Positions 1 through 64,000 of a stretch of DNA of 64,000 nucleotides are shown here, piece after piece. The notes under the pieces were generated by a model that did not search any database, was not told where the DNA came from, and was given only the letters and a program-made list of their open reading frames with translations. This stretch comes from Salminus brasiliensis. Lineage: Eukaryota > Chordata > Actinopteri > Characiformes > Bryconidae. The translations under genes were made by a program, and so were the position numbers. The stretch lies in the NCBI RefSeq assembly GCF_030463535.1, contig NC_132883.1:29641373-29705372 (forward strand), given 5' to 3'. Positions within the stretch are counted from its first letter, which is position 1. Each line of letters opens with the position of its first letter.

Positions 1-1074
1 TTGACGTACAATATTTAGATGATCAATTCTAACACCCAGGGTCAGGACTAAATCTAGGGTATGGTTACAGTAATGTGTAGGTCCAGTCGTGTTTTGTGTG
101 ATGCCAACAGAATCTAAGATTGAGACAAACGCCTTTGTTATAATGGATCGTCTGCTTTTTCAAAATGAATATTAAAGTCTCCTACTATTATAAGTTTGTC
201 ATCTGCACACTGCCAAGTCTGCAGCAAAATCACAAAATTCTTTTAAAAATTCAGAATATGGCCCTGGAGGCCTATGAATATTAATTAGTGTGAATGCCTT
301 TTTATTTGTGGCTGGGTTTGATTTATTAATGTAGAGATGTAGATCTCAAAAGAAGCGAAAGTGTTAGTGTTTTTAATAATATCTAGTGTATTCTGGTAGA
401 TTATGCATACTCCACCTCCTGTGCCTGATAATCTAGGGCTATATACATATTTATAACCTGGGGGGTGGCTTTAATTAGTGCTATATATTGATCAGGTTTC
501 AGTGAGGCAGAAAACATCTAGTTTCTGATCACATATAATTTCATTTACAATGACTGTTTTCGTGGTTAATGATCTAATATTAAGTAGACCGAGCTTTAGG
601 TCTGAGGTGGTGCTATCATTTGAATCTGTGAATTTAACACTGATTCAATTATTAAAACGAGCAGATTTAGATATTCTATGTTTGGCTTTAATTTGGGGCA
701 CAGATACAGTCTCAAAACAGTGAAACTTGGGTGACGCCTCAAAGCAGCTCGCAGACGGTCGGTTTAGCCTGTCTGTCTGCAGCCTGGTCCCGGCTCTGGA
801 TTGTCAGCAGCCTTTTACACAACTCTAACTAACTCTGACTAACTAGCAGACTATGCGCTATGCTGCATGAAAATAGGGCAGCACCCTCCTGCGTGGGGTG
901 GATGCCATCCCTACCTAAAAAAAAAACAGGCTTGCCCTCAAACTTTAACCAATTATCTATGAAGCCCACATGATTTTCCAAACACCACTTGGACATCCAG
1001 CGATTTAGCACTGTGAGTCGGCTGTAAGACTCAGCAGCGCGCCTCATTGGGATGGGGCCAGAGCAAATTACGGC
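1..1074 (-). mobile_element. L2-clade non-LTR retrotransposon, truncated copy (L2-A)
   Basis: This segment matches, in the same orientation, the part of the longer L2 at about 49970-51023 that runs from the middle of the endonuclease back into ORF1. Readable pieces include the conserved endonuclease stretch around the LTETW-type motif (about 480-520) and the C-terminal part of the ORF1 esterase-like domain with DGIHPT (829-1070). The copy stops abruptly at about 1074, where the longer element continues, so it is 5'-truncated within ORF1; the other side leaves the window. Frameshifts and stops make it non-functional. Confidence 0.85.
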
Positions 1075-1170
1075 ACAAGGTAGCAGGTAATAAGAGCACA
1101 AGTGGCAAATGAGTGGAAGCACAAGGTAGGTGTTCCTAAAAAAGTGGCCAGTGAGTAGTTTTCTAACTGC
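1075..1170. repeat. Minisatellite (GGCCAGTGAGTGG type), short array
   Basis: Two to three degenerate copies of a roughly 40-bp unit containing AAGGTAG, TGTTCCTAA and AAGTGGCCAGTGAGT. The same unit occurs at 5800-5910 (opposite strand) and 44625-44815. In all three places it lies next to DNA of the coiled-coil gene family described below. Confidence 0.6.
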
Positions 1171-1440
1171 CATCCAAACTCAGAGTGCCTAGTTTTTAGG
1201 AATGCTGCTTTACAGGTAATGATGTCATAATGGCCCACTGTGACATTACGACCCTGGAGCCTATATATAAATATAGCCTGTAGAGCAGACCCTGGCCATT
1301 CTGCTTCAGCCCTTCAAGGGTGCAGGACTTCTGACGACATGCTGAGGAAGTGTATTGCAGTCATGAAGAAGTATCAAAGAGGAGATACTGAAACAGACAT
1401 GGATTACCTGAACTACAGGATCTCTCAGATGATTCATACG
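1149..1440 (+). pseudogene. 5' part of dispersed coiled-coil gene family (copy 1)
   Basis: The promoter-proximal sequence, a TATATATAAATA box near 1262 and the first roughly 35 codons (beginning MLRKCIAVMKKYQRG near 1339) closely match the longer copy at 44990-46135. Homology ends near codon 35 (after YRISQM), and the following sequence to 1560 is unrelated and makes no recognisable protein. This is therefore a 5' fragment. The function of the family is unknown. Confidence 0.6.
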
Positions 1441-1600
1441 ATACAGTGTGTACTAATTCGATGGAGTGCAGGCCAGCACCTAGGCGTTAGCAGGGCAGGA
1501 TTCATTCTTATTACATTCGATCCCTTGGCCATGTTCAGCTATATATTAAAGTATAATTAAGCCGATTATTCAATCTAAGCAGATACATACACATACAGAG
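1441..1600. other. No recognisable feature
   Basis: AT-rich sequence between the coiled-coil fragment and the retroviral env relic. No gene, repeat or LTR boundary is recognised. A 3' LTR of the following retrovirus would be expected here but is not evident. Confidence 0.4.
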
Positions 1601-2800
1601 CTGCCAAATGCATAGTAGAATAACCACTACTAATAAGACCGGTAGTGGATGAGTGAGCATATTCATTACAAAATGTGCACGTGGCGACCATCCCTCAAAA
1701 ATTTACCACCAGGTATCTTGAGCTTCAGCCTCAATTACCTTACCTATGCTCAGAAACTTACTATCAGCTACCATAGTTTTCACTATTAGTTTAGTGGTAT
1801 TGTTTCGATGTTCCGTTGCTAGCCTAACTAACTCTCTAGATGCATTCATCGACTTCTCATGTTCCTCCAATTTCCTTACGACATGTGATTTGTTAATAGG
1901 TAGGTGTTATTACCCCAATGCCAGATGTAAATCCCTTCTAAACATCCTGAATATGGAGCATAAGGCAGTTGTGGGTGGGCACGCACTGTAGTAACACATA
2001 ATTTATGAGGACCGACTTTGTGCAAAGTGTCCCTCAAGGGCTCGTGTAACCACTTGCACACTGCATTTGTGTCTTTAAAACATACATTCCTATGTCCTTT
2101 CCTCAGAGAGCATACCATGCCAAAATCTGTGTCTGTACAATCATCCAAGTCATACGTGATGTTAGAGTTTATGTCTAACCATTTACCTTTCACCCTTAAA
2201 GTCCACAGCACTCCAGCTGCTAGAACAGGGTGAACATAGTACATGCACACAGTTCTTTGATGTAACATTATGTCGTAAGTATATCCCTGTACAAGTAGTT
2301 TCATTACATTTTGATCTACCAGGTGGAACTTGTATCCATAGATTAGGAGAAGTAACATTCCACCATTGCCGGTATTCAAGAAGGTTACCCCTCATTAACA
2401 TGTTCTCCAAATTAGACCTTTCATTTCTAGCATGTAAGCCCTGCAAAGTACATTCAATCCAATTCATTCATTTAGTAACATTTTTTTTCATTCCATGAAT
2501 CTTCATTCATTTTCAGGATTAGTCCAGAGGCTACCATGTCCCAATACGCTTGATAGTGTTGCGTGAGAACACCATCAGGTAACCAGTCACAAACAACATC
2601 CAGAGCTCGATGCGTGTTGTGACCCACTTGTCCTAACTTGTGGGCTGTTACCTGTTTGTTAATTGTATTCATTCCCAGTCCGGCTTCGGTCCCACCTAAT
2701 ATGGTGTAATACCATGCCCACTTTACACGATGATGAACCTGACAGTTGTGACAGAACGGGTACTCAAAAATAGTTCTGTTCTTACTTTTGATTGGCATTA
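1600..2800 (-). pseudogene. env: ERV1 env relic (surface and transmembrane parts)
   Basis: Several overlapping minus-strand frames together look like a retroviral envelope. The 2472-2798 part contains a glycine-rich GGTEAGLG segment followed by a helical stretch, as expected near a fusion peptide. The 1876-2467 part is rich in cysteine and N-x-T sites (for example NVTS, NETT). The 1620-1875 part ends with a heptad-like segment and a strongly hydrophobic stretch (near HPLPVLLVVVILL) that would be the membrane anchor. At least two frameshifts separate the parts, so no complete envelope is encoded. Confidence 0.65.
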
Positions 2801-2944
2801 GCTATCCAAAAGGTACTGTTAGAGCAAACAGTTTTCAAGACATTGACTACTAGTTAGGTTCCAGATACATAATGACACTTGGGTACTAATATTCAAACAA
2901 TGCCCTTTAGGCATAACCAAACCATGTTTGCCTAGTCGTAGACA

Positions 2945-3065
2945 GTTGTCGCACTTCCAGATCCTACCCGTAATGTTAGCACTACTTGGATGGATCCCTG
3001 ATAGTCAGCATCAATTATTCCGGCCATTACTACCATGCCTTTCAGGGCCAGCCCTGATCATGATA
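2945..3065 (-). pseudogene. dUTPase-like fragment of ERV1
   Basis: On the minus strand one frame reads GLALKG then AGIIDADYQGSIQVVL. This matches dUTPase motif 3, in which the Ile/Val-Asp-x-Asp-Tyr-x-Gly core binds the uracil nucleotide. It lies immediately downstream of the integrase in a different frame. The remaining dUTPase motifs are not clear, and motif 5 was not found. The fragment is short, so the call rests mainly on this one motif and its context. Confidence 0.6.
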
Positions 3066-3093
3066 AAACATGCCCCTAGTGCCCTTTAGGACA

Positions 3094-3710
3094 CTACAAA
3101 CCCAATCCTGTGTCTACTCTGGTCACCTGTTGAGAAAATAGTGTTATAGTAGTTAAAAATTTCAAATCCAAATCTGCCGAGCCAGTAGTGCCCCTTACTG
3201 GTAATTGTTTAGGGACAATTTTCCACATCTTAATAGGACCATCACATTCTTTGGCCCTTACTGGGTTAACCAACCGTTGGATGGGCATTTGCCCAGCAGC
3301 TGTGGGTCTATTGTTAAGTGATTGCAGCACTTCAGTTAGGTGATTCTTCCACCCTTTGAGGGAGTTGTCCTTGCCCAACTTTCGCAACTGCATTTTCAAC
3401 AGCCCATTCATTCTCTCAATGAGACCTGCAGCCTGAGGATAATAAGGGATATGGAAAATCCATTCCACATTCTTATCCTTTGCCCATTGTTTCACTAGAT
3501 CGCCTGTGAAATGGGTGCCGTTATCAGTTTGAATCTGTAAGGGCGTGCCATAGTAAGATTTTATAAGCCTCAAGCAGGCCATGGTGGCCTGCTGGTTAGC
3601 ACGCTTACTTGGATGACCTACCATGATACCCGTATATGTGTCTACAGCAGTACATACATATTTACAATCTTTGATTCTGCCAAAGGACCAATAGAATCAA
3701 TTTACCAGAT
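3094..3710 (-). pseudogene. pol: ERV1 integrase, catalytic core and C-terminal part
   Basis: A continuous minus-strand frame of 176 residues (3094-3624) carries the retroviral integrase core: TDNGTHF (second catalytic Asp) and YYPQAAGLIERMNG (catalytic Glu), followed by a C-terminal part with NNRPTAAGQ. The N-terminal part of the core, with an IDSIGPL-like segment carrying the likely first Asp, lies just upstream (3625-3710) in shifted frames. The HHCC zinc domain is not recognised. The protein would insert retroviral DNA into host DNA, but the frameshifts make this copy inactive. Confidence 0.85.
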
Positions 3711-3719
3711 TTGTCGCTC

Positions 3720-4185
3720 TTAACATGAGCCCAAATCCACTGAGGGAGTAGTTACTTCTACTGGTATTGCCTGTGCAATGGCATCGGCTTGGGCATTGTG
3801 CAAAGCTTCAGCATTCTGATTGGAGGTATGGGCATCGACATGGGTCACAGTCACAGTTACACTTTGAACCTTATCCCAAAACAACTCCCATAACTCCCCA
3901 GACCTCTTTTGATCTTGCACCATTTCTGTCTATGCCATGCTGGCATCCAAACGCACAGGCCATTTGCCACTGACCATGAGTCTGTATAAATATGACACTG
4001 TTGTAATCCCTCTTGTTCCAAAACCATGGCCACTGCTTGTAGTTCAGCCCATTGGCTACTATGTCCCTGTCCAATTTTCTCTATACTCTGACCTCTGGCC
4101 GGATTATAGGCTGCTTCTTTCCACTTCTGCTGCCCTGCCACTATCTTTGCAGACCCATTGGTGAACCATGCATATTACTGGCGTG
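3720..4185 (-). pseudogene. pol: ERV1 RNase H domain
   Basis: A minus-strand frame contains FTNGSA (normally an Asp at the N position), QWAELQAV (catalytic Glu), YTDSWSVANG (Asp) and, after a frame change, VDAHTSNQNAEALHNAQADAIA (last catalytic Asp region). These are the four RNase H landmarks in the correct order. The first catalytic Asp is replaced by Asn in this copy. The domain follows protease-like sequence directly, so the RT palm has been lost. Confidence 0.8.
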
Positions 4186-4194
4186 ATCAACACT

Positions 4195-4420
4195 GAGTAT
4201 TATCTGGCAGGCAATTGTCCAATTTTCAATCGGACAGTTGTTTGAGTTGCCATGATCAGGCGTCCGCCCAATCCAGTTACTATGACTTTGGGCCCTTTGA
4301 ATTTGTGAGGATTACCGTGAATCAGATTGGCCTACGCCCCCGTGTTCACCAATGCCCCCCCGATTTGTTTATTTTTGGTCTTTCAGTGAATTTGGAGTGC
4401 CACATAAGGTCTGATGTCCT
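4195..4420 (-). pseudogene. ERV1 retroviral aspartic protease, active-site Asp lost
   Basis: A minus-strand frame contains GALVNTGA followed by NLIHGNP, FKGPKV and TGLGGR. This is the layout of a retropepsin in which the active-site triad should read D-T-G; here it reads N-T-G. A stop interrupts the segment just after the active site. The identification relies on the triad position and the downstream glycine-rich flap-like segment. Confidence 0.6.
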
Positions 4421-4504
4421 CATGTGACCTCATAGTCTGTAATATTCGAGTTTGGCATTTGGAGACTTGACCGTCATCCTAGTACGACCCTTGCTGAGTA
4501 GCGG

Positions 4505-4720
4505 TCAAATCTTCCCCAGGGTAAAGACTCTTATCCTTTTTATTTTTTCCCTTTTGCTTTTCTTTTTAGTCTTGGCCCCTTTCTTAGGCGAGCTGTCTTC
4601 CACCGTCTCCACTTTGCCCTCCTCCCCTTCCGAGGAGTCAGATGACAAAGAAGGCGGTTCTTTTTCCTTGCCTCTTCCATGATTCTTATGGGTTGTGAGC
4701 TCTCCAAAGCACTCCACTTG
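4505..4720 (-). pseudogene. Basic, serine-rich segment, possible ERV1 gag tail
   Basis: A 70-residue minus-strand frame is very rich in Lys, Ser and Glu (SSDSSEGEEG, KKGAKTKKKSKREKIK). It lies where the end of gag would be expected relative to the protease. There is no CCHC zinc knuckle and no homology is recognised, so it may be low-complexity sequence only. Confidence 0.25.
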
Positions 4721-5240
4721 GAAAGGGAGAGCTTTTTTTTACACACCTTTATGTCCACACATTCGATACAGCTCAGGAGTAGGATTCCCGTCCATCTGGC
4801 TTTTATCTACTCCTGCCTGTCGAAGTTTAGACCACAACTCATAGACCACAACTCAAATCATTAACTTTAGTTAACCACATTTCGAAAGCTTATTTAAAAT
4901 ATTGTCCAAATAACATAAAATACTTCAAAGATCAAAGCTGATTAAATATGAGCCTGTATAATTAGAGACTGTTTTCACTGATGTAGTTAGTTAATGATGT
5001 AGTTGGCTTGCTGGCTAGCTATAATTGCTGGCTAGTTATAATTGCTGGCTAGCTATAATAGCTAGCTAGCGTTAGTGTCATAATTTTAGCTAGTTAACTA
5101 GTGTTTGCTGTGTACATCAACATTAAGTTTAAGGTAAAAATCCTTACAGAAACCTAGCTAACACAGCCAACAGCTTTTAACTATCATAAAACAGGATAAC
5201 AGGATAAATGAACAGAACTCTCTCCTCTAAAAACTAAGAA
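4721..5240. repeat. AT-rich DNA with a short GCTAGCTATAATT tandem array
   Basis: Mostly unremarkable AT-rich sequence. At about 5005-5075 there are three to four copies of a roughly 19-bp unit (TTGCTGGCTAGCTATAA). No gene is seen. Confidence 0.5.
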
Positions 5241-5440
5241 AACTAAGGTCAATTCAACTGAGATAAAAAAAGAAAACTAAGATAAAACTGATATAAACAG
5301 GAGAAACTGAGGCAAAGTATAGGAAACTAAGATGAACAGGAGGAAACCGAGATAAAGTAAAGGAAACTGAGATAAACGGGAGAAAACTGAGGGAAACAGA
5401 GGGAAACTGAGATAAACAGGAGAAAACTGATAAGCCAGAG
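5240..5440. repeat. Minisatellite, about 17-20 bp unit (GAAACTGAGATAAACAGGA)
   Basis: About ten degenerate copies of GAAACTGAGATAAACAGGA and close variants. The array creates long but meaningless frames rich in Ser, Phe and Leu on the opposite strand. Confidence 0.75.
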
Positions 5441-5679
5441 AAAATTGGAGCAAACTGGTTCTGCACTATGTAGCTGCCAGACCTCGGTTATCTTGAAAAC
5501 ACTACTGTAAATGGGCCAGACTGTGAGAAATAGATTACCTTGTCCTAGCAGCATTGGGAGAACTTTAAAAAAAATGTTAGTCGAAATTGTGGGAACGCTT
5601 CCTGTTAGCTGAGGAAGAACCACTTTTGGTTCTATGAAGAACAGTGTGTGTAATAGAGATGTGTGTCCTTCCACACTTA

Positions 5680-5910
5680 AAACCCCTAATGCTTAAAATG
5701 CTGCTTTATAGGCAATGGCGTCGTCATGGCCAATTGTGGGGCACCAGCTTCTTCAACGGTGAGAGCAGATTGTCTGATCACTTACTGAGAGAAGTATTGT
5801 GCTTTATTAGAAGACCCTATCTCGTGCTTCCACTCACTGGCCACTTTATTAGAAACCCCCACCTTGTGCTTCCACTCACTGGCCACTTTATTAGAAACTT
5901 CTACTTTGCA
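5680..5910. repeat. Partial coiled-coil-family 5' flank plus minisatellite
   Basis: 5685-5745 resembles the upstream flank of the coiled-coil family (AATGCTGCTTTATAGGCAATG, compare 1201-1235 and 45040-45065). From 5815 to 5905 there are two to three copies of the CACTCACTGGCCACTTTATTAG minisatellite in opposite orientation to that at 44625. This is a third place where the two sequences travel together. Confidence 0.5.
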
Positions 5911-5957
5911 TTATAATAAAAAAAGACTTTTATTTATTTGTGAATGTTTTGATATAG

Positions 5958-6192
5958 GTGTAAATACGAACTGCGCTTTGAGATTGGGGGGCAGCAGGTG
6001 GGCTGGGTCCCCGCGAACATGGTGTCTGTCCTGGGCAGATTCCCTGAAGTCTTCTTCCCTCCACACGGGGGTGCTGTGTCTCTGTGCCCCAAGCTAGACT
6101 CTTTAGACAGCAGGTCAGATGCTCTGGAGGCTGTCCTGCAGGACCTGAGGGCTGGAGGGTCCTTCACTTGTCTGAAAGGCTGGAGGGACGAG
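5958..6192 (+). CDS. DUF4743 (Nudix-related) gene, internal exon
   Basis: A clean exon lies between a TATAG acceptor and a GAG/GTGAGA donor. It encodes 78 codons beginning CKYELRFEIGGQQVGWVPAN and ending LKGWRDE. The GQQVGWV, FPEVF, spaced Leu and LKGWRDE elements are those of DUF4743, the domain found N-terminal to the Nudix fold in thiamine-pyrophosphokinase-related Nudix proteins (family assignment from memory). There are no stops. The next exon of the same protein is at 31077-31140 in matching phase, so the intervening 24.9 kb is intron. Upstream exons lie outside the recognisable part of the window. Confidence 0.7.
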
Positions 6193-6308
6193 GTGAGAAC
6201 ACCTGAGGCTGGTTCCACAAGAAGCTCTGCAGTGTTAAAGGAGCAGTTAAGTCAGGAATAAAACTTTCATGATTGAGCACTGATCCCGGTTCAGTCGATT
6301 GGTCGAGA

Positions 6309-6314
6309 CGTGGT
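6309..6314. repeat. Target-site duplication (left), CGTGGT
   Basis: CGTGGT immediately precedes the terminal repeat AGAGAGAGATATAGGAGG, and the same six bases follow the inverted terminus at 30873-30878. Six-base duplications are the hallmark of Maverick/Polinton integration. Confidence 0.85.
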
Positions 6315-7385
6315 AGAGAGAGATATAGGAGGCACTTTTCGTCAAACTAGTTTTGACAGGTCGTCTCGACCAATCAGATCGTGCCACGCCCCCGTCATCA
6401 AGCCACGCCCCCTGCATATCCCTCCCTCGACCAATCAAAAGCATGCATTTTTCACCGGAAGTCCCGCCTTCTGGATATCCCTCCTTCCGGAAGTCCCGCC
6501 TATTGTGTTGCCGTCCATTTGGATAGCTGGGCACTTTTCATCAAACTTATTTGACAGGTCTGTTATCCATTCTCACATACCAATGCTGTTCCTATCCTAG
6601 TCCCCAGACCTTCAGTCAGACCCTGATTCATCAAACTGACAGGTCCCTTTCAACATCTGTTACTCAACCCCCCCCCCCCCCCCCCAACCACAACACACCA
6701 CCCCACCCCACCCCTGTGCCCATGTGTATGTGTGTGTGTGTGTGTGTAAACAAGGGAAGCCTAGCCGAGGTCAAAAGGTCCAAAAGAACCTAGACCCTGA
6801 TTCAGCAAAATATAGATATCCCTTTGGACATCTGTTACCCATTGCCACACCCATCCTGTGCCACGTGAGAGAGACGGAGAGAGAGTTGATCAGAGATCTA
6901 TAGACTTTTATTTATGAGTCAATCACATATTACACGCAATGATTCGGTGTAATGACATCATTTAAAAAGGCGCCCAATCAGGTGACCGAGATACATACGA
7001 TCGAGCAAATCAGAGAGGCCATGTAGGCCGAAGGATTTAAAGGGTCAGTGTTTGTGCGGCGGTTAGGGTTAGAAGATAGCCGTAATAATCATGGCTTCTG
7101 TCACAGATGCACCCAAAAAAATACGGCCGATCTTAGCAAGAACAAAAATGTGCTTGAAAGACACAGAAACGATTTATGCGTGGCGTTTGTCTAACGGCTA
7201 TTATTTCGGGTTCTATTTTGATCAAGAAAATGACAGAGTTGTGTTGTACAGCGGGCCGACATCAAGTTTTACGGATGCCTCTGAACTTTTTTCCTTGCAA
7301 CGCGATGAATGGCATACTTTCAAAAGACATTTTGGTTGTATGTATACTTATATTAAATTTAGATATTCGGATTGCAAAGTGATAT
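6315..7385 (+). repeat. Left Maverick-type terminal inverted repeat of the palindrome
   Basis: Matches 29807-30872 in inverse and the left TIR of Maverick copy A (31341-32284) directly. It contains subterminal motifs (TTTTCATCAAACT, GACATCTGTTAC, CCACGTGAGAGAGA), poly-C and (GT)n tracts, and a conserved block from GAGATACATACGATCGAGCA to the ATG of Maverick gene 1. From 7310 it agrees with the gene-1 remnant at the right end of copy A (44300-44390), so each arm resembles a Maverick right end. Confidence 0.85.
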
Positions 7386-7417
7386 TGTGGATCCTTTTTG
7401 TCACAGGTCATCAATAG
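7091..7417 (+). pseudogene. Maverick gene 1, N-terminal fragment inside the left TIR
   Basis: The 108-residue frame begins MASVTDAPKKI and continues to LQRDEWHTFKRH. It matches copy A gene 1 (32285-32527) over about 80 residues. After about 7330 it departs from that gene into the AT-rich sequence also seen at the right end of copy A, so the C-terminal part is missing. The function of the protein is unknown. An ATG preceded by the conserved TIR suggests that the terminal repeat doubles as promoter region. Confidence 0.7.
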
Positions 7418-8189
7418 CATTTTGTCATCATTATGACCTGCTACATCTTGTTGCCTGTGGATATTGTACATTCATTATTCAAATATTGCACAGGGCTTAC
7501 CTGGAGTGGAGTCCCTCTTTTCCAGAGAAGTAACACATAACAGCACTTCCAGCTATAATCAGAGATGACCCTCCCCAGCCTATGAACACTGCTGCACCTA
7601 TTTCAAATCTGAAGAATGAACAAAATCTGCAGCCCTCACCACTCCATGTGCAGTGCTTTTAAGAACGGAGAGGAGATGAGGTAATGATGATAGGCAAAAA
7701 TGTCATGATACAAAACAAAAAAGTTGAGAGAGAAACGTGTAGGAAGGAAAGGAGATTTGGGCAAATTCTCTCTCTCCCAAACCTTAATTACTTCATAACT
7801 TTATAACTACCAACAAAAACAACCTGTTATTTTACTGTGTTTTAGTGAGCAAACATACATTTAGGTTTTTATGCATTCCTAAATGACAAATGTAAAAGGA
7901 TTCAAGCTAGACAAAGCATTGAATGGAGGATCCAGTGTTTACAAAGTTTGATGTTTTGGCAACAGTTTCTACTTTTTGGTTCTTAAAACATTGTATTGAC
8001 ATCATAGTTAAAATGCCAAAGCACTTTGTGAAGTTAACTCTTCTGAAATGTTGAATTGTGGATGTAGCTGTAGTATGCCTATGACTAACACTTGAAAAGT
8101 TACATGCTGCACTGGAAAAAAGTGACCGATCTAGAAGATGTGTCATTGGAACTCAATAAGATGTTTTTACATTAAAATTCAATTTTATC

Positions 8190-8555
8190 AAGCTAATATC
8201 AGCATAAAAATTTATACAATTATAGACTTTACTATTCTAAGAATAAACTATTGGAAATATGGAGTAGCGTGTAAATGTATGGGCACCCCTAGTCAAAATA
8301 TTGTTGTTTACTGTGAATTGTTCACAGTAACAACTGATCTTCAAAAAGCATAATTTACAGATAAAAGTCTTTTCAACATTTTAAGGAATGTTATTGTACA
8401 ATTTTTGTTTTGTACAAATATAAAGTGAAAAAAAAATAGCACCATGAAAAAAGTTTTACCATTTTTTACAAAGGAATCTTTGAAGGTGTTACTAAGTATA
8501 GACCATGCAAGGTGTCCAAACTTTTGTATCAGGCCCTTTTATCTTTAATTTCTAT
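8190..8555. repeat. Tandemly duplicated intron repeat, first copy (left arm)
   Basis: A unit containing GTATGGGCACCCCTAGTCAA, TTCACAGTAACAACTGATCT and CCAAACTTTTGTATCAGGCC occurs here and again at 13976-14265. The inserted element 8563-13973 lies between the two. The right arm has the same pair uninterrupted at 28345-29015. Probably an old DNA-transposon remnant in claudin intron 3. Confidence 0.6.
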
Positions 8556-8575
8556 CAAGCTACACTGAAAAAAAG

Positions 8576-10270
8576 AACTTGTTGGATTTACTTAATTCAA
8601 TAGTGGACATTGGTTGCACACATTTGTTTTGCTTCAGCAGCAACTTAAACAATTAAGTTAAATGAACACAAGTTTTTCACATTTAATAAACATGTATATT
8701 TTGTGTTGATAACGTGTGATTGAAACATGTTATGATGAAGTGATTTGAGCTCCTAGAACACTTTAATCCGTTGCAATTTTCTCACTTTATTCCAACCCTA
8801 TTCGATAACTTTTACTTAAATACTACTGGTCACTTAAATACTACATGTTATCTTCATTTTAAATGCTGATATTATATTCAAGTGTCAAATACTAAATTTT
8901 ACAAATAGAGGTCTTACAACAGATTGTATTGTTCTCTTCAAAGATGGTTGCCAGTAACTCTTAGTAATCTTTCAAAACAAAATGTCTATTTTCACTGCAG
9001 TGACCATAGGTAAAGAATTGAACTAACATTACTGCTCCACTGAGATATAAATCAACAATTAAGAAGTAATTTCTGTTTTACAGTGTTTTGACTCAGTCGC
9101 AGCACAGAAGTTAGACATTTTCTTTTAGGCAACCATCTTGGAAAATCAACACAAACCCTCTGCTTAAGACCCCTATTGTCTAGATTAAATGAAAATATTA
9201 CAACTGTAAACAATTCAGTGCAATTACTGGACTGATTTAAAATGCAGACATTAGTAGCCATTAACATTCAAATAAACTATTACTACACAATAAACACTAC
9301 TAGGAACACCCTGATAACTTTCGTAAACAATTATTACCCATTTTACCTCTGTTAATAATAAAAATTAGCAGTTGCATGTCAACACCTTTATTTATAAACA
9401 GAAATACAGGGTCAAAAATGGCAACAATATTGTGACATAAGTTCAAAACTCTTCACTCCAATTGAATTTAACCAAACATGTCACTTCACATGGTCCTGAT
9501 GGGACTAGACTGCCAAACTCTACAGCTCTTTACTTTTAAAGAAAAATATAAACTGAAATTGAAAAGTGCTGCCTATCAGAAAACTTGTACAAAAAGGAGG
9601 CAGGGGGAGGAATGGCCCCATCAACATGGCAGTTACAGAGTTGAATAAACTTTAATACAAGTTCCTAACAAGGAACTCTGATTTGTTGTGATTAGCTGAT
9701 TATTCACCAAAAAAAAAACAAAAAAAAACAATCAACCTCCAAAACATAGGAGAGCAAGTTTAAGACTTACAGCTCTCACCTGGAGCTGACCAAATCACAT
9801 GTGAAACAGAACAAGACAATGTAATAAAAATCTGTTTTATAACAAGTGTTCTTTATCATTAAATCTAAACACAAGAGAATTTTTTTTTTTTTTTTAAATA
9901 AAATCTGAACAGTGAACTCGCTGAACAGTTTTTTGTTTTGGGTTGCTGATTGTTCACCCTGAACATTTAACCTCCAAAAAGTAGGAGATTACTGTAAATG
10001 TGTGATTTTAATGTCTTTCATACATTAATAGAAGGTCCTAACAATGAACTCTGATTTGTTGTGGTTAGTTGGTTATTCACCTTCGGGAAAAAAGAAAAAA
10101 AAAAAAAAAAAAAAAAATTCAACCTCCAAAACATAGGAGAGCAAGTTTGAGACTTAGAAGTACTCTCACCTAGAGCTGACCACATCACATACAAAAGAGC
10201 AAATTTTCCTAACAGGAGCAGTTTTGTTCCAACAAAAAAAAGGCATTTTACAGCAAGGAGGTAGTGTCAT
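8576..10270. other. AT-rich flank of the SAMD3-like gene with a direct repeat
   Basis: No protein is recognised. Segments at about 9650-9800 and 10020-10195 are imperfect direct repeats (AACTCTGATTTGTTGTG, CAACCTCCAAAACATAGGAG and GAGCTGACC blocks in the same order), with a third partial copy near 9900-9990. Poly-A tracts lie between them. This would be the 3' flank of the gene. Confidence 0.55.
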
Positions 10271-13200
10271 TCAAATGTAAACAACTAAAGAAAATGTACT
10301 TTTATGTACCAACTTTTGAATCACCTCAAAAGTGAAGCGTAGTTGTGATGGGTATCTCATGTTCAAGGAGTAAAAAAGTCCAAACAACATGGCTACTGCA
10401 AGGGCCACGTTATCAAGGTCCTGAAGAACCACAACGCCTTCAATGATGATGCCAACATCAGAAGAGTCACTGCCTGGCGTCTCTCTGGTGACGTAGATGC
10501 CCACTGTAGTTTTTTCTATTGCACTCAGTGTAGCAGCCTCAGCCATGTCCTGTTTAAAGATAAAACATTTTTTTTTAAAACATTTTCTTAAACCCATGTT
10601 AGCAGAACAGTAGATGGCTGTAGCCAAAGACAGCCCTTCCAATTTCTACAAAAGAAAAAAAACCCTGACATTTATTTAAGCTCAAATGGAGAGGAACCTT
10701 GAAGATTTACATTAGTTTTTGTTTGAAATATATTAGCCCACCAGAAGCCATACTAAGCCAATAAAATGATTTATGATTTTCTTTTAGACTCTCAATTTGG
10801 ATTGTACAAGTCTGGTACTGTTTGGGCAATGAACATTCAAGCAAAAACTAATGTTAACATTAACTTCACATTTTTTTCCTAGATGATTTTGATCATTAAC
10901 CTGGACTTGATATACTCCAGGGCCGTAACTCAGTCCCAGTTACCTTTGTCAGCCCAGTATGGGAAGATGGTGTAATTTTCTTCAAAGGGATCAAAATGGG
11001 TGGTTATTCACTTTCATACAGGGTTCCTATTGCTTAAGACAAGTTAAAATTTAGACTTTAAGACCTCTCTAATGTCCCTTTAAATTAAATTTAAGACCAA
11101 ATTCACAATAAGCACAAATATGAAAAACGTTTATTTATACTTAAAACTGTCTGTGAGAGGAATTCTGTAAACTATTTAAAAAATAATTTTACCAATTATT
11201 TTAATATTTGAGACAAATTACAATCATCCTACTTAGAAAGTGTTAACATTAAGACCTCTGAAAGACTGATTTAAGACATTTTAAGGATAATTAAAGCCTT
11301 ATTTTTGGACTGATGAATTCAATGCCTTTTGAGGATCCACAGGAACCCTGTCATAATGCTATTATGAAAGTGAAAAATCCTCCATTTATCAGTAGGGGGA
11401 TATGGAGAAAAATTGGTAGGTTTGAAAATCTAATGTGACAAGTTTAACTTATTGTTTTAATCTCAGCAATGGAATTACTTTGGAATTACTAGAATTACTT
11501 TCCCAAATTAATAAAGAGGGTCTTAACAGTATAATCACAGAAATAACTGAATGCATAGTTTTACAATGTTGTATAGCCAAAATCGACTCAAAACACTCAC
11601 CATGTACTCCTGCACCAAGACATCAGGACTCTCATTCAGATAGATGCAGAGTCCTTTGATGAGGGACTCCCTTCGAGCATCAGTGTCATCCTTAAGAATT
11701 ACAACAAGGAAAATAGAGATGTGAACTCAAATTTTCAGTAGCACAAAAGAAGGTGATCAAAAGACAAAAACTTTGACTTTTCTAACCAGTCATCATATGA
11801 CACTAACATCTACAAAATATAAAAACTGTACATTTGACCTGACCGTTATGGACTGGACTTTTTATAATGTCCTGATGATATAAAAAAGATAAATGTCTCA
11901 CAGTGGAACAGTGAATGCAAAATAAAAATTAAAGGGTTATTTCAGTGAAATCAAAAATCCATCCCTCACTCACTCACTCACTCCCTCCCTCCACCATTCA
12001 CCCCCTCCTACCCTCCCTTCATAACTCAGTCCCTCCCTCCTTCCATCACTCACTCAATCTACTTTATTTATAACTGCAGGTAGATTAGATTATCAGTAAT
12101 CACACACCAAGTAAGCAATGCAATGGTTACAGTATACCAATCTTTCACTAAACAAATGCAATGCATATGTACTTTATGGGATGGAAGAAGTTGAAAGTTC
12201 TTACCGACATTGTGGCAACTATGTTTTTCAGCTTTTTGCCCGGCTCACCCGATCGCTTTGCAAACACTCTCAGCAGACTTTCAGAAAGAAAGTCAAGCTA
12301 CGACAGAAATCTTGACTGTAGAGGCATTGTTGTGATGCGCTTGAATTCCGCATTTATCTGAAACAACATGAAATTATTATTAAATGACAGTCAAAAGATT
12401 TCAAGAGACATTTCAAACATTAAAAACAACTAGGGGTGCACGATGATATCGGTTTTATATCGATATCGGCCGATTTTTAGATTTGGCTGATATTTCATTT
12501 ATTGATTAATTTAATTTAATTTATTATTTTTAGTATAAAGCTAATATTTTATTTAACTTTTTTTAAAAAGAGTTTAAACCATGAATAGTCCAAGTAAGGA
12601 CCAGTTATCTGACTAAATATGGCTAGCAATTTTCTCAGGAGACAACTTTCTTTTATTTGCACACAGATGGTTGAAACCTAAAATGTTATGCAAATAAATG
12701 TCACATGAATGGTTGGTCATCTGGGCTTTGATATGGAATATTTTGAAACACAAACTAATAAAGTCAACCATTACCTTTAAACATTAATGCATTTATGACA
12801 ACTAGTCAAAGCATCATTTTTTTAATTACCTCTGCTGCATAAAAAAGAGCTGGCCATCTCTCTTGTACATCACTGATCATGGGATCATCATAGACAATTT
12901 CTTGTCTCCTCAAAGCAAATGTTGCATCCATTTTCTTTTTAATTGTCTCTCTGTTGTTGCGCTTCTTCACATCTGATAGGAGTTCAACCCTCATATCCTC
13001 AAGGGACTGTTCACTTTCTCCAAGAGGAAAAGAGGGGCAGTAATCCACTTCACCCCTCTTTGGTCTTTTAACATCAAAAGCAGGGGAGCATTTCTCAGCT
13101 GGTTTATGTTTTAAAGAATTCACACATACTTCAGGACACCCTACTTTTCGAAGATGTGTGCGATAGTTTGACAACTTGTATTTGAGGCTCATTTTCCATC

Positions 13201-13585
13201 CTGCATAGCCACTGGGTGAGCCTTTTTCTTTTAAACATGGGTGTCTCAGGATGAGTGCCTCTGCAACTTGGTCAAACTTACTGCCTGTAAGATAAACTGT
13301 GTGCTTAACTATCTCCTGGATCAAGCCCTCTAATATGTCAGACTTTAACTTTGGATCAGGAATCAACAGCATCCCATTTTCTTTGAAAGCTACATGGGCC
13401 TTCTCTAGCTTAATTTCAGCATCGTACGTGAAACGGGGAACGCAGAACAAATCTGGCCAAGAAGACCGTGATGATGTAGACTCTGAAGATGAAAGAATGA
13501 TGGTGCCCGCGCCATTAAAAACAACTTCAAATGAAGCAGCGCTAGTATGAAGCAGATAAAAAACAGCGCTGGCAAACAGGCTCAC
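10271..13585 (-). CDS. SAMD3-like gene, four exons, about 425 residues
   Basis: Minus-strand exons: 12830-13585, 12205-12357, 11601-11690 and 10271-10549. All three introns are GT-AG (donors GTAATT, GTAAGA, GTGAGT; acceptors with pyrimidine tracts) and all are phase 0, giving an open frame of 252+51+30+92 codons to a stop at 10271. The protein has CVPRFTYDAE near residue 50, a KYKLSNYRTHLRKVGCPE block (about 130-150), a KRPKRGEVDY block (about 175), RRQEIVYDD and WPALFYAAE (about 230-250), and a C-terminal GIIIEGVVVLQDLDNVALAVA segment. These are typical of the multi-copy fish proteins labelled sterile alpha motif domain-containing protein 3-like (recalled family). No SAM domain is evident upstream. 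Role unknown; it lies inside a mobile element. Start chosen at the first ATG of the open exon. Confidence 0.75.
12430..12780. repeat. Small dispersed repeat in SAMD3-like intron 1
   Basis: Begins TAGGGGTGCACGATGATATCG and contains a palindromic ATATCGATATCGGCCGAT block. This resembles ends of hAT-type non-autonomous elements, but no matching right end was found. Confidence 0.3.
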
Positions 13586-13975
13586 GACAAGTATTTAATG
13601 TTACATGGTGATTCTCAAAACAATTAACTACATTTGAGTGCGATTTTGTTAATATTCGTCCAGAAAATCAAGACTTACTGAACAAAGTAGGAACGAGCAC
13701 TCCGACCAACTCCAACCATTTCTTCCCACGTCTTCCTTGTTACGTTGAGGGCGCGAAACAAAATCCCGTACGGTATCGTGAGATTTAACATTGATACGTT
13801 ATTGATTCACTTCAGTCGAACATGATATGAACACATTCATGTAGTCTCTCTGCGTGTTATGTAGTTTTTACACAATAAAATTACATGTCTGTTTAAAACA
13901 CGAGGCAGTTGTGTTAAATACACTCAAAATGCTTACATAAATCCAAGACATGGCTAGTCTCCTTTTTTCAGTGTA

Positions 13976-14930
13976 ATATCGGCATAAAAAATGTATACAA
14001 TTATAAACTTTACCTTTCAGAAATTTCATTTTACTATTCTGAGAATAAACTCTTGGAAATATGGAGTAGCATGTAAATGTATGGGCACCCCCTGGTCAAA
14101 ATATTGTTGTTTACTGTGAATTGTTCACAGTAACAACTGATCTTCAAAAAGCATAATTTACAGATAAAAGTCTTTTCAACATTTTAAAGAATGTTATTGT
14201 ACAATTTTATATGTATAGACCATGCAAGGTGTCCAAACTTTTGTATCAGGCCCTTTTACCTTTTAGAAATGGTAAAATTAAAACTAATCTAAAATTAAAA
14301 CTAATCTAAAGCTTAAATAAAGAAATTACAATTTGTTTAACTTTCATCACTGTGCACAGACATTAATCAGGTGAACTCAAACATGTACATGCCACTGTAT
14401 AGGAAATAATAATAATAATACGCTTATAAACTTGTAGTTAATAGTTCACCCGCAGACAAACTACATGCTTAAAACATCAACATTTACCTCAAACCTTCAG
14501 TTCTTATGCAATTCTGAATAGACCTGCTTATGTGGTTTCTAAACAAGTAGATCACATAAAAAAATAAAATAAAAAATACAGAAAAACTAAAAAGAAAATT
14601 CTTTGCTTATTGACTGCATTAGATTTTTGGTCAAACAATCACAATCAGGCCCAGATTAGATTTAATAGATTATTTAACAACTATCAATAACTGATGAGCA
14701 GTTTCAGGTTCAAGGGTGTTTATTAATGATAAGCCTGCTAAAGCGTAAGTGTGGGTGTTTTAAACGTATATATATAAAATGAGGGGAAATCAAAGTAAAT
14801 GCAATTATGTTTTAATGGCATTAGTATATGTCTTGAACATCACTTTTCAATCGGCTTTACATTTATTTCAAGAAAAGTAAAAATGTAAATTTCTGTGTGA
14901 AAGCATGTTCACCACATCTAAAAATAGCTT
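13976..14930. other. Claudin intron 3 sequence, left arm
   Basis: Second copy of the intron repeat (13976-14265), then AT-rich unique DNA with an (AAT)n tract at 14407. No gene is seen. Mirrors 27680-28650. Confidence 0.5.
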
Positions 14931-15562
14931 ACTTCTGTGGCTTGTAGTTTGGATCCACATATTGCACCTGTGTTTTATGCTCCACCAGGAGTACAGTATC
15001 ATACCACTGAACCCTGTGGCACAAAAAGCATTGCATCATTTCTGGAATTATTTTACTATGAATTGAACAAGAATGAAGTTTGAAGGCATCATACCTAATG
15101 CCATATAGGTCAGGGCAGCTGCAAAAGTTACCCTGGCATTGGCAAGTTCAGAACCTCCAATCTTAGTATATTTCATTCCAATTAAAGCAAGCACAGCTCC
15201 CCAGAATCCCAGGATTACAGAGACAATAGCCAGGGCACGGCAAACATGCAAGAAAACTTAAGAGACAGTGGTGAACTAGTTGCTGAACTTCACTGCACTG
15301 TCTAATTCAATCTAAAAACATCTGACATTGGTGGTCAAACTGTATACTGTTTTTTACCTGGCAGTGCTATCATGGATGGGTAATATTTGCAGTCGGACAC
15401 ACCAGTGGTGTAAGAAACACAGTCCATCCACAGATTGGAAAAATATTTGACAGTGGTAACAACAGCTTCTCCCACCAGTACTCAGTGGGCAGAGTAGAAC
15501 AGTTCAGTAACCAGCCACAAAGACAACAAATGAAGCAACCAATCTCCATATACACCATTTCT

Positions 15563-16732
15563 GTGTGATTCATTTGTTCAAGTCTTGTAGTACAATTAAA
15601 AAAGCAGATATAGGTAATAGTTTATGTAATAAAAAAAAAAATTCTCTCATCAGACTGAAAGCAGTACATGAAATGTGCCATGAAAGCCATACATTTACAA
15701 ATTTGAATGTTTTGTGTATTACACAAAACTGAAACTCATTTCTAGCAAATTGTCTAAATATTGCATGATTCTCGCAAACAGTCATGACAGCTGGCATGTA
15801 ATGTGAATGCTAGCTAGTCAGTAAAATTCTGGTGAAAAAAAAAAAAAAAAAAAGATCCAAGCCAATAATATTCTCCGGGGCCTTTTTTCTTACCCCCAAA
15901 TGTCTAACTTTACATTTTCAATATATAGAAGGAAGATCCTTTTTTATAGTTCACCTTTTGGGCTAAACCATGTATATTAATGGTAGCATGTTCCTGGATA
16001 TTTTTTTATAATAATGAGATGGAATAATGAAAAAACAAACTACTTTATACTTTTAATACACAGTCATTGCCTGTATAATACATGCTGTATAATACATGCC
16101 ATAACACATTAGGTCTGGCTCTCTATGATTAACGTAAATTTCAATCTTTCTGAGTAATTTTGTTCATTCTATATTAGTTATTGTCCACCATAAAGAATGT
16201 TAATAACTATTTGAACAAACAGAATCTAAAGACTCTCAGCACTTAGGTTTGATCTGTCAACATCATTTTAAAATAGAATAGGTCACAGAATGAGCATAAT
16301 GTATTGAACGGTCATTCTCTTGGGCTTTAATTAATTTTTTTAAATGCAGGATGTTGTATAAATTTGTAGAGTGACATTTAAAATATAGGTGTTGGTGATC
16401 ATCCAACATCCAGAATTAGCAACGCTTCTGTAACTGGATGGAGTCAAAGTCTAGCAACAGTTACAGTTACTCTACCTGTTTTTAATACTTTTTCAGAATA
16501 CATTTTAGAAAAAAACAATGAATAAGCAGGTGTCTGAATACTTTGTCCATATAGTGTATCTTGTATTTGTATTGGGTGTGGTTTGAATATATTGGTGCTA
16601 TTGAATATTATGTGTTATATTTGACTTATAATTCAGTTTTTTTTTTTACTTATGAATCAAATAAATGGTGAGTAATTATTGATGTGATGACATTGAATGC
16701 CACACCTGTTAATATTCTAAATGTCCATACAG

Positions 16733-16763
<31 letters not shown>

Positions 16764-17264
16764 ACATTCCTGCAATAATCAATATGATTATGTCCTTGCA
16801 TGCATGTGTATATTAGATGCCAACATGGTGAGTTTAAGCACCTGGGCCTTTGTGTGTTTCTTTGTATGTGTACACTCTTAAATAGAAACTAATTTGATGA
16901 CTTTGAATGGCAAACATGTTGATATTCTTTTAGTAAGTATATGGTGAGTATGCATCCTATTGTAAGATCACCTACTCTGCCTGTGTGTGTACTCCTGATC
17001 TTGCATGTGTGTCTGGGGGTTGGTGTAAAATTTAGTTAAACATACTATTAGAACTATTTTAGAACTATAGAAATGACAAACATGCTGTAATCTTTGGTTG
17101 TTAGATATTTTTCTATAATGTGTCAGCTTGACAGTGTTTACTCTAACTGTGAAATTGGTTATCAGATTGTGATCAGATGTGTGTGCATTACTGGAAGTCA
17201 TCAGTGAAATAGTGTGTCATCTATTTCTATTTGAGAAATATATGTACTGGAAATGCCATATATA
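15563..17264. other. Inner left arm of the palindrome, no gene recognised
   Basis: AT-rich DNA mirrored by 25350-27050. It includes poly-A at 15835, a (TG)n microsatellite at 16737-16763, and short frames without recognisable homology. This would be the 5' flank of the claudin-like exons. Confidence 0.5.
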
Positions 17265-17412
17265 CAGTTGTGTTTAAAATTATTCAACCCCTTGCAGTAA
17301 AGTGTTTTAGCAAGTTTGACAAGACATTTAATTTTTATCTTGTTCACAATCAGATCAAATAAGGACCTGTATAATATACCAATTACAACAATATTTTTTT
17401 TAACATGCCAAC

Positions 17413-17979
17413 TGTGGTGGAAATTTTGTGACAGAAAAAACACTAAGTCTCTGAATCAGTATCAAAGTGAGTAACAAATTTATTGAGAGAAGTACAAAGC
17501 AAAACCTTAGTTTCTGCCTGTCTGCTCTGAGCTCTGCATGATCTGCAGGAACTTTTATCATCGCTGGGCTCTTCTCTCACCCGCTCAGCAATGATATACC
17601 AGATAGCCTTATATGGTATACACAAACTATACATTTATCTGTTACTTGCATGAGAACCGTCCCAGGAATATGACCCCACTGACCCCATCTGGTCCCTGTT
17701 TATGGGGGGGGGGTCATTCTAAGGTAAGTGCTGACTGCAGATCATTCTGTCCTCCCATCGGTACTTCTTCTCTCGCCCACTTCTGCTTATCATCTATGTC
17801 AGGGCGCAGTTGCACCGTGAGAAAGATAAGCAGAGACAGACAATAACAGTGTGAACAGACCCCGGTACAACATAGATGAAGAACATATAACAAGAGGTGA
17901 CCGAGGTCTCCTTACATATCACAGAATATGAATCAACAATTTAGTTATTGATTATGAATCATCAATAACTTCCATTACA
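17413..17979 (-). repeat. ERV2 3' LTR
   Basis: 567 bp, TG...CA ends. Contains AATAAA-like TCAATAAATTTG (minus strand) near its R/U5 side. The same LTR family occurs as a solo LTR at 38620-39130. Confidence 0.9.
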
Positions 17980-17991
17980 TTTCCCCCCTTT
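17980..17991 (-). promoter_or_regulatory. ERV2 polypurine tract
   Basis: AAAGGGGGGAAA on the minus strand directly abuts the 3' LTR, where plus-strand DNA synthesis is primed in retroviruses. Confidence 0.85.
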
Positions 17992-18007
17992 GATTCTTAA
18001 TCAACAC

Positions 18008-19373
18008 TCAAACGTTAGTTTCATCTGCAAACAGTTTCTTCAGTCCCAGTTCTTCTCCTGGTCCTTCTGGCTCAACCGTGAACTGGAGAAGTTGATGTCG
18101 TGCTTGGATCCGGTGAAACAAAGTTTCAATGATGGAGTTACACAGCAACGGTCCACAGCAAAGCAAAAGCACTAATAACACAAGGATGGGCATTATCATG
18201 AGGAATACACTGCGTAAGCTAGCTAGAATAGATCCCCAACTCCAAGCTGGATCAGCTCCTTGTTCTTCTTTCCTGAGTTGGGCAGCTACAGTGCGCATTT
18301 GGCGCAAAACCATGCTAATGTTACCTTCTTTAGCATCGTTAGGCGGAATATAAGGGCAGTAGTGTTCACCAATCATGCTACAGACCCCCCCCTCCTTTGC
18401 TAGAAGTAAATCAAGTGCAATGCGATTCTGTGTAGTCATTAATCTCAATGCTGTTAGTTCGGACCTTACTCCTTCCATCTCTTCAATGGTCTGGTTTACA
18501 AATGTAGCTAACCTATAGTGAACTCTATTGAGGTGTCTAGTAAGGCCCCTACCCCATACATTGGAACCATAATTTCAGCAAATCCTTCTCCTTCTGTGGT
18601 TAATTTATGCTCGTCGGGTACGGATACGTTCTTTAGTGCATTACGGCGAGTACGAGGATAAGGATGCATGGAATACAAAGTTATATGTGCACTCAAATGC
18701 ACCAAAGCACAGCCACAGTGGCCACAGTGCCAGTACTAATCAGGTATCCAAATTTTTATGTCTGTACTATGGGTGACCAGGCCCCCAGAATTAGAGGCTA
18801 GGTTCACGGTACTATTGCATTGGCTAGGGTTTAAACCCCTCTGCCAACTGCTGGTGTGGTTACCTGGGAGTCTGATACACTCCTCACTTCCTTCCAGTAA
18901 TTCCTTGCATTCGTTAGGTGATTCCGAATCTGGGTTGTCACCTGAGGCGTCTGAGCTCCTGAAGCAGATTGGAAACACTCTCCACTTATTCTGAGCTGAA
19001 TATCTGCATCCGGGTGGCCCCTTTTCCCTTTGAGGAACTGGTAGGCCTCAGTTGCACTCACATAGGTATGGTTAAGCCAAGTACTATTCACTGTCTCATA
19101 TGAATCTGGATGTATTTCAAAAACGAATGGATCAACTGAGGCGTGTGGCATTAGAGCACAAGCATAACAAGTATTGTTCACACCTGATGTATGGGCTGTG
19201 AAATTTACATATTGCCAAAAAACATTCTTCCCTGGGTATCTGAAGTAACCTTCATCAGAGCCCTCAGAATCATGTTTGGCAATTAGGATATACAGTGTTC
19301 CTATGATGGCCAGTAGACAGCCCAATCCTGCTGCCATCATTACTAGCCCTTTGGGGTTGATCATCCTCATGCT
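18008..19373 (-). pseudogene. env: ERV2 env, surface and transmembrane subunits, interrupted
   Basis: The frame overlaps the end of integrase. The likely start is the Met before INPKGLVMMAAGLGCLL near 19373, giving an N-terminal hydrophobic signal or anchor. N-x-T sites follow (NFTA, NNTC, NSTW, NHTY). A basic RTRR near 18640 may be the cleavage site, followed by a hydrophobic segment (VPMYGVGALL). The transmembrane part (18008-18478) has QNRIALDLLLAKEGGVC then a second Cys seven residues later; the paired CC of gamma-type envelopes is reduced to one Cys here. A membrane anchor near 18150-18200 (MIMPILVLLVLLL) and a cytoplasmic tail follow. Stops and shifts near 18508, 18736 and 18831 break it. 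Confidence 0.75.
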
Positions 19374-19399
19374 GCTGTCTCTTCCGGTGTAGTTGGGGC

Positions 19400-20583
19400 C
19401 TTCTTGCAGTGGGTGTGATGTATCCAAGTCCCTCGTCCTTCCACTTCTAAGGCCGTGTGTGTCACTAGAAGCACCTGATGAGGTCCTGTCCACTTTGGTT
19501 GGTTCCACCTTCGTCTGCGGAGGTCCCATATCAGCACTCAATCGCCTTGCTTGTGGTTATGGAAGGGCTGGTCAGCTGCTTTCACCTGTTTAAACACAGA
19601 CAGAAGCGCCTCATACAAGACGCAATATGTTGTGAGAGAATGGTCAAATAACTGATTGTCCAGTGGGGGTGGACCTAATCCCGTATTGGGAGGCCTGCCA
19701 AACACTATCTCAAAGGCACTGAGACCAGTTTTTTTTTGGCCTGGTTCTACTTTGCCAGAGAACCAGGGAGAGGCACTTAACCCAATTAAGGCCTGTCTGT
19801 TGTGTCATTTTTGCAAAACCATTTTCAATGGTTCCGTTAGCTCTTTCAACTGCTCCCACACAAGCAGGATGATAGCTGCAATGATTTCTCATGTCTATCT
19901 CTAGATAGTTCGTCAGATTGGTTAGGCCTGTATGTACAAATGGTGTGCCATTGTCACTTGAGACTTGTTGTGGCAGACCCCACCTGGGGATTATTTCTCC
20001 GAGGAACGTTTTTGCCACTGCTTCGCCATCCTGAGTACCTGTGGGGAAAGCTTCAACCTATTTACTGAACATACATACACAGACCAGGAGAAACCGTTTC
20101 CCTTCTGCCGGTGTTAATTCCACAAAGTCAATCTGCCAGTGCTGAAATGGCTCTGTCACTGGGGGGGTGACCCACAGGCTGTTGTGACAGAGGTTGTGTG
20201 TGTTTGTGTGTGTTTTGTGTGCACGTGAGACAATTAGAACAAAAATTTTGGGTGAGTGTAGAGAGTCCGGGTGCATACCAGTGTCTTGCTATCATATCCA
20301 GTATCCCCCCTTTGCTCATGTGACTCCTCCCATGAGCAATAGCAATTAACCCTCTCATGTATGCCTTTGGGAGACATGGTTTATTTGTTGCAATGTATAT
20401 CCATACATTATTTTGTTTGACACACCCTGATTTAGTCCACTGAGCTTTTTCTGATGCAGTGGCATTAGATTGAATTTCTTGCAGAGTGGGTTTCTCTTGG
20501 TCTGTTACAGAAAGTTGTACGGCAGCGACAGGTGCTTTTTGCCACATGGTCTGCAAAGGCATTTCTCTTGCTGACGGGATCAT
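19400..20583 (-). pseudogene. pol: ERV2 integrase
   Basis: Minus-strand pieces give the zinc domain (HGRSH then CSNCLTC), the core (HWQIDFVEL, SSDNGTPF, then HPACVGAVERANGTIE, holding the three catalytic acids) and a C-terminal part (FEIVFGRPPNTG; WNQPKWTGPHQVLL) that overlaps the env frame. The triad is intact. A stop at the end of MFSK (about 20058), shifts near 19710 and 20130, and further stops break the protein. Confidence 0.85.
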
Positions 20584-20599
20584 CTACTGAGGTGTGCGC

Positions 20600-21082
20600 T
20601 GCGCATTTAACAACTGCAATCGGTGAAGGTACACTGAAGAATGCATTCACTAAATCTACCACTGTGTAATCGTGTGGTCTGTAGGAATCTGAAACAAAAT
20701 AGTATGGGGGTTTGGTACTTCAGGTGCTCGAGCCTGAACTGCAGCATTTACTGCCTGCAGGTCCTGAACAAACCTCCACTCATCCCGGCCGGGTTTTTTA
20801 ACTGGAAAAATTGGTGTCCTAACCAAAGCTTGAAACACGGGTCTAATACCGTCAACTGCTTCAGGTTTTAAGGCGTACTGGGTACTGGCTTGTCTGGGTC
20901 TACATGGAGTATACTGGACTACTGGACTTTGGTGTAATGGATACTGGTTCACAGTCTTTAATCAATCCCATATCATACCTACTAGAAGCACACAGCCAAG
21001 GAGGAAGCGAAGCTAGCTCCAATTCCTCCTCTTCTGTGAGTGTGGCAGCCTGAATCAGTGGAGGCGAGCCAAACAGCTCCAC
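20600..21082 (-). pseudogene. pol: ERV2 reverse transcriptase fingers, palm deleted, joined to RNase H tail
   Basis: TPIFPVKKPGRDEWRFVQDL and NPHTIL show the RT fingers, with TVVDLVNAFFSVP beginning the palm (VDL carries the first catalytic Asp). The sequence then jumps to VVKCAAHTSVDDPVSKRNAF, which is the end of RNase H. The YxDD region and most of RNase H are therefore deleted at about 20625. Several stops add to the damage. Confidence 0.8.
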
Positions 21083-21294
21083 TGTTCGCTCTGCTCTCAG
21101 CCTGTATTGAAAAGGGCACTTCTATGTCTTTGTGGAAGTGCTATTCTGCACATTGGGGCGCTCAGTATTGGCCCAATCATTACCCCTGGCCACCCTCAAG
21201 GCCCATGGCCCGATATCTTACCACGGGAGGGTGTGTTTAAATCTGGCCAGGGAGATGTGGGGGTAGGAATTTCCCGCTGTGAACAACGCACATG

Positions 21295-21588
21295 TTAAAT
21301 AAAAGTTTTCCCATCTAGGGAACATTGGAGGGGCACAGACACCTTTTCTCTAACCACTTCTCCCCCCACCCCTATTAATGCTTGAGCTTTTCCCTTTTGT
21401 GTGTCACAATGAAGCTCATTAGTCCTAATCACTGAGTGGCCTGCCCCGCTATCTACCAAAAATTCCAAACTCCCTTCTACAATCCGAGTCAATTTCGGCA
21501 TACTTAATGAGCATGTTGTAAGCTGTTGCACTAATAAAGGATAGGGAGAAGAAGATACTTCCCTTTTTGCTGTGTCAGTGGGTCCCAT
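21295..21588 (-). pseudogene. pro: ERV2 aspartic protease
   Basis: LEFLVDSGAGHSVI contains the active-site triad in the D-S-G form, followed by ALIGVGGEVV as the flap-side segment. The frame overlaps the end of gag by about 58 bp in another frame, which suggests frameshift or readthrough expression in the ancestor. The open part is 97 residues, so the C-terminal portion runs into damaged sequence. Confidence 0.8.
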
Positions 21589-23324
21589 TCCACCGTCCTG
21601 CCCCTCCGCCGCCCGTCACTGCTCCTGATGCGCTGCTGCTGGTTTTCCCTCTCCTGGACATACTGCTCGGAACAATCCCTGGCAAAATGTCCATACTTGC
21701 CACAATTGTAGCATCGATTCACCCATGATTCACCCTGACTCACATTTGGTTGGTTTGGCTGGAAAGCTGGCCTGTTGCCTACAAATCCTCGTCCTCTCCC
21801 TCTGCCTTTGCCTCTGCCTCGTTCTCGACCCCTCCCTTGTCCTCTTCCTCGGCCTCCCCCGCGTGAAGCGTTAGTGGGGAGGGATGCAACTTGCTGTACC
21901 ATCGTCAACATGGCTTGATCCAACGTGTCTGTTCGCTTTTTCTCTTTCTTCTTTGACTGAGCGTTTAGGAGGTTCTCATGATGATGGTCCTCTATGGTGG
22001 CGAGGGGCTGTCTAGCATATCCCACGCAATGCTGCTTGATAGCGTTGGAGAGTTCAGATCTCAAACCCATCAGGAAGCTGTTGCACAGGTGCGCCTCCCA
22101 TGAAGACACATTTTCTGGATTGTTTGCTCTCGCCACAGGAACCTCCAGTCCGCTAAAGTCTGTGTGAACTCTCGTCAAGCGAACCAGATAATCTTGAACA
22201 GTCTCTCCATTTTCCTGCTTACATGCTGCTATCTTTCCCATGTTCACATGCAGGGGAAAGGCAGCTTCCAATTGAGTTCTACAGTCTCTTATCATGGTCC
22301 AATAAGGAGCATTGGGGTCCGGATTGACATTCTCTCCGGGGTTGTAGGTGGAATCGGTCAGGCGTATATCTCCTTCTGGCCAACCTCGATCAACCTTGCA
22401 ATAACTGGAGCCCAATTTTCGGAACAGAATCCAATTTATCTCATTCGAAGTTGGAAGGCATGATATGACAAAGTCCTCAAATTCTCCCCCAAACTTACAT
22501 CTACCTACTTGTCGGGGGTCGGACAGACTAGAGGCAGCTTCTATCAAGTCCTTTTCAATCCAATATCGATGTACTAAGAGGGGACCCTCTGGTTCAGACA
22601 CCTCTACCATAGGGAAAGAGCCACTTAGGGCTTGAACTGCAGTGAAAACTCTCCCTTGGTCAGGTGGACCCTTGAAGGGTGTGCTGAAGTTAGGTTCTCT
22701 TTCTGGATCACGGCTTCTGGTATGGGAGGCCATTATGTGAGTGGGCCAGGTGCCCCTTGGCCAGCAATTAGCTCTCGCTGAGTGTCGGCACAGGGACCCG
22801 GTGTTGGGGGTGGTGCAATGTATGGAGAAGAGGGAGCCGCTGGTTCAGGTGCTGCTTCAGGCTGGTTCTGGTTTTCCGCTGGTGCTGGTCTTCTTGGCAG
22901 GGCGGCATCGAGGTCAGGATCGGCAGCAACTGAGACACACTGAGACATTAGTTTAGTTTTACCCCTTCCCTCTTTTCTCTCTCTGTCTGCCTGCACTCTG
23001 TTTTAACACTTACAAAAGCCAATCGCCCATTAAATACTTGCTTTTTGTTTTGCACAGTGTTTTAATCACCGCTTTTCTTACTCTATCCTTAAACTTATAC
23101 AAATATTTCACACTGAGGCTCCCAGTAGTCGGAAATCCGAAATATTTTATCCACAATGGGACATACATTACACTATCAGTACCATAATCCTGGCTCACCT
23201 GACTAAAGAGAGCCGCAGTGTGAACCTTTGGGTTAAATATAATTCCTAAGCTAACTGGGATCCCATCTTGTTCTCTCACTTGATTTAGCGACTCAGAGTA
23301 ATTTAGCCCCAACAACAACGTCAC
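21531..23324 (-). pseudogene. gag: ERV2 gag (matrix, proline-rich, capsid, nucleocapsid)
   Basis: Three successive open pieces: 23010-23324 (matrix-like, with WIKYFGFPTTGSLS), 22733-22996 (proline and alanine rich) and 21531-22733 (400 residues). The last has the major homology region (ENGETVQDYLVRLTRVHTDF, about residues 170-190), then a striking Arg/Gly repeat (GGGRGRGQGRGRERGRGKGR), and one CCHC zinc knuckle (CYNCGKYGHFARDC, about residue 345). The pieces are separated by single stops, so gag needs only a few changes from an open state. The Arg/Gly-rich stretch beside a single knuckle is uncommon and recalls the GR boxes of spumaviruses. Confidence 0.85.
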
Positions 23325-23798
23325 CTCCCTTTGCCTACTTATTCTATATTAGGTACCCTGTACCTAAAACTATTAGCACTCCTTCCCACGGTCCGGACCT
23401 ATTGCTCTAGTGACACGTCTATCAATAGAGGCCTCGCTATGAGTAGACTACTCTTTCACTCTTGTTACTCTAATACATTTACCACTAGAGGCCTCACTAT
23501 GACCAGGCTAGTCTTTTACTCTTTACACTGTCATGTAACTAAACTTCATCCAGGACAGAGTGCTCAAAGGAAGGTGGAGGGGAATTAAATTTTCGGAAAT
23601 AATTATCCTGTCACTCACCACCACCAATGTTCGTAGATGAGGCTTGGATTGCAAGCGGAGGGACGATCAGTCACACTCACCCCCGCAGTACTTCTCCCTT
23701 GCTCTGTGGGATTTTCCCCTGCTTTTGGGTCCAGCCTCTACCAGAGAGCATCCTCGGTGAGTGTTCACTTCTCTCCCCTCCGCTGCACTCCGTTGCTT

Positions 23799-23816
23799 AT
23801 CCTGTTCGTGATGCCA
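23799..23816 (-). promoter_or_regulatory. ERV2 primer-binding site, tRNA-Ser-like
   Basis: TGGCATCACGAACAGGAT lies three bases inside the 5' LTR. Its complement ends in CCA, as a tRNA 3' end does. From memory it best resembles a serine tRNA (CGA/UGA type) with one or two mismatches; this assignment was not checked against a tRNA set. Confidence 0.65.
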
Positions 23817-23819
23817 AAA

Positions 23820-24384
23820 TGTGGTGGAAATTTTGTGACAGAAGAAACACTAAGTCTCTGAATCAGTATCAAAGTGAGTAACAAATTTGTTGAGAGAAGT
23901 ACAAAGCAAAACCTTAGTTTCTGCCTGTCTGCTCTGAGCTCTGCATGATCTGCAGGAGCTTTTATCATCGCTGGGCTCTTCTCTCACCCGCTCAGCAATG
24001 ACTGACCAGATAGCCTTATAGTGTAAAAAGGCTATACATTTATCTGTTACTTGCATGAGAACCGTCCCAGGAATATGACCCCACTGACCCCATCTGGTCC
24101 CTGTTTATGGGGGGGGGGTCATTCTAAGGTAAGTGCTGACTGCAGATCATTCTGTCCTCCCGTCGGTACTTCTTCTCTCGCCCACTTCTGCTTATCATCT
24201 ATGTCAGGGCGCAGTTGCACCGTGAGAAAGATAAGCAGAGACAGACAATAACAGTGTGAACAGACCCCGGTACAACATAGATGAAGAACATATAACAAGA
24301 GGTGACCGAGGTCCCCTTACATATCACAGAATATGAATCAACAATTTAGTTATTGATTATGAATCATCAATAACTTCCATTACA
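23820..24384 (-). repeat. ERV2 5' LTR
   Basis: 565 bp, partner of 17413-17979. Followed on the plus strand by the target duplication CAAC and then by the interrupted Tc1 repeat. Confidence 0.9.
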
Positions 24385-24431
24385 CAACAAATTTCCTCAT
24401 TGACAAAATTATTCAACCCCTTTGTCACATA

Positions 24432-25165
24432 CAGTGAGGAAAATAAGTATTTGAACACCCTGCGACTTTCTCCCACTTGGAGGGAAATCACAATGTATAA
24501 TTTTTTTTTATATATAACTTATTTGTGTGTTACTGCTGCAAATACGTATTTGAACACCTGCCAATCAGCAAAAATTCTGGCCCTCAAAGACCTTAGTCCG
24601 CCTCTAAAAAGTCCACATCCACTCCACTTATTATTCTAAATTAGAAGCACCTGTTTGAGTTCGTTAGCTGCATACAGACACCTGTCCACCCCACACAATC
24701 AGTAAGACTCCAACTACTAACATGGCTAAGACCAAAGAGCTGTCCAAAGACACCAGAGACAAAATTATAGACCTTGACACAAGGCTGGAAAGGGTTTTAC
24801 TGTTGCAGGTCAAGGGAATCTCCACAGTGTGGAAGGTACCATGAATTCAGTTAACTACCAGAAGATGATTTCTTGAGTGGAAATGTCACACCGTCAGTAA
24901 CAAATCTGAAGCCTGGGAGATGTTGGACCTTTCAACAGGACAATGATAAACAAGTGCACCTCCTATTCTACAATAGCTTGGATGCAGAAGAAGAGCTGGA
25001 AGATTCTGGATTGGCCATGAATGTCAATGAACTGGAGGCCTTTTCCCCAGGACATATGGGCTAAGATACCTGTAGATCGCTGCAAGATAGTTGTCAAGCT
25101 ATGTTCCCAACTAAAGAACAGTATTACTGCCAAAGGAATTTTTACAAAGTACTAATGATGTATGT
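24432..25165 (+). pseudogene. Tc1-like transposase relics
   Basis: Starts with another Tc1-type terminus (CAGTGAGGAAAATAAGTATT), then the beginning of a Tc1 transposase (MAKTKELSKDTRDKI, 24721) that soon decays, and further on the C-terminal part (WTFQQDNDK, WKILDWP, about 24920-25060) in shifting frames. The middle is deleted. It mixes a second Tc1-type end with the interior of the axis element. Confidence 0.7.
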
Positions 25166-25349
25166 GACAAAGGGGTTGAATAATTTTGTCAATGAGGAAA
25201 TTTGTTGGTATGTTAGAAAAAATATTGTTGTAATTGGTATATTATACAGGTCCTTATTTGATCTGATTGTGAACAAGATAAAAATTAAATGTCTTGTCAA
25301 ACTTGCTAAAACCTTACTGCAAGGGGTTGAATAATTTTAAACACAACTG

Positions 25350-25849
25350 TATATATGGCATTTCCAGTACATATATTTCTCAAATAGAAATAGATGACAC
25401 ACTATTTCACTGATGACTTCCAGTAATGCACACACATCTGATCACAATCTGATAACCAATTTCACAGTTAGAGTAAACACTGTCAAGCTGACACATTATA
25501 GAAAAATATCTAACAACAAAAGATTACAGCATGTTTGTCATTTCTATAGTTCTAAAATAGTTCTAATAGTATGTTTAACTAAATTTTACACCAACCCCCA
25601 GACACACATGCAAGATCAGGAGTACACACACAGGCAGAGTAGGTGATCTTACAATAGGATGCATACTCACCATATACTTACTAAAAGAATATCAACATGT
25701 TTGCCATTCAAAGTCATCAAATTAGTTTCTATTTAAGAGTGTACACATACAAAGAAACACACAAAGGCCCAGGTGCTTAAACTCACCATGTTGGCATCTA
25801 ATATACACATGCATGCAAGGACATAATCATATTGATTATTGCAGGAATG

Positions 25850-25880
<31 letters not shown>

Positions 25881-27049
25881 TGTATGGACATTTAGAATAT
25901 TAACAGGTGTGGCATTCAATGTCATCACATCAATAATTACTCACCATTTATTTGATTCATAAGTAAAACAAAAAAACTGAATTATAAGTTAAATATAACA
26001 CATAATATTCAATAGCACCAATATATTCAAACCACACCCAATACAAATACAAGATACACTATATGGACAAAGTATTCAGACACCTGCTTATTCATTGTTT
26101 TTTTCTAAAATGTATTCTGAAAAAGTATTAAAAACAGGTAGAGTAACTGTAACTGTTGCTAGACTTTGACTCCATCCAGTTACAGAAGCGTTGCTAATTC
26201 TGGATGTTGGATGATCACCAACACCTATATTTTAAATGTCACTCTACAAATTTATACAACATCCTGCATTTAAAAAAATTAATTAAAGCCCAAGAGAATG
26301 ACCGTTCAATACATTATGCTCATTCTGTGACCTATTCTATTTTAAAATGATGTTGACAGATCAAACCTAAGTGCTGAGAGTCTTTAGATTCTGTTTGTTC
26401 AAATAGTTATTAACATTCTTTATGGTGGACAATAACTAATATAGAATGAACAAAATTACTCAGAAAGATTGAAATTTACGTTAATCATAGAGAGCCAGAC
26501 CTAATGTGTTATGGCATGTATTATACAGCATGTATTATACAGGCAATGACTGTGTATTAAAAGTATAAAGTAGTTTGTTTTTTCATTATTCCATCTCATT
26601 ATTATAAAAAAATATCCAGGAACATGCTACCATTAATATACATGGTTTAGCCCAAAAGGTGAACTATAAAAAAGGATCTTCCTTCTATATATTGAAAATG
26701 TAAAGTTAGACATTTGGGGGTAAGAAAAAAGGCCCCGGAGAATATTATTGGCTTGGATCTTTTTTTTTTTTTTTTTTCACCAGAATTTTACTGACTAGCT
26801 AGCATTCACATTACATGCCAGCTGTCATGACTGTTTGCGAGAATCATGCAATATTTAGACAATTTGCTAGAAATGAGTTTCAGTTTTGTGTAATACACAA
26901 AACATTCAAATTTGTAAATGTATGGCTTTCATGGCACATTTCATGTACTGCTTTCAGTCTGATGAGAGAATTTTTTTTTTTATTACATAAACTATTACCT
27001 ATATCTGCTTTTTTAATTGTACTACAAGACTTGAACAAATGAATCACAC
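25350..27049. other. Inner right arm of the palindrome, no gene recognised
   Basis: Mirror image of 15563-17264, including the (AC)n tract at 25852-25875 and poly-T at 26760. Microsatellite lengths differ slightly between the arms. Confidence 0.5.
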
Positions 27050-29691
27050 AGAAATGGTGTATATGGAGATTGGTTGCTTCATTTGTTGTCTTTGTGGCTG
27101 GTTACTGAACTGTTCTACTCTGCCCACTGAGTACTGGTGGGAGAAGCTGTTGTTACCACTGTCAAATATTTTTCCAATCTGTGGATGGACTGTGTTTCTT
27201 ACACCACTGGTGTGTCCGACTGCAAATATTACCCATCCATGATAGCACTGCCAGGTAAAAAACAGTATACAGTTTGACCACCAATGTCAGATGTTTTTAG
27301 ATTGAATTAGACAGTGCAGTGAAGTTCAGCAACTAGTTCACCACTGTCTCTTAAGTTTTCTTGCATGTTTGCCGTGCCCTGGCTATTGTCTCTGTAATCC
27401 TGGGATTCTGGGGAGCTGTGCTTGCTTTAATTGGAATGAAATATACTAAGATTGGAGGTTCTGAACTTGCCAATGCCAGGGTAACTTTTGCAGCTGCCCT
27501 GACCTATATGGCATTAGGTATGATGCCTTCAAACTTCATTCTTGTTCAATTCATAGTAAAATAATTCCAGAAATGATGCAATGCTTTTTGTGCCACAGGG
27601 TTCAGTGGTATGATACTGTACTCCTGGTGGAGCATAAAACACAGGTGCAATATGTGGATCCAAACTACAAGCCACAGAAGTAAGCTATTTTTAGATGTGG
27701 TGAACATGCTTTCACACAGAAATTTACATTTTTACTTTTCTTGAAATAAATGTAAAGCCGATTGAAAAGTGATGTTCAAGACATATACTAATGCCATTAA
27801 AACATAATTGCATTTACTTTGATTTCCCCTCATTTTATATATATACGTTTAAAACACCCACACTTACGCTTTAGCAGGCTTATCATTAATAAACACCCTT
27901 GAACCTGAAACTGCTCATCAGTTATTGATAGTTGTTAAATAATCTATTAAATCTAATCTGGGCCTGATTGTGATTGTTTGACCAAAAATCTAATGCAGTC
28001 AATAAGCAAAGAATTTTCTTTTTAGTTTTTCTGTATTTTTTATTTTATTTTTTTATGTGATCTACTTGTTTAGAAACCACATAAGCAGGTCTATTCAGAA
28101 TTGCATAAGAACTGAAGGTTTGAGGTAAATGTTGATGTTTTAAGCATGTAGTTTGTCTGCGGGTGAACTATTAACTACAAGTTTATAAGCGTATTATTAT
28201 TATTATTTCCTATACAGTGGCATGTACATGTTTGAGTTCACCTGATTAATGTCTGTGCACAGTGATGAAAGTTAAACAAATTGTAATTTCTTTATTTAAG
28301 CTTTAGATTAGTTTTAATTTTAGATTAGTTTTAATTTTACCATTTCTAAAAGGTAAAAGGGCCTGATACAAAAGTTTGGACACCTTGCATGGTCTATACA
28401 TATAAAATTGTACAATAACATTCTTTAAAATGTTGAAAAGACTTTTATCTGTAAATTATGCTTTTTGAAGATCAGTTGTTACTGTGAACAATTCACAGTA
28501 AACAACAATATTTTGACCAGGGGGTGCCCATACATTTACATGCTACTCCATATTTCCAAGAGTTTATTCTCAGAATAGTAAAATGAAATTTCTGAAAGGT
28601 AAAGTTTATAATTGTATACATTTTTTATGCCGATATTTAGAAATTAAAGATAAAAGGGCCTGATACAAAAGTTTGGACACCTTGCATGGTCTATACTTAG
28701 TAACACCTTCAAAGATTCCTTTGTAAAAAATGGTAAAACTTTTTTCATGGTGCTATTTTTTTTTCACTTTATATTTGTACAAAACAAAAATTGTACAATA
28801 ACATTCCTTAAAATGTTGAAAAGACTTTTATTTGTAAATTATGCTTTTTGAAGATCAGTTGTTACTGTGAACAATTCACAGTAAACAACAATATTTTGAC
28901 TAGGGGTGCCCATACATTTACACGCTACTCCATATTTCCAATAGTTTATTCTTAGAATAGTAAAGTCTATAATTGTATAAATTTTTATGCTGATATTAGC
29001 TTGATAAAATTGAATTTTAATGTAAAAACATCTTATTGAGTTCCAATGACACATCTTCTAGATCGGTCACTTTTTTCCAGTGCAGCATGTAACTTTTCAA
29101 GTGTTAGTCATAGGCATACTACAGCTACATCCACAATTCAACATTTCAGAAGAGTTAACTTCACAAAGTGCTTTGGCATTTTAACTATGATGTCAATACA
29201 ATGTTTTAAGAACCAAAAAGTAGAAACTGTTGCCAAAACATCAAACTTTGTAAACACTGGATCCTCCATTCAATGCTTTGTCTAGCTTGAATCCTTTTAC
29301 ATTTGTCATTTAGGAATGCATAAAAACCTAAATGTATGTTTGCTCACTAAAACACAGTAAAATAACAGGTTGTTTTTGTTGGTAGTTATAAAGTTATGAA
29401 GTAATTAAGGTTTGGGAGAGAGAGAATTTGCCCAAATCTCCTTTCCTTCCTACACGTTTCTCTCTCAACTTTTTTGTTTTGTATCATGACATTTTTGCCT
29501 ATCATCATTACCTCATCTCCTCTCCGTTCTTAAAAGCACTGCACATGGAGTGGTGAGGGCTGCAGATTTTGTTCATTCTTCAGATTTGAAATAGGTGCAG
29601 CAGTGTTCATAGGCTGGGGAGGGTCATCTCTGATTATAGCTGGAAGTGCTGTTATGTGTTACTTCTCTGGAAAAGAGGGACTCCACTCCAG
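27050..29691 (+). pseudogene. cldn10: Claudin-10-like pseudogene, right arm (exons 1-4)
   Basis: Exons: about 27050-27254, 27356-27517 (162 bp), 27599-27679 and 29584-29691 (108 bp), all with GT-AG junctions and compatible phases (exon 2 to 3 gives ALG-FSGMILYSW). Features: MEIGCFICCLCGWLL (first membrane segment), the LW-C-C loop signature, VCRALAIVSVILGFWGAVLALIGMKYTKIGG, YVDPNYKPQK before segment four, and FEIGAAVFIGW. The same single-base shifts in exons 1 and 3 occur as in the left arm, so they predate or were copied with the inversion. The last exon is replaced by Maverick DNA. Claudin proteins build tight junctions; this copy cannot. Confidence 0.78.
28345..29015. repeat. Tandem pair of intron repeats (right arm)
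   Basis: Two copies of the unit with GGGCCTGATACAAAAGTTTG and ATGGGCACCC blocks lie next to each other. This is the empty-site counterpart of the left-arm insertion at 8563-13973. At the junction the right arm reads TTTCTAAATATCGGC, nine bases shorter than the left-arm flank. Confidence 0.65.
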
Positions 29692-29806
29692 GTAAGCCCT
29701 GTGCAATATTTGAATAATGAATGTACAATATCCACAGGCAACAAGATGTAGCAGGTCATAATGATGACAAAATGCTATTGATGACCTGTGACAAAAAGGA
29801 TCCACA

Positions 29807-30872
29807 ATATCACTTTGCAATCCGAATATCTAAATTTAATATAAGTATACATACAACCAAAATGTCTTTTGAAAGTATGCCATTCATCGCGTTGCAAGGA
29901 AAAAAGTTCAGAGGCATCCGTAAAACTTGATGTCGGCCCGCTGTACAACACAACTCACAACAAAATAGAACCCGAAATAATAGCCGTTAGACAAACGCCA
30001 CGCATAAATCGTTTCTGTGTCTTTCAAGCACATTTTTGTTCTTGCTAAGATCGGCCGTATTTTTTTGGGTGCATCTGTGACAGAAGCCATGATTATTACG
30101 GCTATCTTCTAACCCTAACCGCCGCACAAACACTGACCCTTTAAATCCTTCGGCCTACATGGCCTCTCTGATTTGCTCGATCGTATGTATCTCGGTCACC
30201 TGATTGGGCGCCTTTTTAAATGATGTCATTACACCGAATCATTGCGTGTAATATGTGATTGACTCATAAATAAAAGTCTATAGATCTCTGATCAACTCTC
30301 TCTCCGTCTCTCTCACGTGGCACAGGATGGGTGTGGCAATGGGTAACAGATGTCCGAAGGGATATCTATATTTTGCTGAATCAGGGTCTAGGTTCTTTCT
30401 GACCTTTTGACCCCGGCTACGCTTCCCTTGTTTACACACACACACACACACACACATACACATGGGCACAGGGGTGGGGTGGGGTGGTGTGTTGTGGTTG
30501 GGGGGGGGGGGGGGGGGGTTTGAGTAACAGATGTTGAAAGGGACCTGTCAGATAAGTTTGATGAATCAGGGTCTGACTGAAGGTCTGGGGACTAGGATAG
30601 GAACAGCATTGGTATGTGAGAATGGATAACAGACCTGTCAAATAAGTTTGATGAAAAGTGCCCAGCTATCCGATTGGACGGCAACACAATAGGCGGGACT
30701 TCCGGAAGGAGGGATATCCAGAAGGCGGGACTTCCGGTGAAAATGCACGCTTTTGATTGGTCGAGGGAGGGATATGCAGGGGGCGTGGCTTGATGACGTG
30801 GCACGATCTGATTGGCCGAGACGACCTGTCAAACGACCTGTTTGATGAAAAGTGCCTCCTATATCTCTCTCT
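29807..30872 (-). repeat. Right Maverick-type terminal inverted repeat of the palindrome
   Basis: Inverse of 6315-7385. Contains the gene-1 fragment on the minus strand starting at 30090 (MASVTDAPKKI). That fragment has a small internal deletion relative to the left arm near 29950, so the two arms are no longer identical. Confidence 0.85.
29908..30090 (-). pseudogene. Maverick gene 1 N-terminal fragment in the right TIR
   Basis: The same start as 7091 on the left, but a deletion of about 11 bases after GFYF shifts the frame and ends the open part at 60 residues. Otherwise identical over the first 40 codons or so. Confidence 0.65.
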
Positions 30873-30878
30873 CGTGGT
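30873..30878. repeat. Target-site duplication (right), CGTGGT
   Basis: Pairs with 6309-6314 around the palindromic element. Confidence 0.85.
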
Positions 30879-31076
30879 CAGGATCTGATGTGAGCTTCTT
30901 TAGTTTACAACAGGAGAGGGTAGGCTAACACTGCTAACAAAAACTAGACCTAGACTGTCACCAAACTCATCTCTGGAGACACGCCTCCAAAACGCTCAGC
31001 CAGTCTCTCAGCCAGTCTCTCAGAGCTCCTCCATCTGATCTTTGTTAGTTTGGTAAATGTGTGTTTTGTCTTGTAG

Positions 31077-31140
31077 AAAAACGCAGTGATGCCGAGGTAT
31101 TGTGACGCTCCTTTGATGCACATGGAGAGAGCTGCAACAA
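31077..31140 (+). CDS. DUF4743 (Nudix-related) gene, next exon
   Basis: A 64-bp exon between TTGTAG and GTAAGA encodes KNAVMPRYCDAPLMHMERAAT. The MERAA motif directly follows the GWRDE block in DUF4743 proteins, and the phase (0 in, 1 out) fits the exon at 5958-6192. This ties the two exons into one plus-strand gene whose intron contains the palindromic element. The exons encoding the Nudix box would lie beyond Maverick copy A and are not found in the window. Confidence 0.65.
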
Positions 31141-31340
31141 GTAAGAGTTTATCACACACACACACACACACATACACATACACTAGCAGGGTTTCCATTC
31201 CATTTTTAAATACCATTTAATTTAATCATTTTTAAATACCAGTACCATGTTTAAATAGCATGTCTGATCAGTTGTTTCTATTATTGTGTCCAGCTCTGAG
31301 ACACAAAGGCCTGAGTAAGAAAATCTAGAACATATGTTTG

Positions 31341-31634
31341 AGAGAGATATAGGGGACACTTTTCATCAAACTAGTTTTGCCAGGTCATCTCAACCAATCA
31401 GATAGTGCCACGTCATCAAGCCACTCCCCCACATGTCCCTCCCTCGACCAATCAAAAGTGTGCATTTTCACCGGAAGTCCTGCCTTCCGGATATCCCTCC
31501 TTCTGGAAGTCCCGCCTAGTGTATTGCCATCCAATCGGATGGCTGGGGCACTTTTCATCAGACTTATTTGACAGGTCCCTTCCGACATCTGTTATCTATT
31601 CTCACATACCAACGCTGTGCCACGTGTACCTGCA

Positions 31635-31684
<50 letters not shown>

Positions 31685-32284
31685 CATTGTATGTAATGGG
31701 AAGCCTAGCCGGGGTCAAAAGGTCCTGATCCAGCAAAATATAGATGTCCCTTCCGACATCTGTTACTCATTTTCTCCCCCCAAAACTGTGCCATATGTAT
31801 TTGTGTGTGTGTGTGTGTGTGTGTGAGAGTGTAAACAAGGATCTTGTTTCATGTTGTGTGTGTGTGTGTGTGTGTGAACAGTGTATGTAATGGGAAGCCT
31901 AGTAGGTGTCAAAAGGTCTGAACCTAGACCCCACTCCCACAATGAGACCCTGATCCAGCAAAATGTTTTTACAGGTCCCTTCGGACATCTGTTACCCATT
32001 CTCACACCCCACCCACCCTTGTGCCACGTGAGAGAGAGAGAGAGACTTGATCAGAGATTTTTAGACTTTTATTTACAATTCAATCACGTATTACACGCAG
32101 TGATTCGGTAACATCTTTTAAAAAAGGCGACCAATAAGGTGACAGAGATACATACGATCGAGCAAATCAGAGTATGCAGCGTCATAAGTCTCCCCCCATT
32201 CATTCAACAGACCCTGTAGGCCGATGGATTTAAAGGGTCAGTGTTTGTGCGGCGTTTAGGGTTAGAAGAAATACCCTAATAATC
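31341..32284 (+). repeat. Left TIR of Maverick A with iterated subterminal repeats
   Basis: Three successive units share CAGCAAAATATAGATGTCCC or CAGGTCCCTTCCGACATCTG, then TTCTCACA, a CCACGTG or CCATATG box, a (GT)n run, and GGGAAGCCTAGC with GGTCAAAAGGTC. The units are about 150-200 bp long. The block from 32090 to the ATG at 32285 is the most conserved part between TIR copies. Such arrays may bind the element's own proteins, but nothing shows this directly. Confidence 0.75.
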
Positions 32285-32527
32285 ATGGCTTTTGTCACAG
32301 ATGCACCCAAAAAAATACATCCGACCCTAGCTAGAACAAAAATGCGCTTGAAAGACACAGACACGATTCATGCGTGGAGTTTGTCTAAAGGCGGTTATTT
32401 CGGATTCTATTTTGATAAAGATAATGATAGAGCCGTCTTGTACAGCGGGGCGACATCGAGTGTTGCAGACACAGCTACCCATTTTACCTTGCATCTCTAT
32501 GACTGGGGTCATTTCAAGAAGCGCTTG
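32285..32527 (+). pseudogene. Maverick gene 1 (unknown), 5' half, interrupted by L2
   Basis: Starts MAFVTDAPKKI directly after the TIR and runs about 80 residues to WGHFKKR, where L2 sequence begins. The reading continues after the L2 at 35965, and copy B at 52965-53425 shows the two halves joined, so they are one gene. The first half has an aromatic-rich GGYFGFYFDKD segment. No known domain is recognised. Confidence 0.7.
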
Positions 32528-32529
32528 TC

Positions 32530-35500
32530 TAGTCCCTGTAGAGAAGTACTTTCCAGTTGCCGCTAACCCTTGTGGGAAATCTTGACTCCTGATCTGGACC
32601 ATGGAGGAATCACTGTCTCCGTGTTTAGCTTGTTTTTTTCTTCTTTCTACCACTGAAAGATAGAGAGCAAGAGTCACTGGTAGCAGCCCCGGATGCCTTA
32701 GGGAGAGCCAGCACCCCCCCCCCCCCCAACCCCACCCCCCCCACTCCGGAGTTAGAGCCCTCACAGCGTCTATGCCGTCTCCGCGGAATAGCTGGAAAGC
32801 TAAGGCTAATGCTAGTGCTAAGGCCGAAGCTATATGAAATTATATGTGATCAGAACCTGGATATTTTCGGCCTCACTGAAACCTGGATTACACCTGATCA
32901 ATTTATGGCACTAAATGAAGTCACCCCCGCAGGTTATAAATATGTACATAGCCCTAGATCATCAGGCAGAGGAGGTGGAGTATGCATTATCTACCAGAAT
33001 ACACTAGATATTATTCAAAAACCTTCACTTCTTTTGAGATTATCTACATTAATATACCAAATCCAGCCACAAATAAAAATGCATTCACACTAATTAATAT
33101 TTATAGGCCTCCAGGGCCCTATTCTGAATTTTAAAAATAATTTAGTAATTTTGCTGCAGACTTGGCAGTGTGCAGCGACAAAGTTATATTAGTAGGGGAC
33201 TTTAATATTCATTATGAAAAACCAGACGATCCATTAACAAAAGCGTTAGTATCAATTTTAGATTCTGTCAACATCATGCAAAATGTTACTGGACCCACAC
33301 ATTACTGTACCATACCCTAGATTTAGTCCTGACCCTGGGTGTTAGCATTGATCATCTAAATATTGTACCTCAAAGCTCAGTAATATCAGAACATTATCTA
33401 ATCTCCTTTGAGCTACATTTTAGGCAAAATGTTAATTTGTCCCCCCAACACTTTCTGAAGCGCACAATAACCCCAATGACAGCTGTACAGTTTACTTAAA
33501 GAGTTCTTTTTAGTGAGATCTCTAAACTTACTAAAAGTCAGGCAGATACTCAACCCCAGATTCCAACATCTTTAACCAGTAATGTTTTTATGGACAATTT
33601 TAATAATAAAATAGAAAATATTAGACAACAAATCCAACCCTGCTTATTAAATCAAACATGGCCGTCACCTGGTGTAGCTGTTTTAGAACATAACTTAGTT
33701 GTAGAACAAAGAGCTGGAAGCCTTCTACCCACTTCCACAGCCAGAACTAGAAAAAAATATTTCCTCATCAAATTGTACAAACTGTCCACTCGACCCAATT
33801 CCCTCTAAATTGCTAAAAGAAATACTCCCAATCATAATCAGACCTCTTTTAACAATTATAAATTCATCCCTTAGCCTTGGGCATGAACCCCAAACCCTTA
33901 AATTAGCAGTCATAAAACCTTTAATCAAGAAACCAAACCTTGACCCCAGTGTATTGTGTAATTACAGACCCATCTCCAATTTAACATTTGTATCCAAGAT
34001 ATTAGAAAAAGCTGTGGCCCAACAACTCTGCTTATACCTGAGTAAGAATGACATGTATGAGAAATTCCAGTCTGGATTTAGATCCAATCACAGCACTGAG
34101 ACAGCCCTAGTGAAGATTACAAATGATCTCCTTCTTGCCTCTGATCAAAACTATGTATCTTTATTAGCCCTACTAGAACTTAGTGCAGCCTTTAATACAA
34201 TAGATCATACTATATTACTAGAAAGATTAGAGAAAATGGTTGGAATCACAGGAACAGCCCTATCGTAGTTCAAATCATATCTAACAGTGAGAAATGGAGT
34301 TCCGCAAGGCTCAATTTTAGGACCGTTATTATTTACATTATACATGTTACCACTGGGCTCAGTTATAAGCAGACATGACGTTAAATTCCATTTTTATGCA
34401 GATGACACATAGCTCTATATATCAGCCAAACCTGATGATAAATTTAGATTACAGAAAATGGAGGACTTTGTAAAGGATATAAAACTCTGGATGTCACATA
34501 ACTTCCTTCTCCTAAACAGTGACAAAACCGAGGTTCTCCTTTTAGGTCCAAAAAACATTAGAAATAAACTATCCGACTTGATGTTAGACTTGGTTGATGC
34601 TTCCATTACTCCTGGTTTAGCAGCTAAAAATCTTGGCGTCATATTCGGCTCAGATTTATCATTTGAGCAGCATATAGCCAATATTAGTAGGACAGCCTTT
34701 ATGCAGCTTAGAAACATTGTCAAACTAAGAAACTCCTTATCTCTACAAGATGCAGAAAAGCTAGTACACGCTTTTATTACCTCAAGGCTAGATTACTGTA
34801 ATGCACTACGGTCAGGTTGTTCCAGCAGGAACCTCAATAAACTTCAGCTGGTTCAAAATGCTGCAGCCAGGGTTCTTACTAAAACTAGAAAATTTGACCA
34901 TATCAGTCCAGTTCTATTAGCACTTAATTGGCTCCCAGTTAAATCCCGTATTGATTACAACATTCTTCTATTAACATATAAAGCCCTACATGGCCTCGCT
35001 CCTGAATACCTGCGGGATCTTATTACATATTACAAACCATCAAGACTACTTAGATCTCTGGACTCTTACTCGTTCCCAAATTCAGAAAACCTCAGCAGGG
35101 GGAACAGCCTTTTCTTATAAAGCCCCCCAACTCTGGAATAACCTTCCAGATAATGTTCGGGACTCAGACACAGTCTCAATCTTTAAATCCAAGCTGAAAA
35201 CTCATCTGTTTAGTTTAGCTTTTGGTAATTAATGTTTCTTAGATAAAGGTTGCAGGTCCAGGGGTTTGTGGACCCAGGGAATTGTAGTACACTGAGATGC
35301 AGGCGTTTTCAGGGTGCTCCCGTGTCTATGTTACCTTCTGGTTCTCTTCCTTTAATTAGGCTGTTATAGTCAGACCTGCTGGAGTCGTCAGACACAATCT
35401 GATACTGCCCATATTCTCTGCTCTCCATAAAATTCCTCTCAGAACTAACCCTCTCTTTTTACCTTCTCAGAGTAAATGGCCACCCGGCCCGACCTGCTGG

Positions 35501-35960
35501 AAGATTGCCTGCTGAGGTCCCCTCTACCTTCGTTAAACCAGCTGCCACCTACCGGTCCAACCAGCAGGCCCCCCACCCACCACCACCCATGGCAGACCAG
35601 TGGCTCACCCGCCTACCACTGCTACCTGTTTAGTGACCATGTTAAAACCATTTTTAACTATCGGTTATACCTGGTTTGGTAATTTTTATCATTAATGTTT
35701 AAATAGTTCTGACCAGAGGAGGATGGGTCCACCTTATGAGTCTTGGTTCCTCCCAAGGTTTCTTCCTCCAGCTCTGAGGGAGATTTTCCTTGCCACTGTC
35801 GCCGTTGGTTTGCTCACTGGGGGTCTTTAATCCATCATGTCTTATGTTATTTTCTTCTTTGTCTCTGTCTTTTATTAATCACTATTTATGTAAAGCTGCT
35901 TTGTGATGACATCAGTTGTAAAAAGCGCTATACAAATAAATCTGACTTGACTTGACTTGA
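32530..35960 (+). mobile_element. L2-clade retrotransposon (L2-C), defective, inside Maverick gene 1
   Basis: A scrap of ORF1 (32640-32830), then endonuclease (32840-33480, with LTETWITPDQ and GDFNIHY-like motifs), a deletion near 33490, and reverse transcriptase (33600-35230, with QSGFRSNHSTE and a YADDT box). A stop follows the YADDT box at about 34410 and a segment before VPQGS is deleted. The 3' UTR ends in the CTTGA repeat (35945-35960), the same terminus as the L2 at 46904. Poly-C tracts lie at 32710. It cannot retrotranspose. Confidence 0.88.
34458..35232 (+). pseudogene. L2-C reverse transcriptase C-terminal part
   Basis: Open for 220 residues ([60 protein letters not shown]). This is the thumb and connection region typical of CR1/L2-type elements. 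One frameshift near 35090 separates it from the final LWNNLPDNVR segment. Confidence 0.85.
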
Positions 35961-36423
35961 ATAGAACAATTTTGTGAAAAACAGACTTTACGGTACTAGT
36001 CCTGTATTTACAATACTCATAACACCTTGGAAACCATCAGGGCAAGCATCGTCGTACACTTTTGGCTTACAAGCCTTCGACGATGATGACAGATCCAACG
36101 TCATATGCCTGTCTACCTTGCACAACCGCAAGCACACAGCGAGCGGCGTTTTGCTTGAAAAAAAAGATTACCACGTGGTGGTACAGTGGGACAACAGGAA
36201 AGAGATATATGAAGATTTTGTTGGAAACGTTGAACGATTGTTTGATGAGCGGGAACGAATCAAAGGTATGGAGAGATTAAAAATGAGACTGAATGATCAT
36301 TTTGATTCTGACATCAGCCATCCGTTTGTAACGGTTCACGATCGGGAAATCGATCGAGTGTTTGTGAAAGAGATTGGGGGCGGAGTCAGAGTTGTGACTC
36401 ACACCCCAGAATGCAGAGTATAA
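35961..36423 (+). pseudogene. Maverick gene 1/2, 3' half (unknown function)
   Basis: An open frame from just after the L2 to a stop at 36421 gives about 150 residues: FTILITPWKPSGQASSYTFG, then a charged part with VVVQWDNRKEIYEDFVGNVERLF and HPFVTVHDREIDRVFVKEIGGGVRVV. Copy B retains WKPSGQ in the same place. The length of the joined protein would be about 235 residues. No catalytic motif is seen. It is conserved next to the TIR in both copies, so it is probably functional for the element. Confidence 0.6.
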
Positions 36424-36515
36424 AGTCAGATCCTTGTACCGGTCATCAAGGAGTCACAAAGTTTTTATTTTTTTTTTTTTTCCTACATGCAGTGACGACG
36501 TAGATCTCATCAGCA

Positions 36516-37435
36516 ATGGCTCAAGACTTAAACTTGTATTCCTACATTCCTAACACGGAAAACATTTCCTCTGATTTACCTTAGACAGAAGCGATGGTAC
36601 AAATCGACGGGTGTGTAAGTTCGGCTGTGCTTTCCATCATCCACGCAGTGACTGGTGATCTGATAGACAAAATCATTGAAAGTGATATATGTGAAAACTG
36701 CAATGGATGCGCCATCAACCATCCTAGCCAATTACAGCACACCTGCTTGTTTGAGCCTGAAGATCTGTACCTACACTTTAACGCTAAAAGGCTGTTGACA
36801 AAACTTTTTAGGCCTTGGTTGAAATACACCTTGGCAATGGCTCTAAAGTTGTGCAACAATCTCGAATGTTTCGACTTTGGAAAAACTCCAAGCCGTTGCT
36901 GAAACAGTCGTGTGCGAATTATGAGATGAACGTGACTTCAAGACATCTCTGCAAGAGATCAAGGACAAAACTGTAACTGTTTACAATGATGGAGTGAAAG
37001 AAGATATTATCGACTATTGGAATTTTCATTGCTCTCTGGACCCGCTCGAGCCATCTCTGACTTGGGTATCATCGTCTCTTTTGCCAAATCCTTCTCCAAA
37101 AAATGCCTGCTCTGCTCCACAAAATGATTGAACTGAGAGTCGATGATGAAACGTGTCTGAGACAGATATCCGCGGATGAAGCTTTATCAAAATTAGACAG
37201 AAAAATGGAAGTTGTGCGATCTTCATCCTCGAATTGGAACAGTTTAATTTCTGTTGCGGCAAATAGTTCATACCCCTTACACGAATATATGCATCACGTA
37301 TTGTCTCATATGTTTGAAATATCGACCGAATATAACTCCGGTCACTTACTATGTATCTTTACCTATGTAACCGACATGTGTGTTTTGAAAATGTTAAACA
37401 AGGAAAATGTTGAAGTTAAAAAAAACAATTGACTG
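36516..37435 (+). pseudogene. Maverick gene 3 (unknown, Cys/His motif)
   Basis: Starts MAQDLNLYSYIP; a stop soon after is followed by an open segment with CENCNGCAINHPSQLQHTC, a likely zinc-binding cluster, then LYLHFNAKRLLTKLF. After shifts near 36900-37100 a second segment (IELRVDDETCLRQI, LHEYMHHVLSHMFEI) runs to 37432. Copy B (53510-54290) has the second half but lost the Cys cluster. The protein family is seen next to integrase in fish Mavericks, but its role is unknown. Confidence 0.55.
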
Positions 37436-37518
37436 TTGTCTTTTTTAACAGTACATCTTAAATATCGCGAGACTTTTGTAAGAATAAATGTTGATTGCAC
37501 ATTCGTTTTTGACCATTA

Positions 37519-38472
37519 TTGCGGAGACACTGCAATATGTCCGAGAGGTTGTTGAAGAATATATATTATAATCCCTCAAATCCGGGGTCTTATGGAGGGG
37601 TTGAGAGTTTACAAAGAGCCGTTGTTGGAAAAATAGGTAAAAGGGCAAACGACAATGATGTTAAAAATTGGTTAGCGGCTCAGGATGCGTATACTCTTCA
37701 CAAACCCATTTCTGTGAAAAACTGGGTTTTTGTGAAAAATGTTGATGAACAATGGCAAGCCAATTTAGTGGATATGACGGATGTGTCGGATAGTAATGAT
37801 GGTATGAAATTTATGTTCACGTGTATCGATATTTTATCGAAATATGCTTGGGTACGCTTATTACGAAACAAGACCGGAGTTTTTTAACAAAAACTTTCGA
37901 GGCTTAATGAAAAACATAACATTACTCACTTTGCTACAGGTACAGGACTGAAAGCTTCCGTCTGCGAGCGGTTTAACAAGACGCTCAGGAATAAAATGTG
38001 GAAATATTTTACGGCCTTTAATACAAGAAAATACTCTGATGCAGTTCAGGACTTGGTTGACGCCTACAATCACAACTACCACAGCAGTATAAAAATTAAA
38101 CCCACGGAGGTCAACGAAACAAACTCTTTCAAAGTATTTAAAACCTTGTACAGATTGTTTCCTTCAAAAGCAAAGAAATTACGGTTTAAGTTTCTATAGT
38201 TTATATGTGAATATTTCACAATTTCCGAACAGATACAAATACAGAGCCTCCAGTATACAAACTGCAAGACACAGATGGTGAAAAGATAGAGGGTACATTT
38301 TATGAACAAGAACTGCAAAAGATTATCGTCGGAAAAGATAAATCATTTAAAATAGAAAAAAATACTGGATGAAAATGTACGGAATGGTAAAAAGATATGT
38401 TTAGTGAAATGGGTGGGGTGGCCCGATAAATTTAACTCTTGGATTCCGTCCAAGGACATTGTCAAAGTTTAA
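37519..38472 (+). pseudogene. Maverick A integrase with C-terminal chromodomain
   Basis: The N-terminal part YYNPSNPGSYGG, LAAQDAYTLHKP and WQANLVDM match Polinton integrase; the first catalytic Asp (WQAD in copy B) is Asn here. A deletion near 37885 removes the second catalytic region. The third follows: GLKASVCERFNKTLRNKMW with the Glu. The C-terminus has EPPVYKLQD, FYEQELQKI and, in another frame, VKWVGWPDKFNSWIPSKDI, a chromodomain that in such integrases can bind chromatin. Inactive. Confidence 0.88.
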
Positions 38473-38515
38473 ATTGTTGGGGCGATATCCAAATGAAAAT
38501 CATAATCGGTGCACC

Positions 38516-39780
38516 ATGGAAGAGAGTGGGTTCTTTGTAACTCTACCGAGCAACTCATCCGTTGACGTTTATCCTAATAATAAGATTTTGAATTACACTA
38601 CTAAATTTGCTAAACCCATTGTAATGGAAGTTATTGATGATTCATAATCAATACCTAAATGGTTGATGCATATTCTGTGATACGTAAGGTGACCTCGGTC
38701 ACTTTGTGTTATTTATCTGTGTTGTACCGGGCTCTGTCCACACTGTTATTGTCTGTCTCTGCTTATCTTTATCAGGGTGCAATTGCCGACGGGAGGGCAG
38801 AACGATCTCCGGTCAGCACTTAGCTTAGAATGACCCCCCCATAAACAGGGACCAGACGTGTCAGTGGGGTCAAATTCCTGTGACAGTTCTCATGCAAGTA
38901 ACAGATAAATGTATAGCCTGTTTATACCATATAAGGCTATCTGGTCAATCATTGCTGAGCGGGTGAGGGTAAAGCCCAGTGATGATAAAGGCTCCTGCAG
39001 ACCATGCAGAGCTCAGAGCAGACAGGCAGAAACTAAGGTTTTGCTTTGTACTTCTCTCAATAAATGTGTTACTCACTTCGATACTGACTCAGAGACGCAG
39101 TGCTTCTTCTGTCACAAGTTTTCCACCACACCATCGAGTTGGTTGGCGATTGGGAGGTAGCACTTACAGAAGTGCAATATCCCCATACATAGTACTCTTT
39201 GAGAAATTGGGGAAGTCTATTTTTTGTACATTATGACAACGGCGTTACCAGAGATTATCATACCTGTCAAATGAGCCAGGGGTATTACGGTGATCTGGAA
39301 GAATTGGTTAACGAAATGAACAGGGTTGTAAAACTTTTAGGCCTTGAGGTAAGAATAAAATACAACCCCCAGACCAACAAAATCCGCTTTGACACAAAAG
39401 AAGCCCTATTCACTAAGTACATACGGAAAACTGCCGCATGTGCTGGGTCTGGAAGAAAAAAAGAACTCCCAGAGGCTTCCTATCCTTCCAACATTTACGG
39501 GGGATTTTACACAATGTTTGTGTATACAGATATGATTCATTATCAAAGAGTAGGGGATAGTTTTGTATCTTTGTTGAGATGCGTACATATAAGCGGTAAA
39601 AACAACAAAATTGTCACATTAACCTACAACAAGCCACACTACGTACGTTTGAGTAAGAATCTGATAAGCGATATAATCATCGAAGTCAAAACTGACCAAG
39701 ATCTGCATATTCCTTTTCTCTACGGGAAATTTGTGGCTAAACTTCACTTTAGACCCGCAAAACATTCTTTTCGTGATTAA
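38516..39780 (+). pseudogene. Maverick A penton-like (minor capsid) protein, split by solo LTR
   Basis: Begins MEESGFFVTLPSNSSVDVYP; after 35 codons a solo LTR (38620-39130) interrupts, and the protein resumes at ELVGDWEVALTEVQYPHT, one stop, then FFVHYDNGVTRDYHTC, YNPQTNKIRF, FYTMFVYTDMI, and ends FLYGKFVAKLHFRPAK. The LPSN...N start, DWEVALTEIQYP-type segment and YGKF..KLHFRP end are typical of the jelly-roll minor capsid protein of Polintons. The CCAT duplication around the LTR shows the gene was otherwise continuous. Confidence 0.75.
38620..39130 (+). repeat. Solo LTR of the ERV2 family
   Basis: TGTAATGGAAGTTATTGATG at the start and TTCCACCACA at the end, the same termini as the ERV2 LTRs. 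It is flanked by CCAT on both sides (38616-38619, 39131-39134). It is left by recombination between the LTRs of a former provirus and is more diverged from the ERV2 LTRs than those are from each other. Confidence 0.9.
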
Positions 39781-40210
39781 ATGATGATTTGCCCAAGATT
39801 CGGACTACTATGAGCATCAAGCGTGGAACGGTCTTCCGGGCTATCATGGAAGCCCGACCATGTATTGGTCGGGGTTAGGCGGAATCTTTAAAGCGCTTTT
39901 TAGGATGGCCGTTCATATTATAAAAAGGGGATTCACTATCGCAAAACATCATTTAAAATTCGCAGCAAAAGGTATCATAAGCGATGTGGTGAGTAACATT
40001 GTCACAAACAGAACTAAAAACAGGAGGGATCAGGACTCGCTACGATAGCCTACAAAAACGCTAGGTGGCACTCCTGGAAGGAGGTACATCATAAAATACG
40101 TAAGATCACGCAAGGTAAAGTCAGAGTAAAAAAGACCAAACGAAGAGGAAACAAGCATTCTACCTCCTCATCATCATCATCCATCAAACAAAGAAAGGTG
40201 AACATTTTTT
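39781..40210 (+). pseudogene. Maverick A pVI-like small basic protein
   Basis: After a frameshift the peptide reads MYWSGLGGIFKALFRMAV, FTIAKHHLKFAAKGIISDVV and ends in a Lys/Arg/Ser-rich tail (KKTKRRGNKHS). The GLG-x-IF-xx-LFR amphipathic start and basic tail resemble the adenovirus pVI/pX-like peptide found upstream of the capsid gene in Mavericks. It sits between penton and major capsid as expected. Confidence 0.6.
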
Positions 40211-40216
40211 AAAGCC

Positions 40217-41390
40217 ATGGCTTTCCTGCACAGAATATCGTCAGAATGCACCAAGTCGGAATTAGATATTTTTACGCTACCGTACACTCAATCGAGCATT
40301 GAGAAGTACGTTTACATCGAAATTCCCCCCGCTTTCAGCCGTAACAGATAACGGACCCTTGGAGTTTTTCTTGGCGGGCAATGGTGAAGACTATCTAGAC
40401 TTGAACAACACTTTTTTACATCTCCGGTGTAAAATCACAAACACAGACGGCACCGACATAGCTAACGATGCTAAGGTCGGAGTTGTAAACTACCCCATAG
40501 CATCTCTCTTTTCTTAAGTAGACATTATGTTGGGAGATCACCTCATAATTCAGTTGAGTAATATGTACCCCTACAGAGCAATTATGGAATTGATTTTAAA
40601 TTTTAGCAAAACTGCTTTGGAAACGCAATATTTCGCAGGGCTATTTAACAAAGACAAATGGACATGACGGACCCACAAGGCCATAACAGCGGACTCAGAA
40701 ACAGAGCCCTTTTTAGCTCCGAAAGCAAAACCTTTGACTTGGTCCATCATATTCACTCCAATATATTTTTTCAGGATAAACTGTTACTGAACAGTGTTGA
40801 TTTAAAAATTAAAATGGTTCGAAGTAAAGATGAATTTTGTCTGATGAAAGAAGGAGTCAGGGATTACAATCTTAAATTACTTTCGGTGTCTCTGTTTGTG
40901 AAAAAAGTAACGGTGTCTTCGGCTGTAAAGTTGGGACACGCGCAGGTGTCGCGTAACTCCACAGACAAATACCCAATCAAAAGAGTAAGCATGAAGACCT
41001 TCAGTCTACTGGCAGGAAGTCGTATATGCACCCAAGAGAATCTATTCCTGGGACCTCTCCCTAAAACCGTCATTTTCGGAATGGTTGACAAAGAACCCCT
41101 TCCATTTTAAACATTACAATACAGAGTTTGTCGCTCTTTACAGTATCCGGCAAAACCGTGTCAGCCTAATTTTGAATCAGGAAACGTTGTTCGTGAATTT
41201 CATCGCGTTCAATCTGAGTCCTGATGATGAATGCGGACAACATCTATCGTTAATAAATTCGGGAAGTATGAGACTGGAGCTAAGATTTCGAAACCCTCTT
41301 CCGAGAACTGTAAACCTAATAGTTTATGCCAGTTTTGATTCGATTCTGGAAATCAATAATCGGCGAAACGTTCTCATCGATTATCAGTAA
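40217..41390 (+). pseudogene. Maverick A major capsid protein (double jelly-roll)
   Basis: Begins MAFLHRISSECTKSELDIFT; contains PLEFFLAGNGEDYLDLNNT (40320-40440), a damaged middle, then NSVDLKIKMVRSKDEFCLM and DYNLKLLSVSLFVKK, and ends LIVYASFDSILEINNRRNVL. These blocks are those of the Polinton capsid, about 400 residues, matching the family length. Frameshifts near 40350, 40510 and 41105 break it. Copy B has a homologous, differently damaged gene. Confidence 0.85.
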
Positions 41391-41392
41391 AC

Positions 41393-41881
41393 ATGGATAC
41401 CGGAGAACTTTTGGATGTGTTGAGAAGTTGCCCTGCGGTAAAAAAGATATTCAGAGGCGTCTTTGCCTGTGATGAACTACCCGAGGACGCCGTGACAATT
41501 TCCCGCGCTTTACATTGTAAAGCCTAAATGACACCTCCGGAGATTTTTTTTACTTTTTTGTACGGAAATCCACCGACTTATGACCTCTTTCTTAAATCTA
41601 TTTATTCATTTTTAAAAAAGAACTGCTTTAAAATAAGTCACAACTCAAAGCAAGTTCAAAGGTTTAAATCGGTTTGCTGCGGACAACACTGCATGTTCTT
41701 TTTATGTCACAGAGCTGAAGGATATTCGTTTAATCATATTATGTCTATGTATACCGGTGATTTGAAAAGAAACAATGACGCGGTTGTATCTTTCGTTAAA
41801 CAAATGTATCCTAGAGTAAATAAAACTTGCCTCATGAAATGTGTTCAATGCGTTGACTGTGGTGAAAAAATGAGAATGTAA
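41393..41881 (+). pseudogene. Maverick A adenain-like cysteine protease
   Basis: Starts MDTGELLDVLRSCPAVK three bases after the capsid stop; after a stop and a deletion it continues YGNPPTYDLFLKSIYSFL and VCCGQHCMFFLCHRAEGYSF. The CGQHC segment holds the catalytic Gln and Cys. The segment with the catalytic His (GEHWLAL in copy B) is deleted here. The enzyme would process capsid proteins. Confidence 0.8.
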
Positions 41882-42017
41882 TGCATAGTGAAATAACAAC
41901 GCAGGAAACTAGAAAAAAAATGTATGTACCGTTTATTCAAATAAAGAACAACTTACAAGATTATACAACTTTATATTGTTTCATCATTTATTTATATCAA
42001 CACGACAATACACGTCA

Positions 42018-42407
42018 TTAAAAATTTAACCAGCTTGACGAAGTAAAACTAGGGGATTTAAAAACGGGGTCGAGAGTACCATGACTAGATGAATCACAAT
42101 CGCTTCTTTTATGATCCGAGCTGTTTGAAACTACCTGAAAATACAATGACTTGGTTTTCTTCACGTTGGATATTTTACGCCGAACCCCCACGTTAGAAAT
42201 GGTTGATAAGGGAATGTTTAAGTTGGCTACGGTTTGTAGCATTTCGGACCATCCTAGGGGCCTCCAGTCATCGGATACTTTTAGAGGCGGCGTGAGATTT
42301 TTAACCAAGTCCAACATGTGCGGTCCTTTGATCGCTTTCCCTTTGAAAATAAACTCTCCACCGTCGTTCCATGAAGCAACGCCGCTAGACTTTGATATTT
42401 TGTCCAT
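42018..42407 (-). CDS. Maverick A small conserved protein (unknown)
   Basis: Open for 129 residues, starting MDKISKSSGVASWNDGGEFI, then GKAIKGPHMLDLVKNL, RPLGWSEMLQTVANLNIP, and a Ser-rich tail. A partial homologue lies in the same position and strand in copy B (58240-58395). Similar proteins with W/G-rich starts are carried by fish Mavericks. The two genes converge: the protease ends 137 bp away. No function is known. It is the most intact single-exon gene in copy A. Confidence 0.6.
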   Translation of the reverse strand: MDKISKSSGVASWNDGGEFIFKGKAIKGPHMLDLVKNLTPPLKVSDDWRPLGWSEMLQTVANLNIPLSTISNVGVRRKISNVKKTKSLYFQVVSNSSDHKRSDCDSSSHGTLDPVFKSPSFTSSSWLNF

Positions 42408-42417
42408 GATGTAGGAA

Positions 42418-42955
42418 CCATTTTTTCTGGTTCTGGACGGAACATTATCAACGACCTCTTTGACCTCTTTTCAATGACATGTCTTATGGTCAGATGAAAC
42501 CAAAGTAGAACTGTTTGGTACAAACACAACTTGTTATGTTTGGAGGAGAGTGAATGTTGAGTTGCATCCAAAGAACACCATACCAACTGTGAAGCATGGG
42601 GGTGGCAACATCATGCTTTGGGGCTGTTTCTCTGCAAAGAGACTAGGACGACTGGTCCGTGTACATGAAAGAATGAATGGGGCCATGTATTCCATCAGCA
42701 AGGGCATTGAAGATGAAATGTGGCTGGGTCTTTCAGCATGACCATAATCCCAAGCACACTGCCAGGGCAACAAAGGAGTGGCTTCGTAAGAAGCATTTCA
42801 AGGTCCTGGAGTGGCCTAGCCAGTCTCCAGATGTCAACCCCATAGAAAACCTTTGTCGATGTCAATTAAAGGCCTCTCTCATCTTTTTAAGTGGGAGAAC
42901 TTGCACAATTGGTGAGTGACTAAATACTTTTTTCCCCCACTGTAAATCATCGCTG
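42418..42955 (+). pseudogene. Tc1-like transposase fragment inserted in Maverick A
   Basis: Frames encode [39 protein letters not shown] and [15 protein letters not shown], the last carrying the third catalytic residue region of the DD34E triad. The 3' terminus is TTTTTTCCCCCACTGTA. The 5' half of the element is absent. It marks the place where Maverick A has lost ATPase and PolB. Confidence 0.8.
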
Positions 42956-42984
42956 GAATCTGAAACAATCAAATAAAAATAAAT

Positions 42985-43012
42985 AAATTATATATATATA
43001 TATATATATATT
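42985..43012. repeat. (TA)n microsatellite
   Basis: About ten TA units following an AAATAAATAAATTA tract. Confidence 0.8.
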
Positions 43013-43037
43013 GTACATTTTTTTAATTTCTCAAAAT

Positions 43038-43898
43038 CTACACACCGAATGGATGGGTGTCGGAGAAGCGGTCTGCAGATCCTTCATCAATTTTAGGTCC
43101 TATTAAAGGTATTAAATATGTAATTAAGTAAAGAAATATAAATAATTTTCTGACAAAATAATGTGTTTAACATCGCTTACTCAGAGAAGTTGGTTGATCG
43201 AGTTGATCGGATTGGTTGTCGAAATCTGAAAGCGAGGGATCATATAAATAAGTATAACATGTATTTAAATAATGTATTTACTTTAAATGAAATATAATTA
43301 ACTGACCGGATGGTGTGTTATATCTCCGATCGCTGTTTTCCTCTAGAAAATCACTCTCTTCAGATTTGTAGCCTAAATAATTAATACAATAAGTAAATGC
43401 ATTCATTCTGAAAACTATCGGTTTCATAGGATGAAAAAAAAAAAAAAAAAACATTGTTGTATTCAATTGACTTACTCTGTGGATTGCATTGTTGAACAAA
43501 GATAACATCTTCAAATTGTTCATATGAATCCTGATCTAGAAATAAAATATACAATTTTATATCACAAGGTTATATCGCAAAGAATACTAATCATCCTCAT
43601 CATTTTATCTAAAAAGTTACTTACTTGATGCGTTTGACAATGTTCTTCCGGAAGCTGATAAACCTTAAGAAGATAGATACAAACATGCGTTGACTTCATT
43701 TCTAACGCTATACACCTATTTTCTAATAAATGCATCATATTTTCTAAAAGACAGTTTTATTACCTTGAGAGTATTCCATTTTGCTGGGGTGTTCTCCAAA
43801 AAAGAGACGTTTTCAAAATGAACTTCAAATTCGACCAAGCACTTGCTTAAATGCAGTTTTGAAACAAGGGGGGTGGGATAGTGGTCGTAAAAGGTCAT
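43038..43898 (-). CDS. Multi-exon Maverick gene with very short introns (unknown)
   Basis: Minus-strand exons: 43764-43898, 43625-43663, 43476-43535, 43307-43372, 43181-43225 and 43038-43099, with introns of roughly 80-110 bp, each GT...AG (GTAATA, GTAAGT, GTAAGT, GTCAGT, GTAAGC donors). Exons 3-6 keep one frame through four junctions (all phase 1) and end at a stop at 43038: QDSYEQFEDVIF, SEESDFLEENSDRR, DNQSDQLDQPTSL, IDEGSADRFSDTHP. The protein starts MTFYDHYPTPLVSKLHLSKC and is strongly acidic after exon 1. The exon 1 to 2 junction does not keep this frame, so one exon, splice choice or mutation is missing. About 135 residues. Confidence 0.65.
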
Positions 43899-44299
43899 GC
43901 CCCAATTTCCTGAGTGTCATCAGGCAAGGAATCTGTGCCACATAGTTTTGTCTTCAAGAGTTTTAAGGAATGAAATATGCAATGGTCGATTTTATATGCA
44001 TATATGTAACCGTGTAAAGAATTATTATTACAAAAATAAATTCCAAAAAGAAATGATAATAAAAAAGAAAAGATTCTGTTTTTGTAAAATATTTGAGAAT
44101 CATCTTTTGAAAATCTTTCCATATAAAGACGATCTGACCATGTTTTTCAACAGATTCTTCCTCAAACATGCAACATCTGATTATGTAAATTACGATGAGA
44201 CATACTTCAAACTTTTCTTCACTCCTTTTTGGACAGAGACTGAATGTTCCCAACGACTTGCAAGGTTTCCAAGTTAGATTGAGAAAAAAAAATCTTGTC
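43899..44299. other. AT-rich region upstream of the spliced gene
   Basis: Possible promoter region of the minus-strand spliced gene. A 126-residue plus-strand frame (43897-44277) has no recognised homology and is likely fortuitous, although its second half is not low-complexity. Confidence 0.35.
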
Positions 44300-44552
44300 G
44301 TATTCTTCTTTGCAATCCCAATATCTAAATTTAATATAAGTATACATACAACCAAAATGTCTTTTGAAAGTATGCCATTCATCGCCATTCATCGGACACC
44401 ATGATTATTATGGCTACGGTTTGTCTTTTAACCCTAACCGCCGCACAAACACTGACCCTTTAAATCAATCAGCCTACAGGGTCTGTTGAATGAATAGGGG
44501 GAGACGTTATGTCGTTGCATACTCTGATTTGCTCAATCGTATGTATCTCTAA
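44300..44552 (-). repeat. Right TIR of Maverick A (inner part only)
   Basis: On the minus strand it reads like 6975-7385 of the palindrome: the block with CATACGATTGAGCAAATCAG, TAAAGGGTCAGTGTTTGTGC, an ATG at 44403, then a deletion of most of gene 1 and the GAATGGCATACTTTCAAAAG segment. It ends at 44552, short of the outer repeats, so the outer end was lost. Confidence 0.8.
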
Positions 44553-44624
44553 TGCATGACTAATGCTGTGTAAGCGGTGCAGGTAAGGCCGGTGGGCGGC
44601 ATGGTAACAATGCTAACGCAATGT

Positions 44625-44815
44625 TAGCGATGCGGCTGAATCACAAGGTAGCAAGTGTTCCTAATAAAGTGACCAGAGTGTGGAAGCATAAGGTAGTAGG
44701 TGTTTCTAATAAAGTGGCCAGTGAGTGGAATCTCAAGGTAGGCATTCCTAATAAAGTGACCAGAGAGTGGAAGCCTAAGGTAGCAGGTGTTTCTAATAAA
44801 GTGGCCAGGATTTTA
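44625..44815. repeat. Minisatellite, about 42-bp unit
   Basis: Five copies of AAGGTAGCAGGTGTTTCTAATAAAGTGGCCAGTGAGTGG-type units. Also seen at 1075-1170 and 5815-5905. Confidence 0.85.
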
Positions 44816-45093
44816 CCACAAATGCACAAAAATGTTTAGTATGAAGCTGTATATTTCAGAGAAGCTAAATGAAGTGCTTATGTGTAGGTGAGTCTGTCGA
44901 CTCGGGGTCTCAGCAACTGGAATGACTATTTCTGTTCTTTAGCAAAACAAGGAGAGATGTGTACATCCTCTAACTGAACCAGTGGCCAGTAAGTAGTTTT
45001 CTAACTGCCATCCAAACTCAGAGTGCCTAGTTTTTAGGAACGCTGCTTTACAGGTGATGTCATAATGGCCCACTGTGACATCACCACCCTGGA

Positions 45094-45110
45094 GCCTATA
45101 TATAAATAGA
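45094..45110 (+). promoter_or_regulatory. Likely TATA box of the coiled-coil gene
   Basis: CCTATATATAAATAGAG lies about 60 bp before the ATG at 45159 and is preserved in the copy at 1256-1272. Confidence 0.55.
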
Positions 45111-45158
45111 GCCTGTAGAGCAGACCCTGGCCATTCTGCTTCAGCCCTTCAATGGTGC

Positions 45159-46128
45159 ATGCTGAGGAAGTGTATTGCAGTCATGAAGAAGTATCAAAGA
45201 GGAGATACCGGAACAGACATGGATTACCTGAACTACAGGATCTCTCAGATGAGCAGCGACCAGAAAGTACAGGCAGCATGGAGGAGGCTTCAGGGAGAGA
45301 TCAGCTGCATGAAGCAGTTGCTGGCCACTGAGAAGATGGAGAAGGTGAAGGCAGAAGAAGCAGACTGGCTGATGGTGCGTGGCCAAGAAACACGGAGCAA
45401 GGAGGGCAGAGAATAGTACACACCGAATGGATGGACAAGGTGAGAAAGGCTCTGGAAACACTGGGCCAAGAAAATCCAGAGGACGATGAAGCAGAAAAAA
45501 GGATCTCCGGCTTGAATGAACGCATCCAGAAGCTTGAGGAGGACAATAAGCAGCTGATGGATGAGCTGGAGAGGAAGAAAGAAAAGCTCGAAAGGAACAG
45601 AGAGAAGCTGAAGGAATTGTCTGAGAAGGTGAAGAACATCAGGGACACATCAGACACTGACGAACAAATGACGCACATGAGCGCCTGATAAAGCAGAAGC
45701 TGAAGAAGTTGAGACGGGTGAGTAAGATCATGAGCGAGCTGCTGGAGAAGGCAATAAGGGAGAGGGAGGATAAGCTCCTCTGAGCTCTTTCTGTAGTGGT
45801 GCTGCAGAAGCAGAAGCTCATGCAGGAACTGAAGCAGAAATCAGTTTTCCAGAGGACGAGCGAGAATGAGGAGGGAGCAAAGGAGGCTGAGGAGCAAAGC
45901 ACAGAGCAGCAGAAGAAGGCCATAGAGGTGGTGGAAGACAAGACGAAGGGGAGCTCCAGTGCTCTCATGAGTGAGAATGAGAAAGAAGGACATGAGAGGG
46001 AGGAGAAAGAGGCTGGGGAGCAAAGCACAGAGCAGCAAGAGAAGGCCATGGAAAATGTGCAAAAGATGAAGAAGGGGAAGAGGAGCTTCTGGAAAAGACT
46101 TGTTGCAGTGTTTAAAAAGAGAAAGTGA
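45159..46128 (+). pseudogene. Coiled-coil gene family, longest copy, frame-broken
   Basis: Three successive frames read as one protein of about 320 residues: MLRKCIAVMKKYQRGDTGTD (45159-45416), then a heptad-rich coiled coil (NERIQKLEEDNKQLMDELER, 45431-45688), then a second coil and two repeats of an EQSTEQQ-containing unit (45796-46128), ending in a basic FWKRLVAVFKKRK tail. Two frameshifts and one stop separate the parts. It is intronless as far as seen, with an upstream TATA box and minisatellite. No known family is recognised; the basic, aromatic tail could bind membranes or nucleic acid. Related 5' fragments occur at 1149-1440 and 5685-5745. Confidence 0.6.
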
Positions 46129-46264
46129 ATAAGCAAAGATGTTTGCAAGAAAAGAACCAGAAAGAGATCAGAACTCTGGACCACCAAACAGCGGCTGCCT
46201 GCAGGGCAGCTACCCTGCCCAGGACTGTCAAACAGCGGCTGCCTGCTTAATAAGAAAATTCATC

Positions 46265-46490
46265 TGCCTTAATTCCTAAAACTTTGACGAATGGGTAGTT
46301 CATCCATGGTGGTAATGTGATCTAGAACCACTCTTGTCTGCCCCATCTTGTTGATACAAACAGATGGCCACTGATGCAGCAATTCACACAGCTGATGTTT
46401 GTGCAGGTCTGTGGCTATCATACTCTCCACCTGTAGCTGTAACTCTGGATCAGGCAGTTCGGTTATAGGGAACTGGTTTAGAGTGAAGAT
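46265..46490 (-). pseudogene. LTR-retrotransposon pol scrap (pre-RT linker)
   Basis: One minus-strand frame reads FTLNQFPITELPDPELQL, CINKMGQTRVVLDHI, TTMDELPIRQ. The GQT-x-VV-x-HxI-x-T-x(n)-PIRQ layout is that of the linker just before RT in gypsy-type or retroviral pol proteins. No RT follows. The identification is tentative. Confidence 0.4.
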
Positions 46491-46639
46491 CTGAATAACA
46501 TTTTACTCCTCCAGAACATAAATTCTAAAGTATTGAAGTAAAGAAGTTGTGCAAATGGGAAATGGTTTAGATTATTATTAATTATCATAGATCAATTCTA
46601 TGATCAATTCAAAAAGACAGGTTTAATACCACAGGAATA

Positions 46640-46903
46640 GACGGGTAAACTTTTCCTCACTAGGTAATGTTGAAAGCCCCTGTAAACACTGCAGTCTAAA
46701 AGTGGAATCTGAAATAAGTCCTGAATGTTTTATGGGACCTTTATTGGACATTTTGAATGAAATGTTTTATGATTTTGAGGCCAATCAACAGCCGGGATAT
46801 CACATAGCCAATTACATATGTTGTATTGATTTTAGCAATAATGCGTGGTCAGCCGATGGGGAGAGGTGTGTAGCTGCATTCTTTAAGAGGTTTCACAGGA
46901 ATA
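46640..46903 (+). pseudogene. Maverick PolB exonuclease fragment (copy C, part 1)
   Basis: ESPCKHCSLK then GPLLDILNEMFYDFEANQQP (Exo I motif, D-x-E) and GYHIANYICC, AAFFKRFHRN. This matches the minus-strand PolB of copy B near 60834-61028. It is cut by the L2 that starts at 46904 and probably resumes at 52590. Confidence 0.75.
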
Positions 46904-47722
46904 GTCAAGTCAAGTCAAGTCAAATTTATTTGTATAGCGCTTTTTAGAACTGTTGTCACAAAGCAGCTTTACGTAATTAGTACTTAATAAAGGACAGAGA
47001 CAGAGAAGAAAGAAGAAATAACATGAAGGGTCAAAGACCCCCGTGAGCAAGCCAACGGCGACAGTGGCAAGGAAAAACTCCCTCAGAGCTGGAGGAAGAA
47101 ACCTTGGGAGGAACCAAGACTCACAAGGGGGACCCATCCTCCTCTGGCCAGACTATTTAAACATTAATGATAAAAATTACCAAAGCAGATACAAGTTGAT
47201 AGTGGTGATATTAATAGTGCCAGACAGACACGAGTCCATCTAGGTTTCAACACGGCCACCAAACAGGCAGCGGCGGCAGGCGGGTGAGCCATGGGTGGTG
47301 GCGGGTTGGGGGGGACCCGCTGGCCGGACTGGTAGGTGGCAGCTGGTTAGACGCAGGTAGAGGGGACCTCAGCGGGCAATCTTCCAGCAGGTCGGGCTGG
47401 GTGGCCATTTACTCGAAGAAGGTAAAAAGAGAAAAGTTAGTTCTAAGAGGAATTTTATGGAGTGCAGAGAATGTTGAGAATCAGCATCTGGGTATGTCTG
47501 ATGACTCCGGCAGGTCTGATTATCACAGCATAATTAAAAGGAGAGAGCCAGAAGGTAACACGGAAACGGGCGCACCCTGAGAACACCAGCATCTATCTGC
47601 TCCACCGTCAACAAACCTGAGTGATCGCGTGTGAGCAGCGAGACGACAGCTCCAGCATCTCAGTGTACTACAATTCCCTGGGCCCGCAAACCCCTGGACC
47701 TGCAGCCCTTATCTAAGAAACA

Positions 47723-50680
47723 TTAATTACCAAAAGCTAAACTAAACATATAAGTTTTCAGCTTAGATTTAAAGATTGAGACTGTGTCTAAGTCCCAAAC
47801 ATTATTTGGAAGGTTATTCCAGAGCTGGGGGGCTTTATAAGAAAAGGCTCTTCCCCCTGCTGAGGTTTTCTGAATTTTGGGAAAGAGTAAGAGGCCAGCA
47901 CCCTGAGATCTAAGTAGTCTTGATAGTTCGTAATATACAATAAGATCCTGCAGGTACTCAGGAGCGAGGCCATGTAGGGCCTTATATGTTAATAGAAGAA
48001 TTTTGTATTCGATACAGAATTTAACTGGGAGCCAATGAAGTGCTGATAGAACTGGACTGATATGGTCAAATTTTCTAGTTTTAGTAAGGACCCTGGCTGC
48101 AGCATTTTGCACCAGCTGAAGTTTATTGAGGTTCCTGCTGGAACAACCTGACAGTAGTGCATTACAATAATCTAGCCTTGAGGTAATAAAAGCATGTACT
48201 AGCTTTTCTGCGTCTTGTAGTGATAAGGAGTTTCTTAGTTTGGAGATGTTCCTAAGCTGCATAAAGGCTGTTCTACTAATATTAGCTATTTGTTGCTCAA
48301 ATGATAAATCTGAGTCGAATGTGACGCCAAGATTTTTAGCTGCTAAACCAGGAATGATGGAAGAATCAGCCAAGTCTAACATTAAGTCTGATACTTTTGG
48401 ACCTAAAAGGAGAGCTTCGGTTTTGTCACTGTTGAGGAGAAGGAAGTTATGTGACATCCAGAATTTTATATCCTTTACACAGTCCTCCATTTTCTGTAAT
48501 CTAAATTTATCTGATATATAGAGCTGTGTGTCATCTGCATAGAAATGGAAATTAAAGCCATGTCTGCTTATAACTGAGCCCAGTGGTAACATGTATAATG
48601 TAAATAATAGCGGTCCTAAAATTGAGCCTTGCGGAACTCCATATCTTACTTCTGCGTAGTTTGTAGATACATCTTTTATCTTTACAAATTGATAGCGTCC
48701 CGTTAGATATGATTGGAACCATGATAGGGCTGTCCCTGTGATTCCAACCATTTTCTCTAATCTTTCTAGTAATATAGTATGATCTATTGTATCAAAGGCT
48801 GCACTAAGGTCTAGTAGGACTAATAAAGATACGTAGCCTTGATCAGAGGCAAGAAGGAGATCATTCGTAATCTTCACTAGGGCTGTCTCTGTGCTGTGAT
48901 TGGGTCTAAATCCAGACTGGAATTTCTCATACATGTAATTTTTACTCAGGTATAAGCAGAGTTGTTGGGCCACAGCTTTTTCTAATATCTTAGATACGAA
49001 TGTTAAGTTTGAGATGGGTCTATAATTAGAGGATCAAGATTTCGCTAGGATCAAGATTTGGTTTCTTGATTAAAGGTTTTATAACTGCTATTTTAAAGGT
49101 TTGGGGTACATGCCCAAATTTAAAGGGATGAATTTACAATTGTTAAGAGAGGTCTGATTATAATTGGGAGAATTTCTTTTAGCAATTTAGAGGGAATCGG
49201 GTCGAGTGTACATGTTGTACAATTAGCTGAGGATATAATTTTTTCGAGTTCACGCTGTGGAAGTGGGTAGAAGGCTTCCAGCCTTTGTTCTACAACTGAG
49301 TTATGTTCTAAAGCAACTACATCAGGTGACGGCCATGTTTGATTTAATAAGCAGGGTTGGATATGTTGTCTAATATTTTCTATTTTATTATTAAAATAGT
49401 CCATAAAAACATGACTGGTTAAAGATGTTGGGATCTGGGGTTGAGTATCTGCCAGGCTTTTAGTAAGTTTAGAGATCTCGCTAAAAAGAATTCTGGGATT
49501 GTTTTTGTTTTTCTCGATCAGCGAGGCCAAATACACTGAGCAAGCTTTAATGAGTGCCTTTCTATATTGACTAAGGCTGTCCTTCCACGCAGAGTGGAAC
49601 ACCTCTAGTTTGGTCATCCGCCATTTACGCTCTAGTTTCCGCACTGTTTGTTTTAAGGTACGAGTTTGATCACTGTACCATGGTGCGAGCCTTTTTTGCC
49701 TCATCATTTTATTTTTAAACGGTGCTACTTTGTCTAAGGTTGATCGAAGGGTATTTTCTAGATCGTTTGTTAATTTAACGAGCTCCGTTTGGTCTGACGG
49801 AGTGTAAGCTAAGGTCGATAGGGGTGGGAGATTTTTAGTAAACTGTACAGCTGTCATTGGTGTTATTGTGCGCTTTAGACAGTGTTGGGGAGAAGAATTA
49901 ACATTTTGCCTTAGATGTAGCTCAAAGGAGATTAGATAATGGTCTGATATTACTGAGCTTTGAGGTAGAATATTTAGCTGATCAATGCTAACACCCAGGG
50001 TCAGGACTAAATCTAGGGTATGATTACAGTAATGTGTGGGTCCAGTTACGTTTTGTATAATGCCAACAGAATCTAAAATTGATACAAACGCCTTTGTTAA
50101 TGGATCGTCTGCTTTTTCAAAGTGAATATTAAAGTCTCCTACTATTATAACTTTGTTGCTGCACACTGCCAAGTCTGCAACAAAATTACTAAATTCTTTT
50201 AAAAATTCAGAGTAGGGCCCTGGAGGCCTATAAATATTAATCAGTGAGAAAACATTTTTATTTGTGGCCGGATTTGATATATTAATGTAGATAAGCTCAA
50301 AAGAAGTGAAGGTGTTTTTGAATAATCTCGTGTATTCTGATAGATTATACATACTCCACCTCCTCTGCCTGATAATCTAGGGCTATGTACATATTTATAG
50401 CCTGTGGGGGTGGCTTCATTTAGAGCTATATATTGATCAGGTCTAATCCAGGTTTCGGTTAGGCAGAAAACATCTAGTTTCTGATCACATATTATTTCAT
50501 TTACGATCAATGCTTTTGAGGATAGTGATCTAATGTTAAGTAGACCAAGCTTTAGGTCTGAGGTGCTGCTGTTATCGTTGAAATGAGAGATTTTAACACT
50601 GATTAAATTATTAAAACGAGCTGATCTAGATGTTCTCTGTTTGGCTTTAATTCGGGGCACAGACACAGTCTCAATACAGT
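47723..50680 (-). pseudogene. L2-B ORF2: endonuclease and reverse transcriptase
   Basis: From the N-terminus: [13 protein letters not shown] and [11 protein letters not shown] (50500), GDFNIHFEK and SDHYLI of the AP endonuclease (49120-50352), then RT with [27 protein letters not shown] (first Asp), [12 protein letters not shown] and FYADDTQLY (catalytic YADD), running to 47723. The RT part is open for 416 residues. Breaks occur near 50350 and 48980-49120. Known role: target-primed reverse transcription. It needs few changes from an intact state. Confidence 0.88.
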
Positions 50681-50897
50681 GAAACCTTGGTGACGCCTCA
50701 AAGCAGCTCGCAGACGGTCGGTTTAGCCTGTCTGTCTGCTGCCTGGTCTCGACTCTGGATTGTCAGCAGCTTTTTACACTCCTCTGCCGACTAACTAGCA
50801 GACTATGAGCTATGCTGCACGAAAGTAAGGCAGCACCCTCCCGCGTGGTGTGGACACCATCCCTACCTAAAAAAACAGGCTTGCCCTCAAACTTTAA

Positions 50898-51691
50898 TCA
50901 GTTATACATGAAGCCCACATGATTTTCGGAACACCACTTGGACATCCAGCGGTTCAGCGCTGTTAGTCGGCTGTAAGACTCAGCGCCGCGCCTCATTGGG
51001 ATAGGACCAGAGCAAATTACGGCATCGGACATCGTCTGGGCTAGTTTAACCACCTCTTTAATATTATCCTTTGTAACTTCTGACTGCCGCAGACCAATAT
51101 CATTGGCCCCTACATGAATCACTATCCTCGAATATCTCCTGTTTGCTAGCCACTTAAGGTTGCTGCTAATGTCCGGCGCTCTGGCTCCCGGTAAACAGCT
51201 AACAGTCACTGCTGGAGCCCCTAAAGGACTAGCTATCTTCACGTGTTGAATAATTGAGTCTCCTATGACCAGAGTACTTTGAACAGGCTCCTCAGCGGGT
51301 GTTTCGCTGAGCGGGGCAAACCTGTTTGACATGCGAATCGGGGGGGGAGCGTGGTGTTCCGGTGGGCTAACTTCGGCCTTTGCGCTAGCATTAGCCTTAG
51401 CTTTCCGGCTATGCTGCTGAGACGTCACCCATTCGCCCCGCTGTGAGGGCTCTAACGCCGGAGTGGGGGAGGTGCTAGCTCTCCCTGAGGCAACGGGGGC
51501 TGCTACCAGTGACTCTTGCTCTCTATCCTTCAGTAACCCCACGATGCACACCTCTAACTGGTCCACCTTTTCCACCAGAGAGCTAACTAACTCACATTTA
51601 GTGCAAACACTATCATTATCACTAGCGGTGGGAAAAGGGTCTAGACTAAACATGCCACACTTCTCACACTCAAAAAGTCCAGCAACAGCCA
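50898..51691 (-). pseudogene. L2-B ORF1: Cys motif, coil, SGNH esterase-like domain
   Basis: Starts MAVAGLFECEKCGMFSLDP with two CxxC pairs (zinc-ribbon-like) and a short coiled stretch (SLVEKVDQLEVCIVGLL), then a Pro/Ala-rich linker and an esterase-like domain with LVIGDSIIQHV (catalytic Ser), HVGANDI and, just past the frame break at about 50890, DGIHPT (catalytic Asp/His block). An SGNH-type esterase in ORF1 is known for CR1/L2 elements. The start is chosen at the Met before the Cys motif. Confidence 0.8.
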
Positions 51692-51770
51692 TAATAAAAT
51701 ACAAACTTACCGCTTTCAGCTGATTTAGGCACCGAAATAAGGTTGTTGTGGGGTACTCCGCTTTTTGTTT

Positions 51771-52365
51771 TGTCTTTTTGAATAAGTATAAAGGGTATAC
51801 ATTCATAGCACATAATGCTAGATGGTATGATTCATACATTTGGTTGAATCATTTGATAAAAGAAGGTGGTAAAATCTTGTGTTTTGAAGAAGTTTGATTT
51901 AGGAAGTGTCATAGGAAGAAGTGTAAGCAGGCAGCGTCTACCCTCAGTCACCAGCAGGGGGCCTGGCCAGCACAGTAGAAAAGCTGGTGGAGCTGGAGCA
52001 AAGAACTGCAAGCCCCAGAAGCCCAAGCGATAATCAATGCTGACCAGACGCACCTGTGTGGCACGGTATAAATACACCCAGTCAAACATAATTCCCTGTC
52101 ACACCTTTGTAGAGGGGTGAATGGTTACAGTGGTTACAAGTTGTGAACAGTGAAGAAAAGCTGAAGTTAAAAACGAGAGTTCAAGTTGTGAACAGTGAAA
52201 AGAGAGTTTGTTGTAATCAGTGGCGAAAAGGAAAACTAGAAAAATAAAAATAGGTTAAGTTGAAAAAGGTTGTTCTTTGTTTAGTTCATACCACTCCTGG
52301 TGTTTCCTTTGTTTGTTTTCTTGTCCTTTTTTCTATATAGTTTTTAAACAGTTTTAAGACTGCCA
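51771..52365. other. Unassigned sequence, possible LTR-like piece
   Basis: Contains a promoter-like GGTATAAATACACCC at about 52065 and short GTTGTGAACAGTGAA direct repeats at 52140-52200. No protein, partner LTR or TSD is recognised. Confidence 0.3.
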
Positions 52366-52371
52366 TCTCCC

Positions 52372-52555
52372 ACAGCAGTGGTGGTGCAGTGGAAATGCAC
52401 TGGGCTCCCATTTCCAGCATTGAGAGTTCGAGCCCTGCCACAGTCTCACTAAGCACCAATCTTGTATTTACCATCTGTTACATGCACCATAAAAAATACC
52501 CCCAAAAAAGGGGTACTATCATTTAAATAAATAAATAAATAAATAAATAAACTGC
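52372..52555 (+). mobile_element. tRNA-derived SINE
   Basis: The A-box-like TGGTGCAGTGG (52383) and B-box AGTTCGAGCCC (52428) are spaced as in an RNA polymerase III promoter, followed by a short body and an (AAAT)n tail at 52525-52550. The cloverleaf is not complete, so this is a SINE head and not a tRNA gene. Confidence 0.65.
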
Positions 52556-52589
52556 ACTTGAGTCCAAACCCCACACTCTAACAAAAAGA

Positions 52590-52850
52590 GATTAGACAAA
52601 TAGAGACTCTATTCCTAAGGCTATGGGACAACAGAAAAAGGGTATTTTCTGCATTTTTGGAATACTCTGGATAATCAGAACTATGTGGGGCCTTATCCAC
52701 AACCTGTGTTCTATGGGGTAGCTAGCATGATGGCCAAAGAAAGATACCTTTTTTGAATGGTACAATACGCTGGATGGAAAAGTATTTGACATCAAACAGA
52801 GAAAATATTCAGGCTTTCCTAAACGCTTACAACCTGGACAAAAATGTGAC
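52590..52850 (+). pseudogene. Maverick PolB exonuclease fragment (copy C, part 2)
   Basis: With shifts, the plus strand reads KKGIF, LDNQNYVG-like, and FFEWYNTLDGKVFDIK. This parallels KKGYFPHL, ENQNYVGPYLQP and LFEWYGTLAGKVFDF of copy B PolB. It continues the fragment at 46640-46903 after the L2 and SINE insertions and then abuts copy B gene 1. Confidence 0.65.
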
Positions 52851-52964
52851 GTGGGAGCATACCTTGAACAAAATGAAAAAGTCAAACCACCTTTGATTTT
52901 CCTCAGCGTATGAAACCATGTGATGCTCCATTTGGTGATCAAACAAATGCTGATTACTATGATT

Positions 52965-53425
52965 TCACGTCGGATTCCATTTTGATAAAAAAAAAGGCAT
53001 TTGTTTTGTACAGTGGGCCAACATAGAGTGGGGAAGAGACCGCTGCATGTTTTTAATTGCAGAGGATTGGGGTAATTTCAAGAAGCGCACTGTTGAGTTG
53101 AACAATTTTGTGAAAAATAGACCTAAGAGTACTAGGCCTGTATTTACAATATTCATAACACCTTGGAAACCATCAGGGCAAACATTGTCGTACACTTTTG
53201 GCTTACAAGCCTTCAATGATGACTGATCCAACGTCATATGCCTGTCTACCATGCACAACCCCAAGCGTTCAGCGAACGGCGTTTTGCTTGGGAAAAAAGA
53301 TTCCCACATGACTGTACAGTGTCGTTTGTAAAGTTTTATCGATCTGGAAATTGATTGCATGTTTGTGAAAGAGGCTTGGGGCGGAGTCAGAGTTGTGACC
53401 CACACCCCAGAACGCAGAGTATAAA
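52965..53425 (+). pseudogene. Maverick B gene 1/2, joined halves
   Basis: Reads across the place where copy A has its L2: DSILIKKKAFVLYSG, then WGNFKKRTVELNNFVKN and FTIFITPWKPSGQ. This proves that 32285-32527 and 35961-36423 of copy A are parts of one gene. The second half is shortened by a deletion near 53325. Confidence 0.65.
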
Positions 53426-53509
53426 GTCATATCCTTATACCGGTCATCAAGGAGTCACAAAGTTTTGTTTTTTTTCCTACGCGCAGTGATGACTGGGATC
53501 TCATCGGCA

Positions 53510-54290
53510 ATGGCTCAAGAACACTAACACGGAAAACATTTTGCTCTGATTTACTTCAGGCTGAAGCTGAATATCTTTACCTACAATTTAATGCTAAAAG
53601 GCAGTTGACAACTTTTTTTTTTTTTTTTTAGGCCTTTGTTGAAATACACATTAGACAGGGTTCTAAAGTTGTGCGGAATTTTATACGTTCCTACTTTGGG
53701 AAAAACTCCAAGACATTGCTGAAATGGTCGTGTGAATTACGAGATGAACGTGACTAAGACATCTCTGAAAGAGATCAAGGATAAACCTGTAACAGTTTAC
53801 AACAATTTAGTGAAAAGATATTATCTTGACTATTGGAATTTTCATTGCTCTCTGGACCCCCTTGAGCCGTCTCTGACATGGGTATCATCGTCTCTACCAT
53901 CAAATCCTTCTCCAAGAAACACCTGAGGACCCGGGGTAAATGTCAGCTCTGCAAAATAATTGAACTTTGATGAGAGTTGATGATGAAACATGTCTGAGAC
54001 AGATATCCGCATATGACGCTTTATCAAAATTGGACAAAAAAATGGACGTTGTACGATCTTAATCCTCGAGTTGGAACAATGTCATTTCTGTTGCGGCAAA
54101 TAGTTTGTATCCTTTACACGAAAATATATAATAAAAATATATATCAGTATTTTGTCTCCTATGTTTGGAAATTCGGCCGAATATAACTCTGGTCACTTAC
54201 TATGTATCTCTTACTGTGTACCTATGTAACCAATGTGTGTGTTTTGAAATTGTTAAACAAGGAAAATGTTGATGTTAAAAAACTGGTTTT
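53510..54290 (+). pseudogene. Maverick B gene 3 (unknown)
   Basis: Aligns with 36516-37435 of copy A (LYLQFNAKRQLTT; MNVTKTSLKEIKDKPVTVYN; LRVDDETCLRQI in shifted frames). The Cys/His cluster of copy A is missing. A poly-T tract at 53612-53630 is inside it. Confidence 0.5.
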
Positions 54291-54419
54291 GACTGGATTG
54301 ACTGTCTTTTTTTTTAACGGAACATAATGTAAATATCTTTTCATATTGAGAGACTTTTGTAAGAATAAATGTTGATTACACATTCGTTTTTTGACCATTT
54401 ATTGCAGAGACACTGCGAT

Positions 54420-55415
54420 ATGTCAGAGGTTGTTGAATATATATTATCCCTCAAATCTGGGGTCTTATGGAGGGGCTGAGGGTTTACAAAGAGCCGTCGC
54501 TGAAAAACTAGGTAAAAGGGTGAACGACAACGATGTTAAAAATTTGGTTAGCGGCTCAGGATGCGTATACTCTTCACAAACCCATTTCTGTGAAATTTAA
54601 AAGAAACAGTTTTTGTGAAAAATGTTGAAAAATGGCAAGCCGATTTAGTGGATATGACGAATGTGTCAAATGGTAATGAAGGTATGAAATTTATGTTGAT
54701 GCGTGTCGTTATTTTATCTAAATAATATGCTTGGGTACGCGTATTGCGAAACAAGACCAGAGTTGAAGTGACTCTCAAAGCTTTTGATTCCATTCTAAAG
54801 GAAGGGCGAGTTCCGAGAAAACTACACACTGATCAAGGAAAGGAGTTTTTTAACAATCTTTCAAGGCTTAATGAAAAAGCACAACATTACTCACTCTGCT
54901 ACGGGTACAGGACTGAAAGCTTCTGTCTGCGAGCGGTTTAACAAGACGCTCAGAAATAAAATGTGGAAATATTTTACAGCCTTTAATACGAGAAAATACT
55001 TGGATTCAGGATTTGGTTGCCGCCTACAATCACAGCTACCACAGCATTATAAAAATGAAACCGCAGAGGTCAACGAAACAAAGCCTTTAAAGTATTTAAA
55101 ACCTTGTACGGAATGTTTCCTTCAAAAGCAAAGAAACTACGATTTAAGTTTAAGGTAGGTGACGTTGTTAGGATTTCACGTTTGAAAAAGTTTGAAGAAT
55201 ATTTTGAGAAAGTTTGAGAATATTTCACAATTTCCAAACAGATACAGAGAGAGCCTCCGGTATACAAACTGCAAGATGCTGATGGTGAAAATATGGAGGG
55301 TACATTTTATGAACAGGAACTGCAAAAGATTATCGTCGGACAAGATAAATAATTTAAAATGAAAAAAATATTGGATGAAAAGGTACGAAATGGTAAAAAG
55401 ATGTTTAGTTCAATG
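54420..55415 (+). pseudogene. Maverick B integrase and chromodomain remnant
   Basis: After many shifts it shows WQADLVDM (first Asp retained), LHTDQGKEFFNNL (second Asp) and ASVCERFNKTLRNKMW (Glu), so the complete D-D-E triad is visible, unlike in copy A. The C-terminus has EPPVYKLQD, GTFYEQELQKI and the start of the chromodomain (ILDEKVRNGKKM). A deletion then fuses it to the penton gene at GGDWEVALT. Confidence 0.85.
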
Positions 55416-56014
55416 GGGGGCGATTGGGAGGTGGCACTTACACTTTTTTTGTACATTATGACAACGGCGTTACCAGAGATTTTCATACCTGTCAAATGAG
55501 CCAGGGGTATTACGGTGACCTGGAACAATTGGTTAACGAAATGAACAGGGTTGTAAAATTTTTAGGCCTTGAGGTAAGAATAAAATACAACCCCCAGACC
55601 AACAAAATCCACTTTGACACAAAGAAGCCCTATTCACCAAGTACTCGAAAACTGGCACATGTGCTGAGTCTGGAAGCAAAAAGAACTTGCTCGTGAAAAC
55701 CCAGATGCTCCCTATCCTTCCAACATTTAGAGGGGGTTTTACACACTGTTTGTGTATACAGATATGATTCATCATCAAAGAGCAGAGGATAGTTTTGTAC
55801 CTTTGTTGAGGTGCTTACATATAAGTGGTAAAACCAACAAAATTGTCACATTAACCAACAAGCCACACTACGTATGTAAGAGTGAGTAAGAATCTGATAA
55901 GCGATATAATCATCGAAGTCAAAACTGACCAAGATCTGCATATTTCTTTTCTCTACGGGAAATTTGTGGCTAAACTTCACTTTAGACCCACAAAACATTC
56001 TTTTCGTGATTAAA
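55415..56014 (+). pseudogene. Maverick B penton-like protein, N-terminus deleted
   Basis: GDWEVALT then FFVHYDNGVTRDFHTCQMSQ, YNPQTNKIHF and the end YGKFVAKLHFRPTKHSF match copy A. There is no solo LTR here. The first roughly 35 codons are absent through the fusion with the chromodomain. Confidence 0.75.
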
Positions 56015-56015
56015 C

Positions 56016-56105
56016 GATGATTTGCCCAAGGTACGCGGACCCTTAGGTCTATGTGGACTACTATCAGCATCAAGTGGGAAATGGACGGAATAGGCGGAAT
56101 CTGCA

Positions 56106-56152
<47 letters not shown>

Positions 56153-56425
56153 TTGTTCCTATTATAAAAAGGGGATTCACTATCGCAAAACCTCATTTAA
56201 AATACGCAGCAAAAGGTATTGTAAGTGATGTGGTGAGTAACATTGTCACAAACAGAACTGAAAAACAGGAGGGATTAGGTGGCCTCTTGGAAAGAGGTAC
56301 GTCATTCCAAATAAAAAAATGCAAGATCACGCAAAGTAAAGTCAGAGTAAAAAAGACCAAACGAAGCGGAAACAAGTGTTCTGCCTCCATCATCATCATC
56401 CGTCAAAAAAAAAAAGAAAGGTGAA
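56016..56425 (+). pseudogene. Maverick B pVI-like protein with a long poly-T tract
   Basis: VPIIKRGFTIAKPHLKYAAK and the basic tail KVRVKKTKRSGNK match copy A. The GLGGIFKALF region is replaced by about 40 T residues (56110-56150), which may be the tail of a lost insertion or replication slippage. Confidence 0.6.
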
Positions 56426-56434
56426 CATTTTTTA

Positions 56435-57560
56435 ATGTTTTCCTGCACATTCTATCGTGCACCAAGTCGGAATTGGATATTTGTACGCTACTGTACACCC
56501 AAACGAGCATTGAGAAGTACGTTTACATTGAAAAAAACCCCCGCTTTCAGCCATAATGGATAACGGACCCTTAGAGTTTTTCATAGCGGGCAATGGTGAA
56601 GAACTTAAACAACACTTTTTCATCTCCGATGTAAAATCACAAATGCATACAGGACCGACATAGCTAACGATGCTAAGGTCGGAGTTGTAAACTACCCCAT
56701 AGCGTCTCTTTTCTCAAGTAGATGTTATGTTGGGAGATCGCTTCATAATTCAGTCGAGTAATACGTACCACTATAGAGCAATTATGGAGTTGATTTTTAA
56801 ATTAGCAAAACTGCTTTGGAAATGCAATATTCCGCAGGGCTATTTTACAAAGATACCTCAGGACAAATGGACGCGACGGACCCACAAGGTTGTAAGAACG
56901 GACTCAGAAACCGAGCCCTTTTTAGCTCCGAAAGCTTGGTTGGTCATATTCACTCCAATATATATTTTTCAGGATAAACTGTTAGTGAACGGTGTTGATT
57001 TAAAAATTAAAATGGTTCGAAGTAAAGAGGAATTTTGTCTGGTGAAAGAGTCCAGGATTACATTCTTAAATTACTTTCGGCATCTCGGTTTGTGAAAAAA
57101 GAAACTGTGTCTCCGGCTGTAGAGTTGGGACACGCGCAGGCGTTGTCCTGGGACCTCTACCTAAAACTGTCATTTTCGGAATGGTTGACAATGATTCTTT
57201 CAGCAGAGTGATTGATAAGAACCCCTTCAATTTTAAACATTACGATACAGTTTGTCACTCTTTATGTAGACGGAACACCGTATCCGGCAAAGCCGTTTCA
57301 GCCTAATTTTGAATCAGGAAACTATTTTAGAGTCTGGAAAACATCGTAAGGATCAAGGATTGTCGATCAACAGACAAGACTACACGCAAGGCTACACCCT
57401 GACTGCCTTCAATCTGAGTCCCGATGATAACTGCAGTGATGAAGTCGGGAAATATGAGACTGGAGCTAAGTATTTGAAACCCTTTTTCGAGAACCGTAAA
57501 CCTAATCGTATACGCCATTTTTGATTTGATTTTGAAAATCGATCAGTGAAACGTCCTCAT
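56435..57560 (+). pseudogene. Maverick B major capsid protein
   Basis: Homologous along its length to 40217-41390. It keeps GDRFIIQSSNTYHYRAIMEL and VNGVDLKIKMVRSKEEFCLV, and a segment near 57190-57300 that copy A has lost. Deletions occur near 56600 and 57140. Confidence 0.8.
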
Positions 57561-57575
57561 CGATTATCTGTAAAC

Positions 57576-58100
57576 ATGGATACCAGAGAACCTTTGGATG
57601 TGTTGAGAAGTTTCCCCATGGTAAAAAGCTATTCAGAGGTGTCTTTGCCTGTGATGAACTACCCGAAAACGCTGTGACACAATTTCCAATGTTCTTTTCA
57701 TCGTAAACACTCACCCGAGTTACATGCCCGGCGAACACTGGCTGGCTTTAAGCCTAAACAATAAAACCTTAGAAGAATTATTTGAGTAGTACGGAAACCC
57801 ACCAACTTAGGAACTCTTTCCTAAATCTATTTATTCATTTAAAAAAAAAAGAACTGCTTTACAATAAGTCACAACTTTAAAGCAAGGTTGAAGGTTTGAA
57901 TCAGTTTGTTGTGGATAACTCTGCGTGTTCTTTTTATGTCACAGAGCTAAAGGATATTTGTTTAATCATATTATATCTATGTATATCGATGATTTGAAAA
58001 GAAACAATGATGCGGTTGTATCTTTCGTCAAACAAATGTATCTTAGAGTAAATAAATCTTGTCATGAAATGTGTTCCATGTGTTGACAACTGCGAATGGA
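57576..58100 (+). pseudogene. Maverick B adenain-like protease
   Basis: MDTREPLDVLRS start, then PSYMPGEHWLALSLNNKTLE with the catalytic His (57710-57770), then YGNPPT and a damaged Cys region where the Gln codon of CGQHC is a stop. Copy A has the opposite damage (Cys kept, His lost). Confidence 0.75.
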
Positions 58101-58234
58101 ATGTAATGCATAGTGAAATAACACAGGAAACAAAGAAAATTGTATCAAACGTTTATTCAAATAAAGAGACAACTTTACAAGATTGTACAACTTTATATCG
58201 TCTTATTATTTATTATCAACATAATACACGTCAT

Positions 58235-58395
58235 TAAAAATTTAACCAGCTTGACGAAGTAAAACTGGGGCATTTAAAACTCGGTCGAGGGTACCGCGAC
58301 TAGATGAGTCAGTCGCTTCTTTTATAATCTGAGCAGTTTGAAACTACCTGAGAATAAAATGACTTGGGTTTTCACGTCGGATCTTTTACGTCAAA
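58235..58395 (-). pseudogene. Maverick B small conserved protein, truncated
   Basis: Matches the C-terminal third of the copy A gene at 42018-42407; the rest is deleted and fused to the end of the ATPase gene at about 58395. Confidence 0.6.
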
Positions 58396-58780
58396 CCCCG
58401 TAGGATTTTCAAAAAGAACCATGTAGTTAGTGTTTAAATTGATTGTTCTGTTGCTTCTACCTTGAAAAAAAAATACATAATGCTCAGATTTCTATGATGA
58501 GTATATTTTGTGAAGGCTTTTTCTACTTCCTCATTCTTGCTAGCCGTTTTCATTAAATCGTCATCACCAATAAATTTGTTTTGTGGGGTGGAAATAGTTC
58601 AGAGTCGGGTATACCTTCAACGCATTAAACCTTTATATTTTTCATCAGATCATTGTACATTGGCTGCCAACACCAAACAATCTGATTGAAACTTTTTGAC
58701 CCGACATTCTTACAATTTTCAAGCAACATTTTGATAAAAAAAAATTCCCGCTATTGCTAGCACCACAAACAATGCAAGAA
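58396..58780 (-). pseudogene. Maverick B packaging ATPase (FtsK/HerA-like)
   Basis: Minus-strand pieces give GASNSGN where the Walker A loop is expected, then FNQIVWCWQPMYNDLMKNI, then DDDLMKTASKNEEVEKAF (Walker B) and FTKYTHHRNLSIM, the conserved THHRNLS block of Polinton ATPases, and TNYMVLF-like sequence near the end. The Walker A lysine is not evident. The N-terminal part is missing. The enzyme would pump DNA into capsids. Confidence 0.75.
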
Positions 58781-58881
58781 AAAGGGAGCTGAAACCTAGC
58801 ATCAAAACATTTTTTTTTACCTTTTTTTTATTTATTTATTATTATTATTATATATATTTTTTTGGACAAATGAAAAATCTT

Positions 58882-61800
58882 TTAATACCTGTAAGGTAAG
58901 GCTGTAAAGTCCGGTAATAACATGGAATCTTTGAAGGAACTGGTTGACGAAAGTGTGAAGGCTTTCACGTGAAAAACAAAAGCCCAGATGAAAAGGTTAA
59001 AAAAGTCGTGTACGATAAACAGGTTTACAACTTTATCATTAGCATAGTTTAAAGTAATGACTTTGACCTTCATCGTAGTCTTACCCTTGAAAGTTCTGTA
59101 ACCGTAGGTTTTTGGTCCGCCGCTTACAAATTCTACAATAAGATCACCCGGGTCCAGTTCACTCGTGAGACAACCCAAGTAATCCCCCAGAGGCGGCATC
59201 CAGTCACCCCTTTTACTTTTGAAGATGATTCTGTCGATCTGTGTAAAAACGCCTCTGTTGCAGTCGGCAAATTACGCCGCACAGTTCGAGTCTAGTGTAG
59301 GCCATAGTGAAAATACAGATAAAGATGTTAGCTTTACCTGGTTTAAGAAACCTATTGTCTGCGTACCTCCACTGCACCATAGCTACCTCATCGTTTAAAA
59401 ATGAGAAATGACTCAAGTCGTACATATCTGAGAACATGTACTGTAAAAACTCTCTAGGGTCTTTGATTAGGAAAGTGTTTGACCTATCAGGTCTCTGACA
59501 CATCTTACCCCACAAAAAATGTAAAGCCAGTTTAGCCACAGGTCTCTTGGGTGGATTTACGATGATGCGATATTCGCCTAGCTTGACCCCTTCGATCTCG
59601 AGATACTTTTCAACGTATTCACTTTTACCGAACTCCTCAACCACCCAGGATGGATAATGTGAGCTCTTGTTCGTCTTTAGAAACCTTTTGATGTAGTCTG
59701 CAAACAACTCATTCGTCCGATTGGAGAAATGCCAGATTTCATACACCTTCATCACTCTGTACCCCTTCTTGTAGGTGATGCATCACTCTGTATCACCTCC
59801 TCCCCATGGTCGCAACTTTGCTGTTGCAGGTCTGCGCATGTTCGACATGAAGGAAACACAAGCTTATTTTTCACCCGATAGGGAAGGATGGAAGCCCATA
59901 ACCCCCCTAGGAGGCAGAATTTTTATTCTGATGAGACCAACGTACTTTTCCAAAGGTTTAAAATCGCGAAAGACTAATGTGGGATGTCCCACCGGCTAGC
60001 TCTTTGTCTTGTTCACGTATGGATAGAGAGATGTAAAATCGTAGTAATCTATTCTCTTATCGGGTTGAGCTATGTAGTGAAGGTGTTTGTCCGACCGCCA
60101 AACAAAACGTCTCACAGGTTCAAACGTTCAGGAAAATCAAAGCGATTAAGAAACAGTTTCACATCCTGATTTGATCTTTTCATCTCGTTCCACGCATATT
60201 CCCACATCATTGTTACGTGCAAGTTGTGGGTGCTTCGTAATACCTGAATTTTTTCCAAACTCTGTTGGCGAATGTCTCCAAAGGAATGTGATTCCTTACT
60301 CAGAGTATGCGTCATGTTTGAAGGGTAGCATATCACATTCAGGATAAAAACATCCTAAAAACTGGAACGCTTTTCTCCTGCTGCAGTCTTCAAAGTAACC
60401 GTCTACACAGTAGTTTCAGAACTTGACTTCACCTTTTGTTTAGGGCGAATGGGAATCTTGTCTTTCAGAGATGTACTCTAACCATTGAATGGTGGGCGTT
60501 GAAAACTATTTCTGCCTGTTGATGTAATTATCTAAAGGCAGGATAGCTAGTGTGTTTTCAGGCAGGTTCTGAAAATTTTCAAACAAATGCTTGCAATGGT
60601 AATACACTTGGTAATACACTGTGCTGTTTAGTATTTCACTCCTGAGGATGCGATGTCTGGCATTCAGAATACGAATGTCATTTTCACAGTATTCTGCCGT
60701 CTCTTTCCTAAAGTCAAACACCTTTCCTGCGAGGGTGCCATACCACTCAAATAATGTATCTCTCCCTTTGCTCATCATGGTGTCTACACCGTAGAACTTT
60801 GGTTGAAGATAAGGCCCTACATAGTTTTGATTTTCAAGGGTAGTCCGCAAATGTGGAAAATAACCTTTCTTTTCCGAAAGTCTTGCCTTTGTATTTCCTC
60901 CTGCGAAACCGGTTAAAAAATGCTGCTGCGCTTTCGATGTCTTCCACAGACCACACATTACCGGTAAAATTGAAGCAACATGCATAGTTTGCTATGTGGT
61001 AACCTGTCTGTTGATTTGACTCAAACATAAGATGTACTTTTTATCCGCACTATTTTTAACGGTTTCATAACTCATTCGTGAATTTCAGAATTAACTTTGA
61101 CGCTGCAGTGTTAGACTTTTTTTTATCACCCCAATGCTTTTTGGAATTCTTTAACTCTATGTTGCATAGTGTTACACTCAGGACAATAGTACCTTAACTC
61201 ACACGGTAAGCAACTTTTACCTTCAGATTTCGTAGCAATATGCTGATCTACAAATCCTTAGGCAATCTTTGCATTGTACAGATTTTAGGATGACCAGGGC
61301 ATTCACAGTCTAGATACACGTTGCAAAACATTTTTGATGTTTAATATTGTTAAATCCTGCATAGCAGTAAGGGCATATGTAGGACGTGCCTAATTGAGCT
61401 TTGAGGTTTTTCACTTTAAAGTAATGATTTTTGTGTAGGAACAAGAACAAGGTTTTGTCATGCGGTATCTTGCTGTTCTGAAAATAAGAGTACTTGTTTT
61501 TGTTTCTGTCACAGGACATCACTACAATTTTACAGTTTAGCGGCTGTTCAAAACTCTGTCAGCCAGACTGACTCATTTACAGATAATCCCGCATCGTGTT
61601 GCAATTGTGTCGCGAGTTGTTTGATTTTGAAATCTTTTTTATCAGGGTTCAATAATCGGGAAACGCAAGTCAAAACACAAGTTATCTTTGTTTTGAAAAA
61701 CATACAGGTGTTTCATCTTTTTCTGAACAATGTCAGTTGAGTTGAAGTGTGATAGCTTATTACGTACTCCACCACGGGGCACGTGTACGATTCGAATCAC

Positions 61801-62115
61801 CAGTTGCAAAGTTTTGTGGAAAAGTATTTCAGATTTACTCTGAACAGTGTTTTCAATCATCTTCAGAATTGATTCTAAATCCACAACCCTGCTTATTACC
61901 TGAACGGGGGATGAAACATTCAGAGCATTACCTTGATTTCGACGTGAATGTCACGTGGGCCCACTTCCTCATTAGCGACATTGAGCATTTGATTTCTAGT
62001 ACATAATTGTAAAACTCTGCAAAACTATCAACATTTTCTAATGCTGCAAAGTTTACCTGCCTTCTAATTTCTGTAGTAATGATATTCGGATCTACGCCAT
62101 ATCCCATTTGATCAT
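58882..62115 (-). pseudogene. Maverick B protein-primed DNA polymerase B
   Basis: From the N-terminus: GYGVDPNIITTEIRRQVN (62100), VVHVPRGG-like and NKDNLCFDLR (61640-61880), CPYCYAGFNNIKHQKC (61320-61400), the exonuclease with FESNQQTGYHIANYACC, KKGYFPHL, ENQNYVGPYLQP and YCENDIRIL (60500-61030), then YYDFTSLYPYVNKTKS (polymerase motif A, about 60030), KLALHFLWGKMCQR (motif B, usual Asn replaced by His) and AYTRLELCGVI with, in a shifted frame, TQIDR where D-T-D-S is expected (motif C lost). A PolB of usual Polinton layout, inactive. Confidence 0.88.
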
Positions 62116-62460
62116 GGCCGATGTCGGATGAAAGGTTAATAGTTTAATAGCTATTATATAGCTTAATAATCTTCCAAAGGGAAATGATTTGGGTTACTTG
62201 TTTCATTATCGTGAACGGAACTGTTTGACAAAATGTGTGATGCCAGAGTAAAATTTTCCAGATTATCGTTTAATCTCGATAGACTTTCAATCAAGTTTCA
62301 GGTTTGTCATTTGCATAACATGTCAGGACATTTATGCTTGTGAAATGCTTGTGGTGAGGCTCAGGTTGATACTCTACAGGAGGACAAAGCTATATGCATA
62401 CTAAACATTAAAATAAGCTTATAGCAATTATAAATAAACACAAAATACAGAATATACAAA
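62116..62460 (-). pseudogene. Possible upstream continuation of the PolB reading frame
   Basis: The minus strand contains an open, non-repetitive stretch (LIESLSRLNDNLENFTLASH, 62200-62310) that reads toward PolB. No motif is recognised. The right part carries no recognisable gene. Confidence 0.35.
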
Positions 62461-63640
62461 GGCAGGAGGGATCTGTAGAAAGTTTCTGATATGAGACAGG
62501 TCTAGTCTGAGAGAGTGGAGCTAAATATAAATGTGTATGTTTGTCTATTCCTGTTATATAAAGTGACTTAGTGATGTTGTCCATAGCAGTGATATATAGT
62601 GTATTAATAATAAAGTGTCTGAGTGCAGTGGTGTTGGTGAGAGGTTCACAGCTTGTTCAGGAACCTGATGGCTTGTGGGTAGAAACTGTTCATTAGCCGG
62701 TTTAGCCGGCTACACAGTCATGTGTAAACAGGGAATACAAGAGTGAGGAGCCCCTGTGCTCAGAGTCAGCGTGGACGAGAAGCTGTTTCCTACTGTCACC
62801 ACCTGGGGTCTACTTGTTAGGAAGTCCGGGACCCAGTTGCACAGATGGGAGTTCAAACCCAAGTTTGTGAGCTTGGGTATGAGTTTAGCTGGGATGATGG
62901 TGTTGAATGCTGAGCTGTAATCTATGAACAGCATTCTCACATAGGTGTTCTTCCTGTCCAAGTGTGTGAGGGCAGAGTGCACGGTCCGTGCAATAGCGTC
63001 ATCTGTGGATCTTTTGGAATGATATGCAAATTGGTGAGGGTCCATGGTGGCTGGAAGCGAGGAACAGATATGGGTTTTGACCAGCCACTCAAAGCACTTC
63101 ATAGCTGTTGATGTCAGTGCAACAGGGCGGTAGTCATTCAGGCAGGAGATCCCACCACCTTTGTAGTCCATGATAGCATGGAGACCATTCCACATGCGTG
63201 TGAGATCAAACCCATGGTAGTTGGACTCTACTATGTCCCTATAGTTCCTTTTGGTCTGATAGTCCACTGAAGGTCATATCTCAGGACTTGCTTGGTCTGT
63301 GTAAGTCTTTATCTGTATGCAGGCAGGAGAAGAATGGAGGTGTATCAGCTTTGCCAAAGGCAGGGCGGGGGAGGGGTTTGTAACTGTCTTTAAGTGCAGT
63401 GTAGCAGTGATCAAGAATCTGTTCTCCTCGGGTGGGGAGATTAATGTGCTGGTAGTATTTGGGCAGAACCATTTTCAGGTTTGCCCTCTTAAAATCCCCA
63501 ACCATAATAAAAACAGCCTCTGGGTGGGAGTTCTCCAGCCTGCTGATGAACTCCTACAGAGCCTTTAATGCATATGACTTGTTTGCCTGAGGAGGGATAT
63601 TGGCTGTGGTGAGGATGACTGAGCTGAAGTCTCTAGGTAG
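62460..63640 (-). mobile_element. Rex1-like non-LTR retrotransposon, internally deleted
   Basis: The 3' UTR is at about 62460-62700, then RT (62710-63180: [47 protein letters not shown] with the first Asp), joined by deletion to [13 protein letters not shown], and the end of the endonuclease (63281-63505: GDFKRANLKMVLPKYYQHI, LDHCYTAL). The RT YADD part is missing because the frame ends at APHSC. Typical of the Rex1/Babar group in fish; clade name from memory. Confidence 0.75.
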
Positions 63641-63649
63641 AAAAAATCA

Positions 63650-63920
63650 GATCAGAGATAGAGAAAAATCAGATCAGAGAAAAAATCCTGAGGAATCGTC
63701 ATACACTTCTATATGAGGATTGTGATCGCAGGGGTGCGCCAAAAATTCATTGAGTTGATTCACCGCTTCTAACAGGAAGGGGTTTATTGTGGTAATGGGA
63801 TCTTGTTTGTTCAGTGCAATCTTGACAGATTTTGGTTTAGTTCACTAAAGACATTGTGTTGAACTTCTGATGGGTTTTCTGAGTTAATGACGGAGCGTGA
63901 CAATTGAGTAATTGGATTAT
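63650..63920 (-). pseudogene. Unidentified coding relic, perhaps Maverick
   Basis: With one shift the minus strand reads SVINSENPSEVQHNVFSELN and KQDPITTINPFLLEAVNQLN, LAHPCDHNPHIEVYDDSSG. It is not low-complexity and may be the start of the PolB gene separated by the Rex1 insertion. This rests on position only. Confidence 0.35.
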
Positions 63921-63924
63921 GTTC

Positions 63925-64000
63925 CTGAGATAAAGATTTACATTTACATTTAAGGCATATAGCAGACTCTCTTATCCAGAGCGACTTGTAAAAGTGCTTT
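63925..64000. repeat. Start of a dispersed fish repeat
   Basis: ACATTTACATTTAAGGCATA and CTTATCCAGAGCGACTTGTA form a very common end sequence of interspersed repeats in fish genomes. The element runs out of the window. Confidence 0.5.

Follow-up and report, generated by a model that had tools for sequence, protein, structure and literature searches.

Mavericks, or Polintons, are virus-like transposons whose self-copying in animals has been deduced mainly from gene content, and strand displacement by a protein-primed polymerase would expose single strands. AAV has hairpin ends instead of protein priming, and snap-back forms similar to the AAV ones occur in adenovirus. Generally, Mavericks are described as encoding a protein-primed polymerase (PMC6431247, PMC10175614) and Polintons as making a 6-bp target duplication (PMC10045372), in the available parts of these reports. 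In AAV snap-back genomes, half of the linear genome is duplicated and folds on itself, with both ends the same, as excerpts of PMC8235507 have it. Nematode Mavericks with host-derived genes have also been reported (PMC10680173, in the portion available). According to the accessible text of PMC10766183, PMC10622511 and PMC10164571, yeast foldback duplications (ODIRA, break-induced foldback) have inverted repeats at the turn, and their linear product carries one native end on either side. In addition, host DNA lying between transposon ends and moved in trans is documented for Pack-MULEs and large retrotransposon derivatives (PMC6431247, same portion).

The locus described here resembles each of these systems in part. 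With Mavericks it has in common the outward-facing long terminal repeats, the 6-bp duplication and a partial Maverick reading frame at the inner side, but it is a palindrome in whose searched frames no Maverick integrase or polymerase gene was found, and both of its ends are copies of one end joined to host DNA. Unlike AAV snap-back genomes, it forms part of a chromosome and consists mostly of host DNA. The cargo of nematode Mavericks, as far as the available portion describes it, sits in Maverick elements, whereas here a broken gene is present in two inverted copies and one Maverick reading-frame fragment is left. The yeast foldback products, in the same excerpts, involve telomeres or dicentric chromosomes, while the product here has transposon ends and was inserted. 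Pack-MULEs and large retrotransposon derivatives belong to other transposon classes, and no palindromes are mentioned in the available part of that source (PMC6431247).

We propose, with a probability of about 0.5, that the element is a snap-back, non-autonomous Maverick which was inserted by an integrase and whose arms were later homogenised. The fuller statement, that a fish Maverick gave an extrachromosomal linear snap-back molecule, mostly of host DNA and with the same terminus twice, which integrase inserted into a gene, is put forward tentatively, at somewhat under even odds. Among the titles and abstract openings listed for Polinton/Maverick, defective genomes, foldback and gene conversion, none reports a palindromic or snap-back Maverick. 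If the proposal is true, Mavericks could convert the host DNA beside them into mobile palindromes, and virus-like transposons would have a route to duplicate and move pieces of host genes. Moreover, a snap-back product preserved in a chromosome would document physically that Maverick copying passes through a linear, single-stranded stage.

Structure of the palindrome and its insertion site

Positions 6315-30872 of the window (the whole 64,000-nucleotide stretch of DNA that was analysed) form an inverted duplication of 24,558 bp. Its ungapped inverted pairs, which include stretches of 1,878, 1,319, 812 and 573 nt, are 99-100% complementary, and gapped pairs reach 2,253 bp at 98.0% and 3,439 bp at 99.7%. 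The palindrome is real and far above chance expectation, and the 24.6-kb palindromic unit recognised in the initial annotation is borne out. The boundaries and the host sequence around them are as follows:

5959..6192, + strand: host exon immediately preceding the insertion, matching positions 20-90 of the DUF4743 profile (splice sites by eye)
6309..6314, no strand: target duplication CGTGGT, left copy, 6 bp (read directly)
30873..30878, no strand: target duplication CGTGGT, right copy (read directly)
31077..31139, + strand: next host exon downstream, DUF4743 positions 93-111 (weak alone, E 0.0074; splice sites by eye)

The two flanking exons, when joined, match DUF4743 at E 3.7e-28. The flanks are consecutive, collinear exons of one DUF4743 gene, and the insertion therefore lies within one intron. 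Both the hexamer on each side and an insertion with target duplication had been claimed before, and both hold, as CGTGGT stands at 6309-6314 and 30873-30878 between consecutive DUF4743 exons; an exact hexamer repeat at two fixed boundaries would be expected by chance once in 4,096. A plain chromosomal inversion was ruled out by the consecutive exons on either side. A search of solved structures with the joined DUF4743 exons gave no convincing match (two at E 0.07).

As a separate observation, the joined flanks and the inside of the terminal repeat both contain GATTGGTCGAGACG, a weak resemblance, as 8 of 300 shuffles scored as high; a link of the Maverick repeat to the site of insertion through this sequence was left aside on the same count.

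From left to centre, the order is Maverick end, host DNA, a left-only transposon, host DNA, and a Tc1-like element with a retrovirus, and the right arm mirrors the left from 25350 to 30872. The parts between the ends and the centre are:

7380..8554, no strand: outer host DNA, left arm, with claudin-10 exon 4 at ~7500-7600 on the - strand (exon mapped by hand from the right arm)
8563..13973, no strand: 5.41-kb DNA transposon, left arm only, with ends CACTGAAAA...TTTTCAGTG and a TA duplication
13976..17264, no strand: inner host DNA, left arm, with claudin-10 exons 3, 2 and 1 at ~14932-15570 on the - strand (mapped by hand from the right arm)
25350..28637, no strand: inner host DNA, right arm, with claudin-10 exons 1-3 on the + strand (exon limits by eye)
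28638..29812, no strand: outer host DNA, right arm, with claudin-10 exon 4 at ~29592-29692 on the + strand (exon limits by eye)

The arms are unequal because the left one has the extra 5.41-kb transposon and the central part has a retrovirus of 6,972 bp in its left half. Minus these two inserts, and with the Tc1 repeats counted in, they measure 5,725 bp (left) and 5,716 bp (right); the boundaries of both inserts and of the Tc1-like element were set by eye from sequence and alignment. That the palindrome is an assembly artefact, a mirrored or collapsed contig, is highly improbable. Foldback read artefacts do exist (PMC12870357, in the part of the report available), but the arms are set apart by an insertion of 5.4 kb, a deletion of 7 bp, a complex indel of 11 bp and substitutions that cluster, with 12 mismatches in the outer 504 aligned sites, and the duplication at the boundaries is exact with consecutive exons as flanks. 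A simple assembly mirror was set aside as the main reading because these arm differences speak against it, and on the sequence it appears unlikely.

Maverick ends and coding capacity

7,380 bases into the window the host DNA of the left arm begins, and the Maverick sequence outside it is bounded as follows:

6315..7379, + strand: left Maverick end, comprising the terminal repeat and the first part of a Maverick open reading frame and truncated at 7379 (alignment to the second end at 31340)
29813..30872, - strand: right Maverick end, inverted copy of 6315-7379

Each arm carries 1.06 kb of Maverick sequence, which stops abruptly between 7379 and 7380. The terminal repeat is the same on both outer ends, as the initial annotation had stated, and faces outward; the junctions which that annotation placed near 7385 and 29807 are corrected to 7379/7380 and, in the right arm, 29812/29813. 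The correction comes from a third Maverick piece on the other strand (44308-44550), in which 77 of 78 bases of 44308-44385 are identical to 7302-7379 and no match follows; since the match ends after 7379, the Maverick/host junction was set there. A second Maverick end (31340-32461) aligns with the palindrome end at 87% over 246, 84% over 235 and 88% over 254 columns. An open frame at 7073-7414 has its first part in common with this second end at 32234-32563. Thus the arms do contain claudin-10-like DNA, as had been claimed, but they are not wholly free of Maverick genes, as a little Maverick coding sequence is present in this frame.

Of the features that define Mavericks/Polintons, outward-facing terminal inverted repeats are present and common to the ends at 31340-32461 and 44308-44550, and the 6-bp target duplication is present as CGTGGT on both sides. 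The ends were assigned to Mavericks on this duplication together with integrase pieces at 37513-38196 and weak polymerase matches at 59216-60991, these pieces and matches lying outside the palindrome. Among the 15 homologues of the Maverick-type integrase pieces, a precomputed integrase domain is present in 2 and a polymerase domain in 1, and the pieces themselves match rve_3 weakly, below the cut-off; the DNA_pol_B_2 matches at 59216-60991 are likewise weak and below the curated cut-off. No complete element of the palindrome's Maverick family was found within the window, and the terminal motif of its ends occurs in 0 stretches of viral_contigs. Searches for relatives gave 4 pattern matches and 0 confirmed for the Maverick-side protein at 39193-39777, 2 and 0 for the Maverick integrase piece, and 1 candidate, none at E 0.01 or better, for the truncated Maverick reading frame.

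Inside 6315-30872, the Pfam scan covered all 10 stop-free frames of at least 110 aa, plus the claudin exons among shorter arm frames. None of the 10 frames holds a Maverick-type integrase gene; the integrase matches found there, at 19713-20057 (weak) and 20131-20583, both lie within the inserted retrovirus. A protein-primed B-family DNA polymerase was matched neither in these 10 frames nor by any of 149 Maverick-side frames (at least 50 aa, located in 35900-44300 and 52000-62000), each of which was compared separately with the palindrome. The matches of these 149 frames are confined to the two retrovirus LTRs, owing to a related LTR piece near 38620-39130, and one 38-aa match in the central loop (E 5e-4). 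With no Maverick integrase matched in the scanned frames of the palindrome and a Maverick-type integrase outside at 37513-38196, the palindromic element is non-autonomous at best.

Captured host gene

Four claudin exons lie in order in the right arm, reading towards the Maverick end; exon 4 is given above, and the others are:

~27042-27255, + strand: claudin-10 exon 1, right arm (by eye)
27364-27519, + strand: claudin-10 exon 2, right arm (by eye)
27601-27680, + strand: claudin-10 exon 3, right arm (by eye)

The joined exons, with X at two breaks, match PMP22_Claudin at E 4.4e-17, and a protein search with them gave 375 matches at E 0.001 or better among 738 candidates. Among the matches listed, the best 120 of 375, the named ones are fish proteins, mostly called claudin or claudin-10, and the best is a Salminus brasiliensis protein at 87% identity. 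The five best of those listed all come from characiform fishes, and the source animal is therefore probably a characiform as well. Claudin-10-like host DNA in inverted copies, another earlier claim, is therefore confirmed, with exons 4 to 1 running inwards in each arm. Compared with four fish proteins, exon 1 is partly missing and exon 3 is frame-shifted; the C-terminal part is absent, and the Maverick end starts after exon 4. The captured claudin-10 is thus a broken, decayed host gene. The exons are identical between arms and share the same breaks, which means that the damage either predates the duplication or was spread by conversion.

Tc1-like centre

17265..25349, no strand: Tc1-like element at the exact centre, with inverted repeats 17265-17412 + 24389-24435, and 25157-25349
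17413..24384, - strand: endogenous retrovirus of 6,972 bp in the left Tc1 repeat, with CAAC duplication at 17409-17412 and 24385-24388
24436..25156, no strand: loop present in one copy, separating the Tc1 repeats

The arms end inwards in the inverted repeats of a Tc1-like element, a centre that the initial annotation overlooked. When the retrovirus is set aside, the sequence to its left continues the Tc1 repeat and mirrors 25157-25349. One loop peptide matches the Sleeping Beauty HTH at E 6.5e-6, below the curated cut-off, and a second loop peptide matched no family. The retrovirus has matches to env, the gag zinc-knuckle, integrase (weak) and integrase zinc-binding, and its LTRs differ at 10 of 562 sites. 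TA adjoins the Tc1-like element on both sides, and the host DNA directly outside is identical.

The arrangement expected of a snap-back product, an inverted repeat at the turn, a unique loop (24436-25156) and identical outer sequence, is present. As the centre consists of Tc1 inverted repeats, it points to foldback copying on these repeats, and we infer that they predate the palindrome. It is very unlikely, by comparison, that a perfect spacerless palindrome came first, its foldback unprimed by Tc1 repeats, and was stabilised when Tc1 entered the centre later. The flanks would indeed form a perfect palindrome around TA-rich sequence (by eye) without Tc1, and TA lies next to both repeats; such a course requires, however, a hit on the exact central site of an arm pair of more than 11 kb in total.

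Sequence divergence of ends and arms

The left and right outer Maverick ends (6315-6825) differ at 12 of 504 aligned sites, while the arms farther in differ at 0 of 395 (6826-7220), 1 of 1,319 (7236-8554) and 2 of 3,287 (13975-17264), and the outer Tc1 repeats at 3 of 142 aligned sites. The end-versus-arm comparison, which leaves aside the stretch 7221-7235 (one complex indel, 3 of 4 aligned sites differing) and the Tc1 repeat, sets the outer end against the three arm stretches with 3 of 5,001 (p 1e-10). Without CpG sites the counts are 7/471 and 3/4,916 (p 4e-6), and with neighbouring changes merged as well 5/471 and 3/4,916 (p 0.0002), a contrast that is weaker but persists. When all sites are used and the 7221-7235 stretch is included, a single change point fits best at 7235, and none of 2,000 permutations gave one as strong. 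On rounder counts, the Tc1 repeats differ more than the arms (3/195 vs 3/5,030, p 0.0009), and the LTRs and outer ends are alike in divergence (12/577 vs 12/511, p 0.84).

By these counts the ends appear to be of about the same age as the retrovirus, and the arms younger, as if LTR and end divergence both dated from about the time of insertion. This fits an older palindrome whose arms were kept alike by arm-to-arm gene conversion, and it also fits arms made later between two older ends, the palindrome having formed inside a resident Maverick. Arms more alike than the dated parts (3/5,001 against 10/562 for the LTRs and 12/504 for the ends) may reflect gene conversion, but a younger palindrome predicts the same numbers. 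In human Y palindromes, gene conversion keeps arms more than 99.9% alike, and its tracts in one palindrome average at least ~2 kb (PMC3723533, in the excerpts available).

Formation in place would run differently: a resident intronic Maverick made the target duplication, a break was later repaired from a locus with a Maverick end and claudin DNA, foldback on Tc1 followed and the second end was joined, with the palindrome itself never moving. We consider this unlikely. It needs no extra step for an outer 0.5 kb more diverged than the arms, it accommodates the change point at 7235, and it explains retrovirus LTRs that look older than the arms; it requires, on the other side, ectopic repair, foldback and return to the second end all in one event, and outward-facing ends with a clean duplication are equally the product of direct integration. 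The target duplication proves only the insertion of something with Maverick ends. Hence, of the previous claim that the whole palindrome was inserted as one unit, the Maverick-ended insertion stands, while integration as a ready-made palindrome is no more than likely, since the divergence contrast also fits later replacement of the interior.

Origin of the element

In the snap-back reading that we prefer, the starting point is a Maverick end cut 1.06 kb in and joined to claudin-bearing host DNA, the composite now found inverted around a Tc1-like transposon. In a single-stranded stage such as Maverick strand-displacement copying would provide, one Tc1 repeat would anneal to the other and the 3' end would be extended back across the claudin DNA to the Maverick end, giving a linear molecule that terminates on either side in one and the same Maverick end. 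Maverick integrase from another element would then insert this molecule into the intron of the DUF4743 gene, making the 6-bp duplication. Afterwards, arm-to-arm gene conversion might keep the arm interiors near identical, while the outermost 0.5 kb and the central retrovirus would diverge freely. We infer the Tc1 priming, the integrase supplied in trans and the one-step integration; the palindrome is known here from one copy in one assembly, and protein-primed copying is taken from the literature. Experiments on a telomere-capping mutant of yeast showed foldback in single-stranded DNA between inverted repeats that were 1.5-5 kb apart or had 86-94% identity (PMC10164571), and yeast also has inverted linear molecules in which one native end occurs on both sides (PMC10766183), according to the available portions of both reports.

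The snap-back origin is supported by the palindrome with the exact duplication at its two ends, by flanking exons that are consecutive and in the right order (DUF4743 20-90, then 93-111), and by a symmetry centre that is exactly a Tc1 element with both repeats and identical host DNA outside each. In addition, the Tc1 repeats are more diverged (3/142) than the arms (3/5,001), as they should be when an inverted repeat already in place primed the foldback. The claudin breaks common to both arms and the similar divergence of LTRs and outer ends also fit this origin. Against this, the two repeats of a single Tc1 could simply differ by nature to this extent, and Tc1 could have been inserted at the centre later. 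Moreover, the end-versus-arm contrast needs added gene conversion or end exchange under snap-back, and the ends may be older than the arms. The snap-back reading predicts further palindromic copies that turn at inverted repeats.

A palindrome might also have formed at the native locus, by break-induced foldback beside the claudin pseudogene, and been excised and reintegrated later by Maverick integrase working on its two outward-facing ends, with no Maverick-type copying. This is quite unlikely. The final structure would be the same, but the course needs excision of a 20-kb unit by Maverick integrase, which to our knowledge is not established. In yeast, breaks are documented to induce inverted duplications close to inverted repeats, although such events give dicentric chromosomes there (PMC10622511, in the part available).

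Transposon insertion in the left arm

Opposite the site of the 5.41-kb transposon, the right arm is without 7 bp (TCAAGCT) that are present in a second, related copy of the local sequence. This gap looks like an excision scar, and the transposon may therefore once have occupied both arms.

Differences between the palindrome arms

The two arms of the palindrome, an inverted duplication in an intron of the DUF4743 gene, differ by a 5.41-kb transposon flanked by TA, which is present in the left arm at 8561-13975, while at the corresponding spot of the right arm (28637-28638) 7 bp are missing, a gap that resembles an excision scar. Both arms also carry a 179-bp local duplication (28404-28582 versus 28787-28964, 96% alike), which therefore either predates the palindrome or was spread by conversion. 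In addition, the joined insertion site (6299-6314 plus 30873-30895) shows a permuted resemblance to the interior of the Maverick repeat, with a score at least as high reached in 8 of 300 shuffles.

Mavericks and other elements in the window

A second Maverick was found downstream of the palindrome, and a retroviral match lies upstream of it:

31340 (start), end of the second Maverick, ~460 bp downstream of the palindrome and directly beyond the next exon of the same DUF4743 gene
37513-38196, integrase pieces in the second Maverick region (31340-44550)
44308-44550, inverted Maverick end piece
3097-3696, minus strand, integrase match of retroviral type, located upstream of the palindrome

An intact partner end for this second Maverick was looked for within the window and was not found. 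Compared with the Maverick end of the palindrome, the inverted end piece contains one stretch that is 98.7% alike and an adjoining one that is 83.7% alike, as if sequence had been exchanged between both. Moreover, two Maverick-like interiors (35957-42188 and 53093-58399) share the same orientation and are ~82-91% alike, and therefore several Mavericks are nested or clustered in the window.

Inside the second Maverick there is also an isolated LTR-like piece (38620-39130), which matches the LTR of the palindrome's central retrovirus at ~89-90%. Two LINE-like copies (32834-35593 and 47288-50500) lie in opposite orientations and are ~85-91% alike, the latter with an endonuclease match.
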